A stretch of 64,000 nucleotides of DNA. Source: Aphrocallistes beatrix (taxonomy: Eukaryota; Porifera; Hexactinellida; Sceptrulophora; Aphrocallistidae). The stretch is from positions 992,001-1,056,000 of the forward strand of contig OY725489.1 of NCBI GenBank assembly GCA_963281255.1, written 5' to 3'. Within the stretch, counting starts at the first letter, position 1. The number at the start of each line of letters is the position of its first letter. Shown here piece after piece: positions 1 to 64,000 of the stretch. The notes under the pieces are model-generated. The model saw nothing but the letters and a program-made list of their open reading frames with translations, was not told the DNA's origin and did no database searches. The position numbers and the translations under genes are program-made.

Positions 1-100
1 CACAAATACTGATATTATTCGGTACTCTATCCGAATACAAATACTGATATTATTCGGTACTCTATCCGAATACGAATACTGATAATATTCGGGTACTTCA
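1..100. repeat. Palindromic tandem monomers, left block
   Basis: Two to three copies of a roughly 26-35 bp unit that is itself nearly palindromic (CCGAATAC...GATATTATTCGG). The same unit recurs at about 788-880 (CCGAATACGAATACTG...TATTCGG). The two blocks enclose the separate inverted-repeat element at 277-787, so they may be the outer arms of a larger element cut by the window edge. Confidence 0.7.
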
Positions 101-276
101 TAAATTCTAATACTGCGCAGCTGAAATAAATAATCTTTAACAGAGGACTGTGAATTGTTATAGTACTGTATATGTTGACCTATTTTACAGATAGTGACTG
201 GATATGATAGGTAAATTAGTTAGAAAATATATTATAACCAAGGTTGAAACCGATTGAACAGGATATAAATATTTAT

Positions 277-787
277 GAATACAGGTAAACCTCCCAAAGC
301 GGCACCCATCGGGAGAATGATTTTGTGCCGCTTCTCGGAGGTTGCCGCTACTCGGAGGTTGCTCGTATACTTCCTTAATATATTATTCAAAAGCTAAAAT
401 AGCATATATTGATACTAATACAGTTGTAATCGGTTATAAGAACATCGGTTATATGAATCTAAATTAATATAGATGATATGTTTTAAATATGTATATATTT
501 TAACTTCTTATTTGAAACGTTCTTAAAGAATGGCATGTATATGAGTGATTGTTACATATACAGCTGATTGGTGCCGTATCTCGGAGGTAATTTTGTATTA
601 AAAATTTCAATCGGGAGTTCACTTAACTGCCGTATGTCAGAGGTTGCCGTTACTCGGAGGTGCCGTTACTCAGAGGTTGAAGAAGTACTATTAGTATAGG
701 AAAATCAATCGGTGGAATGGGATGATGCCGCTTCTCGGAGAGTTGCCGCTACTCGGAGGTGCCGCTTTGGGAGGTTTACCTGTATTC
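277..787. mobile_element. Inverted-repeat element with perfect 29-bp termini
   Basis: The first 29 bases (277-305, starting GAATACAGGTAAACC) are a perfect reverse complement of the last 29 (759-787). Inside are direct copies of a 17-bp unit of the type TGCCGCTACTCGGAGGT at about 331-362, 630-675 and 726-762. There is no coding potential. It is probably a non-autonomous foldback or MITE-like element; I did not identify a target duplication. Confidence 0.7.
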
Positions 788-880
788 CCTAACCGAATAC
801 GAATACTGATATTCGGTCACTCTGACCGAATGCGAATACTGGTATTCGGTTCCCAACCGAATATTGAACTATTCGGTTGC
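788..880. repeat. Palindromic tandem monomers, right block
   Basis: Three units of the CCGAATACGAATACTGATATTCGG type, matching the block at 1-100. They directly abut the inverted-repeat element at 277-787. Confidence 0.65.
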
Positions 881-1816
881 AACTTTGATATTTTCTCAAA
901 TGCATAATCCTCTCGACAGATGAAAAGGACATTGTTAATCAAAAAACAACAAAAAACAGCAGAACAGAGGTCGTACACCGTCATGCCAATAGGACTTATC
1001 CTAAAATAGGAGCTGCACTGAAAATAATATTTCAAATACTTAGTGAAAAGACGTACTCGTAATAGTTCAAAATCTATTGGTTGATATGGTTTTGAAAAAT
1101 ACTTCTAACCGAATTGGATCAATTATGAAGAAATATCGGATGGTAGAGACGGCAGGATTCTGTACAGTCCTTGTAACAGAATGACAAAATTATGATTATT
1201 TCAGTTAACATTAACATATTAACATTGCTAAAACAAATCATACTTCTATCTCAAAGTTATTTCTCGCATATATTACTAGACTTTCTAAGTATATTCAAAA
1301 ATTAAGGATGCAACAGTGATTAGTTAAACAGCTTCAGAAAAGGAAATGATCTAATTATTTTAATCAATTTTCAAACAAATAAAACTGCTTATAAATAAAA
1401 ACTAAAAAAGCACTCGTAGAGATTAAGGAATACATTCACCAAACAGGAGTTGAATTACCTAGGAAATTAATGATTAGGCTAAGACAAGCCTCAATTTAAT
1501 ATAGAAACAACGGTTTACTCAACTCTCTATCAATAAAATATATAATTCCCAAATTTATTTCAAACTTTAGCCACAAATTAAATAAAATTTTCCATCAAAC
1601 AATAAACCTAAATATGCTAATACCAAAATGGGAGACAATACACTGGTTGTGTGGGAAACTGAAACTATCTATATTGTTCAATATGGAGTGGTAGTGTGTG
1701 TAATGTGTCTGCGTTTATAATTATGAGATTGCAATAAACCATCTTTAGTCATATATAGGTTCACTGAAGTATTCAGTAATCAGGTCGGTATGATCAGGTT
1801 GCACCACTAATCCAAA
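881..1816. other. Intergenic, no gene seen
   Basis: AT-rich sequence upstream of the first protease. I see no long open frame, RNA gene or clear repeat in it. Confidence 0.6.
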
Positions 1817-1826
1817 TATATAAAAG
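1817..1826 (+). promoter_or_regulatory. TATA box of protease 1
   Basis: TATATAAAAG lies 59 bp upstream of the protease 1 start codon. The downstream paralogue has TATATAAATA 57 bp upstream of its ATG, so the spacing is conserved between the tandem genes and the leaders must be short. Confidence 0.7.
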
Positions 1827-1875
1827 AGAAATCAAAATTGACAGAGACATAATCCTCAATTCGAAGTTTGAAACG

Positions 1876-4800
1876 ATGTCTCTAGGAAGTAGAGTGATCG
1901 CATGCCTCATTGGACTGAGCTTGCTGTTACAAACCGCATTAAGTGACCCTCCTCAATGCGATTCTTACATTATTCTGATGAAAGACGAGTACAATACCGA
2001 GGTTGAAATGAACAACGTAAGGCTGGCAATGGAGATAATGTCCCCTCAGCCAGATGGGAGTTCACCGTTAATCAGGATGACACGAGAACTGATCCCAGTC
2101 ATCATGGGAAACCTGAGCTTTGATGCAGCTGTAATGGTGAGTTACTTATTCAAATAACAAATTGTTAGTATTGATGATTGAATAAAAGTATCACACTCTA
2201 GGCTAGCAATATGATTTCTGTGAGATCTGTTGAATGTGACCAATGTGTGACGAGAGCGGAGGCTTTTGAGAATGCTCCCATCTCAAACCCTACAGAATTT
2301 CCTATAAACTTCACTTTCCCCTCTCTGGAACTCGACGAGTTCTCAAATACCCCTCCTGTCAGCAAGACCATCGGCTCTGCGAATGACAAGAGTACAGATC
2401 GGTATGGTCTGGACGGACTAGATGAGAATTGCTTTGATTGCAACGATGGTTCATACATCCCAAGGTACACTGGCAAGAATGTTGACGTCTACATCCTGGA
2501 TACTGGTATTAGGTCCGACCATAATGATTTCTTTGACCCTACCTTGACAAGGATACGTGCGGACTATGGGGGGTATGATGCTATAGACGATTTTCAGAGA
2601 GAAAGTCAAAGGGGCAAGGACTGTCACGGACACGGGACACACTGTGCTGGCGTCGCAGTAGGAAGGGTGAGTGGAGTGGCAAAAGAAGCGAATGTGTACA
2701 GTGTTAGAGTTCTCAATTGTCAGAGTTTTGGAGGGTTTTCCGGAATCATTCGAGCTCTTGACCATGTATTTACGAGGCACAGGGCAAGACTGGCTCTGTA
2801 AGTTATCAATTAGCTACACAATATTCAAATTTATACATCATTCATCACACACTTCCTAGACCTATCGGTGAGTACAAGGGCAGTGTAGTGAGCATGTCGC
2901 TGGCTGGTCCAGTGGTACAAGCAGCCAATGATGCGGTCTGCAGACTGGTCAGGGCAGGAGTGGTGGTGGTAACTGCGAGTGGGAACTTCCGCAGAGACGC
3001 ATGCAACTACAGCCCTGGTTCAGCTGGATGCCATATCAACGTGGGAGCACACTACTACACTGAGAGGGACACTGACACTTGTATTAGAGATGTGTATTGG
3101 TTCTCATCCAGATCCACATCTCCAGGATTCAACTACGGACGTTGTGTGGATATAATGGCGCCAGGACAGTATGTTGTCAGCGCAAGTTATCTGGCCCGTG
3201 ATCGTAAGTACTTACTTAAACTTAATCCATTCGCCATTAAAAATCGCATCGACAGTTTTAATATGTTTACTGAAAATGTATCAGTGTTTCAAACTATTAT
3301 ATTTAACGGCTTAAACATGCCCTTGGTTAACAAGTACCTTTCTCCGAAAACGGGTTTTCCCTCATTATAAATGATGTACATATATCCATATAAGACGTAC
3401 ACATTTTTTCCTAAGATAATGGATGTATTGATTTACATTTGGTTAGTACGAACTCTCTAAAACCATATCTATACATGGCCATTTGAATTATTCGATTAAT
3501 ACTAAGTATTTTTTGCCATGAAGATCTCAGAAAATGTCTTCATTTAGTTTGCCATCCGTATGCTAAAACTGTTTTGCTAAATGTTTTCGTTTTAATTTAA
3601 ATTAGAAAGAAAATCTAAAATCCATTAGTACGTACTTGCAGAGCAGGGTATTATACAGCCTTCCAGAGATACGCTCCTAATCTAAAATTTCTAAATTTTC
3701 ATACGCCTAAATCGCTAAATGACATTATAATATTGGCTAAATTGGGTATTTTTCTGAATTTTAACGCTCCTAAACACTTTGCAGCTTAAAATCATACGCC
3801 TAAAGGAGCGTCTCGTGCTCCTAGATAATTCCTTGTTGCAGAGTGTATACATAAAGCCGTACTTCCAAAAAATTCCCGTACGAGTATATCTTACCATAGT
3901 TCTACTGTACTTAAACAAATGTCCGCATTCTAGGCACTGTATCTATGAGTGGCACGTCTATGGCGTGTCCCCACGTGGCTGGAGCTGCAGCTCTCCTACT
4001 CGATCAATTCCCCCGAGCGAGTCCGGATCGCATCAAGCAGTTGATGCTAGACAGCAGCTGTTCAGATATAAATAAGAGGAGAATGCCCAGTAGCTTGAGG
4101 CGACTTACACCGAACAGGAGACTCAGAGTTGTCCGGGGTATATATATAAATCAATCAGTTATATTCTCTATGTCGTTATACAATACACAAGAACCTTTTC
4201 AAAACATTTCATTCAAAGCAGATTTGATATCAACGAATGGACCATTTGGAATTTGCAATCAGTTCACACATTTAATTTTTAGGCACCATCGAAGGTGAAA
4301 CAGAGCTAACCACAACCACTCCCACCACCACAACCCCAGCAACCACAACTGAACCCACAACCACTCCTGCTCCCACAATTGCACCTGCTTGCCAACTGCG
4401 CTGTATGTTCGAGACCTTGGCCAATCCCCTTATAAGATCTCGAGCCGTAAGAATCCTACAGGACAGCGAGTACCTAGGCTACCTCATCCAAATCCCATTC
4501 AACAGCCGTGGACAAATTGTGAAGAGAGTGTCTACTGCTGCGGATGATAGTGGTGGAAACAAAATTTGGGTGGTTATTGAGGACATATTATACTCGATCA
4601 GAGACTATCGGTACATAATAGGACCAGCTTTTGGGACTGTTGGCATTCCATTCGACCAGATCGGAGCAGAGGCTGCTAATGCTGGGGAAGATTTCGCGAT
4701 TAATACAATAATTCCATTCAGAGATAACCGTGTCTACCTGCTTCTGAACAGGAAAAGTGAATGTAACGACAATCAGTTCATTCAAGTTAACTATGACCTA

Positions 4801-5277
4801 GCACCTTTCGAATTAATAAACCCGATTACATATCAAAACCTGGTCGGAAACTCTGCAACGTTTGATGTATCATTCACTCCGTCTCTCAACCAATTATACG
4901 CACACAACACTCGAAAACAGCCATATGGACCGAACTGTGACTGCCAGCATGTCATAAACTTCTCCAAACAGGACGTGAGAAATGCTAGGAACATTCGAGA
5001 AAACCAGAATCTGATAATTACAGGCGCGAGCAGTTACTATGCCAACGGGAATCTCCTCTTCACTGTGACTGTGTGCACTAAGGAGTGCTTCACAGGCAGG
5101 GGGTGCATCGCAGGGGTACTGGACAACATCGTGGTGCTAGACATTACGAGGGACAACTATGAGGCAAGGATAGAGGGCATGCGCCAAGCACAGTATGAGA
5201 TATGGGAACTAGCGCCTTACTATGAAAATGGCCTGCTGTTCTTTGTTGGGATCTTCCTCCGTGTGTTAACTATTTGA
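1876..5277 (+). CDS. Secreted subtilisin-like (S8, proteinase K type) serine protease 1
   Basis: Five exons join in frame to 799 residues: 1876-2136, 2202-2797, 2860-3203, 3934-4137, 4283-5277. Residues 1-23 look like a signal peptide, followed by an I9-type propeptide beginning at YIILMKDEY. All catalytic parts are present: Asp187 in YILDTGI, His231 in HGHGTHCAG, oxyanion Asn328 in VTASGN and Ser409 in [13 protein letters not shown]. Exon 5 opens with a Thr/Pro linker of mucin type, then a Cys-containing C-terminal domain of about 300 residues that I do not recognise but that is shared with protease 2. The product is predicted to be secreted or surface-bound and activated by propeptide removal. 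Intron 3 is 730 bp against 81 bp in the paralogue and holds repetitive DNA. A polyadenylation signal is at 5408. The class is secure; the physiological substrate is unknown. Confidence 0.9.
3640..3840. repeat. Possible inverted-repeat insertion in protease 1 intron 3
   Basis: GAGATACGCTCCTAATC near 3667 and the segment ending AGGAGCGTCTCG near 3813 are imperfect inverted copies, with repeated CCTAAA/GCTAAAT words between. This probably explains why the intron is nine times longer than in the paralogue. The boundaries are approximate. Confidence 0.4.
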
Positions 5278-5407
5278 TTTTTAATTATTACGATAGGCAT
5301 GTGTATATATGTTCCCTGTCCCTCAGTATGAATGCATATAATCATTCATTTGATAACTATGCTGATTGTAAACATTCCTTAGCAAACTATTCATCATCAT
5401 GTAGCTT

Positions 5408-5413
5408 AATAAA
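5408..5413 (+). promoter_or_regulatory. Polyadenylation signal of protease 1
   Basis: AATAAA 131 bp after the stop codon, the first such hexamer downstream of the gene. Confidence 0.6.
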
Positions 5414-5641
5414 GTGCCTGATGTAGCCATAACTATATCCAGTGGCTTAGCCGCTGCGCCAGGATTTATAGCTTGATAGGGAACAGCTGGGGCACAAATA
5501 AAATATTAATGTGCGCTACGAGACCCTCTTATTGGACAGATCTGTGAATACTGAAAAACATTGATGAGAATACTAACAAGAGCTTTCAACTCAGGAATTT
5601 AGTCATTTGTCCTTCTTTTCCATTAGAATCAGTTGACATTG

Positions 5642-6021
5642 GATTAATTAATCACGTTGACGGACATTTCGTCGCCGGACAATTCGTTGCTGGACATTTC
5701 ATCCTCTGAACACTGTTACCAGACAATGTGTAGCGGAATATTCATCTCTGTTTCACGGGAATTTCGCCTCATTAGAGACTAAATAAACTGGTACTAATGT
5801 ATAAGGAACGGAAGTTGAGGGTTTTGGAGTGGAATATGTTTAGAAAAATAGGGGTGAAAATGAGGGTTTTTGATTAAGAAATGAGTAGGTGCGAAAGGGG
5901 TATTTCAGGGGACGAAAGTTCCGCTACCCGTTGTCCAGTAACTAATGTTTAGATGACGAAATGTTCGTGCGACGAAATGCCCATGCGACGAATTGTCCAT
6001 GCGACGAATTATCAATTAATC
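5642..6021. mobile_element. Foldback element with 15-bp tandem arms
   Basis: The left arm (about 5642-5710) repeats GGACATTTCGTCG-type monomers; the right arm (about 5950-6021) repeats the reverse complement, CGACGAAATG/CGACGAATTGTCC. The outer ends GATTAATT and AATTAATC are inverted. The interior has no open frame. This has the architecture of Drosophila Foldback or Tetris-like elements, whose inverted arms are themselves tandem repeats. Confidence 0.7.
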
Positions 6022-6046
6022 AAGGAGTAATACACAGTATGTAATA

Positions 6047-6347
6047 CAGTACACCTTCGTTAATCCGAACATTATTTGAATCCGAACACCAACAGATATA
6101 ATCTTATTCGTTATGAATCAACTTTTATAATATTCTATCTTAACAATAAGATTGAGAGACCTCCTTAAAACTTAAAAGCAATCAAAACGGAATAATCATA
6201 ACCCTTAATGTTCTAACATAACACATTATCGTTAATTCCCCTTTGAATTAATATTATTTCATTAATCGGAACGAATTCACTGATCCGAACGGGGTTTTTT
6301 CAACCTTTGGTACAGAGCTGTTCGGATTAGCGAGGGTGTCGTGTACT
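6047..6347. mobile_element. Pogo/Tigger-like MITE, copy 1
   Basis: The left end CAGTACACCTTCGTTAATCC is inverted at the right end (GGATTAGCGAGGGTGTCGTG); TA lies outside the left end. A second copy lies at 48926-49209. The terminal pattern of CAGT, CCTCG and TAATCCGAAC resembles pogo/Tigger-derived MITEs. It has no coding capacity. Confidence 0.7.
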
Positions 6348-7756
6348 ATGACTTGGAAATAACTAGCAAAATATATTGCATTCTTCGAAATCAAAATGTA
6401 TACAAATGCATTGGTAACAGGAATTGTAGAGAAAATGTGAATTAAGGTAGTGCAATGGAAAATCATTAAGTGTATCAAAGAAATGGATCAGTTCATATCA
6501 GGCATACTAAGCTATTCATACATGGAAACTGATATTACTGATATCATGCTAACATAGCTTGATACAGGGAACAACTTCCCACAAACAATCCAATCTGTTA
6601 ACACAATGCTAGAATCATCTTCAGATAGCTGAATAAGCAGGACTTCTTGATAATGGAATGGAGATAGGAGTGGCTACCAGGTATACTAAAACATAAATTA
6701 CCATCTTTAGATTCATCAAATTCATAGGTGCACATTCTTAATAGATTGTTAAATGAAAATCATTTCATCTTAATGTTTGGTTAGGAGCGTTCACCGAAGG
6801 CATTGATGATCATAACCTCACAGATTACGTCAGAAATTATGATGCATGGCACCAATACGAACAGTTCCAGTTTTGAATAGGAAATTCACTGGATTGACAT
6901 AGTATCATAAAAGCATCTGGCAATTATCAGTTGGAACGCATTGAGTAAAAAGATGCAGTCCTAACAGTAAGATAGTAAGACAGGGTAGAGTAAGGAGGGG
7001 TGAGATGCAAAAGGAAATAGAGAGAAGAGCTAGAATGCTTAGATGGTTAATTAACATCGTGCTTGAGATTATTAAAGAAGGGGCTTACAATTTAGGATTG
7101 AACAGAGAATTTTCAAAATATAACTGTCCAGAATCGAGCTTATGGCAAAACAATATTTCTCATTTCTGCCGTATGCAAATGACAGCTAATTTTAAAAAAA
7201 TGACGCTACTTCCATCAACCTATGATTTAAGATGTGATAGGTTAAGCTCGCAATAGTATTTTGCTGTTTTATTAATTATTAAAAACATAATTTGGAGCTA
7301 GAATAAATGACTAAGTCTTGCCACAAATAATTGAGCAAATCAAGCGAATGATACCAAAGTGATTCTTGCAGAAAATATCTATCAACAAACCATATATAGA
7401 GTTGGTTCGAGTTATTCAATATGCTAGAACTGACTGTGCTAATATTAGTCGTGCGATTCTCTAATAAAATTGGATCCATTATTGCGTAGGCCAAGGACTC
7501 TTCTATATCATAAAAACTACAACGAATCATTATGACTGAGAATTATATATCCTAATTTAGTAGTTTATAATGAGTGTAGAGCTTTTATTATTAACAAAAC
7601 AAAAGCACTAGCACAAATCTCATCCATCATTCCAAGTAAGGAAATGATGATGTTGGCAGGAAATAGATATTTCATTATACAAAGTAGAGCTTATATCATA
7701 ACCCGACTCCGACCGATACGAGTCTTGTTATAACCAGAATTAAGAAGCAGCTGAAT
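6348..7756. other. Intergenic, no supported gene
   Basis: AT-rich spacer between the tandem proteases. Open frames here are short, resemble nothing I recognise and have no splice-supported extension. Confidence 0.55.
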
Positions 7757-7766
7757 TATATAAATA
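7757..7766 (+). promoter_or_regulatory. TATA box of protease 2
   Basis: TATATAAATA 57 bp upstream of the start codon, matching the arrangement in protease 1. Confidence 0.7.
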
Positions 7767-7813
7767 GGTCGAATGGGTATACGACTACAATTCAGAATCA
7801 ACTTTACTGAACA

Positions 7814-10584
7814 ATGAAGACAATCATCAATATACTCCTGCTAGCACTGCTAGCTAACCTCCACGTTACAACAGCTCGCGACTACATTATGGTGATGAGA
7901 GATGGGACACCAACGAGTGAAATGGACAATGTCATGGACATAATGTGTGAAATGTCACCAGGAGAATGTAGTAATAGGGACGATTTCAGAAGGACTTACA
8001 GCCTCATGAACACTATTACTGGGCCAATGAGTGACAATGCTGTGGAAATGGTGAGTAAGCTTATTCAACACATGATTCAGTGCATTGGTAGCCAAGTTTA
8101 TGTTGCAATTATCAATTCTTAGGCAAGACACATGGACAGCGTGAGCTATATAGAGGAGGATCAAATAGCGACAGCAGCAGATGCTGTAATCGACTTGATC
8201 CCCCCAATCCCATACAATGAATTCCCCTCGCACCTGATCGTAGACCCGAGAGAAAATAGATTTTCTGCTGCCACTTCCGACAGTCCTTACAGCACCGACA
8301 GAAACAATCTTGACTTGATAGATGAGCCTTGCGACAGTTGTATAAACGGTGAATATAACCCTGAATCGACCGGAGAAGGAACGGACCTTTATATCCTGGA
8401 TACGGGGATAGAATACAACCATATAGATTTCAATGGCAGAGCCCGCTATGGTGGTTTTGATGCGGTTGATGAAGCTCAGAATCAAAACCAGAGAGGGAGG
8501 GATTGTCATGGACACGGGACACATTGTGCAGGAATCGCAGCAGGGAGATTTAGTGGTGTGGCAAAACGTGCGAATATATACAGCATCAGAGTGTTGGATT
8601 GTAACAGCTTCGGAGCATTCAGTGGGATTATACGAGCACTAGACCATGTATATAACAGACACATGAATAAGCTATCTCTGTAAGTTCTTGCTATGTTTCG
8701 TTAAAATTAACTATACATACTCACTATTACTCAACATACAAACGTGTATGGCCGTGTTTAATAGCATACAAATTACTCAACTATATCGGATAATAGAGTT
8801 ACAATTGGAAATCACACCATACACCGATACGATGATATATTAATCTGATATATTAATCTCCTCTAGTTCTACTAACGATTATCGAGGCAGTGTAGTGAGC
8901 ATGTCGCTGGCTGGCCCAGTGGTACAAGCAGCCAATGATGCGGTCTGCAGACTGGTCAGGGCAGGAGTGGTGGTGGTGACTGCGAGTGGGAACTTCCGCA
9001 GAGACGCATGCAACTACAGCCCTGGTTCAGCTGGATGCCATATCAACGTGGGAGCACACTACTACACTGAGAGGGACACTCCCACTTGTATTCTAGATGT
9101 GTATTGGTTCTCATCCACATCCACATCTCCAGGGAATAACTATGGACGTTGTGTAGACATTCTGGCGCCAGGACAGTATGTACAGAGTGCAAGCTATCTG
9201 GCCCGTGATCGTAAGTGATAATTATATCCTAGGTATTGAATGCCATTTTTGAATGCCATACAGAGATTCTATTACGTCTGATTATCCTAAGGTTACGTGT
9301 CAATGAGTGGAACATCTATGGCCTGTCCGCACGTAGCTGGAGCTGCAGCTCTACTATTGCAGGAAAGCCCACGCATGAGTCCGGCGAGAGTGAAGGCAAT
9401 TCTGGAGGCAGACTCCTGCTCTGAAATAAACGAGAGAAGAATGCCATCCGAACTTAGGGGACTAACACCGAATAGACGATTGAGAGTAACAAGAAGTAAG
9501 TATGAGATTCTTGATAGTACAGAATCAAAGACTGGATATGCGAGCTAGAATTAGAAGCTTGGTAGTTTTAATACACAAATATTATGACTTGTTTATTATA
9601 GATAGAGGTGAACAAATCACTACCACTACAACCACAACACCTACCACTACTACCACCACTTTTGCACCCGTCCCAGCCACTCCTTCTCCCCCGGAATGCG
9701 TCCTCTGTGCGTTTGATGCTGCACGTGGTAGTATGATTGAAGAAATAGAAGTTGTAGTCAGAGAGATTCAAGACCCGTCCTTCATTAGATATGGTCTGTA
9801 TTACGAACTATTAAATAAACTAAGGTATAGACAAAAAATCGTAACTAAAGTCTCCATAACGACAATCGAGGGAGTTGGCGTGTTATACACACTGATTTAC
9901 AGAAAGATTCCAAAAGGCCAGATCAGCGATTTCAGATATATATTGAACAATAAGAACGGTATTCCATACCAAGATATTGATGAAGAAATTCACGATCTGA
10001 ACCAAGATTGTTTTCCGAAGACAATCATCCCAATAGGTGATAATCTAGTGTACGTGCTAGCTGACTGCGGTTCACGTTGTAACGATAATGAATTCAGACA
10101 GGCCAACTTTACCACAGTTCCAGAACAAATATTTGATCCATTCACAATCGATAATTTAAATTCAGAAACGAAGGCTACGTTTGATATCAGCATAGCACCA
10201 AACAATAATCAGGTCTACGTCTCCAATACAGTAAAGAACAACCCTGCATGTGAGTGCTTCAACTATTACAATATCGAGAAATCTGACCTGACAACATTCT
10301 CTGAGACAATCGGAAGCGGAAGGAAACTCGTCGTACAAGATATAGAGGCGGTCTACTATCAAAGCAAACTCAGTTTTACAGTAACTCTTTGCATACCTGA
10401 TTGCTACACCGGAACTAGCTGTGTAAACGAGGTACTCAACAACCCAGTCTTCATCGACCTCACAGAAGAAAGGATGCAATCGATGATAATAAGCTTAAGG
10501 AGGTTAGAATGGGAACCCATTGCTGTGGTCGGGTATCAAGATGAGGGAATAAAACATGCTATCTCTTTCATCAGAGTACGCTAG
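7814..10584 (+). CDS. Secreted subtilisin-like (S8, proteinase K type) serine protease 2
   Basis: Five exons join in frame to 774 residues: 7814-8050, 8123-8679, 8867-9210, 9292-9495, 9602-10584. Exons 3 and 4 have exactly the same lengths (344 and 204 bp) and phases as in protease 1. It has a signal peptide (residues 1-21), a propeptide, Asp172 (YILDTGI), His210 (HGHGTHCAG), oxyanion Asn307 and Ser388 ([11 protein letters not shown]), then a Thr-rich linker and a Cys-containing C-terminal domain. It is expected to be an active secreted endopeptidase. Outside exon 3 and the active-site blocks the two proteins differ substantially, so this is not a very recent duplicate; exon 3 is nearly identical in DNA, which points to gene conversion. 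Confidence 0.9.
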
Positions 10585-10714
10585 TCCTCCAACCTGATCT
10601 CACCATCACCAATTCCTTAAATTATGTGTACACTAGTTACACCCATTATCTAAACATGTTTGTACCTATATAATATGTGCAATATTGTCACTAAAAAGTG
10701 CAATGCCTTGTATT

Positions 10715-10720
10715 AATAAA
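10715..10720 (+). promoter_or_regulatory. Polyadenylation signal of protease 2
   Basis: AATAAA 131 bp after the stop codon, the same distance as in protease 1. Further AATAAA words follow at about 10745. Confidence 0.6.
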
Positions 10721-10749
10721 TGTATTTGTATATATCAAAGTGAAATAAA

Positions 10750-12240
10750 TAAATTACTCCTACTGTCATGTCTATGCTAATTACGTAATCAAAATATCTT
10801 ATTTGAATACGGTAAGAAGCAGCCATATTCTTTACAAGCAAACTTCGAGTAGAGATCGCAACGGGCCTGAATATCTGGCACTTTTTGGCCCGATCCCGAA
10901 TGTTTCTCGGCTTCATGGGTACATTGGGACTACCTGTCCTATCCGACCTGATAGCTTCAGGCAATATTTTGGAATCCCTGATTCTTGAGACAGCGAGAAA
11001 TCTCGCGAACCGCGATGGTATGCCGATGCTAAACTTCTATGTCCAAATCGTATACTCGTTTTGTCAGGAAATGAATTTGTGAATCCTATCGGATCGGAGT
11101 CGTTCAGGTTAAGATAGCAGTCTAATCCGAACAGTTGGAAAACTTAAACTCAATGCCCAATCGTTGTCTAGCCTATTGTCAACTCCCATGTTATTTATTA
11201 GTGAACTATCATGAATAGTTAAATATATATGGATTCGTACAACTTAAGTAGAGAAACATTTCAGTACGGGATACAGATTAATCGTGACAGACCACCGCAG
11301 TATCAGAACCTTCCGAAACATATATTTCGTGGCAGGTCAAAGAAGGGGCTTTGAGTCCATACAAGCGATCGGAAGTTCCCCGATGGGACCACAAAAGCCA
11401 CGACACCACTGGGCCGAATATAAATACTATATTCTGTTCGACGTTTATTTTAGGAACTACGTAAATAAATAAATTTTGGTATAGTATTGTTGCAGTATAT
11501 AAATAATAACGGTTTTTTATCTATTTTAAGTAATACGTAATACTATAATAAAAGCGACCTACCTTATTTGCATTCGGGTGAGGGTAGACTGAATACATTT
11601 TAAGAATTACTTAAATAATGTAGATGAATTCTAAGTATTCGTAATATTTATACTGTACTGGGAAAAAGTTAACTATCGAATCAAGTGTATAGATAATCGC
11701 CGTGTTATTCGAACAATGTGACTCCTAACATATTTAACTGTGTATTTGTGGGTGGAGAGAACAATAGGATTGTGCATAGCAGAGGAAAGTTTTGAGGTAT
11801 CAAGAAAAAATTCCAAGAATAAAATATTAGGAATCAGGTACTGTTCAATGAACAGTTCTATATTTGGGACTGATACTATTGTAATGAATGAATGAACTTC
11901 AGGTGGCATGCAATAAATAGTTCAGTATTATATCTCAAATATTAGAATTACAATACAATATAATCGAAGAAACATAGAATTAAGGGCAATTGTGCACCCT
12001 TATTCAATTATTGGACCATGGATGAAGTAGTATGCTATTTCAGAACTGAGAAACTTATTTCCTGGCAGGATAAGCAGGGTTGTCGGAGTTCTTTCGATTG
12101 CCTAACTACGATCATGGCTGCACAACTTTTATGAGCTTACGACGGCCCTGTAAACCATATAAATGTACTACTACATATACAGACAATGTACTAAAGACTA
12201 TGTAATACGAATACCTCTCCCTGAATTTTGAGCACGAAAA
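10750..12240. other. Intergenic, no supported gene
   Basis: A less AT-rich patch at about 10850-11100 has short open frames on both strands without recognisable domains, and may be decayed repeat DNA. I see nothing else. Confidence 0.5.
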
Positions 12241-12272
12241 AAAACAAGCACCGGGGTTTTAAGGGGGGGGCT

Positions 12273-12832
12273 GCATTAGTTCGAATCTGTATGTAGGCGT
12301 TAGTTCGAATCGAATTTGGCTATATAGGCGTTAGTTCGAATAGATTTTAAATGTAATCTGTCATTGAGTGACATTGGGAAGAGATATTTATAAGGACTGA
12401 GGGAAAAGCAGCATTTTCTGCTGAGAATAGTAGAAAATTGAGGATGAAAAAGGCATTTCTGAACGAAGGGGTTGAGTGCCATAATGGAGAGCTATTTATA
12501 AGAACTGAGGGAAAAGCAGTATTTTCTGCTGAGAATATGAGAAACTTTTATCAATTGTATTAGATGAAATTCGTACCTCAAAAGTGCGTCGTTAACTTCG
12601 GTGTTAGCAACAAATAATACGTTGGTCAAATATTCGAACTAATGACAGTACATTGAAAATCTATTCAAGCTATTGATTGACATTATTTTGAAAATCAATT
12701 CGAACTAATGACTACATACATAGTTAAATTATATTCGAACTAACGCCTACATAGCCAAATTCTATTCGAACTAATGACTACATGTCAAATTCTATTCGAA
12801 CTAACGCCTACATACAGGATTCGAACTAATGC
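12273..12832. mobile_element. Foldback element with TTCGAAC-type tandem arms
   Basis: The outermost 15 bases (GCATTAGTTCGAATC, 12273-12287) are perfectly inverted at 12818-12832. The left arm has about three monomers (GTTAGTTCGAAT with TATAGGC spacers); the right arm has six or more inverted monomers (ATTCGAACTAAYGMCTACAT). The interior holds a separate direct duplication at about 12380-12430 and 12487-12538. It has no coding capacity. The architecture is the same as the elements at 5642, 45154 and 51834, but the monomer differs. Confidence 0.75.
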
Positions 12833-13150
12833 ATGCGCCCGTTTTAAGGTGCATTAGCTTCTATGTATAGGAACTCTTCCGTTCTTAGACATTTTTTTCC
12901 AATTAAGTGGATTTCCCGATTAACTGTTGTCCTAATTAAGCGGAGTTAATAGTATATACATGTTGTAAGTTGTAACTAATATATTTAAAGTTGTGTATTA
13001 CTTTTAAGTAAAAATTCTACAAAGTAAGACCCTATATTAGCAATTGAGATTTCAAAAATACTTTTCAAACTGTTTAGTAATGGTGTTTAATCAAATTTGA
13101 ATATTTGTACGCTTCTAATTTCTTGCCGAAAAACCTAGAATGTACTACAT

Positions 13151-13315
13151 CAGGGCTGTCCAACTATATTTACTTCGGGCCGCAACTACTTCATTCCATT
13201 TAGTGGCGGGCCGCAAAACAGGGGCGTGCACGCGGGATGGGTATGGATAGAGGCATTTTGGACGCAACGCGGGCCGCACAAAGCAATGCCGCGGGCCGCC
13301 TGTTGGACAGCGCTG
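13151..13315. mobile_element. hAT MITE with 8-bp target duplication
   Basis: Its 165 bp are bounded by CAGGGCTGTCCAAC and the inverted GTTGGACAGCGCTG, and flanked by perfect TACTACAT duplications at 13143-13150 and 13316-13323. The interior is GC-rich with GGGCCGC repeats. The terminal sequence and 8-bp duplication are typical of hAT superfamily elements. Confidence 0.88.
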
Positions 13316-13349
13316 TACTACATCAAGCACATAATAAAGGGATCACACC

Positions 13350-14053
13350 TAGGGTTTTTAATCCTGGGATACTGATGATTAATGCAGTTTATATATCACA
13401 CATGTGTTGTAATTGCTATTGGTTTGTATATACTACCGGGTTTCCCATAATTGGATGAAATAGTGATTCAATATATATATATAACACTTTGATTAATATA
13501 TACAAAGTTGTGATACTAATAATATGGTCAAATTAAACTTGCAAGGACCTTTCTGATGGATTATAAAAGTGTTTGTATGTGACTCTTACACTTCAAATTT
13601 ACAAATATATATATGGTGGCTGAGAAAAACGTTTTTCAAAATTTTGCAGGTGCACCCATTTGGAAATATTTCAAGCGTTCCCTATGTGGGAAATTAGCTC
13701 AGTGTAATTCATGTAGTAAACAGCTTAAGTGCGAAGGTGGATCGACCAAAGGATTACACATTCATTTAAGAACGATCTATGCAACAAGTTAAGAACAAGG
13801 CTGAATGATAGCACTTTAGACACACTTGTATTTATTAGGAACAACCTGAAAAAAGAAAAGAAATAGAGATATTAATTCATTATTCATTACTCATATTATT
13901 TCCGTAATTCACAAATAGTCACGTTATATTAAGCTATATATAAATACTAGCATACCAATTCTTGAAAATTACTAATCCCGGGATCCCGGGATTCAGAATT
14001 TGTCAATCCCGAAATCCCGGGATTGGAATTTTAGACCGGGATTAAAAACCCTA
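13350..14053 (+). mobile_element. Deleted hAT element with BED zinc-finger remnant
   Basis: The element is flanked by perfect 8-bp duplications ATCACACC (13342-13349 and 14054-14061). Its termini TAGGGTTTTTAATCC and GGGATTAAAAACCCTA are inverted. Inside, 13652-13792 encodes a 46-residue BED-type finger (IWKYF, then CNSC, then GLHIHL) preceded by an acceptor-like TTTTGCAG and closed by TAA; the last zinc-ligand His is apparently replaced (TIYAT). BED fingers form the N-terminus of many hAT transposases. The RNase H-like catalytic part is absent, so this is an internally deleted copy. Confidence 0.85.
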
Positions 14054-14211
14054 ATCACACCAAATTGATCGAAAACGGATTGTTAGAATTCTCACGGACG
14101 GATTCATGCAATGAAAGCACCTCCAACCTCGATTATCCAACAGTCTTGGTAGTTAAGTGGATGTCAGTATATTTGAATTTAATCGTTTAGCGATACTCAC
14201 CAGGTTAGAGG

Positions 14212-14333
14212 TGCATACATGCCAACTTGAGCCATTATAAAAGCGGGATGTGGTGGTGAATTTGGTGGGATGCAATAGGTATATATAATTTTTAAAATTT
14301 GGGCGAAATTTCATGTAAAAGCAGGATACTCGT
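14212..14333. repeat. End of an interspersed repeat abutting the gap
   Basis: The stretch beginning CATACATGCCAACTTGAGCC and running through AAAAGCGGGAT recurs inverted at about 24829-24872. Shared words such as TTTCATGTAAAAGCAG also match near 24730. It runs directly into the N gap, so the gap probably hides the rest of this repeat. Confidence 0.6.
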
Positions 14334-14533
14334 NNNNNNNNNNNNNNNNNNNNNNNNNNNNNNNNNNNNNNNNNNNNNNNNNNNNNNNNNNNNNNNNNNN
14401 NNNNNNNNNNNNNNNNNNNNNNNNNNNNNNNNNNNNNNNNNNNNNNNNNNNNNNNNNNNNNNNNNNNNNNNNNNNNNNNNNNNNNNNNNNNNNNNNNNNN
14501 NNNNNNNNNNNNNNNNNNNNNNNNNNNNNNNNN
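14334..14533. other. Assembly gap of 200 N
   Basis: Exactly 200 unknown bases. They truncate the C-terminal part of the E2 gene on the minus strand. Confidence 0.99.
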
Positions 14534-14948
14534 TCCTCGCGTTGCTTAGGAAATCATCATAATCTTCAGACCCGTCGAACTCCGAGTTGAGAGGGTCGCC
14601 TATCTCTGGATTCTTCAGCAGGAACAGTAGCCCCATGGCCAGGTCAATGAGATCCATGTCAGAGGTCCAGTCATCGAACATGGAGAAGCAAACAGACCCG
14701 TCCTCAATGTTCGGATGCAGTATTTTAGTCTCAGAGAATACATTCGGACAACCGAATGGGTAATCAGAGGGATCGTATATTAAAAACTCGAAATGTCCGT
14801 TCTTATAAGGCCCGTCTCGTGGCTGGAGCATGATGTATATAGTGCTGAGGTCGTCTCCCATCTTGTCCTGCTGCACGACTATCTCCCCATTTGACATGGT
14901 GTTGACCTTTTTCAGCAGCGTCATGAAATCTTTGTTCCAGTCGGGCAT
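14534..14948 (-). CDS. Ubiquitin-conjugating (UBC/E2) domain protein, C-terminus lost in gap
   Basis: The start codon is at 14948; 138 residues are readable before the gap. The UBC fold is visible: an N-terminal helix, a YPFGCP-type segment where E2s have YPxxxP, HPNI then a Cys in GSVCFSMFDDW at the position of the active-site cysteine, and the helix and loop LLFLLKNPEIGDPLN typical of E2s. Transfer of ubiquitin or a ubiquitin-like protein is therefore plausible. The sequence around the Cys is unusual and acidic, and I cannot assign it to a named subfamily; the C-terminal half (PEIGDPLN) looks somewhat like UBE2M/UBE2F. The last helices lie in the gap. Confidence 0.8.
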
Positions 14949-15653
14949 GTTGGCTTAGGATGGCTAAGTTATGAAATTAAAAGAATTCAACTGTGTTTTA
15001 TAGTCGAAAGAAATCTATTTTTAGCACAGTAGATAAGGTAAGGAGAATTGTACTAAATATGGTCAGAACCCAGGATGGAACTTTATAATGATGTCACTCT
15101 GCTCTCTGTACTAATTATAGAACAGTATTAGAAAGCTCAACAGTTCTATTATTAGCTTCAAAACAGCCTACTAGTACAAGGTACTTCTTCACAGTTTTCA
15201 AAACAACATGTGGAGTACATAAATTAATGCAAGCTGTCATATACGTTGGAGAATCGTAATTGTATTTCAAAGATATGTATTGTGAATGTTTCAAATGCCT
15301 ACTAAGTTAGCATCAGAGGCTTGGAAGATAATGGTGTCTGCAGAGAACATATGTGTAGCTTTGTTAACTATACTCTAGTCATATCATAGTGTGTTTTACA
15401 ATCTTATTACGTATTCATAATACGTTTCTATGGTTATTTCATCATGTCTGAAGAGCTAATTATTATGACTAAAATACTACTATTGCATATCTCACCAAAT
15501 AATTCCAAAGGAGCGGGGACGAAACCAACATAAAGTCTCAAACATAAAAACGAAGAAGGTCAATATACCCAGTTACATAAAAACATACTGTACCGTGAAA
15601 TACTACAAATACATATTGCAAAGGTAATTATTCGAACTACAATAGTATACATA
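14949..15653. other. Intergenic, nothing recognised
   Basis: AT-rich spacer between the BRD8-like gene's 3' end and the E2 gene. No gene, RNA or clear repeat is visible. Confidence 0.55.
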
Positions 15654-17981
15654 TCATATCAAAAATGGATCAACTCTCTTCCTCTTCGCTATTCCCATAC
15701 TATCCTCTTCTAAAGTCGCTTTTCTCGATCTCCTCGTCTTCATCACCGAAATCCTACTCTCGTCATCAGCTCCCATCTCTTTCTGCTGGTAGAGTTTGAC
15801 CTGAGTGTCAATGAATGACTCGATTGACTCGACAACATCGGAAAGCATTTCTTGCGCCATACCAGTGACCACGTGGTCGGATCGGTTGTACATTATCGCG
15901 TTTACGAAGAGGAGCATCATGTCTCGCTGGAATTCCCTGGTCGTGGTTATCTTCCCCGACTCAACCCTTCGCTTTATCGTGTTCAGATCCAACGGGTAGC
16001 GCACTATGTTCCTACACAGTTGAAACGTGACACATGCTGACAACACTTCATAGCTAGATACATGTATGTAGGTACTCTAGGGGTACGATTATAAAAGTTC
16101 GTATATTTATTTGAAATTTTTATCCAACACTCCTGTACTCCTTTTTACTGACGTTCTGTATCAGCTATTTCCATCTGAATTATATCGAACATTATATTCT
16201 AATCCTAGTTAATCTGATCGTTGTATGTACAGTGGGTGGGGTTATAAGAACACCGCTGGGGACTCCATATAATGTTCTTATAGCCGGCATAGGTTATATG
16301 GGGCATATGTCAACCGTTTTCTAGTAGAATGTTCTTATATCTGGTATCTACTGTATTATGAAAAAAATTGATTAATTATTTCTAACTTCCCCGTTTATTC
16401 GGATTTTGGACTCCAGGTTATGTCCATGGTATATCCCTCACCTGTATCCAGGCGCCTCGTCATTAGTGACAGGGTTCAAGAATACGTTGGCGTACTTGTG
16501 CTGGGTAGCTTCTCTCCACACCAGCAGGATGGCCTTCCTCCAGGTTTTCACTCCGCTAGCTCCTGCCTCCTTCTCTATGCGTGTCAGCAGGCACTCTTTG
16601 ATCGGATGTGTCATTATGGACTTGCTGCACCGAGGAGGAGGCATCTGGAAGGACTCCATGTGACTAGAAGTTTCCGTACAAGAAGGACTACCTACACAGA
16701 TCAAACACAGTAGAACCTCCTTAATCAGACACCTGTATAATCCGGAACACCTGCAAAATCCGACATCATATTCTACCATAACGGCATTGGACAGTAGAAA
16801 TTGCATTGTCTAAGACAGTTTTTTCGTTTCTCAATGAGTGTCGGATTATGCAGGTTCGACTGTAGTACAAATTAATGCTAGAATTTAGTCAGTGCACAGT
16901 CTAAGTTGAAAGTTAGCCGGGAAAATAGAAGTTTTAATGTCTATGAATTTGGAACAAAATAAATAGAGTGGTTTCCATATGTTTGGCTATCACAAAGTGC
17001 CTCAAATCTACCCTTGCTACGCATTTCTATACATCAACAGAATTTCATGGGAAATGGCGATTCTAGGTTTGGTATGAGAGAGCTAGAGAGGAGAAGAACC
17101 TTAAAGAGTGAGTCCTAACACCAACCGATGTTAAGGGAGTGCGTGTCAATTGAAGGGGTCTGTGATCTGTCCCCTCTCCTACTGGCCGCGGAGAGGGCGG
17201 GACCAGGGGGAGCAGTGGGAGCAGGAGGGGGGTGAGTGGTGGGAATGGTGACAATCATAGTTTGGTCTGTCTTTTTAGAATCTCTGTCTATAAAAAAAAG
17301 TCAAAAAAAGGATTTTTAATGAAATAGACAGTGAATCAGTTCTTATCAGGTGGATTATAATAAGCAATCTTGATTGGATTAGGAATCATGTTAATGGAAT
17401 CTAAACATATTGCATTGATTATATAACCGTACTTGTATCATAGAGTATTCAAATCAACTAAGTAAGGTTGTACCGGGTGCATTCTTATTCGACTTTGATT
17501 TGCTCTTACTCTTCTGTCCAGACTTTACCTCCTTCTCAATCCCATACATCTTAGCACCTCTCTCATCACAATAATTTCTCAAGTTGAACCCGTCCCCTTT
17601 CTTATCAATCTCATTGCAGATGTCTGAGTAATGCTCCCTCAGCCGACCGGACTCTATCACCTGTCTATCCTCGTTGACGCTGAAATATCTGAGCTTACAG
17701 ACACTCAACTCTGCGTCTATTTCCTCGATTCTGAGCTTCCTCAGCTCTTCTACCAGTCTGGCATGAAGTGGGGGGTCCTTACTGGACACAGGGGTCTCAC
17801 TCTCCTCTGCCACCAACCGCTCATACTCCTCCTCACATGCGACACCTGTCACCTCGGACTGAACAGATGGACCTGATAAGTGAGTGTTGATGACGTCACT
17901 GATCAATTTCCAGTCTTCTGTTCCGTGTTTCATGACGGTTGATAGGAGGTAGAGACGAGATTTCGTCACCCAGCCCGCCAT
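15654..17981 (-). CDS. BRD8: BRD8-like bromodomain protein, short form
   Basis: Three exons on the minus strand, 17981-17510, 16691-16442 and 16011-15654, join in consistent phase to 359 residues. Residues 1-60 match the BRD8 N-terminal SANT-like region (WVTKSRLYLLSTVMKHG, then DWKLIS), followed by a Glu/Arg-rich coiled region. Exons 2 and 3 together encode one bromodomain (about 185-310): WRKAILLVWREAT, a ZA loop with PV and APGY, YPLDLNTIKRRV, and the acetyl-lysine-binding Asn in MYNRSDH. BRD8 is a subunit of the NuA4/TIP60 acetyltransferase complex. Human BRD8 isoforms are about 950-1235 residues; here the long central region is missing. The exon 1 donor is inferred from phase; the next-best donor at a nearby GAG-GTAAAG would break the frame. 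Confidence 0.82.
16230..16353. mobile_element. Short TA-flanked MITE in BRD8 intron 2
   Basis: It runs from CAGTGGGTGGGGTTATAAGA to TTCTTATATCTGGTATCTACTG, with TA on both sides. The termini are imperfectly inverted (CAGT and TATAAGAAC shared). It is non-coding. Confidence 0.6.
16708..16863. mobile_element. Pogo/Tigger-like MITE next to BRD8 exon 2
   Basis: CAGTAGAACCTCCTTAATC at the left is inverted at the right (ATTATGCAGGTTCGACTG). It sits about 16 bp upstream (in transcript sense) of the BRD8 exon 2 boundary, so it probably supplies the branch-point region of intron 1. Confidence 0.7.
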
Positions 17982-18227
17982 CTCAACTAGTCTCCTCAAA
18001 CAGTGTTCTAGCAGTGCTATAATTCGGAATTAGAAAGAGAAAATCGAGTCCATTCATCAGCAAACTTGAATGTAGAGATATATAACAGAATTCGAAGAAG
18101 CTAATCTGAGAAATTAACATATCTTTGTACTGATGCAAGTACAATAGCTGCACAGCACAGCTTATTGAATTGATTATAGACAAACTTGTACTGTATCACC
18201 TCCAAACGTCTTCATGGTTCCAATATT

Positions 18228-18254
18228 TCCCCAAGCAAGCGAAGCGCGCTTGTT
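18228..18254. repeat. AGCGCGCTTCGCTTGC motif, inverted short copy
   Basis: AAGCAAGCGAAGCGCGCTTG upstream of the BRD8 start is the reverse complement of the terminus found at 39748 and 61948. No longer similarity was seen. Confidence 0.5.
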
Positions 18255-18347
18255 AAGTATTAATTCTTATAAACTTCTGACGAATTGTAGGAGTATTCGG
18301 ACTAGAATATTGAAAACAATTAAAATAGAAAACAAAGAACTTTTAAA

Positions 18348-19148
18348 TTATTTATCATCTTTCTCTTTATCACTAGTTCTAAGCAACAAAATACTCTCCT
18401 TAAGCCTATTCTCCACAAACTTATGCAGCTGTATACACCCCTCTATGCAGCTGTCCATGCCTTTAACCAGCTCCTGCTGTGACACCTCCCCCTCACACTC
18501 CACCCCTGAAACCACGTTAAGACTCGGTTGATAGAATAACGTGACCAGACCTGCATACTCAGCTGCCGCTACATCCACCCACCCCGGATCCATCTTGACG
18601 CTCCTCTCGCCTCGTACCATACAGCTGCAGGCTAGCGTTAGGTCCCACAGCTCTATCCGCGCGTCGACTAGGGCCAGAGAGGCGCTAATAACCGCAGCGG
18701 GAGAGATATCCCAGCTGTCGGCTTGTATCAGGAGGAGGCAGACCTCTATTTGGGACTTGGGGTACTTGTCCATGCAGACTGAGCTCTCCAGGCACGATAC
18801 CAACAGGGATGAGAGCCGTTCTCTGTCTTGCGACAACTCTAACTTCCGGTTTTCACGCTTATGAAGCGCGAATGGACAGAAATTAACTTCACACACAAGC
18901 CTACCTCTGATGGAGAATTCGTCCCGTCTGAGTGTGCTCTCTCTCGGCCCAAACACGGAGCAGAGGAGTTTGTTGTCCCCCCACTCCAGGTAGCAGGACC
19001 CCCTGGCCGTGCTGACCGCCCCCAACTGGAAGAAGAGGGGTCTGAAATCGTTGTCCCCCCTCGCATCAGAGGGAGGGGTGGAAGGACGGGAATCGAAAGA
19101 TCGCCAGGAGTAGGTCTGTTCTGGTTTGGAAGACTGGGACTTATGCAT
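18348..19148 (-). CDS. EXOSC6: Exosome core subunit EXOSC6 / MTR3 (RNase PH-like)
   Basis: A single exon of 266 residues, close to the usual size of about 270. The RNase PH fold signature is clear at residues 30-75: RPLFFQLGAVSTARGS followed by SCYLEWGDNKLLCSVFGPRE, the MTR3/EXOSC6 form. A later segment, DSWDISPAAVISASLALVDA, matches the second conserved block of RNase PH-like exosome subunits. In animals this protein is a catalytically inactive member of the six-subunit ring that threads RNA to RRP44/EXOSC10 in nucleus and cytoplasm. The gene starts 367 bp upstream of BRD8's ATG on the same strand, in a compact head-to-tail array. Confidence 0.9.
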   Translation of the reverse strand: MHKSQSSKPEQTYSWRSFDSRPSTPPSDARGDNDFRPLFFQLGAVSTARGSCYLEWGDNKLLCSVFGPRESTLRRDEFSIRGRLVCEVNFCPFALHKRENRKLELSQDRERLSSLLVSCLESSVCMDKYPKSQIEVCLLLIQADSWDISPAAVISASLALVDARIELWDLTLACSCMVRGERSVKMDPGWVDVAAAEYAGLVTLFYQPSLNVVSGVECEGEVSQQELVKGMDSCIEGCIQLHKFVENRLKESILLLRTSDKEKDDK

Positions 19149-19516
19149 TAATGTAACAGAGATAACCTGATCGCAGGAAATACATTAATTATCATTAGTT
19201 AAGACAGTCAAGTTTAATATGAATACCATTTCGTTCCTGAGTTAACTATTCTGCTTAGACATGGAAACTTCCATTCAATTTGTTATCGTTTCGAATTAGG
19301 AAAAGTTTGAAGTTAACAAATTGAGGAGAACATTCACCAACTAAATTCTCTGTTAAAAAGTATTTAAAAGAAAAGAGATCACAAAACTGTCATTAATTTA
19401 TAAATTTATGTATCATTCATTAGAAAAATATAATTGAGAAATACGTGCATATAAAAAAATAAAGATTGATAGTTACCTCGTAAAAGTGCAGAGTTTATAA
19501 GTTGCAATAAGTGAGA

Positions 19517-21428
19517 TCAGTTCACATCGTCATTTGGCATGACAATCTGATTCAAGATGTCGTCATCATACTCAGACAGTTTAGTGCTGAGTGTCTCCTC
19601 TTCAGAGATGAGAATCTTCTCGATGCTCTCCTGCACCCTCGTCAACCCGATCCGGTCCCACTCCTTCCGGTTCCAGCACTTTAGCAGGAGTGCATACAGC
19701 TCCCGTGGACACCCTGAGGGCTGTCTCAGGGGGGCAAAGCTAGTGGTCGCCATGTTAAAGTAGGCTTCATCGTCCAAATACGAGTAAGGAAACTCTCCGA
19801 ACGTGAAGATTTCCCAAATAGTCACCGCTAAAGACCAAACCACTGATTTTGAGTTGAAGTTGTTATCGAGAAGACACTCCGGCGCCATCCAGCGTATCGG
19901 CATCATGGAGTCGTCCTCCATTTCAGAGTACTCATCTGTGAACAAACTCCTTCCCACGCAGTAATCTGTCACCTTCACAGTGAGGTCTCCAGCTACGAAG
20001 CAATTGCGCGCGGCTAGGTCTGTGTGTATGTACGGGAGAGTTTCAAGGTATGCACAGCCGTTACAGATGTCTGAGCCCATGGAGAGTAGCTGGAGTTGAG
20101 TGAGGTAGTGCTGGGAGGTGGGGTTAGTGAATAGGTTCATATTCTCTAGCAGGAAGGTCTTGAGAGCTCCATTCAGCGGTAACTCCATTATAGTGTAGAA
20201 TGGAACTGATGAAGTCAGAACTCCAATTAGACGGCCGACATTTGGATGCTGGAACACTTTCAGTCTCTCCATTTCCATTTTGAACTCTTCCATTCCCTGG
20301 ACAGATCCGCTGACGAATGTCTTCACAAGCGCGCGTACCCTCTGACCATCCTTCAGGATCTCTGCATCGTATATCTTCCCGAACTCTCCCTCTCCTAGCT
20401 CCTCGATTAGATTCACCTAGCAAGAGCAAAGTTATTCAAAACACGATTATACAAATATACAACTCTAGTGGAACAATTGTTCTGAAATATTCAAGGTTGA
20501 CTTTTCGGTTATTTTTAAAAAAATATTTGAATTAGTGTTAATTAAACTAAATTGAATACTTGTGAGATGGAGATAGTGGAGATGTTAGCTATCCATAGCT
20601 TACTCTAAATGCTATGATTCATCTTCAAATTCAGAGACTGAATAACAACATCAGAGCGCCACAAGTTCATCCTGAGTATCGAAGCGAAGCTGCACTGAAA
20701 TCATATGAGCATACATCTCTCGATATCGTTAAAAATTTAAGTAATCTTAGTTGTAATCTCTCGGAAAACCTCTCAGTAGGACAGGTTGTGATATTGAAAA
20801 AAATTGTTATTATTATTATGTATACATATTTTTGTATCTGGTTAATTCAGGCGTGTCAAACTGGTGGGCATTTATGGCCCGCAGGTTGCTCAGAGGTGGC
20901 CCGCCAGCCAGTTGCGAAAAAATATTATAATTGAATGAATCAGTAGTCAAAATTTATTCATTTCTATCATGGCCCGGGAAAGAGCTGGGGTTATGAAATT
21001 GGCCCACTATCCAATTCTAGTTTGACACACCTGGGTTAATTAATAATACAATATCATGAAACTGCACAAAATAACAGTTGTACATGGCTGGAATCCGCAA
21101 CCGTGCGCAAGCGAGCAAAATGGGTTTGTATTTATTGATAAGTTAGAACACAACCAACCTGTCTCCTGTACACTTCCCAGTCTTCTTCCGTCTTATCTCC
21201 CACACCCACACCCACACCCACGTCCAGGTCTCTCGTCTCTGGATTCCTGATCACGTACGGCTGTGTCTTAGAGTGCACTCCCCTCTTCACACTCTGTGTG
21301 TACACGAGCCTTGTCAGTTTGAGAGAGAGGCCGGTTAGGAAGAGGAAGAGAGAGGAGAGGAGTAGCAAGGCTCCAGTACTGAATAGTGAGATTGTTATAG
21401 CAGCCCAGTACGGAATAACCTGGGCCAT
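19517..21428 (-). CDS. Tyrosine-kinase-like protein with one TM segment, no ectodomain, altered catalytic motifs
   Basis: Two exons, 21428-21159 and 20416-19517, joined in phase 0, give 389 residues. Residues 5-35 are a hydrophobic transmembrane segment; the kinase domain starts at about 93. Retained: glycine loop GEGEFG, VAIK-type Lys122 (RALVKTF), catalytic-loop Asp223 with LAARN, PIRWMAPE. Altered: HRD is HTD, DFG is DYC, and the alpha-F Asp of DVWS is Val (VVWS). It resembles the DDR/Trk group of receptor tyrosine kinases, but catalytic competence is doubtful. The neighbouring gene ends only 570 bp upstream, leaving little room for extracellular exons; an acceptor-like CCTAG just before the ATG means an upstream exon is not excluded. 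The intron holds a hAT MITE. Confidence 0.75.
20848..21033. mobile_element. hAT MITE with 8-bp target duplication (in kinase intron)
   Basis: Its 186 bp run from CAGGCGTGTCAAACTGG to CTAGTTTGACACACCTG and are flanked by perfect GGTTAATT duplications (20840-20847 and 21034-21041). The interior carries TGGCCCGC words common in hAT MITEs. Confidence 0.9.
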
Positions 21429-22003
21429 CAAGAGCTAGGAATTAAGAGAGTTATTTAGGAAGGTTTTGGGAAAAGTGTCATGGAATATGGGTAACTAAAT
21501 TAGGTAGTTAGGTAGGAGGAAATGCCTCCCTGGTAGAAACTTTCCAAATAAGGTCATCATGTAATCCACCTATGAGAAAAGTTTGTGTCTAAGGTCAGAT
21601 CGATGTCATTTATCACTCTCCCTCCTGGTTAAAGTGTTTCGTACTCGTACGATTATAATTTAATAAGATATTTTGGTGTCAAAGATTGTAGTTTGTTAAA
21701 ATTGGAGAAATCTAGGCACTCTATGGAATAAATGCTGTCAGCTTCTAAGGGGGGGGGGGGGGCAAAGGAAGGCAAGCCAAAAGTCCTAGATACTCCTTTG
21801 GCTATGTGCCGGTCCAAATTTGATCGAAAATAAAGGAAAGTTGGTGCTTGCTCTGATTATAAAGTAAGGAAATATGAGAGAATAATTATAGAAATTAGAT
21901 GTTCAAATATTGAATGAGAGCATACCTGTACAATACAATATCACAACATAAAATGTTAAAACAATAAAACTCCACAATCAACACACAATCAATGAATAAC
22001 AAA

Positions 22004-23605
22004 TCATATATGTGTCCCCCCGTCTTTAGCAGTCAGCATTGCCAGCACATTGTCTAATCCCAGCGAAGAGGTCTCATTAGTCGCGATTGAAAGTTTGCTA
22101 AATGCACTTTTCTCCTTGGGCGGAGCGGGGCTAAACAAGTTCGGGGTAGTGACACCTTCGCCTCCAATGGAATGTCGCTTGCCCACAAGCCTGCTTAGTC
22201 CACTCCGCTCAGTCACTGTCCCATTCAAGGTGCTAGACTCTCCGTTAAAAGACTGCATCGGATTGATGAACCTCTCCTCCACCAGTTCGAGCGATTCTTC
22301 TCGGCTGCTCCGTGACCAATCGGAAGCCAGCGGGTGTCGCGGCGATTCTCCGATATGGACTAGGGATGATCGGCGATTCTGCGAAATGTAGCGAGACCCG
22401 TCTATGCCCACTTCGTCTGTGCTGCGAGTGGGGGAAGTGTCATCCGTGTCGATTCCGATTCGAGAGTAGATGAACTGCAGACTAGCTTGGAAGGTGACCA
22501 TGGCGTAGCTGAGCTTAGGGATGTGCAAGGTGTGCAATGAGAATGAGTTGAGGTAGAAGAGGTTAGCGCACAGCAGTCCCGCCTGAGCTCTCAGCAGGAT
22601 GTAGGCGAACAGGGGGATGAGGGTGTCAGCTGTGATGAGAGGAGGCTCGCTTGGGTTGTACAATATCTTCTCTTCTTTCTCCAACGTCTGGGATTCGTTG
22701 GCTATCAGGTCGAGAGTGTCTGAGATGCATTTCAACTTGGCGAACGGGGTGTGGTTGGATGACAAATCTGAGATACGTTCAATGGCAGAGAGGAAAGGGA
22801 AATTGAATTCCGGAGGAATTTCAAAGTCTGCTATAGCTAGTTCCTCGTTCTTAGACATATGCTTGAATATCTCCTGATCTTTTTTCCGACATTGCTTGGA
22901 ACAAACATAGAAAATTTTGTCATAGGCCTTCATGAGGGCATAATTCTCCACATAAATCCAAATCGGGAGAATGTCCTTCCTCTCCAGATCTCTCCTCTCG
23001 TTTGGGAAACTCTTCTTCATTGTTTGATCGCACATCTCTTTTATCTTCGAGATTGCGTGGTCGAGGAAATCCACCAGAATCGTGTAATGGTCATTGAAAT
23101 CTCCGATTTGTTCATTCAAGAACAGCCGAGCTCTCCGATGCGTAGGCAAGCTCTCCCACTCAGTTTCTCCTTGCTTGATTATTTCGAATATGTTAGTTCT
23201 GCCCGCACTTTTGAGTGGAGAAAAATCACATTTAGGATGTAGAGGTCGATCTATGACAACGGTGCGATATTCAACATAGTTTACATCATAGCCGATTTCC
23301 TCATAAATTATTTGCACCGGCGAGGGAATGTTATCGTTCAGAATCTCCCCATTTCCTATGGAAAATACTTCTTCATGCTCTCTAGCTAATTTCGCAATGA
23401 ACTGCGATTTGATATATGGAGATGGCTGTAAGAGATGGTAATTTACGAACTCGATGTTAAATCTGGTGTTAGCGAGCGTGCTGGAGTGTGGAATGCAAAT
23501 GAGATTCGACTGTTGTTGAGCCCGAGCCATTGCTAGGGAGTACTTGGTTTGAAGGAGTGTGAAAAATTCATTTTTAGGCCCAAGTTCATCTGAAAAATCC
23601 ACCAT
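22004..23605 (-). CDS. VARP/ANKRD27-like VPS9-domain protein lacking ankyrin repeats
   Basis: A single exon of 533 residues, start at 23605. The N-terminal 270 residues follow the ANKRD27 (VARP) N-terminal region in order: a short FFTLLQTKYSLAMARA-type start, LICIPHSSTL, PVQIIYEE. A VPS9 domain covers about 270-385, with PFAKLKCI and ADTLIPLFAYILLRA near the conserved helix pair that binds Rab5/Rab21-type GTPases. Residues 390-533 are Ser-rich and low in order. Vertebrate VARP continues with two ankyrin-repeat blocks that bind Rab32/38, VAMP7 and retromer; none is present here before the stop, and none is seen downstream. It is probably a Rab GEF on endosomes. Start and stop are unambiguous within this exon. 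Confidence 0.78.
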   Translation of the reverse strand: MVDFSDELGPKNEFFTLLQTKYSLAMARAQQQSNLICIPHSSTLANTRFNIEFVNYHLLQPSPYIKSQFIAKLAREHEEVFSIGNGEILNDNIPSPVQIIYEEIGYDVNYVEYRTVVIDRPLHPKCDFSPLKSAGRTNIFEIIKQGETEWESLPTHRRARLFLNEQIGDFNDHYTILVDFLDHAISKIKEMCDQTMKKSFPNERRDLERKDILPIWIYVENYALMKAYDKIFYVCSKQCRKKDQEIFKHMSKNEELAIADFEIPPEFNFPFLSAIERISDLSSNHTPFAKLKCISDTLDLIANESQTLEKEEKILYNPSEPPLITADTLIPLFAYILLRAQAGLLCANLFYLNSFSLHTLHIPKLSYAMVTFQASLQFIYSRIGIDTDDTSPTRSTDEVGIDGSRYISQNRRSSLVHIGESPRHPLASDWSRSSREESLELVEERFINPMQSFNGESSTLNGTVTERSGLSRLVGKRHSIGGEGVTTPNLFSPAPPKEKSAFSKLSIATNETSSLGLDNVLAMLTAKDGGTHI

Positions 23606-23865
23606 TGTCTAATCCGTGTAACAATTTAAATGTATGGAATGTATTTCATATTCAACTTTAATACTAGCGTCGTAGAGAAGCTAGAAAGGCATAACGGTAG
23701 GAATAAGTGGCACGAGTTGATTTATTAATCATATGGCATCAGGATATCTGATTGGATATTGATTGCATAATACAAATAGATATAGAATGTGTTGGTTAAC
23801 ATATCCTAACTTTTCTAAGGTCAGATCAGCACTTTATTAATAATGCCACCAACATGATTATATAT

Positions 23866-23963
23866 CAGCTCCTTTAGTGGTACGTGGAGACCATTATGGT
23901 GGCACGCGGAGACCCTGATATCTGCGGAAGTGGTACGAGGTGTGAAAAGTTTGAGAACCACTG
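23866..23963. mobile_element. hAT MITE with 8-bp target duplication
   Basis: Its 98 bp end in AAAAGTTTGAGAACCACTG, a common hAT terminus, and begin at CAGCTCCTTTAGTGGTACG; perfect TTATATAT duplications flank it (23858-23865 and 23964-23971). The left terminal repeat is degenerate. Confidence 0.8.
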
Positions 23964-24479
23964 TTATATATAATGTCAGTAAATTAAATCCGAATTAACC
24001 TTGATCTTCAAATGGTTTGATTCAATTAAACTCAATGATCTGAAGAGAATATTTTATGAGTTAAATCAAGGAGTCATAGCTGATATGATTAATATCAGAA
24101 TAAAGAATGGAATTCGTGACTTAACTGTTGCGTTAGATTTGACTTAAGTTGGGTGATATAATTAAAATGTTAATTAAACTCACAAGGCACCTACTTATAT
24201 GCTGAATCCAGAGTCCATACCTTCTAATTCCCTCAATACTCCTATTTTTCAAAGGAAAATAGAACAATTAATAAATCCTGCGAAATTCAACAGTTAGGTT
24301 TCTACCCTTATCCCTAGTTATTAATCAAATTCTTAGCTCCATATGGAGCTGTGAAACTAGAATTAGAACTCAAATGTAGAAGTGTGCCACAGGTGTCTTG
24401 AAGTCATTCGATGTCAGAATGGTCCGTGAATTTAAATACAATCGAATAGATTATATAATGACACTTCATACAATATGAG

Positions 24480-24872
24480 GCATGATAAAAGCGGGATACG
24501 GAATTGAATGTTGTGGAACATGCTAGCATAAGGTATTATACTTGTAACAAAACATCGGGATATGGTGGAGATTTTTCATAAAAAAAGCTGAACATTCGAA
24601 AATTTAATTGAATAGAAGAGCGGAAAAACGGGACGGTCGCAAATAAAATGGATGGTGAGCCTGCATATATGCTAACTGTCCCGTTTTTTCACTCTTCTAT
24701 TGAGCTAATTTTCACGAGTGTTCTGCTTTTACATGAAATTTCCCCACTATGTCCCGGATTTTTCATTCTATGTAGAATACTTTTCCATTGCGTTCCGCCA
24801 TGTCCCGCGAAATTCAACGCTTCGTCCCGCTTTTATCATCATGGCTCAAGTTGGTATGTATGAGCCTGTCCA
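24480..24872. repeat. Interspersed repeat related to the one at the gap
   Basis: Both edges carry AAAAGCGGGA or its complement with CATAC/CATAT words. The right edge (TGGCTCAAGTTGGTATGTATG) is the inverse of the sequence at 14212. CCCGTTTTTTC/GAAAAACGGG arms near 24625 and 24680 form an internal palindrome. Confidence 0.55.
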
Positions 24873-24896
24873 TATCTCGTACTAGGACCCCGTACC

Positions 24897-25052
24897 GAGA
24901 CTGTATAGTTTGATCAGAAAATAAGTATGTATAATTTTAATCAGAAAACTAATGTAGAATTTTGATCAGAAATGTGGAATTTGTATTAATTTGTATTGAA
25001 ATTTCACATTTCTGATCATAAGTCTACACATTTTCAGATCAAAATATACAGT
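24897..25052. mobile_element. Palindromic MITE-like element
   Basis: GAGACTGTATAGTTTGATC at the left is inverted at the right (GATCAAAATATACAGTCTC). Repeated TGATCAGAAA words occur inside, in both orientations. Confidence 0.6.
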
Positions 25053-26330
25053 CTCCCCCATAATACCAAAGAGGAAACATTGTGCACGTGCTTAGATAGA
25101 AAACAATCAGCCTTATTTATCCATTATTCACCGTTATCATTTATCTTCCAAGCTCAAAATCAATCGCGTATGCCGTGAAACCTTCCATAACGACGACCTC
25201 TCAAGGCACTTGCGAAGGAATAATAATAGCCATTATAAGCACCTGAGGCAGTTGTGTGCACAGGTGGCTGTTATATAGAATGGTCGTTAACCAGGTTTTA
25301 CCATATATTAGATGTAACTACGTAAAAACAAATATGAAAATTAGTATGCAATTATATGGGTATCTTGCCATGGCTGCCAAAATTGTCATGATTGTAGTAG
25401 ATGGTTGAAGAGAACTAATTTTCTGAGATGTCGAAACCCTACCTATATACGTGCAGTTGCACTCTCAGACAATAGTGAAACCTTTTTAACAAATTCCGCG
25501 CGAGTTAGGGATTTTTACTGGGTTCAAGTACCCGAGATAATTGGAATGTCCGATTGTTTTAAATACGATACTAAAATTTGCATATCAATGCTGAATTCCA
25601 TTTCTCACTCATCAATGAAGATTGTGAAGATCTTTATTGAACCATACTCCATAGTAAGATCACGTTGTATTCCTTATTAATTTCTCACAAGACGTAAATA
25701 TGTGTACCAAAGGGCCAAGGTTGCTGCTTTGCACAGCAAAATAGTTCTTAATCGATGTGCTAGGAGATTGGAGGTATAAAAATTTGCGCCTGATGGACTT
25801 TTTTTGAACAAATAACTGGTAAAGGAGTTAACTAATTGCTCGTATAAGTCCAATACTAATTTATTCAAAAGAACAAGCGAGTTTATGTAAATAATTTGTA
25901 AATTTAACCGCATCCTGCAATCAACAAGATTCTACCATAATCAGAATTGACCACTCTTGTTTGTTTATACGTATTATTACCAATTTCGTCTATTCGTTAA
26001 AATGTTTTTTCAGAAAAGCTTTTTGAGAGCAACATCTATTTAAATTAATAAATGCTAATTTTGTTCTAAGGACACTCTTATTATTCGAAATACTACGTAT
26101 CATAGAAATTTCTCCATTCTTGAATATCAGAATTAGAATGTGACAAAAAATATATATACAATTCTAGGAAATAGAAAGAAAGTAATGTAAACACGTAATT
26201 AGCAGATTATCATTACAAATATTAAAAAGGTTAAAACTCCTCTTTGTGTAGAAGGTTGGCTTTAGTAGTGAGCGCCTCTTAATAAAGGTAGTGCTGCTTC
26301 ATTAAAGTAGACGAGTGTAGAGTGGGGGTA

Positions 26331-29300
26331 TTAGAAGTTTTCCGGTGTCAAACAATGAGTTCGGTTTAGTTTGTTTTTATACGTGTAAGGTTCGTAGGAG
26401 TTGCAATGTTCGACAGACCTGCGTGAGCGATAGTCGGTGCTGGAGTTGGAGGAGGTAGGGGAAACCAAGTCTTTCAGAGAGTGCAGAGATACTGATTGGG
26501 TAATGCTGACATCCATATCATCTTCTTCTTTGTGACTTGTTATCCGATGTTTATGGCTCAAGGTGAGGGATGCATAAGGCGTTTTGGACGTAAAAGAGGT
26601 TCTATCGCTATCCTTATAAAGCAAATTTGGGCGTGTATAACGGATACAATTGACGGAGGGGCTTAAAAGAGGAGACCTTGGGTTACTGGTGGATTGGTTA
26701 GAATTATTATTGTGGTTGGCTAGCGAGTTGGAAAAAGTGCTGCTCGACTCGTTTAAGAAATGTTCTTTATAGGCATGATTGCTCAGTTGCACCTTTTCCA
26801 AGTCAATTTTGGAATAGGGCAGCCAGATACGGCGGACGTGCTGGGCGGTGCAGAGGCAAGGTTGGGGAGTTGTGTCCAGGGATTTCATACGTGGCAGTGT
26901 CTTGGTCGAGTATTCTCTGCTGCCTCTCCTTGAGATGGAGAGAGATGAGAGGACAGGACTAGAAGGCCTAGAGTCCTGATCCACAAGGTCTTTCAGGTTG
27001 TCCACACTCCTGCTCGCGTCTCTACTGGAACTGTAGAAGGAATTGTTCGGAAGAGTTGGAGTAGCAGGGGTGGAAGAAATATTGGAGGATTTATAATTAA
27101 AGGAATTTAACGGTTCACAACTGAGGCGCCGTTGCGTTAATGGTGAAATGTCAGAGCGGTTGCTAAACGGGTCAAGACTCTTCACCGATTCTAGTTTATT
27201 TCTCTTTAGTTCAATGGACCTAAGTGGTTGAAGGACTTTGGAAGATGAGGAGGGCCTGCTAGGGGAAGGTGTTTCAATCGGAGAAGTGTCCGAGTGTGTA
27301 GTGAGCGTGCTCGAGGTAGTATCGCTGTAGTTGAAGTAGCGTATGAGGTTATCCAGTCTGTAGCTCGTCGAGTTAGTCGTCGGTATTTCGAGGTTGTTGC
27401 TGGGACTTTTCGCGTATTTGGACACTCGGGTTTTGCTAGAAAGAAGAGATGGTATTGCTTCATGCGAGGAAGTACTCTTGCTTTCAGCGATACGCTTTCG
27501 CGATGGTGTCTTTGCATGGTTTGGAGAATCCCTGTCAATACTTTTGTTCTCAGTCGAATCTGATTCCTCTGGGATAGTGCTGTACTTGCTCTCACTTGGA
27601 TTTCTCTGTTCAGCGGTTGTGTTATGTTCATAGTCCCCAGCTTTGAATGGAATGCCTGGAATGCCAACAAACAGGTTAGTATCTGACCTCATTCGGTTCT
27701 TCTTTCTCTTGCTATCTGTGCTGTCACTTTGTAGCTTCGAATCCTTTTCGCCAAGAGTTGAAGCAGTCGGAGATGTCTTTTCACTTCGCTTTATTGTTGG
27801 TTTTGAAATCTTTTCTTCATTCGATTCGGGGATGGAGATAGTGGGTTTCTTCATGTCTCTACCCCGATACCTCGAGCTGCAAGAGCCATATCTATATTCA
27901 GTTCGATCTTCTTTCGGAGATGAAGTCTTGTGGAACTTCTCCTCTGATCCCTTGCTAATATTTCTGGATACAGAGTCAGCGATAGTTTTGCCATTAACTG
28001 TCTCCTTCGCCTTGTTAATAGTAACTTCTTCAGGTGTTTCTGTCTTGGTGTAACTTTGCTCAACTTTAGTATTCGCAATCGAATCAGTACGCGTCTCATC
28101 CTCCTCAGGAATTCTACTCTCCTCAGGCGTACCAGGTGTGGAGTGTATACTCAGCTGACTGGTTCTGTACAAATCAACTGACATGTTTGAACCCAGGTTC
28201 GTGGAGATATCGCTGAAATCGCTGAGTCCACTTGAAGTGGAAGCATGGAAATCAGGACTATCCGTGAAATGTCTCTGCGCCAATGAGGCATCGTCATATG
28301 TTTTCAACCACTGATGACGTAGGCATTGGTCAGCATTAAGACGTCTCCTACACAAGCAAGTTAAGATTTAAGATTGAGTAACACTTGGAAGATATACAAG
28401 ATTCTAGTCAGTGTAAAATTCAGTGTTATGACTCACTTTGGAGTTTTAACTAAAAGACTTCGGATGAAATCTTTCGCGTTCTCAGAAACTTCAGTGAAGA
28501 CCTCATCATCAAAGTCGTATTTCGCTTGAGAAACATTACTAAGGATGTCTGCTTGTTCCCCAAACCTGGACGGCTCGTCACCAATCGAGTCATCGTCTTC
28601 TGGAAGGAAAGGAGAATATCCACAAAGTCTAGAGAGGAGAAATGGCTTTCAATCCCTTGAATCCTTAGTTTATATTCAGAAAAATCATATAATTAGATTG
28701 TACCAATGATATTTATCCTATCAAATTACGTACACTTTGTCTTAAGTTTTAAACTCACTAATTGACTAATTAATTTGATAAAAATACTCTGTTGTCTGAG
28801 TTTAATTGATGAATGGTTCAACTAAATTATCATCATAATCATGAGAAAGAAGAAAATATTTCTCTTGACATAATTGCATAATTATTTGTAGCATCAAGGT
28901 TTAGATAATCACTATCTATCTATTCAAAATATTCCATCAATAACGAACAAAAAAAGTATGCTAGTTCATTAATCACCATTTAGTCAAAGATTGAAATTAT
29001 GGATTCGATTAAAACATCTTAATACCAAACAATGCAATCACTTTCTTTAACAATTATAATCCATTACATCAATCAGTAGATAAAGATTGATGAGTGAGAA
29101 GTGTTATTCATGAAAACACGGTAATGACACCTTTTCAGGTAATTGGCTTGATTATAAATCTGAAATCAGTTTGTTATGAACTAACCGACTCATGACTCTA
29201 TAACAGATTATCGGAAACTTTGAATATCTCATATTCTAAGTTTCTGCTGTAATGAGAAATTGAGAATTTTATTGGTCATGAGTTTGTGAGTTCAGATTCT

Positions 29301-31989
29301 ATTCAACATACTTCATTATTCCAAATTTCAGATAGAATTCTGATAAATGAAATGATCAAATACTGACTAAAGTTTGTCAGCAAGAATTCGGTCAATTCCC
29401 ATTTATTAAACCCTCAATGGTTCCGTACTATCATGTATAATGCTAAGTTAAATATTTGGTTGGGTTTCATTGGTTTTCCGTATTCTTTTCTGATATCTTA
29501 CGCACTGAAACGAATCGTTCTATCCAATATCAGAGAATTTTCTATACCTAAGCTTCGGGAAAGAATTATTAGTATGTACTATCCGTAAGTACGCACTAGC
29601 CGAGTTTGTACACATAGAAATCTATATTATAGATGGATTTTGGTTCAGAGAAATGAGTACGTACTAAACCGAAGAACGTATTATCCGAATACGTGCTAAC
29701 CGAGTTCTCTGTAATTACAAATTCGTACGGGTCATTCAAATGCATAAGAAAAAAGAATAGATAAGAGAAATTGTATAATAGAGCCAATGTTCCTTCACAG
29801 CTGATTTGCATTGAGTTACAACATTCTACTAAGTTCATAACGCCCTTTACTCAATTGCGAGTTCAAAATATGGAAACTTTAGTACTTCACACCAATTTCC
29901 TCACTACTTTATCATCAAAAAATGAATCTAATTATTACGACAACCATTGATTGTGTAGTGCATGTGTGAAATTCCTGTTTATAGGAACACCTGGAATTCT
30001 GAAATTTACTTTGTATGGGTTGAAGGACATCCTACTAGGAATTGACCCTAATTCAATGTTAAAATTTTGCCAGATAAAGAACAAGGCAATCAGTGGTTGA
30101 CCACATACTAGTACCGCAGAACAAAGTTGAAATCAATACTTGAACGCAACATACGTTGTGTTTAGGATGATTGGAATAGTAAGGAGTTGTTGAGAAAATG
30201 AACAGCCACGCATTAATAACTTTTAAGGGGAAATTGGCTACGACAATTATTATCAAATAATATAATAATAAATATAACATATTTTTGAACCGAGATTGAA
30301 TCATGCAATTTTCAAATTCCAATAATAATTCTGCACCCATAGGTATTTTAAACTTCAATTTAAATTTAAAAAACCGATTAGTGTGGTTGTTAAATCATGA
30401 TCTATTTTGGAATCATTGATTTGCTAGATAAAAATTAACGTGCCGTAACCTAAATATTATTTTATATGTATGTGTAAATCACCTCAGTTAGCAAATCTTT
30501 GAGTTACATAGTATGTTAATTTATAACGAATATATGATCTAAACGCAATCAGCTCATCACTAACCACTTAGATCGAGAGAGAGGATAATCGTAATCGATA
30601 CCATTGATAGTCCGAACACATCACGATGATGCTCAAGTTCATTATCATAAATGCCATACATACCAATTGCATGTAAACCAAAGCATTGTTAAACGTCCAT
30701 ACGTTAAGAATCTACTTCGAGGCATTGACTGAAAAGTACACCAAAACTTAACAATGTTTGAAACTTTAAATGTCTTCCAATGCATAGCAATGAGTGCATA
30801 AACAATGTAGAGGAATTAGTTTACATGTACTCTTCCTAATTTATATTTTGATTGAATGGAAATTGCCGCGATGCTATTTTAATTAAAGTAATTGTCATTT
30901 TACGAGGAAAATAATGCTACAGATCTATTTGATAATTGAGAAGAGGTTACGATTATGTTTTCTCTTTTCTTTGATCGACCACGAAATTATTTCGCAATCA
31001 TGGTTCAATTGTGTAAATAAAGTAAATAAACACGGGGCATACATCACATTGGCAATTTATTAGATGTAGAAAGTGGAAGTTGCTGAAAATAATTTGACGA
31101 CTTTTAATTACTACAAAATCGTTGGTGGTTCTCAAAACCAGTTTAAAGCTAACAATTGCCAAGGTGGAGATACGTGTAATTGTGTGTATATCTACACTAC
31201 TAGAATCCTAATCAAATTATTAGAATTAGCTGATTGCCAGAATTAGACGAAACGGAATATCTTATGATGTAGCGTATTGGTTTTGATATAGAATGAAGTT
31301 GTAAAATATAGATTTGAACTTACAATGCATATGTGAGGGCTCCAAGGCTCCTATCAAAAAAATAAAGAGCTGATAAACACAAGAATAAGAATTGGATAAT
31401 ACGAATCTGAAGTACTTGTTAAAATTCTCAAACGTAAGAGAATAAAGAATCTCCACATGATCAATGAGATAGTGACTGATATTATGTAGGATTATAATAG
31501 CAATTAAATGAGTGCAAAAGTTTGTATTGTTTACACTCAAGATATAGGAAAAATCACGATTTTAGCTCAGATCATATCACACTACAACTGGAATGTGTCC
31601 TAGCAGATGCTAGGCTCTCATCACGAAAGTAAATAATTCCTAAAAATATTGCGTCATATGATTAAGATTAATTCATAGTCTTACCACATGTCCGAAGCAG
31701 TTGTGAGGGGCTCGAAGTTAATCACTTCTGGAGCTAAATGGATAGAGAGAGAGGTTAATACAATGCACCTAGATATCGATTAGACCATTACTCCTACATC
31801 AGTCATAGTCTAGTCTAGTCTAACGTATATTAAATCATTAAAGTCTCATTTGAACATTAATCCCACGAGTTCAAATCAAGCAAATGTCGTTGTTGCCTTG
31901 TGAAAAGTGTTATCGAAATTTGGTTAAGACGTGAATAATCACATCAACCTAACTAGTGAAATATATGAGGAAACATGAATATTTGATCC

Positions 31990-32046
<57 letters not shown>

Positions 32047-35000
32047 CAAGATAACACATCAATATATATTTTGCACTGCATTCGTTAATTATACATAAAT
32101 CAACATGTCTAGGAGAATAAGTGCAAATTTTAACAGATAATATTAACCATGATTTGCCGTGTTGTCCTCAAAACAAACTTGGACAAAGTCCAAATATAAT
32201 TAGAAATATATTAACATGTATAAGTTCGTCGAACTCAAGCACTTATATACATGGTACCAAGGTGTTAATTCCCGCAAAAAGCAACAGTATTTGTTCAAAA
32301 CTCAATGAAAAGACTGATCTAAGCAGAGTTTGAAAATGAAACATGAGTGGAAACCTTTCTCTATTTAACTTCATTACAATATGTTGTAGAGAAATTCAAT
32401 TGGTATAACTGCAGGATTCATTGCTAAAAAAGGATTTAGTCTTTTGGTTCAAGGTGTCACTATATACTCGTGTCAATTTGAAAGCCAACCGTTGAAATAG
32501 TTTAAAAACGACATCAATCTCTGTGTACTTAAAACAGATGTGTAATATCTTGTAACGAGCACGCAGTACGAGGTAAAAACATTGTTTTTTAAGGCTTCAA
32601 AGCACAAAAGAATTTTTCAATTTAAAATACATAGATTGAGGGTATATGGAAATTTGTGGATATGCTTACACATGTGGTGTATTTTTAACAGAGTTAGAAC
32701 AACTGTGGCTACCACACAGCAGGGAATGATTTTGGAATTACTTGTTTAGAAATGTATTTTATGTAAATTTACCACATAAATATTCAAAATGGGCCCTCCA
32801 AAATGTTCTTACAACTTAGCTAATTGTTCGTAACTTACCAACATACTCAGGTGTACCGATGATCCTCTTGAATTCCTCGGTTGGACTCAATTTAACCGCC
32901 AGACCGAAATCTGCTAATTTGATATCAAGTATTTGGTTGTTGATCAAAAGGATATTCTCCGGCTGTAGAAAGTAAAAATAAATTTATATTCGAATGTTGA
33001 TATGTCAATGTTAACGTTAATTAATTAATTATAATATATTTTATTGCTAGGGGGAACTGTATGCATACGTCCATAGCAACCAAACTTGCATAGAAAAATC
33101 CCTTATCTTAATGAAACATATTTAAGTTGAAGTTGGTAAAGCACTTGAGAGGTATTTTCTACTCTTATTTAGGTCCTATAATCATAGTGAAATTTTAGGG
33201 ATTTCAAAATTCCACTGTTGCTCTCAATAAGGTTGAACAATGTGTTCGATGAATCCTGTCAGGTTCTGCAAACCTTGAAATTAATTAATAAGACAATATA
33301 CCACTGACCTTTTATTGGGAAATTATACGATATCTTTTTCGAACGTTCTTATTATAAAGATAACCATCAAAGCAACACCATATATGGCAGATGTTCCAGT
33401 ATAAACAGAGTAATTCAATTCCGAACAATTCCGAATTGGCTCAGAAAGCTGATTTAATTCTGCTGGAAACTAGGGTAGCAACTAAACTCGGGCAAAATAT
33501 GTATGTTATGATAGCATCAGTCTTTCTTCACTACACTTCCTCTCAACTAAAATGTGTTTACGAGCAACAGCTCATTTACGGTCTATAAATCGTAACTTCG
33601 CAGTTACACAATCTTAGTGCCAGACGCGAAAGTGTGGGGATAACTGCAAGCATTGTGCAATGAGTAGTATCGAATATTGAAATAATTCAGTGTGAACAGT
33701 AGAGGAGGGTAAACAACTATTTAGCAAGTGTGTAGACATGTCCGCTATATTTAGCAAACAGGATTACTGACGATTATTACATTATTGGTGCTTGGGTAAA
33801 TGTGCCCAAGTTACTGAGATGATAGTCGGAAACTAAAAATACGCAGGTTATAGGTCAAGTAGCTTGAGCATAATCTGAAACCGCAAACGTTCTAATCAAA
33901 TGACTGTAAATAAGCCATCGTGAGAAAACAAGAATACTTATGTCCTTCCCATTGACGTTAAGGGTCATCACGAGTTACACAATATCAACGTACCTTTATA
34001 TCGAGATGGAGAATGCTTTTATTGTGGAGAAATTTGAGGGCATCGATAACTTGCTTGAGAACGTAGACAGACTCTTTTTCTGTGAAAGGATCGGCGTAGA
34101 TTGCATGGTACAAATCTCCCCCCGTACACCTAGATGATTAGTATCAGTAGTCCATATACAAACTCGGTAGATATGCTTTGGTAGTAAAAAGGATTGTAAT
34201 CAGAATTTTATGATTAATTGCTTATACGAAAGAGCATGTTTGAACCAAGCGATTAAGCAGCTTTATTTCCTGCTAAATGGCAAACTGAATAATGCAATGA
34301 TTTCTGACAGTTGCATTCATTTTAACATCAGTTTTCATCATATGGCTTTATTCGTCTGATAGCCTTTTATGGAAGCGGTACTCTGAAGAAACTCTGAAAT
34401 CAGAACGTAAACGTCTACTCAAAAAACGCGAGCATTGAATTAGGCTACATAGCAACAAAATTATAGTATTCGTGCTAATGCATACCCTCTGAACTTTGAG
34501 GGGGTAGTATCAAATCGCGAATGAGAATGTTAGACGTTAAATAGTTGCATCGTTCGAATAAAATGGAAGAAATCGTGAATTTCGCCACTGTAAACTCGTG
34601 GACCATTTGCGACTAATTTATTTGCTATTCTACATAATTCATCAGCTGGAAGGATAATTCGTCTACTAGTTGAAAGTCGAGACATGATGCTCTTTATCAT
34701 TATAATGTGTTGAGCGAGATTGATATAAACAATCCGAGCATTCCGCACATACCGATCTAAATATGCTTACAATTCACTGCCAAGTATTCCCCGTAAACAA
34801 CATGACTTTACACTTTTCAACTGACGCAATTCATTCATGCGTAAATTATAAACTTACAATTCCAAGACGATTATCATGACAGTACTGCACTCGAACACTT
34901 CCTTCACATCGACAATCGAGCGATGCTCCACCAGTTCCTGAAGCAATTCCGCTTCTTGAAGGATTGTGTTGCGACAGTTCACGGCGTGATTGCGCTTTCG

Positions 35001-37149
35001 AAGATATTTGGCGGCATAGCAGGTCCCTGTCGTCTTCTCAGTGATATGTTTCACTGTTGCAAACTTTCCCCTACAAAAAAACAAAAACTATAGAAGAGAT
35101 TCCAATTCATGAAATCTTTAAATTGTATCCACTTATGCATAAACCAAGTAGTCCTTTTAAAGATATTTTTTACGCTAAAATAGAGTTTGGAAATAATATT
35201 TTGTTTAAAATATTACTCAGCAGTAGACAAATGAACAAAAGGTTACTCCTTATTCGAACGCGTGCGATTCTATTCCGTATAATTTACGCAAATCACTTAC
35301 AGTAGGTTGGTCAGATCTATTCAATTAGCATGCAACCACTTTCATTATTGGGTTCGTTATGGTTATAAGAAATTATACGCAGCTGAAATGATTATGGACA
35401 CGTTAGTGCATGCATGTGCAAGCCACAGTAGAAAATAAAAGAAAATACGATGTTTGATTTAACGTTAGATCAATATGGAAACTCTTGTGCTAGGAAAATC
35501 TATTGGATAAAATTCAAATCCATATGTAAAATTTGAATATGAATTAGTATAAAATAGTTCTTACACTTTTATCATTGCTCTTTAGTGGGGAGATTTACAT
35601 ATATGATATTATATAATCTAAGTTGCATAATTTAACATCTAGCTGTGAACTTGTACAATATGCCAAATCAGCGATGTAAAATTAGGAGACGCTGCTGTAC
35701 ATTATTAAAGAGTATTAATAATTTGAGAACATCAAAGAAACTGGATGATGCTAGTAACCCAAGATTCAATACGTCATTATTGCTTAGCTGTAACATACAC
35801 CATTTGTGTAATGAAGCGACATCGCAGTGTGTTATTAGCTTCAATGCAAACCTAGGAATCACTTTTCCAACAAAAAGGAATCTAGGGATTAATAATTTCA
35901 TTCTGATATAAGATAACCGATTGTAGGAAAACTCATGATAACTTATACATATGCGAAATATGTTGTTATGTTCGATCTAAACAAATTTAAAATCTGACAT
36001 ACGAGGCAAGAGATAATAAATTCGACGCCTAAATCAACAAAAGAGCTGACATAGCTGTGTACATTATTGTTTGTCAGTTTTCAGGTTGACAGACTGAGTA
36101 GCTTCACTTTGAAGATAACAAGACAATGGGAACAAAATTATCAATTATGTAAGAGCTTTTTTAGTTCATTGGGCAGAATACATACATTTCAAGTTTGTCA
36201 TCCCAAATGATATTGGGAGTGTCATGATAATGGCTGATGTGTCAAAAACAAGTAGAGAAGCGTTATTAGGAATATGTTAAGGTTATTAGTTTGAAAATAT
36301 TGAGTGTGCTATTTCCATCAAATGACATTACCGAGCATAAAAAGAAAAAGGTTGAAAACCTTTTTTGGAACAATGCTGTTTTAGAAAATTTGGAACAAAG
36401 TATATTACACATATCCAAAGTAAATTTGGGTGTTGCGATGTCTCCTCTCCGACAGTCATATTTTGCAGTGACCAGTTGAAAAGAATCAAGTACGATGACT
36501 CAATTCAGATTTTCAACTTATAATGAACGAATGATGACTTAATTTCTGTAATAGAATCAAATTTGGACTTACAGTAGACAAAAATGCGTTGGTAATGGCA
36601 TGATTTATACAATCAGTATACTGAGTATAACATTTAACACCTTCAGGCTTGGTAAACGGGATGAATGGACAGAAAATCCAGCAAAGAGATTCGATAACCA
36701 GCTTCGTACGTGATAGTTAACTTGCAGATATATAAGGATTCTATGATTTTAGCGATTTCTTGAATCCTGAAGGTGCATTCTGTTTCGTTCATAGTTATAA
36801 ATGAACTTGTGCGATTTGCTCTCTACCATTAGACAAGAAGTGTGAAATTGGAAATGGTTCGGAAATTATGCGCATTGAGCATACAGTGGTGGCGAAACGA
36901 CCATAAGAAATAGAATTCTTTTGAATTTCAGTGATTTTTTTAATGTATAAAAAATTGTACAAGTATATGGTTTGTGATAGGAGTATAGAGGATGAGCTTT
37001 ATTCACTTTATGGATAAGAAAATAAGTTAAATTTGATTGTCAAAAGAAATGGAATGAATTACAAAATTATCAACTCACCTTCCCAAAATAGTTCCAACTG
37101 AATAGTAGGTTTCAACCTCTTCCTTCTTGACAATATCCTCAACAGACAT
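26331..37149 (-). CDS. Drak: DRAK/STK17-like Ser/Thr kinase with long Ser-rich tail
   Basis: Eight exons join in frame to 942 residues: 37149-37079, 35070-34858, 34129-33994, 32962-32839, 31733-31685, 31350-31324, 28628-28437, 28347-26331. The kinase domain spans about 16-287: GRGKFATV, Lys45 (YAAKYLRK), LELCTGGDLY, catalytic Asp138 in HLDIKPEN, Asp158 in DFG, GTPEYVAPEV, SLGALTYAL, and the final helix RLNADQCLRHQWL. HLDIK in place of HRDLK and the RKR block after the Lys are features of the DAPK/DRAK family, which acts on myosin light chain and in apoptosis. The insert DDDSIGDEPSRFGE lengthens the loop after SPFLP. Residues 288-942 are Ser/Thr-rich and probably disordered; vertebrate STK17 is only about 370-415 residues, while insect Drak is also long. 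Confidence 0.88.
28640..31320. other. Large intron 6 of the DRAK-like gene
   Basis: AT-rich, with one copy of the repeat at 29580-29730. No other gene is recognised. Confidence 0.5.
29580..29730. repeat. Interspersed repeat, copy 1
   Basis: The reverse complement (CTTCGGTTTAGTACGTACTC, then ATTTCTCTGAACCAAAATCC) matches 63430-63600. Both copies have a GTACGTACTTACGG/AG word at the other side. No coding sequence. Confidence 0.6.
31324..31350 (-). other. Drak: 27-nt microexon of the DRAK-like gene
   Basis: Flanked by TTTGATAG (acceptor) and GTAAGT (donor) on the minus strand. It encodes SLGALTYA plus split codons at both ends, exactly the nine residues missing between DMW (exon 5) and LCGYSPF (exon 7) in the kinase alpha-F helix. 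Phases agree on both sides. Confidence 0.9.
31991..32046 (+). repeat. (GTT)n microsatellite
   Basis: 56 bp of uninterrupted GTT triplets, in the DRAK-like gene's intron 4. Confidence 0.98.
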
Positions 37150-38743
37150 TATTTCCAATCAACAAATTGTTTTGAGTGCGAAATCGATCAAAAGTTCAAA
37201 AAAAAGATAAGAATTGAGTAAAATAATAATTCTAAGCTGAGAGCACTAGGTCAAGAAAATCCTTATATATACTACAACGGCTGATTGTGTAGAGTGTGAA
37301 GTTAGCAATATTCTGATATATTCTTTAGACTGATGAAATACTGGTAATATCGACTCTAACAAATATATATCCTTTTCTGCAAGAAATACAATTCAAAATT
37401 AGCTTTTCAGAACAGATCGTGCATATTTGTGTATTTATTGGATGTGGTGTATCAAGATTTACTCCATAACTATGGATCTAATCTATAGAACTTAGACTAA
37501 GTATATGACTTCATGTTTATTCAGTAAATACTTGTGTAATGATACAGAATACAAAAGTTACCAATGCAGTGTAAATAATTTATTTCGTTAGTCGAATATT
37601 AATTATTGCATTAGGTAGATCAGTTATTCCAATCTACAGATATCTAATGAATATTGTTTCTGCGAAATTCTGTTTGTCATGCATGATATTTCTAGGATAT
37701 TCTATACGGTATCGATAGGAAAGCTTTGTTAAGCTTAGTAGTATAGAACATTATTCCCAGTATGTCTCTTAATTAAGAATTAATTATTCAGTTTAGTTTT
37801 AAACCATGCAATATGCCCACTATTTTAAATTCTACTAATTTTAATCTACCAATAAGATAGCTGCTTATGAGTCACAACACCTATGATTTGCGTCATAGTA
37901 ACGTAGCTACGCACACCGCCCTAGCTAGAGTTTGCACTAGCTGTATAGCCACACACCACTAGAGAAATTATCATTATTTCATTTGTAAAGTGCTTCGTTG
38001 TCTAGTGAGGATTATACTTTACTTTGTAAGCTGTGTTAATCATTAATTTTAAGAGGTGAGATGCTAACTGCTTCATCTACATACATAACTATTTGCTCAT
38101 TGCCAGGTTAATTAATCAATGGTATCATGTACTAACCCTAAGAACAATAAATGGGCGCTAGTCGACTATCTTGACGTCCTGTTTTCCATATTCTTTTCAC
38201 GAATGAACGTTTCTTTCAACCACAATTGACTCACGTTGGCAAATAAAAATTGCAAAAAATATCGAAAATATTCATTGAAACTATGATACAGATGAGAAAC
38301 AGCTGGGAATTCTCTGTCCAACCAAACAACAAGAAAATGACTTTAGACATATTGGTTCCAGTTGTTGTGTCTTTTATCTTTTGCTTGGTCTAAGTTGTGC
38401 CAGAGACGAGACTTTCCAGTCTTTTAAAAATTCAAGAAAGCTATCTTCCCTTTAATTAAGCTTCTTTCAAAATGGTTCATAATGAATATTTTCGAGAAGT
38501 TTAGTCTATTACGTGAATGTAATCATCTGAGCGAGAGATTAGTGGAAAGAGAATGATTCAGGATGAGATATTATTCTAAGAAGTGGTCAAGGTTATTTAC
38601 CACCACGTTGGGGACGAAATGCAGTACATTTATATTTATTTAGTGGTTCCATTTGCATTATTTATTATCAATTCAGTTCAATTTAGAAATGTACTTAGCT
38701 TCTTTTCGTTGTATTTAATCTGAACGAATGTATGTTAGGCTTA
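37150..38743. other. Intergenic, divergent from DRAK, no gene seen
   Basis: AT-rich, presumably containing the DRAK promoter. I see no convincing TATA box, gene or repeat. Confidence 0.5.
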
Positions 38744-39243
38744 ATGACGACTCAACTATCAGCCGTAGATAAAGATAGTTTCTTGACACAGGTGGAGACA
38801 GCTCGTGGTAGACTGAGAGAGTCAGTGTCAGAGCTACGAGTGAGTCTCCAGCAGAGAGAAGAAGAACTGTGTGGAGTTAGATAGGCTAGAGAGAGAATAC
38901 ACAAGTAGAGTGAGTGGGTACAGAGATAGGATGGCTTCTCTTACCGCCATACAGTCTGGTATAGAGGAGCAGTTCAAGCATGGAGAGTTCGAAGATCTGA
39001 AGAAATCCCTCCTCTCTGAGACAGACAGGAAGATAGAAGAGCTAGAGAGAGAGTACCCACCTCGTAGTGTGGAGTTTGTGTGTGAAGAGGAGAGAGAAGA
39101 GTATGCGTGCGGCTGTCGAGGCTCGTCTGGAGCTGAATCACGGAGAGGATCCTCTGGTGGAGCCTAGGGCTGTCTGTCTGGATGGAGAGGGGAGGGTGCT
39201 AGTGCTCTGTAACTACAAGGAAACTATGCTGCAGATATTCTGA
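38744..39243 (+). pseudogene. Degenerate coiled-coil/NHL gene, propeller deleted
   Basis: The 5' part reads as a coiled-coil (MTTQLSAVDKDSFLTQ onward, with VETARGRLRESVSEL), then shifts frame near 38870, continues as LDRLEREYTSRVSGYRDR, and shifts again near 39100. It ends with the last NHL blade only (AVCLDGEGRVLVL, then LQIF and stop), the same ending as the two intact NHL genes downstream (LQIF, LKIF). About 200 residues of propeller are missing. Two frameshifts plus the deletion make it a pseudogene. Confidence 0.8.
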
Positions 39244-39442
39244 TACTTGACCCTACCTCATCACTGATAGTAATATAGGAATTCTTTATTGTTCAATATA
39301 ACACTGTTATCATCATGGTATTATACGCTATTAGAAACCTACAAATTTGTTCTACGTACTCAATAATTACATTCCTCATTTTTCCCTTAAGATTCTTACA
39401 TTATTGTTCTATTGATTAGCTCAAATAGGAATAGAATAGCAG

Positions 39443-42400
39443 ATGCCCAAGTTCACTGTTCCAGAGAAAAGTCTATTCTCTGCTATCGACCGTAAAGAGA
39501 TGACGATGGAAGAATTCGATGAGCTCTGTTTCGAGTTCGGAATAGAGCTAGATGAGTGGGAGGATGTGAAGGAGGGAGATCGGGTCATCCGGAGGGACTA
39601 CAAGATCGAGATTCCTGCGAACAGGTATGATCTACTCTGTTTCGAGGGATTGATCAGAGCACTCAACGTCTTCCTTGGCAACACCAAACAAGCTCCTATC
39701 TACAGGTATGCCACTCAATTACTCTATACAGTTATGCTAGAATAAAGACAAGCGCGCTTCGCTTGCTTGCGCTGCGCGGCTTGCGGACACTGCGTGTCTA
39801 CAGAGTTACCCAAATGGTGCTTGGGGATATTAGAGAAACAATACGTCGCTTTCTTGTTCTCTACTAAGTATGCTGAATTGCCATTTGTCTGCAGTTACAT
39901 TAATGAAATCAGAACTGTAGCAGAAATTTAGGTTCGTGATAAATAGAATTTACTTCGTATTAAGTCAACTAAAAGGTCAATTTGAATCCACAAAGTTCAC
40001 ATTACTAAAGATTATTATACTTGAATTATCAACCAATTTCAGTACATGTCGTTAACAACAATTAAAGTGCGTTATATGATCAATCAATTCGATCATAAAA
40101 TAACTTTTAACAATCAAATTATAGTTTCAAAATAACTGTATTCAATCATTTATATGAAATAGAATCGTGTGAATCGCATTCTAAAAGTCTATAATTGATT
40201 GGTTCTCACATGAACCAATGGATTTCAATCACAAATAGTCCTTTTGATTGTATGCATAAGAAACTACTATTTGATCCCAATGTATTTGCATTATAAAAGA
40301 AACGAATTTGATTGGTCAGCACAATTTGTCACCTATCTCGGCGAGGTGTGAAGATTTCGCTTAGATCTTCGAACTTAATCATAGATTCATTATTATTTAC
40401 CTGTGTGCCAAATTTCACATTTCTAGCACCTCCCAGTTCCTCAATCAATTCTGGTCAAACAAAAAAAACAAAAAATCATTGAGTTTTAATAATAAAGATA
40501 TCCCTACATTGCGAGTTCATTCTGATTGCACTCGTAAGTATTAGTAACCAGAAAGCGATATTATTATTAATAAAATATTGGGAAAATCAATACAATTGTT
40601 TCTGTGTTTACCTATACTTATTATTGCCAATTTTAAAAAAATTGTCTAAGTAAAACCTTAAGATAGTGCATAGTTTGCGCATTTTGAATCTGGGTTTAAC
40701 TCTAAACCAAAAATCATTCAATTAGTTTATTTAACAAATCATACTTCATAACTCTTTAAACCTAACATAATTCTTTAAACTTAACCAGATCGTGATTTTT
40801 TTCTCATTTTAGGAAATACTTAAAAGGTATAAAACATTTTATGCTTATCCGCTTCAATAAATCTTTAGTATTTTAATTTTAATGGAATTTGGTTAATTAT
40901 ATTGATTTACGACAGCATTAAATAAAATATATCTTCGTATTATGTAATGTAATTTGCTTGGTATTGCAAAAAGTATCTGTAAAACCGCTAATTACCATTG
41001 ATCAATGCCTGTTACTTGTAACAACTCGATACTAATTCTGTGGACGCAATCTCTGCATAATGGTATTTATCGAAGAGAGTTGAGAACTTCATCACTTGTT
41101 TACAGCACTCAGCTGTGTTGGTTTGTTATCATTTACCCTGATTATTATCATAAAATATTTGTCTCTATGTCCGAGACGTTAGTACTGATTTCAGGTTGGA
41201 ATGTAAGCATGTAAATTGACCTTATTTTTGATGTGGTATTACTTAGATATTGGCCAATCAGGAATAATCTTAGTTTTTTCTTAATCTTGGTTTTGTAACA
41301 AGATTAAAAATTTGACTCGAACCGAGTCAGACAAATATGTGGGTTTTCATAGAGTTACTAATGCAATGCGATAATTATATGTTCTAATTCTAAGTCAAGT
41401 AATGCCTGTGAACTACTAATTCTTATCTATCTGTTTTGTTTTGTTCTAATTATCGCTATAATTGCACCTCCACACGAAATGAGAATGTTCATAGTTGAAT
41501 GCTTTTCATTGTTCACTGGAATGGAATTACAACTTCACTTTTATTCTCCATTCTTCTTTAAGACTTTGCCTGATCCGAAATTTCTTTCAAGAGTAAATTA
41601 CAGCGTAGAGGTCAAAATTGAAAAAATATAAAAAATGCCGACTTTCGGGCGGGAGTGAAGTTGAAATTTGCAGTTTACCACCAAAAAAATCCACTAAGCA
41701 CCCTTTGAGGGATTCTTTTACCTAAAATGCCCACTTAACACAATAAATTCTCCGCTCTAAAAGACGCCCCGTCGTCTCCTCTACAAAATGACTGGTTTCG
41801 ATTTTTGAAAAAGTGCCTTTTAAGGTGGCTAATAATGCTTCAAAATAAAAAGTCCGGTTTTATGGTAACTTTTCATTTTGAAGCGTCATAAGCACGTTAA
41901 AAAGGATTTTTCAAAAATCGAAACCAGTCATTTTGTAGTGGAGGCGATCGTCTTTTGAGAAGGGATATTATTTATATAATGAATATCTTTTGATTTATGC
42001 TGCCACCTAGGATTTGAGCATAGGCGTCGGAAATGGGCCCGCCGGCCCGAAGGCTCCGGGGTCGGCCCAATCGATTCCGGGGCCGCTATATTCACGGCAT
42101 AATACATAATACTGCCTGATACACGGTTCTAGGACTTTGGGAATGTATCGGGCAAGCTTTTACCCAGCCAGGTAGGCTCTCCGGGCGTATCCGGCCCATA
42201 ACCGACGATGCCGGGTAGAACCGGGCATAGTCCGGGTAGGGCCGGGCAGCCCCTTAGGGCCGCCCGGCCCATTCCGGGTGGCCGGGTGGGTCCGACACCT
42301 ATGGATTTGAGGTTAGGTATTTTGTCAAAATTTGAATTCAAATTTATTGTGCTAAGCGGGCATTTAAGTAAAAAAGTCCCCAAAGGTGCTTGGTAGGATT

Positions 42401-45400
42401 TGGTGGTAAACTGCAAATTCCAACCTCATTCCCGCACGAAAGTCTTTTTCACCAATTTTTTAATTTTGACCTCTACACCGTCATTTAATTATTTAAACCC
42501 CCGGATGGCTTGGGGGTTTTTCTATTTATAGTAAATACCCCGAATGTATATGGCTTCCCAGTCCAAAATGGCTTAAACCGGAAATGACGCGACACATTCC
42601 AGGGGCAACGGAGGGTTTTAACGTTTTAAAATTCAGATTTGTCTATCCCTCAGGTATCCGTGGTGGATTAAGGGGGGGGGGCGGATGGGGCGGTCGCCCG
42701 GGGCCCGAGCCTAAAGGGGGCCCTATACAAAGCTGTAATATTTGAATTGAGAAATTTGTTGCAGTATATTGTTTGAGTAGTGAAGCAATAACAATGATAA
42801 TGATTGTATAATTGAGTTTGTATTGAGAGCAGTATTGAGAGTGATGTACTGAGACAACTAGACTTTTCACCGATAATTATGGATTTTAGTAATCTGAAGA
42901 GTAGGAAAGGCCTATATAATGCCACTCTAAGGATTATTTTATTCTATAAGTAATACATGAATAATTACGTAATTAAAATAATTAAATAGTAATATTGAAT
43001 CTACGTACAATAATTTTTATAGCACAAGAGATGGTAATGAATAATAATGCAATGATGATCACAAAGGACCCTGTAGGATTATATTCGGGGGGTGTCCCTA
43101 AAGAAACGCCTAAAGGCCCGTGGTTGATGTCCGCCCGGGGCCCAATATACCCATAATCCATCTCTGTCAGGTATAAAACTCATTTTCATCTATTTTATTT
43201 TCTTTGAGTGAATTTTAAATAGTCAGTCGAAGTAGTTTTTTTGCCGCCTAGGCTGTTAAATCAATTAGACCGAAAAACCGACTTCGACTGTACAATCATC
43301 CCTGATCAGTTTCACTAATAGTGTTGCCAGCAAGATCTGTGAAGTTATCTGAAGGGGAGATTTCTCTCCGATCTAAACCTGAGTGCCAGAAAAGTCTTGT
43401 AAAATCCAAAAGTTTTATACTCACCAATCCCTCGAAAATTTTCCCTGGACTTTGGGATGGATTTTTTTCGTTTCCCCCACTTTAAATCCCGGGAGAGGCA
43501 AATATGAAATGTTTAAAAGATGTGCACACAGACGTTACAATATGAATACTTAAGCCTGGGCTAACTTAATCATTTTCTAATACATTATCCGGTGATTGTG
43601 TCTTCTAGAGTGTTGACAGGTGGCACCACCTGTCACAAGCTACGCGTGCTGCCTGAGACGGGAGAAGTGAGGCCTTTCTGCCTGGGAGCTGCGCTACGAG
43701 GAGTCAGACTGGACAAGACACGTTATGATTCTCTCATTAGCTTGCAAGAGAAGCTGCATCATAATATCTGTAGAGAAAGGTGAGTGAGTTCACTGTAGTA
43801 GATATATGATATTTTAATTTTATGTGTGTTTTATACGAAAATCTCGGGGGAAGGCTGGAATCAATTCTTCCTATAATCCGTTACAATTGAGAATATGGAA
43901 TTTCTTAGTGAATTGGTAATACCTGAATACTGATATCAGTAGTTTTATTTCGAAATCACCTGAAAAAATCCCAGATTAATTTACTTATATTTTCAATAAT
44001 TGCTCTCAAAATGTTGGTAGCCTTCAAATCTCTTCAAACTCAAACTCACAATTTAGTACGTATGGATATAGGAAGAAGAATGTTTAAAATTCGTAATATT
44101 AATTGTGAATCTGCATGCCATTCCGGTTTTATGTTTTCGCAATTAATTTAATGGCGTAACTACCTGACAATGGACGCAGGTTGATTGGCTACATGTGAAA
44201 ATGAACCTCTACTCCCATTGAATTTTTAGATATATCTAAAAAATGTGGTTATTTTAAATTCAGAATTGTTTAACTAGTCATAATATCTCAGATTATCTGT
44301 ACATTCCTGTTTCCCTGGCACCAGATTCTTCGACATAATCTACATACTCACACCTGTTCAATACTGAGAGATTGAATGGTCAATCCATTTCGGGAAATCC
44401 TACTCCATTCAATTATTTAGAATGCTACCGTGAACAGAGAGAATTCATAAAAGCATACACTCATTATTACATTCAAACTGCATTAAATGTCATGGCAGTT
44501 CTGATAATTGCTTAGCAGCGCATTCCTCGGTTTCATCCAAATATTGCTCGTATTTTGATGATATGTGAGATATGTCTGAACTAATTGATTATGTGCTAAC
44601 ATAACCTCCAGGATACATTTTGAATCTTAATGAACTTTTCGTAAGCAGAGTTTAAATTCCAATTATTTTCTGGAATGTTGCTTTCAAAAACATTTTATTC
44701 AATATAAGTATGTGGAACATATGATCCGTCAAAACTTCATCTGTTACATATTAATGGTGCTTATAGTATAGAGTTACAAATTCATTCGTTGGATGCATAT
44801 ATTTACCATATGAGACTTCTCCCATATGGTTTAGCTGTAAATCCATTTACGGAGTGCTATCACTTGCCTACACGCTCATAATTAATTGAAATCGGACGCT
44901 TTCCACTAAAGGACTTGTCTAATTATATAACGAGCACATGTTAGAATCTGTTCTCACTTCCGTCCTACGTAATATTGGATGGAGACTATTATAACAGTTA
45001 TGTGGAAGTAATACATACTCATAGATCAGGTGTGTTCACGATATTGCTATTTGCACAGCTGCTGAGAGGTTGCATATCGATTCAGTTTCAAAGTGCATGT
45101 GTTATTGCCAATGGCAGCATTGGGAATAATTTAGAGTAGTTATCAAAACCTTTCGAAGTAGGAATAAGACCTAAAAACTGCTAAGTAGGAATAAGACCTA
45201 AAAACTGCTAAGTAGGATTAAGACCTAAAACTGCTAAGTAGGATTAAGACCTAAAATGCCACACAGTACCCCCCTCACGAATAAAATGCCCACTTTCGCT
45301 CTCTCCTCCAATTTTAGGTCTTACTCCTACTTCACACGTTTTAGATCTTACTCCTACTTCGTAGTTTTCAGATCTTACTCCTACTTCGAATGGTTTAGGT

Positions 45401-48400
45401 TTTATTCCTACTCTTCGATGATATTTTAGGTCTTATCCCTACTTCAACTTTAGGTCTTACTCCGATTCCCCGATGTGATCATTCAATTGATTGCACTGCA
45501 CTGAGTGAAGTAACGATATACCAAATTATGTCAGTTAAATTCATGTAGTGTTTCCTATTCCGACCTAATTTCTAGACTCAGTCAGAGGTTGCTGTTAATA
45601 TATCAAGCAATTGAGGCAAATAAAACACAGAGAATACATTTAGAATGAAATTTTCTTCGAATAATTCTGTCTCAAAAACGATGTTCTCAATCTGACCTGT
45701 ACTGTCCCTGTTCCTATACTATAAATACATACCAAGTTAGATCCATTATATTTTTCGTTTATTTAGAAATTAAACATCATCTACACCAGTGTGGAGGGTA
45801 ATTCAGAGGGTAGAATTTATTATTTATCTATATTTTCTTTAATTTATAGACCTTTTAAAACCTTGACATAACTCTCAAAAACCAATGAATTTTTATCTAT
45901 AATGAGAGCAATTGAGCTTTGTTCGATAACGTGAATAGATCTGAACTCGCGTTAGATTTGTCCCGGCACTGTTATATGAAAACGCGAAGTCAGCACATGT
46001 TGGCTTAATACCACAGGATGTTATCCAGCTAGAAACAGTTCTGCTCTCAATATGTCGCGAAATGTGTTGTATTACGCGAATTCATCAATTATTCTTGTCT
46101 TCTTGGAATTGTACAAAGCGTGGTATCAGTATTGTGCAACCATTTTACACTGAAACCAGTTGGAACAATGCTGTGGTAACAAATGAATGGCCTTGCCATA
46201 TGACTGACCTTCATCATCATTATTATTTCTTAACAATATTAGAATTTAATTTGTATACTCTACTCCCACCTCATTGACAGTTCAAGTAAGTATAAGCTAA
46301 TATCTTGTATATTTGCAGTCTAATAAATATGGCTATCACCTAATGTGTTCACTATCTCCATCTGAACAGACAGCCATTCTGTTCCGTTATCTAAACAAAT
46401 AATTATGATACAGATTGTACCAATTACTTTTAAATTTAATAACACAACCACAAAATTCAGTAATATTCTGTACATAAGTTGACTTGTATCAATTATTCTT
46501 ACACTTTTTATCTAACGAAGCTTACAAGCAATGAGATCAGTTAACATAGCCGCATCTGTCCATGTAGATTAACTATGGTGAGGTTACCTCGAACAAATGT
46601 TGTGTATTAATGTGATCATTCAAATATCGTTCTGGAAGGTTGTACTGCATGTAATCTCTCCTGAATAACTTCACACCGTAGAAAGTAAGTATTACATGAC
46701 CGTAGGAAGCGTACGGCAGCTAAGGCCATGGCCTGGTTTACCACTCTTTTTGTAAACTGTATTATTCTATGCGCCTTATCACTCTTGATTAACATATTGG
46801 CAATGGAACACTTTTTATGAACTTCCGACGGCAATGTATTATGCAAATATTTGTGGTAGGACGTTGGCTTCGATCGGGATACACAACCTCGATTCGATAG
46901 AGGGACCTTTCACATACGAGGCTCTCCCCCCGGAGGAGATCAAGTTTGTTCCTCTCAATCAGACGCAAGAGTACACAGCCAAGGATCTGATGCGACTCTA
47001 CAAAACAGATCCACATCTCAAGCCGTATCTGCACATCATAGAGAAGAAACCGAGGTAGACTAGTCACTGGCACAGCTGTTAACTAGATTATGGTGAATGG
47101 GGAGGTTATTCACTACCACAGGCTTGTCCACTAACCAATATAAATGTTACTGAACATATTTGGTGTAATTGCAAGCAGCTTTTGCTTGTTTTAAGCCTAA
47201 AATTATTGTAACAATGTTAAACATATGAAAAAGTTCTTAAGGTCAAATTAATAAATACATAACTTGCCTTAAATTTTTGTAAAAAAAAACAACATTAAAA
47301 GAAAGAATGCTCCAACACAGAATTTCATATCTGACTTGACTGAGGAAGTATACTCTCTCAAACAGCATGGTTGCTTTTGGTTAGGTCTTACTGAACTAGA
47401 GTCAGCATGACTTGACTCTTGTAGCTTAGTTGTGCACGGAACATATGAACTGTAGAATACGATCTAAACCATGTGTAGCATGCCCTTATATGGTATTCAT
47501 GTGGATAAATGTGACAGGGATCATCATGTAGAGTTCATAACACTCATGCGAAGTTGCGTTTGACAACATAAATATTCTCGTTATACACAGGTATCCTGTT
47601 ATCTATGACAAGAACAGAGTTCTGCTCTCTCTGCCTCCGATTATAAACGGCAACCACACTCGTCTGGATGAGAACACAAGGAATCTCTTCATAGATGTTA
47701 CCTCCACGGACCTGAACAAGGCCCATATTGTCCTCAACACGGTCGTCACTATGTTCAGTGCGTACTGTGACAACCAGTTCACTGTGGAACCATGTGAGGT
47801 ATGCACATATTTTTTGGTTACAAAGTTAGTTTATTCCATCGAATGTTAGCCGGAGAGATTATTAATTTTTATGATTTCTCAGAGAATAATTATTCGGGGC
47901 AATTGTAATTGTCAATATACGTTGAGCTCAAACCAGGGATTTGATAGAAAAAGCAAAGAAGTTCAACACACATATTTACAATTTTTATGTTCTCGTTTTA
48001 AAACACGAAATTTAATCAAAGAACTGCTAAGACAAATGTTTTGAGGATTTAGAGAGTAAAATTTTTAATTTTGTTATCGGAGTAATTGGACCTAAAAAAG
48101 CTGCCCTAATGGCTTGTTACGATCATAATACAGTACAGGAGCGGATTGGGCTAGTTAGGCGGCTCTACCAAATTTCCCGAGAGCGGCCCACCACTCCACC
48201 CGACCACTAACCCGCTGGCCAACCGACCCACCTGCTCATCGACCCAATGGGCATTTTCCCGGTGTCCCGATGGGCCAATCTGCCCCTGATACAGCATCCA
48301 TCTTCTTATGACATAACAGACACGCACTATGGTAGGTGGAGCATCCTGACGGTAGCAAGAAGACATACCCCGACCTCAGCTACCGAACTGAGACCATCTC

Positions 48401-49736
48401 TCTCTCCTACCTGAACCAGGGATTGGGACTGAGTGAGGACGCAGACACAGTGTCGCGCCTCCTCACTCGTATGTGTCTAACTTCTCATCCTGACGAGAGC
48501 GGGGAGAACATTGTGGTTAGTGTTCCCCCCACTCGAGCTGACGTCATCCACCCGTGTGACGTGATGGAGGACTATGCTATCGCGTACGGGTACAACCGAA
48601 TCCCGCGTGCACTCCCCCAGATGAGCACCACAGGGGGACAGCAGCCGCTTAACAAACTGACGGACCTTCTAAGATTGGAGATGGCGCAAGCTGGCTTCAC
48701 TGAGCTGCTCACATTCACCATGTGCGCTAGGAAGGATATCTCGGATAAACTGAACATTCCTCTTAGTCAGGTCAGTCCATTCATTTATTTATAAGAGATG
48801 TAGCTTGAAAAATAAATGAGTGGCAAAGGATGAACCAAAATGAAAGAGTTTTCCATAGGCATGTAGGAGAATGGCTAACTCTTCCATTTTGAAAACTTTT
48901 GAAAAGGCTGTATCAAATACTATTACAGTACACCCTCGCTAATCCGAACACCCAGAATATAATTTTATTCGCCTTAATGCTTTGAATCGACGTTTATAAT
49001 CTTATATCTTTCAATAAGATTGAGAAATCTCGTTAAAAAGCAATCATAACAAAATAATATCTTTAATATTCTAACAATACAAATTTATATACCTAGTTAA
49101 TACCCAATATCCCATTGAATTAGTGTTATTTTACTAAAACAAATTCACTAATCCGAACGATTTTTTTAATCATTGTCATAGAGCTGTTCGGATTAGCGAT
49201 GGTGCACTGTACTTAGGACTACTTGGACCATGGATGCTAATTACTCATGAAATCATTATGTCCCATCTCCACAGATCCCAGCAGTCCATGTCGCCAATCC
49301 CAAAGCCAGCGAGTTCCAAGTAGTCCGAACTTCTCTCCTCCCCGGCATCCTCAAGACCCTGAGCTCTAACCTGATCTTCCCCAAACCGTTGCGCGTATTC
49401 GAGATATCAGACGTGGTGCATAAAACCGCGAATCGAGACGTGCAGGCAGAGAACTCACGACACCTTTGCGCTGCTTACTACAACACCACAGCTGGGTTTG
49501 AGGTGATTCACGGGCTGCTGGAGCGTGTGATGGTGCTCGTAGGTGTGAACAGGGGGAGAGGGTATGAACTCGAAGCTACAGAAGACCCATCTTTCTTCCC
49601 TGGTAGGTGTGTACAGGTTCAACTGAATGGTAAGAGCATAGGAAAATTCGGTGTGTTGCATCCTACAGTCCTGGCGAACTTCCACTTACCCATGCCTTGC
49701 TCTGTGCTGGAGATTAACATTGAGCCCATGTTGTAA
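39443..49736 (+). CDS. FARSB: Cytosolic phenylalanyl-tRNA synthetase beta subunit
   Basis: Six exons join in frame to 577 residues (human about 589): 39443-39705, 43609-43779, 46860-47054, 47591-47798, 48336-48770, 49275-49736. Diagnostic blocks in order: [17 protein letters not shown] and [14 protein letters not shown] (N-terminal), [59 protein letters not shown] (B5 domain), then LLPGILKTL and FPGRCVQVQ in the catalytic-like core, ending SVLEINIEP. With FARSA it forms the heterotetramer that charges tRNA-Phe; the beta subunit binds tRNA and has an editing region. Introns are up to 3.9 kb and hold at least five transposable elements. The start follows an in-frame region without other ATGs. 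Confidence 0.95.
39748..39812. repeat. GC-rich terminal motif (AGCGCGCTTCGCTTGC family), solo copy
   Basis: ACAAGCGCGCTTCGCTTGCT, then TGCGCTGCGCGGC and a GGACACTGCGTGTC palindrome. The same order is found at both ends of the 61948-63421 element. Only the terminal 60 bp or so are shared here. It lies in FARSB intron 1. Confidence 0.65.
41602..42479. mobile_element. Inverted-repeat element, interrupted by a hAT insertion
   Basis: Left arm: CGTAGAGGTCAAAATTG, then GGCGGGAGTGAAG and TTTGCAGTTTACCACC. Right arm, inverted: GGTGGTAAACTGCAAAT, then TTTTGACCTCTACACCG. A second palindrome inside (GACTGGTTTCGATTTTTGAA at about 41789, inverted at about 41913-41932) makes the structure nested. The hAT element at 42019-42303 is inserted within it. 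Confidence 0.72.
42019..42303. mobile_element. GC-rich hAT MITE with 8-bp target duplication
   Basis: The termini CATAGGCGTCGG and CCGACACCTATG are inverted; perfect GATTTGAG duplications lie at 42011-42018 and 42304-42311. The interior is rich in GGGCCCG/CCGGGC words, in sharp contrast to the AT-rich intron. Confidence 0.9.
42658..43166. mobile_element. hAT non-autonomous element with 8-bp target duplication
   Basis: Left end CCGTGGTGGATTAAG, right end (inverted) ATAATCCATCTCTG; perfect TCAGGTAT duplications lie at 42650-42657 and 43167-43174. GGCCCGGGG-type blocks near both ends flank an AT-rich middle. No transposase frame remains. Confidence 0.82.
45154..45470. mobile_element. Foldback element with GTAGGAATAAGACCTAAAA tandem arms
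   Basis: The left arm has four monomers of 26-28 bp (AAGTAGGAATAAGACCTAAA with ACTGCT spacers); the right arm has about six inverted monomers (TTTAGGTCTTACTCCTACTT and variants). The middle is about 65 bp. It is in FARSB intron 2. Confidence 0.8.
48136..48288. mobile_element. hAT MITE in FARSB intron 4
   Basis: The termini CAGGAGCGGATTGGGC and GGGCCAATCTGCCCCTG are inverted; the flanking duplications ATACAGTA and ATACAGCA agree at seven of eight positions. It ends 47 bp before FARSB exon 5. Confidence 0.85.
48926..49209. mobile_element. Pogo/Tigger-like MITE, copy 2
   Basis: CAGTACACCCTCGCTAATCC is inverted as GGATTAGCGATGGTGCACTG, with TA on both sides. The element is 284 bp, homologous to 6047-6347 throughout, in FARSB intron 5. 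Confidence 0.85.
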
Positions 49737-50206
49737 TAGCAATTTAGTGCAATTTTGTAGTCTATTGTGTAGTTCTATTAGATTTATTCTTTCAACTATG
49801 AACAAAATTCAGCTGAGACTAATAGCAGGATAATAGGGAGGATAATTTGTAACGGAAATAGTTAGTTGAATCAAAGCAAAAAAGTGCTACAAATAGCGGT
49901 GAATTAGTAGGAAAGCTGTGAGTAGGAATCTGGAGGGAAGGAGGCTTGTATCTTAGACTCTGCTACTATCAATTGAAATGCTGTTATAAGCTAACAGAAT
50001 TTATGTCTGCCTAACATACTTGTAAATAATGTAGATATCATGAGTGAGTGTCGAGTAGCAGATGTGAGTTGAGGTAACAAGGGTGTATGCACTTTATGAT
50101 CTGATTAGTTCATAGAGGTTTTATAATCTCAAACTATTATATTGTTTCAAAAAGATATCAATTGAGATTATTTGCAAGCAGTATAGCTTACTTTGAGTGG
50201 AATTGG

Positions 50207-51478
50207 ATGGAGAGTGTGAGTGCACATTTGAATACAAACTTCATTGATCAGATATCTCAAACTCGTAAAGCTATCCACGACGGCTTCAAACGGTCACATG
50301 AAAATCTCCGGATCAGAGAGAACTCACTCCTATCTCGAGTAGAAGAGATTGAGAAGGACTTTAATACGAAAACACAGGAAATAACCAAATTACTTGAAAC
50401 GTTGAACTCTACTAAATCTTATACCTCAGAAAACCTCATTTCTAATGAACTAAAATATGTTCAAGATATTTTCCACCAAGCAATCGATACAAAAGTTGAA
50501 AAGCTGCTAGCTAGGATGGACCACAAGATAGAGTTTGAATGGAATCCTGAATTCGAGGCTAGCATAGAAAGACTTGGGAGTATCAAGCGTAACAGTCTAC
50601 CTAACACTTCTCTCACTCACTCCTTCCTTCCTCGAGTCAAGCCCGTTGTTCCTGATTACAAAACTAAACGACTTCCTATTGCTTACTTCGGTAAGAGATT
50701 TACGGATAAGAAAGCTCCAGGAGATTTTAACAGTCCCAGGATTCTAGCTATTCACTATCAAACTGGAAACATTTACATAGCAGACAGTGACAACAATCGT
50801 ATACAAGTGTTTAACCACGAAGGAGCATTTCTATTCATGTTCAGTGAGAGAGTGGAGAATCCTACAGGAATTTGTATTTCCCTCAATAAAGTGTTTGTTA
50901 CACAATATGGCAGTAGCCGTATAAATGTGTACGAGCTAGGAGGTAAGCTATTGAAGAGTGTTGGTAGTATAGGGAGCGGCGAAAAACAATTAAATGATCT
51001 TTATGGTCTTGATATTTCCGCTGGAAATGCTATCTACGTATGTGATAGTTCTAACGATAGGGTTCAAATCTTGACAGAAGATCTCAAGTTCCATTCCATG
51101 CTAGGAATTGAAGTGTTAAATTCTCCACGTGACGTAAAGGTGATGAGAGACAGAGTGTTAGTGCTAGATCGTAGTGATCTGTGTCTGTCAGTATTCAACT
51201 CAGATCACGTTCTAACTAACAGAATCATAACACGTGGATTCGATGGACAAGTACTCAGTTCATTCTCTTTCGACGTAGATCGAGAAAATAACATTATAAT
51301 GAGTGACTATGCTAACTGTGTGACTGTGTTCAACCAGGATGGAGTCCAGATTCACAAGTTTGGTAAACGAGGTAAAGCTGTCGGAGATTTCAGTCGTCCA
51401 TATGGAATAGCACTAGATAACAAAGGTCGGATCATAGTCGTAGATCATAAGGGCACTGCTTGTCTACAGATATTCTAA
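50207..51478 (+). CDS. Coiled-coil/NHL-repeat protein A (TRIM-NHL-like, no RING or B-box)
   Basis: A single exon of 423 residues from the ATG at 50207 (the first in-frame ATG; codons upstream are not conserved in paralogue B). Residues 10-110 form a predicted coiled coil (SHENLRIRENSLLSRVEEIE). From about 170 to the end is a six-bladed NHL beta-propeller with typical blade motifs (SPRILAIHYQTGNIYIADSD, NRIQVF; RPYGIALDNKGRIIVVDHK). TRIM-NHL proteins are usually RNA- or protein-binding E3 ligases; here there is neither RING nor B-box, so ligase activity is not expected. NHL propellers often bind RNA hairpins. Its paralogue is at 53782 and a pseudogene at 38744. Confidence 0.88.
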   Translation: MESVSAHLNTNFIDQISQTRKAIHDGFKRSHENLRIRENSLLSRVEEIEKDFNTKTQEITKLLETLNSTKSYTSENLISNELKYVQDIFHQAIDTKVEKLLARMDHKIEFEWNPEFEASIERLGSIKRNSLPNTSLTHSFLPRVKPVVPDYKTKRLPIAYFGKRFTDKKAPGDFNSPRILAIHYQTGNIYIADSDNNRIQVFNHEGAFLFMFSERVENPTGICISLNKVFVTQYGSSRINVYELGGKLLKSVGSIGSGEKQLNDLYGLDISAGNAIYVCDSSNDRVQILTEDLKFHSMLGIEVLNSPRDVKVMRDRVLVLDRSDLCLSVFNSDHVLTNRIITRGFDGQVLSSFSFDVDRENNIIMSDYANCVTVFNQDGVQIHKFGKRGKAVGDFSRPYGIALDNKGRIIVVDHKGTACLQIF

Positions 51479-51833
51479 TAGCATCATAATTTTACGAAAT
51501 GCTATTCTCGTATCCATTCTTCACTTTGTGACTTAGGATTACAATATGGTGAAGAATTGTACAATATATTATGGTCAATTTCACTTATTTACTTGTAGAA
51601 GAACTTTGTATTCATTGTGATTGATCGACATTGCTATTTGCGTTTGTTCTATTTAAGAACATCTATACACTACTCTACCAAATGTTCGTACACCACAATA
51701 TTTTCCATACAAATAGCGATATTTATGGCATCCAATAGCATTGATGGGTAACAGATATACTTAATTTAGCTTCAGATTTGTTCTGCAAACTCGAATTAAT
51801 CACTCTATAATCTTTCAACTCAATGGATTGACT

Positions 51834-52282
51834 GAATAAGGCCGAATTTTCAAACTGGAATAAGGCCGAATTATTTCAAGACTGGAATAAGGCCGAATTT
51901 TCACAACTGGAAAGAGTCTAGTGATATGTACGTATGTAGTACTGAAATAAATAGGTGACAAACAAGTGAAATGTACATTTTGCTTAAAAACACCTCATCA
52001 GGCGAATTTTAAAAATATTCCACGTCAAAAACCCTTAAAATCTCTCCTGTTTCCCATCAAACCAAAAAATGCTCCCAACCTACCTTCTATTCTTTAGTTC
52101 ACAAATTAAAAACCATTCTTCCTCTAGATCCAAAATGATAATCCGACCTTATTCCAGTTTTGAAAATTTGACCTTATTCCAGTGTTGAAAATTTGACCTT
52201 ATTCCAGTTTTGAAATAATTCGGCCTTGTTCCAGTTTTGAATATTCGGCCTTATTCCAGTGTTGAAAATTCGGCCTTATTCC
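51834..52282. mobile_element. Foldback element with GGAATAAGGCCGAATTTTC tandem arms
   Basis: The left arm (51834-51905) has three monomers of 25-27 bp; the right arm (52130-52282) has about six inverted ones (GGCCTTATTCCAGTTTTGAA type). The middle is non-coding and AT-rich. It ends 285 bp before the U2AF1 start codon. Confidence 0.82.
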
Positions 52283-52429
52283 GCTTTCCCAACTCAATTA
52301 CTCTCCATCAAGGCTAAATATTTGAAACCTTCACCACCTGATGCCACCAATGATGAAAAAATATTTGCAGCTAAAGTTGAATATAATTGGTTATTATTTA
52401 TTATGGATAACTCACGCATAATTAATATT

Positions 52430-52535
52430 ACAAGGTTGCCGTGGGGGTGGCATATTATAATCGGCGAGAGTCGCCCGACTGAAGCGGGCACAGTGTCCGC
52501 AGGTTGCTCCCCGCAAGCGAGATTGTACTTATCAT
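52430..52535. repeat. GC-rich leader segment upstream of U2AF1
   Basis: A GC-rich island in AT-rich DNA with short hairpins (GCGGGCACAGTGTCCGC). In reverse complement it has CGCTTGCG and TGCGGACACTGTG, loosely like the repeat termini at 39748 and 61948. It may be the 5' UTR or part of a transposon end. Confidence 0.35.
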
Positions 52536-52567
52536 GTTTGGAACTTTGCTTGACTGAAGCAGTTATA

Positions 52568-53293
52568 ATGGCAGAGTACCTTGCCACTATCTTCAGCACA
52601 GAGAAGGACAAGGTGAACTGTTCCTTCTACTTCAAGATCGGCGCCTGCAGACACGGAGAGGGTTGCTCCCGTCTACACAACAAGCCTACCTTCAGTCAGA
52701 CAATCCTGATGCAGAATCTGTACCAGAACCCAGCCACGCGGACGCAGAACCCGGACGGGACGCTACAGACGTTCTCTCTCATGAGTGAAGAGGAGCAGCA
52801 GGAGTACTACGACACCTTCTTCGAGGACGTGTTCATCGAGCTGGAGGAGAAGTACGGAGACATAGAGGAGTTGAATGTGTGTGACAACCTCGGCGATCAT
52901 CTGATCGGGAATGTCTACGTGAAGTTTAAACGCGAGGAAGACGCAGAGAAAGCAGTTCTCTCACTCAACAACAGATGGTTCAACGGGCAGCCTATTCGCG
53001 CTGAGCTCTCTCCTGTCACGGACTTCCGCGAGGCCTGCTGCCGGCTATATGAGACTGGGGACTGTACGCGTGGCGGTTACTGCAGCTTCATGCACTTGAA
53101 AAAACCGATCTCCAAAGGTCGTTTCCAATCGTGCGGGACGAAGTTGATGCAGAGGAGTTCACGTTTCAGATCTCATTCTCTGTCCGACCGGTCTCGTAGC
53201 CCCCGCTGTCCTGATGTCAGGTCCAGGAGCAGGTCTCCCATATTCCGGTCAAAATCTCCCGGCGGGATGCGGTGTCACTCTCCCAGGAAATAA
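52568..53293 (+). CDS. U2AF1: U2 snRNP auxiliary factor small subunit (U2AF35)
   Basis: A single exon of 241 residues. In order: MAEYLATIFSTEKDKVNCSF, first CCCH zinc finger (CSFYFKIGACRHGEGCSRLH), the UHM/RRM with EEKYGDIEELNVCDNLGDH and GNVYVKF, second CCCH finger (CCRLYETGDCTRGGYCSFMH), then a short RS-rich tail. U2AF35 reads the AG at 3' splice sites together with U2AF65. The human protein is 240 residues. The linker after the second finger (KKPISKGRFQSCGTK) departs from the usual ISRELRRELYGRRRK-like sequence. Lack of introns suggests a retrocopy, but the frame is intact and all zinc ligands are present. The stop codon overlaps an AATAAA. The frame is open upstream to about 52259, but homology begins at this ATG. 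Confidence 0.92.
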   Translation: MAEYLATIFSTEKDKVNCSFYFKIGACRHGEGCSRLHNKPTFSQTILMQNLYQNPATRTQNPDGTLQTFSLMSEEEQQEYYDTFFEDVFIELEEKYGDIEELNVCDNLGDHLIGNVYVKFKREEDAEKAVLSLNNRWFNGQPIRAELSPVTDFREACCRLYETGDCTRGGYCSFMHLKKPISKGRFQSCGTKLMQRSSRFRSHSLSDRSRSPRCPDVRSRSRSPIFRSKSPGGMRCHSPRK

Positions 53294-53323
53294 AGGGAGT
53301 GGTGACTATCTCCAGAAACAGTT

Positions 53324-53640
53324 CTATGACAACCAGTTCACTGTAGAACCATGTGAAGTATGTAAATATCCCATGTAGTTACAGTTAGCATATTCTATCA
53401 ATGCTAGTCAGAACGAATATAATTTTTTACATATTTTAAGATAGTTCATTCAAGCGAATACGAGTTCGAATTTGTAAGGATGGTTGGCTAGTTATTGTAG
53501 TTGTCTCCCAAACTAACAACTAATATTAAACTCAGACCAGGAATTTTATGGTGTTAATTTTTTACAGTTTCTAAAATCACCACAGATGCTTGAATAAATA
53601 ATAAACTTTAGTTTTGAGTAACTAGAGAAATATACTACTT
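53324..53640 (+). pseudogene. FARSB: Fossil duplicate of FARSB exon 4 end and intron 4
   Basis: TATGACAACCAGTTCACTGT and ACCATGTGAAGTATG match the last 35 bp of FARSB exon 4 and its donor (47764-47803), and similarity continues, with gaps, through about 250 bp of intron 4 (for example CTCAGACCAGGAATTTTA against CTCAAACCAGGGATTTGA). The copy lies 30 bp after the U2AF1 stop and about 140 bp before NHL gene B. Confidence 0.75.
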
Positions 53641-53781
53641 AGTTGCCAATAAATATAAGGGATAATGTTAGTTGAATAAAGGGAAGATATTTAGAAACTC
53701 GAAATAACCTAAAAAACTGTATTATCACATATACGTATAGATCCATCTGATAGATTGTTTCGAGTAAATTCTTTGAATTTA

Positions 53782-55023
53782 ATGGCGAGTGCGAGTGCAC
53801 ATTTGAAAACAAACTTCATTGATCAGATATCTCAAACTCGTAAAGCTATCCACGACAGGTTCAAGCGGTCACATGAAGCTCTCCTGATCAGAGAGAACTC
53901 ACTCCTCTCTCGAGTAGAAGAGATTGAAAAGGACTTTAATACGAAAACACAGGAAATAGAAAGGTTGCTTGAAATTTTAGATGATCTCGCAAATAATGAA
54001 CTAAATGATGTTTACGATATACTTTTCAAAAAAATCGGTGCGAAACGTGAAAAGCTAGCTATCTTGGACAACATAGAGTTCGAATGGAATCCTTCTTTCG
54101 AGGCTAGCATAGAAGATCTGGGGAGTATCAAGCTTAACGGTGAGTATAAAGATTTCACTCACTCCGTCCTTCCTCAAATCAAGCCTGTCGTGCCTGATTA
54201 CCAAACTAAACAACTCCCTATCGCCCATTCTTGTAAGAAACCTACAGACCCGAAAGCTCCAGGAGAGTTTAACTGTCCAGGAAGTCTTGCTATACACTAT
54301 CAAACTGGAAACATATACATTGCTGACAAGAACAATAATCGTGTGCAAGTGTTTGACAATGAAGGAGAATTTCTATTCGTGTTCAGTGAGAGAATGAAAA
54401 AACCGATAGGCATTTGTATTTCTCTGAACAAGGTGTTTGTGACACAACTTGGTACTCATTGTATAAACGTGTACGAGCTAGAAGGTAAGCTCTTGAGGAG
54501 TGTTGGTAGTTTAGGAGGAGGGGAAGGACAATTCAATAATCCATATGGTCTTGATATCTCAGAAATAAATACTATCTACGTATGTGATAGTTCTAACGAT
54601 AGGGTTCAAATATTGACAGAAGATCTCAAGTTCCATTCCATGCTAGGAATTGAAGAGTTAAATTCTCCACGTGACGTAAAGGTGACGAGAGACAGAGTGT
54701 TAGTGCTAGATCGTAGTGATCTGTGTCTGTCAGTATTCAACTCAGATCACGTTCTAACTAACAGAATCATAACACGTGGATTAGACGGACAAGTGATCAG
54801 TTCATTCTGTTTCGACGTAGACGGAGAAAATAACATTATAATGAGTGACTATGCTCACTGTGTGACTGTGTTCAATCAGGATGGAGTCCAGATTCACAAG
54901 TTTGGTAAGCAAGTTTATCCTGTCGGAGATTTCCGCTATCCACATGGAATAGCACTAGATAACAAAGGCCGGATAATAGTTATAGATCATAAGAAGGGGT
55001 CTGCTTGTCTGAAGATATTTTGA
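53782..55023 (+). CDS. Coiled-coil/NHL-repeat protein B
   Basis: A single exon of 413 residues, start at 53782 (MASASAHLKTNFIDQ). It has the same architecture as protein A: a coiled coil (ENSLLSRVEEIEKDFNTKTQ nearly identical), a divergent linker of about 60 residues, then an NHL propeller ending ACLKIF. The propeller DNA from about 54592 to 54782 is almost identical to 51047-51240 of gene A, whereas the linker differs in length and sequence. No RING or B-box is present. The function is unknown; an RNA- or protein-binding scaffold is the likeliest role from the family. Confidence 0.88.
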   Translation: MASASAHLKTNFIDQISQTRKAIHDRFKRSHEALLIRENSLLSRVEEIEKDFNTKTQEIERLLEILDDLANNELNDVYDILFKKIGAKREKLAILDNIEFEWNPSFEASIEDLGSIKLNGEYKDFTHSVLPQIKPVVPDYQTKQLPIAHSCKKPTDPKAPGEFNCPGSLAIHYQTGNIYIADKNNNRVQVFDNEGEFLFVFSERMKKPIGICISLNKVFVTQLGTHCINVYELEGKLLRSVGSLGGGEGQFNNPYGLDISEINTIYVCDSSNDRVQILTEDLKFHSMLGIEELNSPRDVKVTRDRVLVLDRSDLCLSVFNSDHVLTNRIITRGLDGQVISSFCFDVDGENNIIMSDYAHCVTVFNQDGVQIHKFGKQVYPVGDFRYPHGIALDNKGRIIVIDHKKGSACLKIF

Positions 55024-55537
55024 TAAAATCATGTTAAATTCTAAAGGTGTTTATTTAGGTCTGCTCATTTTCGATTTTATGTACCATAAATATTACTACA
55101 ATATATATATTTAATGGATAAAGTATTATGAAGCAATTATGCACAATTCACAGTTTTCGGAGGCAAATTTTTTATTGAAATTGATATTTAGTGTATGATA
55201 TGTATTTAATGACCACATGTATTATTCAAGTAATAATTATCTAAATTAAAATTACAATATTGATTCTATCCTATCCGTGTCAAATCCTGTGTCGAATTTG
55301 TATTTAACACGGAAATAAGACCTGTGGTTATTATCGAGGCTTACTCTCTATGTTCCATGCACATTGTCCATGTCATTGGAGCATCTTCCTATGGAATTGC
55401 ACTAGTAAGCTTAGATAAAGTCTTAGTTTTGACCCATTCTAATTCGATTATTTTAGAATTTATTTACTTCGACAAATAGTTTAAGGTTTGATTTTATATT
55501 TCGTTTATACACGTGACAACAAGGTATTACTAGCACC
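55024..55537. other. Intergenic, THADA upstream region
   Basis: AT-rich; no repeat or gene is recognised. Confidence 0.5.
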
Positions 55538-55549
55538 ATGGTACAATGA
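55538..55549 (+). promoter_or_regulatory. Three-codon uORF overlapping the THADA start
   Basis: CACCATGGTACAATGA: the first ATG sits in a strong initiation context, encodes three residues and stops at TGA whose first two bases are the last two of the THADA ATG. The next ATG is the THADA start itself. Confidence 0.6.
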
Positions 55550-58500
55550 ACTGTTCTGTTGAAGAATTATTCCCTAATTTTGCTCCTGATGCGGACACAG
55601 ATTCCATACTAGAGACATTAAAACTTAGCCTTGCACGGCTGAACAAATTCAGCACTCAACTAACTCTAACTCAATCTCAAGCTTCCCTCATCGTTTCAAA
55701 TCTATCTAACTTAATCCTGGTCAATGAGACTCATAAAGATATCATAATAGTGTCCTTCCTCCTGATACAGAGAATACTTAATTATGTTTCCCAATCGATT
55801 CAACAATTTCTTTCAAATTTCATTCAAATCTCAGCACATTTTGGATTTCAGGGAACACACGAATTATTGAGTAACAACATTTCACAGCTTCAGCTGACTT
55901 CTCCTAGGAACTCGAACATTTTTATAAAGTTGATATTTCTTAGAGAATTTATAACAGGGAAGGACACGACTATGTTAAATTTCCTCTTCTCTCCTTCTTT
56001 TGAGAGCTCAATAATTTACCAGTTCTTTTTTAAACAGTTAAAAATACTCTCAAATAATTCTAACTTTTCTAACTACATTCGCGTATACTGTCACACACTA
56101 ATACAATGGTTGGATACTGCAATGTTATTCTTCCAACAAATCCCACACGACTCGAACGTGAATAACGATGTATTTGGCTATAAAACAGAAATCTCAAAGT
56201 TTATATTCAATTTCGTTTGGAAGTTTATTGAAGAGCCTTTACCTGGAATTTCAGAAAATGCCAAAATTATTCTACAGAAATACTTCCGTTTATATACCAG
56301 ATTTTCATCCTGGTCCAAACAGGATCCCGCTCCATTCTATCAGAGCTTCCTCAACCAGACACTGGCTATCCCCTGGACCTCTAAGGCTAGGTACATCCTG
56401 CTACAAGTTATCACGGAGCATACTTCCTCTGAATCTATAATCAGTCAGCACGGACGGCTACCCCACGAACTGACTAGATGCTTGTCCACCACCACTCTGC
56501 ACAGCCCTGCATCTGACCTGTATAAAGCACTCATTGGTGGAGTCTCCATTGATGCTTGGACACAGTTATGGCTAGCGCCGTTTATGACGTCACTTTTAAG
56601 TTCAGATCAGAATGAGAGACACCACCTCACACAATATTGGCTTCCTTCGACTCTAAAGTTTGTCCCCACTTCTTCTCAGCTGATTCTTACCTCTCTCATA
56701 CAAATAGCTAACTCCTCTAACTCCCCACACTCGCGACATATAACACCTCTACTCACTAGTGATGTAAACACTTGTACTATTAACCTCACACCAAATAACG
56801 ACTCCATCTTATACGCTACGATCTTGTGGATCAAATACAGCATTGTGTTAGACCAGTTTAACTTAGCTGAGACTGGCACGGGTATTCTACGAGAGGGGCT
56901 GAGCTGTGGAGATGAAGCGGTGCGAGTAGAAGCACTGCACGTTATACTGACGAGTGTGTTCGACAGCTCTCAGCTGTGGAGACTCGAACTTATCCGTGAG
57001 TTCTTTCCGCTCAATCTAAATCCCCCCTCCACTGCATCCAGACAGAAACTCAGTGTGATTATATACAAGTCTGTGGCCTGTATACAGAGCATGTTGATAG
57101 AAGGATTACCTCCTGATTCGTCTGCTGAGTCTGTTGATGATTTCAGACTTAAATTTGAGGGATTCATTCGGATTCTTTGCTTATTTAAGTCGAAATCTTT
57201 GCAGTGTCTCTGGCCGGACTCTCCATTCCAGAAGGTTGCACTAGCTCTCTTCATCTACCAGTCCCTAGTAGAGAGTTTTGTCAGTCCAGTTGAGACTAAG
57301 AAATCCAACTTTAAAAGCAAACAATCTAAACTCAAACTCTATAATACTTTATGTAATCTCGGTTTTGAGCTGCTAACACTCTCTGACTTGGTCCCTGTCT
57401 GTCTGTGCCTTACCAGTGACTACTTCGAAATAAGAGAGATGGCATTCCGCATTATAAATCCACATCTAACTCTAGAATCGGTTAGTCAAGCTCTTCGGCA
57501 GTCATTCCCTGATGGTTTGTGTGCCAGAGGGAAGTATCTCCTCACTTCTTCCCGGGTATATGACGGGGAGACAGGGGCTCTGCTGCTGAAACTGAATCTC
57601 AGTAGTGAGGTAGATAATTGTCGAGACACCTCACCAGCTGATCGGGTATATTCGCTGTGCATAGACTTGTTATCTGAACTATCAGGACAGTTTGTGTCAG
57701 CTAAGAAGAACATTCTAGAAGCTGCTCACCACGCACCCTTATTTAGCACCATAACAACCATTAATTATATACTTAACACCGGCATCCATATTAAGACACA
57801 GGAAGAGATTGACTGGCAAGGGCTTCTTTCAGATTTGATAGCACTCCTTAATGACATAATAACATTCTCCCTATCGACATTAGGAGATTCTAACACTGAT
57901 AATGAGGACGTACTAGCTCCCTCTTTCGCAGACATGGGAGTGGCAATTGAGTCTGCGGTACTAGCTACGCAATCTACTAACCAAACCGAGCAGACTAGCT
58001 CCCATACAGACTGCTCCTCCATCAGCTACCAGTTCGTCATGAACTGTGTGTGGCTGGCTTTGAGGGAGAGTAATGCTTTGCTGGGTGCTTTAAGTGCTCT
58101 ACCCATCATCAACACTCCTCAAGCGGGTCATGGCAAGTTAGCATTGACTCCTCAGTTAGTTGATGAGATAGGTAGCATACTGATAATGATACTAACTAAG
58201 TGCAGACATATCGGCGCTCTTCTCAGTTGCCAAACAGCTCTCATCAAGTTATGTAGCAACATCAGTTGCTGTGCTATCCCATCTGTGAGTAGCTTGCCTT
58301 CGAAATGGTTGCACGACATTATGAACACGATAACTTCGCATGATAAGAAGTCGTCTATATCCAGACAGGGGGCCGGCCTACCACTCTGTGTGCAATCCAT
58401 CCTGACATCCGAGTCTAAATTCCCACACAAGCCTCTCTTACACTACGCAATGCATGCGTTATTCCTACAAGCGTGCAATACTGAACTTGTGACTGATGCG

Positions 58501-60597
58501 TCTGATACGCATGACACGGTAGCAGTGAGGTGTACCAATGTGCTGAGAGCTCTGTTCAGAGACTCCACTGTTGGGAATGAGTGTGTTCTCTTTTACGGGG
58601 AGAAGGGACTCTCTCTTGCTATCAGTAGCATGAGGTCCTCCATATGGTCGGTGCGGAACGCAGGCATGATACTGTTTGGTGCGCTAGCAGTTAAAATGCT
58701 CGGGCAGCGTAGACTGAGTGAAGAGAACTCAGAGTTGAACTGTATTACTGTGAGGCAGTTTTTTACTCGTTTCCCATCGGCTCGATCCCTCCTCCTATCG
58801 CAGCTCCAGTCCTCTCCAGACTGTGCTAGCACTGACCTACACGCGGCTGTGTACCCCGTGTTGTTAATGCTGTCTAAATTGTGTCCTTCTCCTCACTATG
58901 CATTTCCAGAGAAGCTAGACTATATCCACACTCTACAGTGCTACGTACACTCCCCCGTCAATTCTGTACGTTGTAAGGCTAGCCAAGCTCTGACTACGTT
59001 CTTGTACAAGCCACGCATGGACACGATAATACTACACCTCATTAGCAAGATCCCCAACTCCCCTACCCAGTGTATCAGCTTCAATGTTCTACATGGTCAA
59101 TTGGTTCTAATATCGGAAGTGATAAAAGCAGCTTATGTGACGTATGACACTGGTTGTACTGACGTCTTACTTGACATACAGAAGCAAGTGATGAGTCATT
59201 ATTGGTTATTAGGCAATGATGTGCCTTTGTCAATAAACAGAATATATTTTAATTTAATCAGAACATTGAAAGATTCTGATCTGGCAAATGCTTTTGAGAT
59301 CAAACATGATATTTTCAACATCTTATCTCAGTATTCTTATACAGACCCAAATATTATTGATTTCATTCTCACTATTATCGAATATTTTCAGTCTTGCCTT
59401 CCTCGAACGAATGAAATATTCCAACAAACATTTTACAACTTTTATTCTGAGTTTTTACATCACTTGATGAAATCACCGATCGATTCCATCATACATCTAA
59501 GTACACTCTTACTCAAACACGCGAATTCTATTCAATGGCTAAGCAGCAACATGAATGCCCTTCCCTTAGAGTTAATTAAATGTTTCATACAGTGTACAAC
59601 ATCCCCCCTCATTCCATTCGACAGCCTGTCCTCCTTAATCGAGGTTATAGGACTAATATTGGAGGTAACACAGTTTGATAAAACCCTGGGTATAGCATTA
59701 GACACTTTAATAGATACCATACTCAATGCTACCTCTTGTCTGACTGCCCAGCTCTGCTCAATGCAGATAGCTGGGATTATCTTAGTTGGGAAGTCAGAGC
59801 ATCAGGATGTAGCTGTTAAGAGAGAGGAGGAGGTGAAGATATTCTGGATAGATTTGATTAAGAAGCATAGTAAGCCTGATTTATCTGAAGATTCTAGGAT
59901 GACTTGTGTTCTGTCATTAGTGCGTATTTTAAAACGTACACCTATACCCCAGTATCTCCAAACAATCCTGATTGAGTGTATCGATGTTGTCATATTGCTA
60001 CTACAAGATGAGTTAGCGGAAATTCGGAATGCATTAGCTGACGGGTTAGCGACTGTTTTCAATGCAACTCCTCCCCTACACTCTCACATTGTTGTTAAGC
60101 TGCTGCTCCAATACGTGGCTACTCACTGGTTTCAACTTAAACCTGTGTGGGATGTGTTGCTAAGGTTTGTAACGGCTGGAATAACTATGAACGATCTAAT
60201 GGTTAATGACGAAATAGTTTTGTTTGAGAGAGGGAAGGACAATGTATTTGGAGAAGATAGTGTTAATTTCGAATTTGCTCTGAAATCTCTATACATTATT
60301 TCCAAAAAGCTTGAAGATTCCAATTTGAATGAAGATTATATTCAAAGTGTGTGTAGATGTTTGGAGAAAGAACTGAATGATCTGCCTAAAATTCCCCAAC
60401 CCAATAAATTAGACTCCTTGTTCAAGAAAGATGGGTTCTTATTCAAGAAAATTTCAGGTATATTCTGCCTGACCAGATTATTGTCTCGAATGGGCAGAGA
60501 GGAACCTGTGTGTGAGGATATATTGCAGTTACCTGTCCATAGTTATTTTATCTCAGTCTCATTCCGGCGAATTCAAGAATGGATTGAAGAAAATTGA
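55546..60597 (+). CDS. THADA: THADA / Trm732 family protein
   Basis: A single exon of 1683 residues (human about 1950), alpha-helical HEAT-like throughout. The conserved DUF2428 region lies at about 820-1060: SYQFVMNCVWLALRESNALL, then LPSKWLHDIM, RQGAGLPLCVQSIL, NVLRALFRDSTVGNECV and SIWSVRNAGMILFGAL, the order found in THADA proteins. Yeast Trm732 partners the methyltransferase Trm7 (FTSJ1) for 2'-O-methylation at tRNA position 32, including tRNA-Phe; in animals THADA is also linked to SERCA and energy balance. The intronless state of a 5-kb frame is notable. A tiny uORF overlaps the start. DTWD2 follows 162 bp downstream on the same strand. Confidence 0.9.
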   Translation: MNCSVEELFPNFAPDADTDSILETLKLSLARLNKFSTQLTLTQSQASLIVSNLSNLILVNETHKDIIIVSFLLIQRILNYVSQSIQQFLSNFIQISAHFGFQGTHELLSNNISQLQLTSPRNSNIFIKLIFLREFITGKDTTMLNFLFSPSFESSIIYQFFFKQLKILSNNSNFSNYIRVYCHTLIQWLDTAMLFFQQIPHDSNVNNDVFGYKTEISKFIFNFVWKFIEEPLPGISENAKIILQKYFRLYTRFSSWSKQDPAPFYQSFLNQTLAIPWTSKARYILLQVITEHTSSESIISQHGRLPHELTRCLSTTTLHSPASDLYKALIGGVSIDAWTQLWLAPFMTSLLSSDQNERHHLTQYWLPSTLKFVPTSSQLILTSLIQIANSSNSPHSRHITPLLTSDVNTCTINLTPNNDSILYATILWIKYSIVLDQFNLAETGTGILREGLSCGDEAVRVEALHVILTSVFDSSQLWRLELIREFFPLNLNPPSTASRQKLSVIIYKSVACIQSMLIEGLPPDSSAESVDDFRLKFEGFIRILCLFKSKSLQCLWPDSPFQKVALALFIYQSLVESFVSPVETKKSNFKSKQSKLKLYNTLCNLGFELLTLSDLVPVCLCLTSDYFEIREMAFRIINPHLTLESVSQALRQSFPDGLCARGKYLLTSSRVYDGETGALLLKLNLSSEVDNCRDTSPADRVYSLCIDLLSELSGQFVSAKKNILEAAHHAPLFSTITTINYILNTGIHIKTQEEIDWQGLLSDLIALLNDIITFSLSTLGDSNTDNEDVLAPSFADMGVAIESAVLATQSTNQTEQTSSHTDCSSISYQFVMNCVWLALRESNALLGALSALPIINTPQAGHGKLALTPQLVDEIGSILIMILTKCRHIGALLSCQTALIKLCSNISCCAIPSVSSLPSKWLHDIMNTITSHDKKSSISRQGAGLPLCVQSILTSESKFPHKPLLHYAMHALFLQACNTELVTDASDTHDTVAVRCTNVLRALFRDSTVGNECVLFYGEKGLSLAISSMRSSIWSVRNAGMILFGALAVKMLGQRRLSEENSELNCITVRQFFTRFPSARSLLLSQLQSSPDCASTDLHAAVYPVLLMLSKLCPSPHYAFPEKLDYIHTLQCYVHSPVNSVRCKASQALTTFLYKPRMDTIILHLISKIPNSPTQCISFNVLHGQLVLISEVIKAAYVTYDTGCTDVLLDIQKQVMSHYWLLGNDVPLSINRIYFNLIRTLKDSDLANAFEIKHDIFNILSQYSYTDPNIIDFILTIIEYFQSCLPRTNEIFQQTFYNFYSEFLHHLMKSPIDSIIHLSTLLLKHANSIQWLSSNMNALPLELIKCFIQCTTSPLIPFDSLSSLIEVIGLILEVTQFDKTLGIALDTLIDTILNATSCLTAQLCSMQIAGIILVGKSEHQDVAVKREEEVKIFWIDLIKKHSKPDLSEDSRMTCVLSLVRILKRTPIPQYLQTILIECIDVVILLLQDELAEIRNALADGLATVFNATPPLHSHIVVKLLLQYVATHWFQLKPVWDVLLRFVTAGITMNDLMVNDEIVLFERGKDNVFGEDSVNFEFALKSLYIISKKLEDSNLNEDYIQSVCRCLEKELNDLPKIPQPNKLDSLFKKDGFLFKKISGIFCLTRLLSRMGREEPVCEDILQLPVHSYFISVSFRRIQEWIEEN

Positions 60598-60759
60598 ATT
60601 GTATATTCCATTTTCCTACTCCATTAATTTTAAACCGTTTTAATATAGCATCATAATACTTGTATGTTGTAGGTTTAATTGTATTGATAATATCGCAAAA
60701 CTATCTCATATAATATTCCATTAGTATTAGTGTACAAAATTTCTGGCTTGAAGCATTCA

Positions 60760-61494
60760 ATGGCTACGAATGAGGATTTTTTCTCAAGTCTTCTTGAGAT
60801 GGATGAGATTTCCGGTCTATCTGGTCCTGCACCGCTCAAGAGGGACATTTGCACGACATGTAACAGGCCGTGTATTGTCTGCATCTGTGCTTCCTTCCCC
60901 AAAGAATCACTCTCCATCAGCACACACGTCATCATACTGCAACATCCTAACGAGATTAAACGCCCCATGGCTACGGTACCTCTTCTCACTAACTGTATAG
61001 CTTCTAACAAGTGTACGGTGTTGAGAGGAAAGAGTTTTAGTCCGTTCAAATTCTCGCTGATACGAGAATGTATGGAACATAAACAAAACACCGCAGTGCT
61101 CTACCCTCTGCCTGACGCCACTCTACTACCCAGCACGTCTCCACTCCCTGACATTAAGCACCTCATCGTTATAGACGGGACCTGGCGGCAGGCCAAGTCT
61201 ATATACAAGGGGAACTCTTATCTAAGTGAACTGACACATTTAGCCATCAACATCGAGCAGACCAGCAAGTATGTGATCAGACGTCAGCCCACTGATACCT
61301 GTCTCTCCACCATAGAAGCAGTTGCCTTCTGTCTGGAGTGTATCGAGGGGGACCCCCGCATACCGGATGTGTTACTATCTCCAATGAGAGATCTGTGCGA
61401 TAAACAGCTCAGTTACGGAGCTAAAACACATGTGAGCAGGGAGAGAGAGAAGCAACTAGCTAAAGAGAGTGAGACACTAAAGACTGATGTGTGA
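60760..61494 (+). CDS. DTWD2: tRNA-uridine aminocarboxypropyltransferase, DTW-domain protein
   Basis: A single exon of 244 residues from ATG 60760. A zinc-binding Cys cluster (CTTCNRPCIVCICAS) at about 36-50 is followed by HVIILQHPNEIKR, VLYPLPDATLL and the family signature IDGTWRQAKSIY (the DTW motif), then QPTDTCLSTIEAVAFCL. The DTW family, in the SPOUT-related fold, transfers the aminocarboxypropyl group from S-adenosylmethionine to make acp3U in tRNA. The size and Cys cluster fit DTWD2 better than DTWD1. The 162-bp gap to THADA suggests a shared or very compact promoter. Confidence 0.9.
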   Translation: MATNEDFFSSLLEMDEISGLSGPAPLKRDICTTCNRPCIVCICASFPKESLSISTHVIILQHPNEIKRPMATVPLLTNCIASNKCTVLRGKSFSPFKFSLIRECMEHKQNTAVLYPLPDATLLPSTSPLPDIKHLIVIDGTWRQAKSIYKGNSYLSELTHLAINIEQTSKYVIRRQPTDTCLSTIEAVAFCLECIEGDPRIPDVLLSPMRDLCDKQLSYGAKTHVSREREKQLAKESETLKTDV

Positions 61495-61947
61495 TGTTGA
61501 ATGTATATATACACTTAAATTTTATAGTGTAAGTTATAAAATTTATTATACGTAGAATGAAGTGTATTTTTAGGGATACCCTTATAGCATGAATTGTGTG
61601 CCACATCTTTCAAACCGTCCGTTTGTACGTCTGCCTATGCGGTCCTGTGAAATCCAACAGTCCGATTTCTACCAAATTTCGCATTAGACTCCCTTTATTG
61701 TAGAGATCCGAATTCAATGGTTGACCAGATTTTCATGAGTGTAGATTCCGATGCTTATATTCCTTCTCTATAGAAAAATCACTTAATAGAAGTCACGCAA
61801 AGGGTGATTACAGTGGACACTAGGTATCCCTTAGCCGCGGAGTGCAAAAGAGCGAAACGCGCTTGCATGGTAGCAGTTTTGTTCCATTATCTTGCATCTC
61901 TGTAGTAATATTACATTATAAGAACAATGAAGTATAATAATAGTACA

Positions 61948-63421
61948 AGCGCGCTTCGCTTGCTTGCGCTGCGCGGCTGGCAGACACTTTGTGTCCGCCA
62001 GAGGCGCCTGGGCTCACATTGATTAATTATAAGGGAGATAACATCTCCAAATATGTCTGTCTTACTGTTAAAATCGATATAGTATCACTCGAAAAATCAT
62101 CAAATTTGAAGAATATTAATATACACATTCTATTAAAATTTCAGCCTTCTATCACCTAAAATGACTGAGTTATAGTCGAAAAACTGAAATTTCTCATTAT
62201 AAAAAGGTGACAATGACGTCATAATTCCATGATGAGTCGACATTTTGGTCTGAGGTCAGAACTTAGTGGAGCCATAACCAAAAGACTCCCACATGCCAAA
62301 AATCATCTTTATGTGCATGCAGTTTCTTCAAATTCGTTACATATATATATATATATACACACATTAATCGAGTTTTGATAGTAGAGATATATATCCTTCC
62401 TATTAAAACTCGATTAATGTGTACTAAGTATATATGTATATATATATACAGTCCCCGGACAAAAGTATTCGACCACCACAGAAACCGCCATACAAATAGT
62501 ATTAAAGTGGGTCTATTCATAAAGGAATAGGTTCTCAAACTGTAAGGAATACTCTATTTTTTATTTCAAATTCGTAAACTACACATTCTAATTACTCATA
62601 ATTGATTGCCTCAGCTTAATTACTAACTCCCAAGTTAATAAATATTAACATTTGCTACTTGATGCTACTTGTCCCAAGTCACAGCCATTATATATGATGG
62701 CGTTTAGTGACACAAAGTGGCATAGGTTGATAATTTTCAACATAAGAATAGGTAATTGAGTTGAAACTCTCAATTATGAGTAATTAGAATGTGTAGATTA
62801 CGAATTTGAACTAAAAAATAGAGTATTTTCTACTGTTTAAGGACATGTTCCTTTTTTAAAAGATCTAATTTAATACTATTTGTATGGAAGTTTTCGTGGT
62901 GGTCGAATACTTTTGTCCGGGTAGTGTATATATATATGTAACGAATTGATTGAAGAAACTGCTGGACACAGAAAGCTTATTTTTGGCATGTGGAGTCTTT
63001 TGGCTATGGCTCCACTAAGTTCTGAGCTCATACGAAAATGTCGACTCATCGTCGAATTATGACGTCATTGTCACCTTTTTATAATTAGAAATTTCAGTTT
63101 TTCGACCATAACTCAGCCATTTTAAGTGATAGAAGGCTGAAATTCTAATAGAATATGTATATTAATATATCTCACATATGATGCAACTATCATCAAAAAA
63201 TGATGAGTCATCACTCTGTTATGACGTCATCATTACGCATCAAAAATTTTTTAAAATTGTCAAATTTAGTGATTTTTCGTGTGATATTGATTTTCTAATA
63301 GTAGGACATACGTATTTAGGGATGCTATATCCCTTTTAATTAATCAATGTAACCCCAGGTGCCTCTGGCGGACACAAAGTGTCCGTCACCCGCGCAGCGC
63401 AACCAAGCGAAGACCGCTTGT
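61948..63421. mobile_element. Long inverted-repeat element (arms about 410-480 bp)
   Basis: The left arm 61948-62358 and the right arm 62936-63421 are inverted copies: both run from CAAGCG(C/G)-CTTCGCTTG through the GACACTTTGTGTCCGCCAG palindrome, CTTCTATCACCT/TTAAAATG, AAAAAGGTGACAATGACGTC, TAGTGGAGCCATA and CAAAAGACTCC to a TA-rich microsatellite. The right arm has about 100 extra bases. The centre holds a second short palindrome (62363-62418) and the MITE at 62450-62935. No transposase is visible. Confidence 0.8.
62450..62935. mobile_element. Tc1/mariner-type MITE nested in the long inverted repeat
   Basis: CAGTCCCCGGACAAAAGTAT, then TCGACCACCAC, is inverted at the right as GTGGTGGTCGAATACTTTTG and TCCGGGTAGTG, with TA-rich flanks. 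ACAAAAGTATTCGACCACC is a typical Tc1-like terminal motif. The interior arms (CATACAAATAGTATTAA and inverse) extend the palindrome. Confidence 0.8.
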
Positions 63422-63429
63422 ATTAAACA

Positions 63430-63600
63430 AGATGTACTTCGGCTTAGTACGTACTCATTTCTATGAACCAAAATTAATTTATTATATAGATTCGTATGTA
63501 ATATCAACTCTGTTAGTACGTACTTACAGATGTACTATTTTCCGATTCCCAGAGGGGTACGTTTTATCCGAGTTCTACTTTATACATATATATATACATA
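63430..63600. repeat. Interspersed repeat, copy 2
   Basis: CTTCGGCTTAGTACGTACTC, then ATTTCTATGAACCAAAATTA and GTTAGTACGTACTTACAG, homologous in inverse orientation to 29580-29730. Confidence 0.6.
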
Positions 63601-64000
63601 CGAGGGTCGGCTGAAAAGTTCGTAGGTTGACTATCAAGGAGTTATGCTAGACCATAGACTACTGTATATAAGGCCTCACAGTAACTTGCGGATTTGGGAC
63701 TAGGGATGCGGAGGAAGACCGTTGAACTAATACATGAGCTGCCTTAAATCATTTACAAAGCACAATAGAGCTTAGGAATGTATTATCAGCATATATAAAT
63801 ATGGTGTCAAAGTACCCATATCCATTGTTAAAAATTTGATTAGTCACCATATGGTTGCGCAATAGGTTATATTTGTGACAAATTTGGTGATTTTCAGAGG
63901 CCGTTTAGGGGCACTTCTAAGTGTTTTTATTGTAAAATTTTTCGCATAGAACTGAGATGTGAATGGGTTAATACGAAAAATTTGGAATTTTTGACAATGT
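63601..64000 (+). mobile_element. Mariner-like terminal repeat, element continues or is truncated
   Basis: CGAGGGTCGGCTGAAAAGTT and CGTAGG directly after TA at 63599 match the usual start of mariner elements. The 400 bp to the window end show no open transposase frame, so this is either a degenerate copy or one whose coding part lies beyond the window. Confidence 0.65.

Follow-up and report, generated by a model that had tools for sequence, protein, structure and literature searches.

Foldback elements in the window

The window, which here means the whole stretch of 64,000 nucleotides analysed from contig OY725489.1 of the hexactinellid sponge Aphrocallistes beatrix, contains four non-autonomous foldback elements, F1 to F4, and one likely further element of this type, F5 (Table 1). 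In F1 to F4, both ends are listed as arrays by Tandem Repeats Finder and the opposite arm is built from the reverse-complement unit. This confirms an earlier sequence-only reading, in which four elements of one design, an array and the same array inverted, had been recognized with limits that are correct within 13 bases. Inverted arms of short tandem units, the structural feature of the Foldback class, are present in these elements. Among copies with both ends located, the units found beyond the midpoint on the wrong side number 0 in F1, 3 of 148 in F2, 8 of 164 in F3 and 13 of 279 in F4.

Table 1. Foldback elements of the window, with their units or ends and the target duplications of the window copies.
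Element	Type	Position	Strand	Units and ends	Target duplication	Basis
F1	Non-autonomous foldback element	5655..6013	+	15-16 bp units, core GGACATTTCGTC	9 bp, AATTAATCA, at 5646-5654 and 6014-6022	Tandem-array listing, sequence reading
F2	Non-autonomous foldback element	12264..12840	+	Units with core TTAGTTCGAAT	8 bp, GTTTTAAG, at 12256-12263 and 12841-12848	
F3	Non-autonomous foldback element	~45154..45471	+	27-bp units, core GTAGGAATAAGACCTAA	None seen in flanks of window copy	
F4	Non-autonomous foldback element	51825..52290	+	24-27 bp units, core GGAATAAGGCCGAA	8 bp, AACTCAAT, at 51817-51824 and 52291-52298	
F5	Likely further foldback element, dispersed	277..787	+	Inverted ends GAATACAGGTAAACCTCCC, short units near TTGCCGCTACTCGGAGG	None seen in window copy	

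A target duplication is still visible in three of the four window copies (F1, F2 and F4). The ends of F1 are degraded, which makes its limits the least certain among the four, and the left end of F3 is degraded as well. The repeats at 1-880 and 3640-3840 had been proposed as possible relatives. This holds within the first region, where F5 is dispersed and has inverted ends and short units, but the second is a different repeat, in which Tandem Repeats Finder lists no tandem array (40 copies scored of 868 first-look candidates, 95-98% alike).

Dispersal and target duplications across the genome

Copies were searched for in 100.5 Mb of genome, which gave 349, 143, 202 and 161 first-look candidates for F1, F2, F3 and F4, respectively, with 40 scored per family. 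All four are dispersed families on many contigs with fixed, slightly asymmetric ends; the F1 end sequence, for example, occurs 304 times at no more than one mismatch, against 2 times for the reversed pattern. The copies elsewhere match over the entire element, including the non-repeated middle, and have the same ends at unlinked places. Target duplications are 9 bp in F1, 8 bp in F2 and F4, and 8-9 bp in F3 (copies L089, L094 and L099). Among the 65 copies whose two ends were located by a script, an exact flanking match of at least 8 bases was found in 7 of 17 (F1), 7 of 18 (F2), 3 of 13 (F3) and 16 of 17 (F4), whereas a control position 150 bp downstream gave a match of at least 7 bases in none of the 65. 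An exact duplication is absent from many of the F1 to F3 copies with script-located ends, and the script overlooked some ends that are visible by eye, such as those of L078. The check proposed together with the sequence-only reading thus revealed dispersed families with 8-9 bp duplications, rather than monomers unique in the genome and free of target duplications.

These data bear on the proposal that foldbacks arise again and again at unrelated places through local replication slippage and a subsequent inversion, without transposition. The arms do differ in unit number, and the eight convergent inverted gene pairs of one MULE gene family indicate that inverted duplication occurs in these elements. 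Slippage may also alter the unit number within arms. However, copies at many unlinked places share their middles and ends and have target duplications of 8-9 bp, and as the origin of the copies this process is contradicted by the dispersal over many contigs, the fixed ends and the duplications, which leaves it extremely improbable.

MULE genes and full-size relatives

A Pfam search for MULE gave 121 matches in the genome, with 150 of the 168 candidates scored. Eight MULE loci were hand-picked among the long frames before their flanks were viewed; these are not the eight longest, as frames of 500, 494, 478, 458 and 429 aa were left out. Inverted short-unit arrays flank the gene at five of these eight loci and at 0 of 118 window positions under the same rule, which was set down after arrays had been seen and was controlled against window DNA rather than other transposase genes. 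The rule was negative at the other three loci (L109, L110 and L111) and at the second MULE gene of L105.

Full-size elements with target duplications were found at L105, L106, L107, L112, L114 and L115. At L112, an intact 545-aa frame with MULE and RING matches above the cut-off lies between F4-type arms; one end, GGGTTGACTGAATAAG, is the same as in F4, the other, GGGAAACATGAATAAG, has two differences from it, and the duplication is GCCAAGTG. At L115, pieces of a MULE gene that match the L112 protein lie between the ends of F4 itself, with the 8-bp duplication ATAAAAAT. At L113, a 432-aa MULE frame is enclosed by F2-type ends and arms, in the flanks of which no target duplication was seen. A search for an autonomous element with the same arms had been proposed; partners with matching ends were found for F4 and F2, but none for F1 or F3. 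Target duplications of 8-11 bp, as used to recognize MULEs, are present, for F3 only in copies outside the window.

PF10551 is above the cut-off in L107 and L109 to L114 and just below it in L108. D249 and E372 of L112 are invariant in seven sequences, and the first D of the DDE triad is also present in the alignment, in which L108 ends before that residue. A MULE domain with a DDE triad is therefore available for F4 (L112, and L115 by similarity) and F2 (L113). A FLYWCH finger N-terminal of this domain scores above the cut-off in L110 and L111 and below it in L112 and L113, with no match in L107 and L114. Several transposases carry a C-terminal RING finger, and in a tblastn search with the L112 protein, 24 of 89 rows (L112 included) extend to residue 535 or beyond. 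The proteins of L113 and L114 are 51% identical, and each is 32-33% identical to that of L112. One MULE gene family includes eight convergent inverted gene pairs.

As hAT elements also give 8-bp duplications, the 8-bp families could have been moved by hAT transposases, with MULE genes inside or near them by chance. Putatively hAT-like frames adjoin the MULE genes in L105 and L107. However, MULE sequence lies within the F4-type ends of both L112 and L115, each with its own target duplication, and the element ends start with GRG, presumably not the hAT type. Mobilization of the 8-bp families by hAT is considered very unlikely.

Arm units

All four families conserve a 10-14 bp core in their units, with a linker that varies, and core 8-mers are about 3- to 30-fold commoner than linker 8-mers. 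Such a kept core with a variable linker would fit repeated binding sites for a transposase. Alternatively, the small elements could be moved by MULEs while the tandem units are by-products of end repair, spread and homogenized by slippage, and not binding sites. The unit number, which varies widely between arms and between copies, would agree with this, as would the right ends of the MULEs at L111 and L116, which have just one or two units. The core conserved in all four families argues against it, as does the DNA-binding domain of Galileo, which is reported to bind several tandem-repeat sites (PMC3688188). By-products are thus regarded as a rather unlikely explanation of the units.

That each element has a different monomer, as first described, is true in part, but the F3 and F4 units (GGAATAAGACCTAA and GGAATAAGGCCGAA) are relatives, with a local score of 10 against 5.6 +/- 1.1 and 0 of 200 shuffles as high. 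By the same measure (0 of 200 shuffles in each case), the L112 unit resembles those of F3 and F4, and the units of L113 and L114 resemble that of F2. The F1 unit, compared with ten others, is in none of the pairs listed (those for which no more than 10 of 200 shuffles scored as high); the 9-mer CGAAATGTC is common to the F1 unit, the ends of L111 and L116 and one L106 unit. In total, nine arm units of one design, some of them related, occur around MULEs or in small elements (F1 to F4, L105 to L108 and L114).

Search for partners of F1 and F3

Neither F1 ends (taken from the first listed of the 304) nor F3 ends were found around a MULE gene. Listed F1 ends were compared with MULE places by eye, and only L105 and L106 emerged. 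At L105, an F1 end lies 2.3 kb from the MULE gene with a hAT-like frame between them and no F1 right end seen; at L106, the MULE gene belongs to a separate element, whose unit is a different one. For F3, 43 ends were compared by eye and none coincides with a MULE place. The F2 copy L011 lies beside a degraded MULE gene, which is outside the copy, and hence provides no evidence for a partner. F3 appears to be tied to MULEs through the similarity of its unit. Since the sole sharing of F1 is the 9-mer, a weak motif match, its tie is put forward as a suggestion. Mobilization of F1 and F3 by MULEs would follow the same line.

Origin and proposed mechanism

Since the arms of related full-size elements, which have the same design, enclose a gene for a Mutator transposase, F1 to F4 are most likely small members of Mutator-type transposon families. 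This MULE origin, taken alone, is held with high confidence; the whole statement, that the elements are small non-coding derivatives of this superfamily and that the transposase binds the arm arrays, is judged probable. One kind of transposon would then explain the recurring shape despite the differing arm motifs. The idea that an array-reading transposase is common to many families is retained as far as the superfamily is concerned, but different genes accompany different arm units, so that it is not one enzyme. These transposases, MULEs that are perhaps Phantom-like, would read the arrays.

In the proposed mechanism, tandem units make up the terminal inverted repeats, and each family would depend for its movement on a MULE transposase from the same lineage. 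This protein, either through its N-terminal zinc finger or as a whole, would bind the 10-14 bp core that recurs unchanged in each arm, and several occupied units per end could aid the assembly of the paired-end complex. The DDE core would cleave at the short, asymmetric sequences that form the ends, and insertion with an 8-9 bp stagger would leave the target duplication. With repeated sites, units could be gained, be lost or drift without harm, and through this tolerance the core could shift gradually along with the transposase; a single design with many units would be the outcome. Transposase and core may thus have co-evolved. More tentatively, the genome might hold a natural series in which MULE transposases diverge together with the repeated cores that they would bind, with one clade carrying the C-terminal RING; in the few testable cases, unit similarity tracks transposase similarity. 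A role of the RING in transposition is possible, such as tagging the paired-end protein for removal; RAG1 also contains a RING.

Comparison with known systems

Internal tandem repeats in long inverted repeats are known from Drosophila Foldback. In Tetris and DAIBAM of Drosophila virilis, which are apparently non-autonomous foldback elements, tandem repeats also lie within inverted repeats, but these are about 220 bp (PMC4079207), compared with 15-27 bp here. Galileo of Drosophila has long inverted repeats with internal tandem repeats and several transposase binding sites but uses a P-type transposase (PMC3688188). For the Phantom group of MULEs, target duplications of 8-10 bp are described, with terminal repeats that span 18-613 bp or are absent; the finger is a FLYWCH, a SWIM or missing, and a minisatellite is noted in aphid members. 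In the portion of that source available, a RING appears only in a separate frame of a Ghost element and in one Phytophthora element (PMC6446971).

Among published cases, Tm1 of Meloidogyne nematodes comes closest. In this Mutator/Foldback family, each arm has between 1 and 9 short units, most of them 14 bp long, and their number differs between the ends (PMC3169594). Asymmetric 7-bp end motifs, MULE-type target duplications, and MITE-like copies together with a 2.5-kb copy encoding a FLYWCH-MULE transposase are further likenesses (PMC3169594). When compared by eye, neither Tm1 Motif C (CGATTCAGTATCGC) nor its end motifs were seen in the units or ends of F1 to F4. Tm1 is a single family that has one unit and duplications of 9 bp (PMC3169594), whereas several families with distinct units and duplications of 8 or 9 bp are found here, and several transposases here have a C-terminal RING.

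Tandem-armed foldbacks look alike, yet the published transposases span different superfamilies (PMC3169594). Here, one small genome holds several families with one architecture, one transposase superfamily and different arm units, and small copies occur side by side with gene-bearing relatives. With such families side by side, both the joint change of transposase and repeated site and the reason for keeping arrays over single sites become testable. Less usual are the number of such families within a single small genome and the RING finger that several of the transposases carry.

Foldback families and their dispersal

The window corresponds to C2:992001-1056000 of a 100.5-Mb genome in 28 contigs (C-numbers), and its reading frames match subtilase, RNase PH, tyrosine kinase, VPS9, NHL, THADA and CCCH/RRM domains, a set that suggests animal DNA. 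The sequence-only reading had described four foldback structures (F1-F4), in each of which a non-coding middle separates a terminal array of short units from its reverse complement, and all four have been confirmed. In a DNA search of the genome, the best 40 of 349 (F1), 143 (F2), 202 (F3) and 161 (F4) first-look candidates were scored; the next-ranked copies are 87%, 88%, 81% and 88% identical, respectively, and copies among these best 40 per family are spread over many contigs. The F1 end pattern, with at most one mismatch, is found at 304 ends in the genome (reversed control, 2), and the exact patterns of F4 and F3 at 55 and 43 ends (control, 0). The ends of all four families are imperfect inverted repeats.

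Foldback elements of the window (F1-F4, with family ends) and genome loci outside it (L-numbers); target duplications of the L elements are exact and were located by script
Feature	Position	Length (bp)	Exact flanking repeat or target duplication	Ends
F1	5655-6013		AATTAATCA	GGTAAACGGACA and GAATGGCGGACA
F2	12264-12840		GTTTTAAG	GGGGACGCAGCATTAG and GAGGCGCATGCATTAG
F3	about 45154-45471			GAGTCGCYGGAATAAG and GGGGAATCGGAATAAG
F4	51825-52290		AACTCAAT	GRGTTGACTGAATAAG and GGGAAAGCTGAATAAG
L105		1059	GCCCTTACC	
L106		1160	TTTCCAGA or longer	
L107		2873	GTAGTATT	
L112		2505	GCCAAGTG	
L113		2730	none seen by script	
L114		2468	CATTTAAAC	
L115		2212	ATAAAAAT	GAGTTGACTGAATAAGG to TTATTCAGCTTTCCC
L116, convergent MULE pair (with seven further places)	C16:1992900-1996800			

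Retrieved copies numbered 28 each for F1, F2 and F3, window copy included, and 20 for F4, and the script located both ends in 17, 18, 13 and 17 of them. An exact flanking match of at least 8 bases was present in 7/17 (F1), 7/18 (F2), 3/13 (F3) and 16/17 (F4) of these copies, the script tolerating shifts of 3 bases or less at the ends; in a control 150 bp downstream, no match of at least 7 bases was observed (0/65 copies). Zero-offset matches of at least 8 bases had a length of 8 in 9 of 10 F4 cases and of 9 in 4 of 6 F1 cases. The 9-bp duplication of the window F1 is the least certain, because its ends deviate from the family ends.

Other repeats are also present. The repeat at 3640-3840 of the window, about 190 bp long, belongs to a young and abundant family (best 40 of 868 first-look candidates 95-98% alike) for which no tandem array is listed. 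A dispersed element with short units and inverted ends lies at 277-787; several copies are 98-99% alike over the matched part and many are broken near query position 186, which suggests recent activity and the existence of longer versions. It is flanked, at 2-97 and about 801-880, by units roughly 35 bp long and built around CCGAATACGAATACTGATA, which look like a further repeat family. At about 1075-1500 of locus L011, units resembling GGTTTTGTCCA form an inverted structure nested within an F2 copy, perhaps one more family of this design. Contig C5, whose neighbours in numbering are of 6.1 and 5.6 Mb, is absent among the matches listed in the genome searches and may be a foreign replicon.

MULE genes within inverted arrays

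The Pfam domain of Mutator-like transposases (MULE, PF10551) gave 121 matches in the genome, with 150 of 168 candidates scored. Eight MULE loci (L107-L114) were hand-picked for long open frames and subjected to an array rule, formulated after arrays had already been seen. It requires inverted arms that match over 35 bases or more, are separated by 700 bp or more and lie no further than 2.5 kb from the gene centre, with one or both of them mostly inside a tandem array whose period is 10-60 bp. L107, L108, L112, L113 and L114 were positive, although at L108 only the left arm is in a listed array and the right arm is close to where the fetched sequence ends; the other three loci, L109-L111, were negative. 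None of 118 positions in the window was positive, the window being an unmatched control rather than other transposase genes.

L105 and L106 were chosen because F1 ends were near MULE matches. The first gene of L105 and that of L106 consist of MULE-like pieces within inverted arrays of yet further units (CTTGCCGAAAGACAT and GATACGCGACAGTTC, respectively), and the second MULE gene of L105 was negative under the array rule. Two open stretches from these loci had no Pfam match and are 36% and 63% identical to the L111 protein; the L106 element also contains a Pfam MULE match. Frames adjoining the MULE elements at L107 2-1000 and L105 3340-4955 are presumably hAT-like transposases.

Full-size partners were found for two of the four families. 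L112 carries F4-type ends and arms around an intact 545-aa frame, in which MULE and RING score above the Pfam cut-offs and FLYWCH below. L115, chosen because an F4 end and matches to the L112 protein lie 0.3 kb apart, contains four pieces matching that protein (36-57% identity), all with stops. L113 starts with GGGGACGCTGCATTAGTTCGAA, one base different from the F2 end; its arms are of the F2 type and its MULE frame has 432 aa. F4 is well supported as a family moved by MULE transposases, and F2 is supported; for F3 such movement is likely and for F1 plausible.

In the MULE gene family related to L111, inverted gene pairs no more than 1.5 kb apart are convergent in 8 cases and divergent in none, counted on 80 merged copies (107 rows before merging); the merging joined same-strand pieces lying within 1 kb, which hence could not be counted as pairs. 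The two inverted copies of the gene at L116 share 97% identity across 1004 bases, and the foldback is formed by the transposase gene itself.

Unit kinship and proposed array binding

Among 11 units, 7 of 55 pairs had 0/200 shuffles scoring as high: L112-F3, L112-F4, F3-F4, L113-L114, L113-F2, L114-F2 and L106-F2, the last left without interpretation. Protein identity is 51% between L113 and L114 and 32-33% between either of them and L112. With so few families, the parallel between units and proteins is no more than suggestive.

In F1-F4, the unit core is kept and the linker poorly kept. Exact 8-mer counts are about 200 for the core versus 12-14 for the linker in F4, 117-129 versus 4-24 in F2, about 100 versus 14-17 in F3 and about 30 versus 8-11 in F1, a contrast inflated because the linker queried is one variant among several. 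Free of any preset unit, each of the top six 10-mers touches the core in F2-F4; in F1, three of six do and the other three come from the middle. Unit number varies between arms and between copies, consistent with slippage or unequal exchange inside the arms.

A MULE transposase would bind the repeated core, a proposal modelled on Galileo, in which the THAP domain is described as binding several sites within the tandem repeats (PMC3688188). The main alternative denies such array binding and appears rather unlikely. That F1-F4 are MULE-derived elements, array binding included, is considered probable, and confidence is not higher because the statement includes the binding that this alternative denies.

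Comparison with known systems

A C-terminal RING finger above the Pfam cut-off is present in the MULE frames of L107, L108 and L112, and in a tblastn search with L112, 24 of 89 rows (L112 itself among them) extend to residue 535 or beyond. Among the papers listed by a text search of open-access literature, none contains the phrase 'C-terminal RING', and a listing for sponge MULEs or MITEs had nothing relevant. Elsewhere, RING is described for a Ghost element, where it has a frame of its own, and in one Phytophthora case (PMC6446971). F1-F4 are probably Mutator/Foldback transposons, an already known type; less usual are the RING and the number of families with a shared design in a single genome. 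Tm1 is likewise reported to have short, asymmetric ends that lie outside the repeat (PMC3169594).
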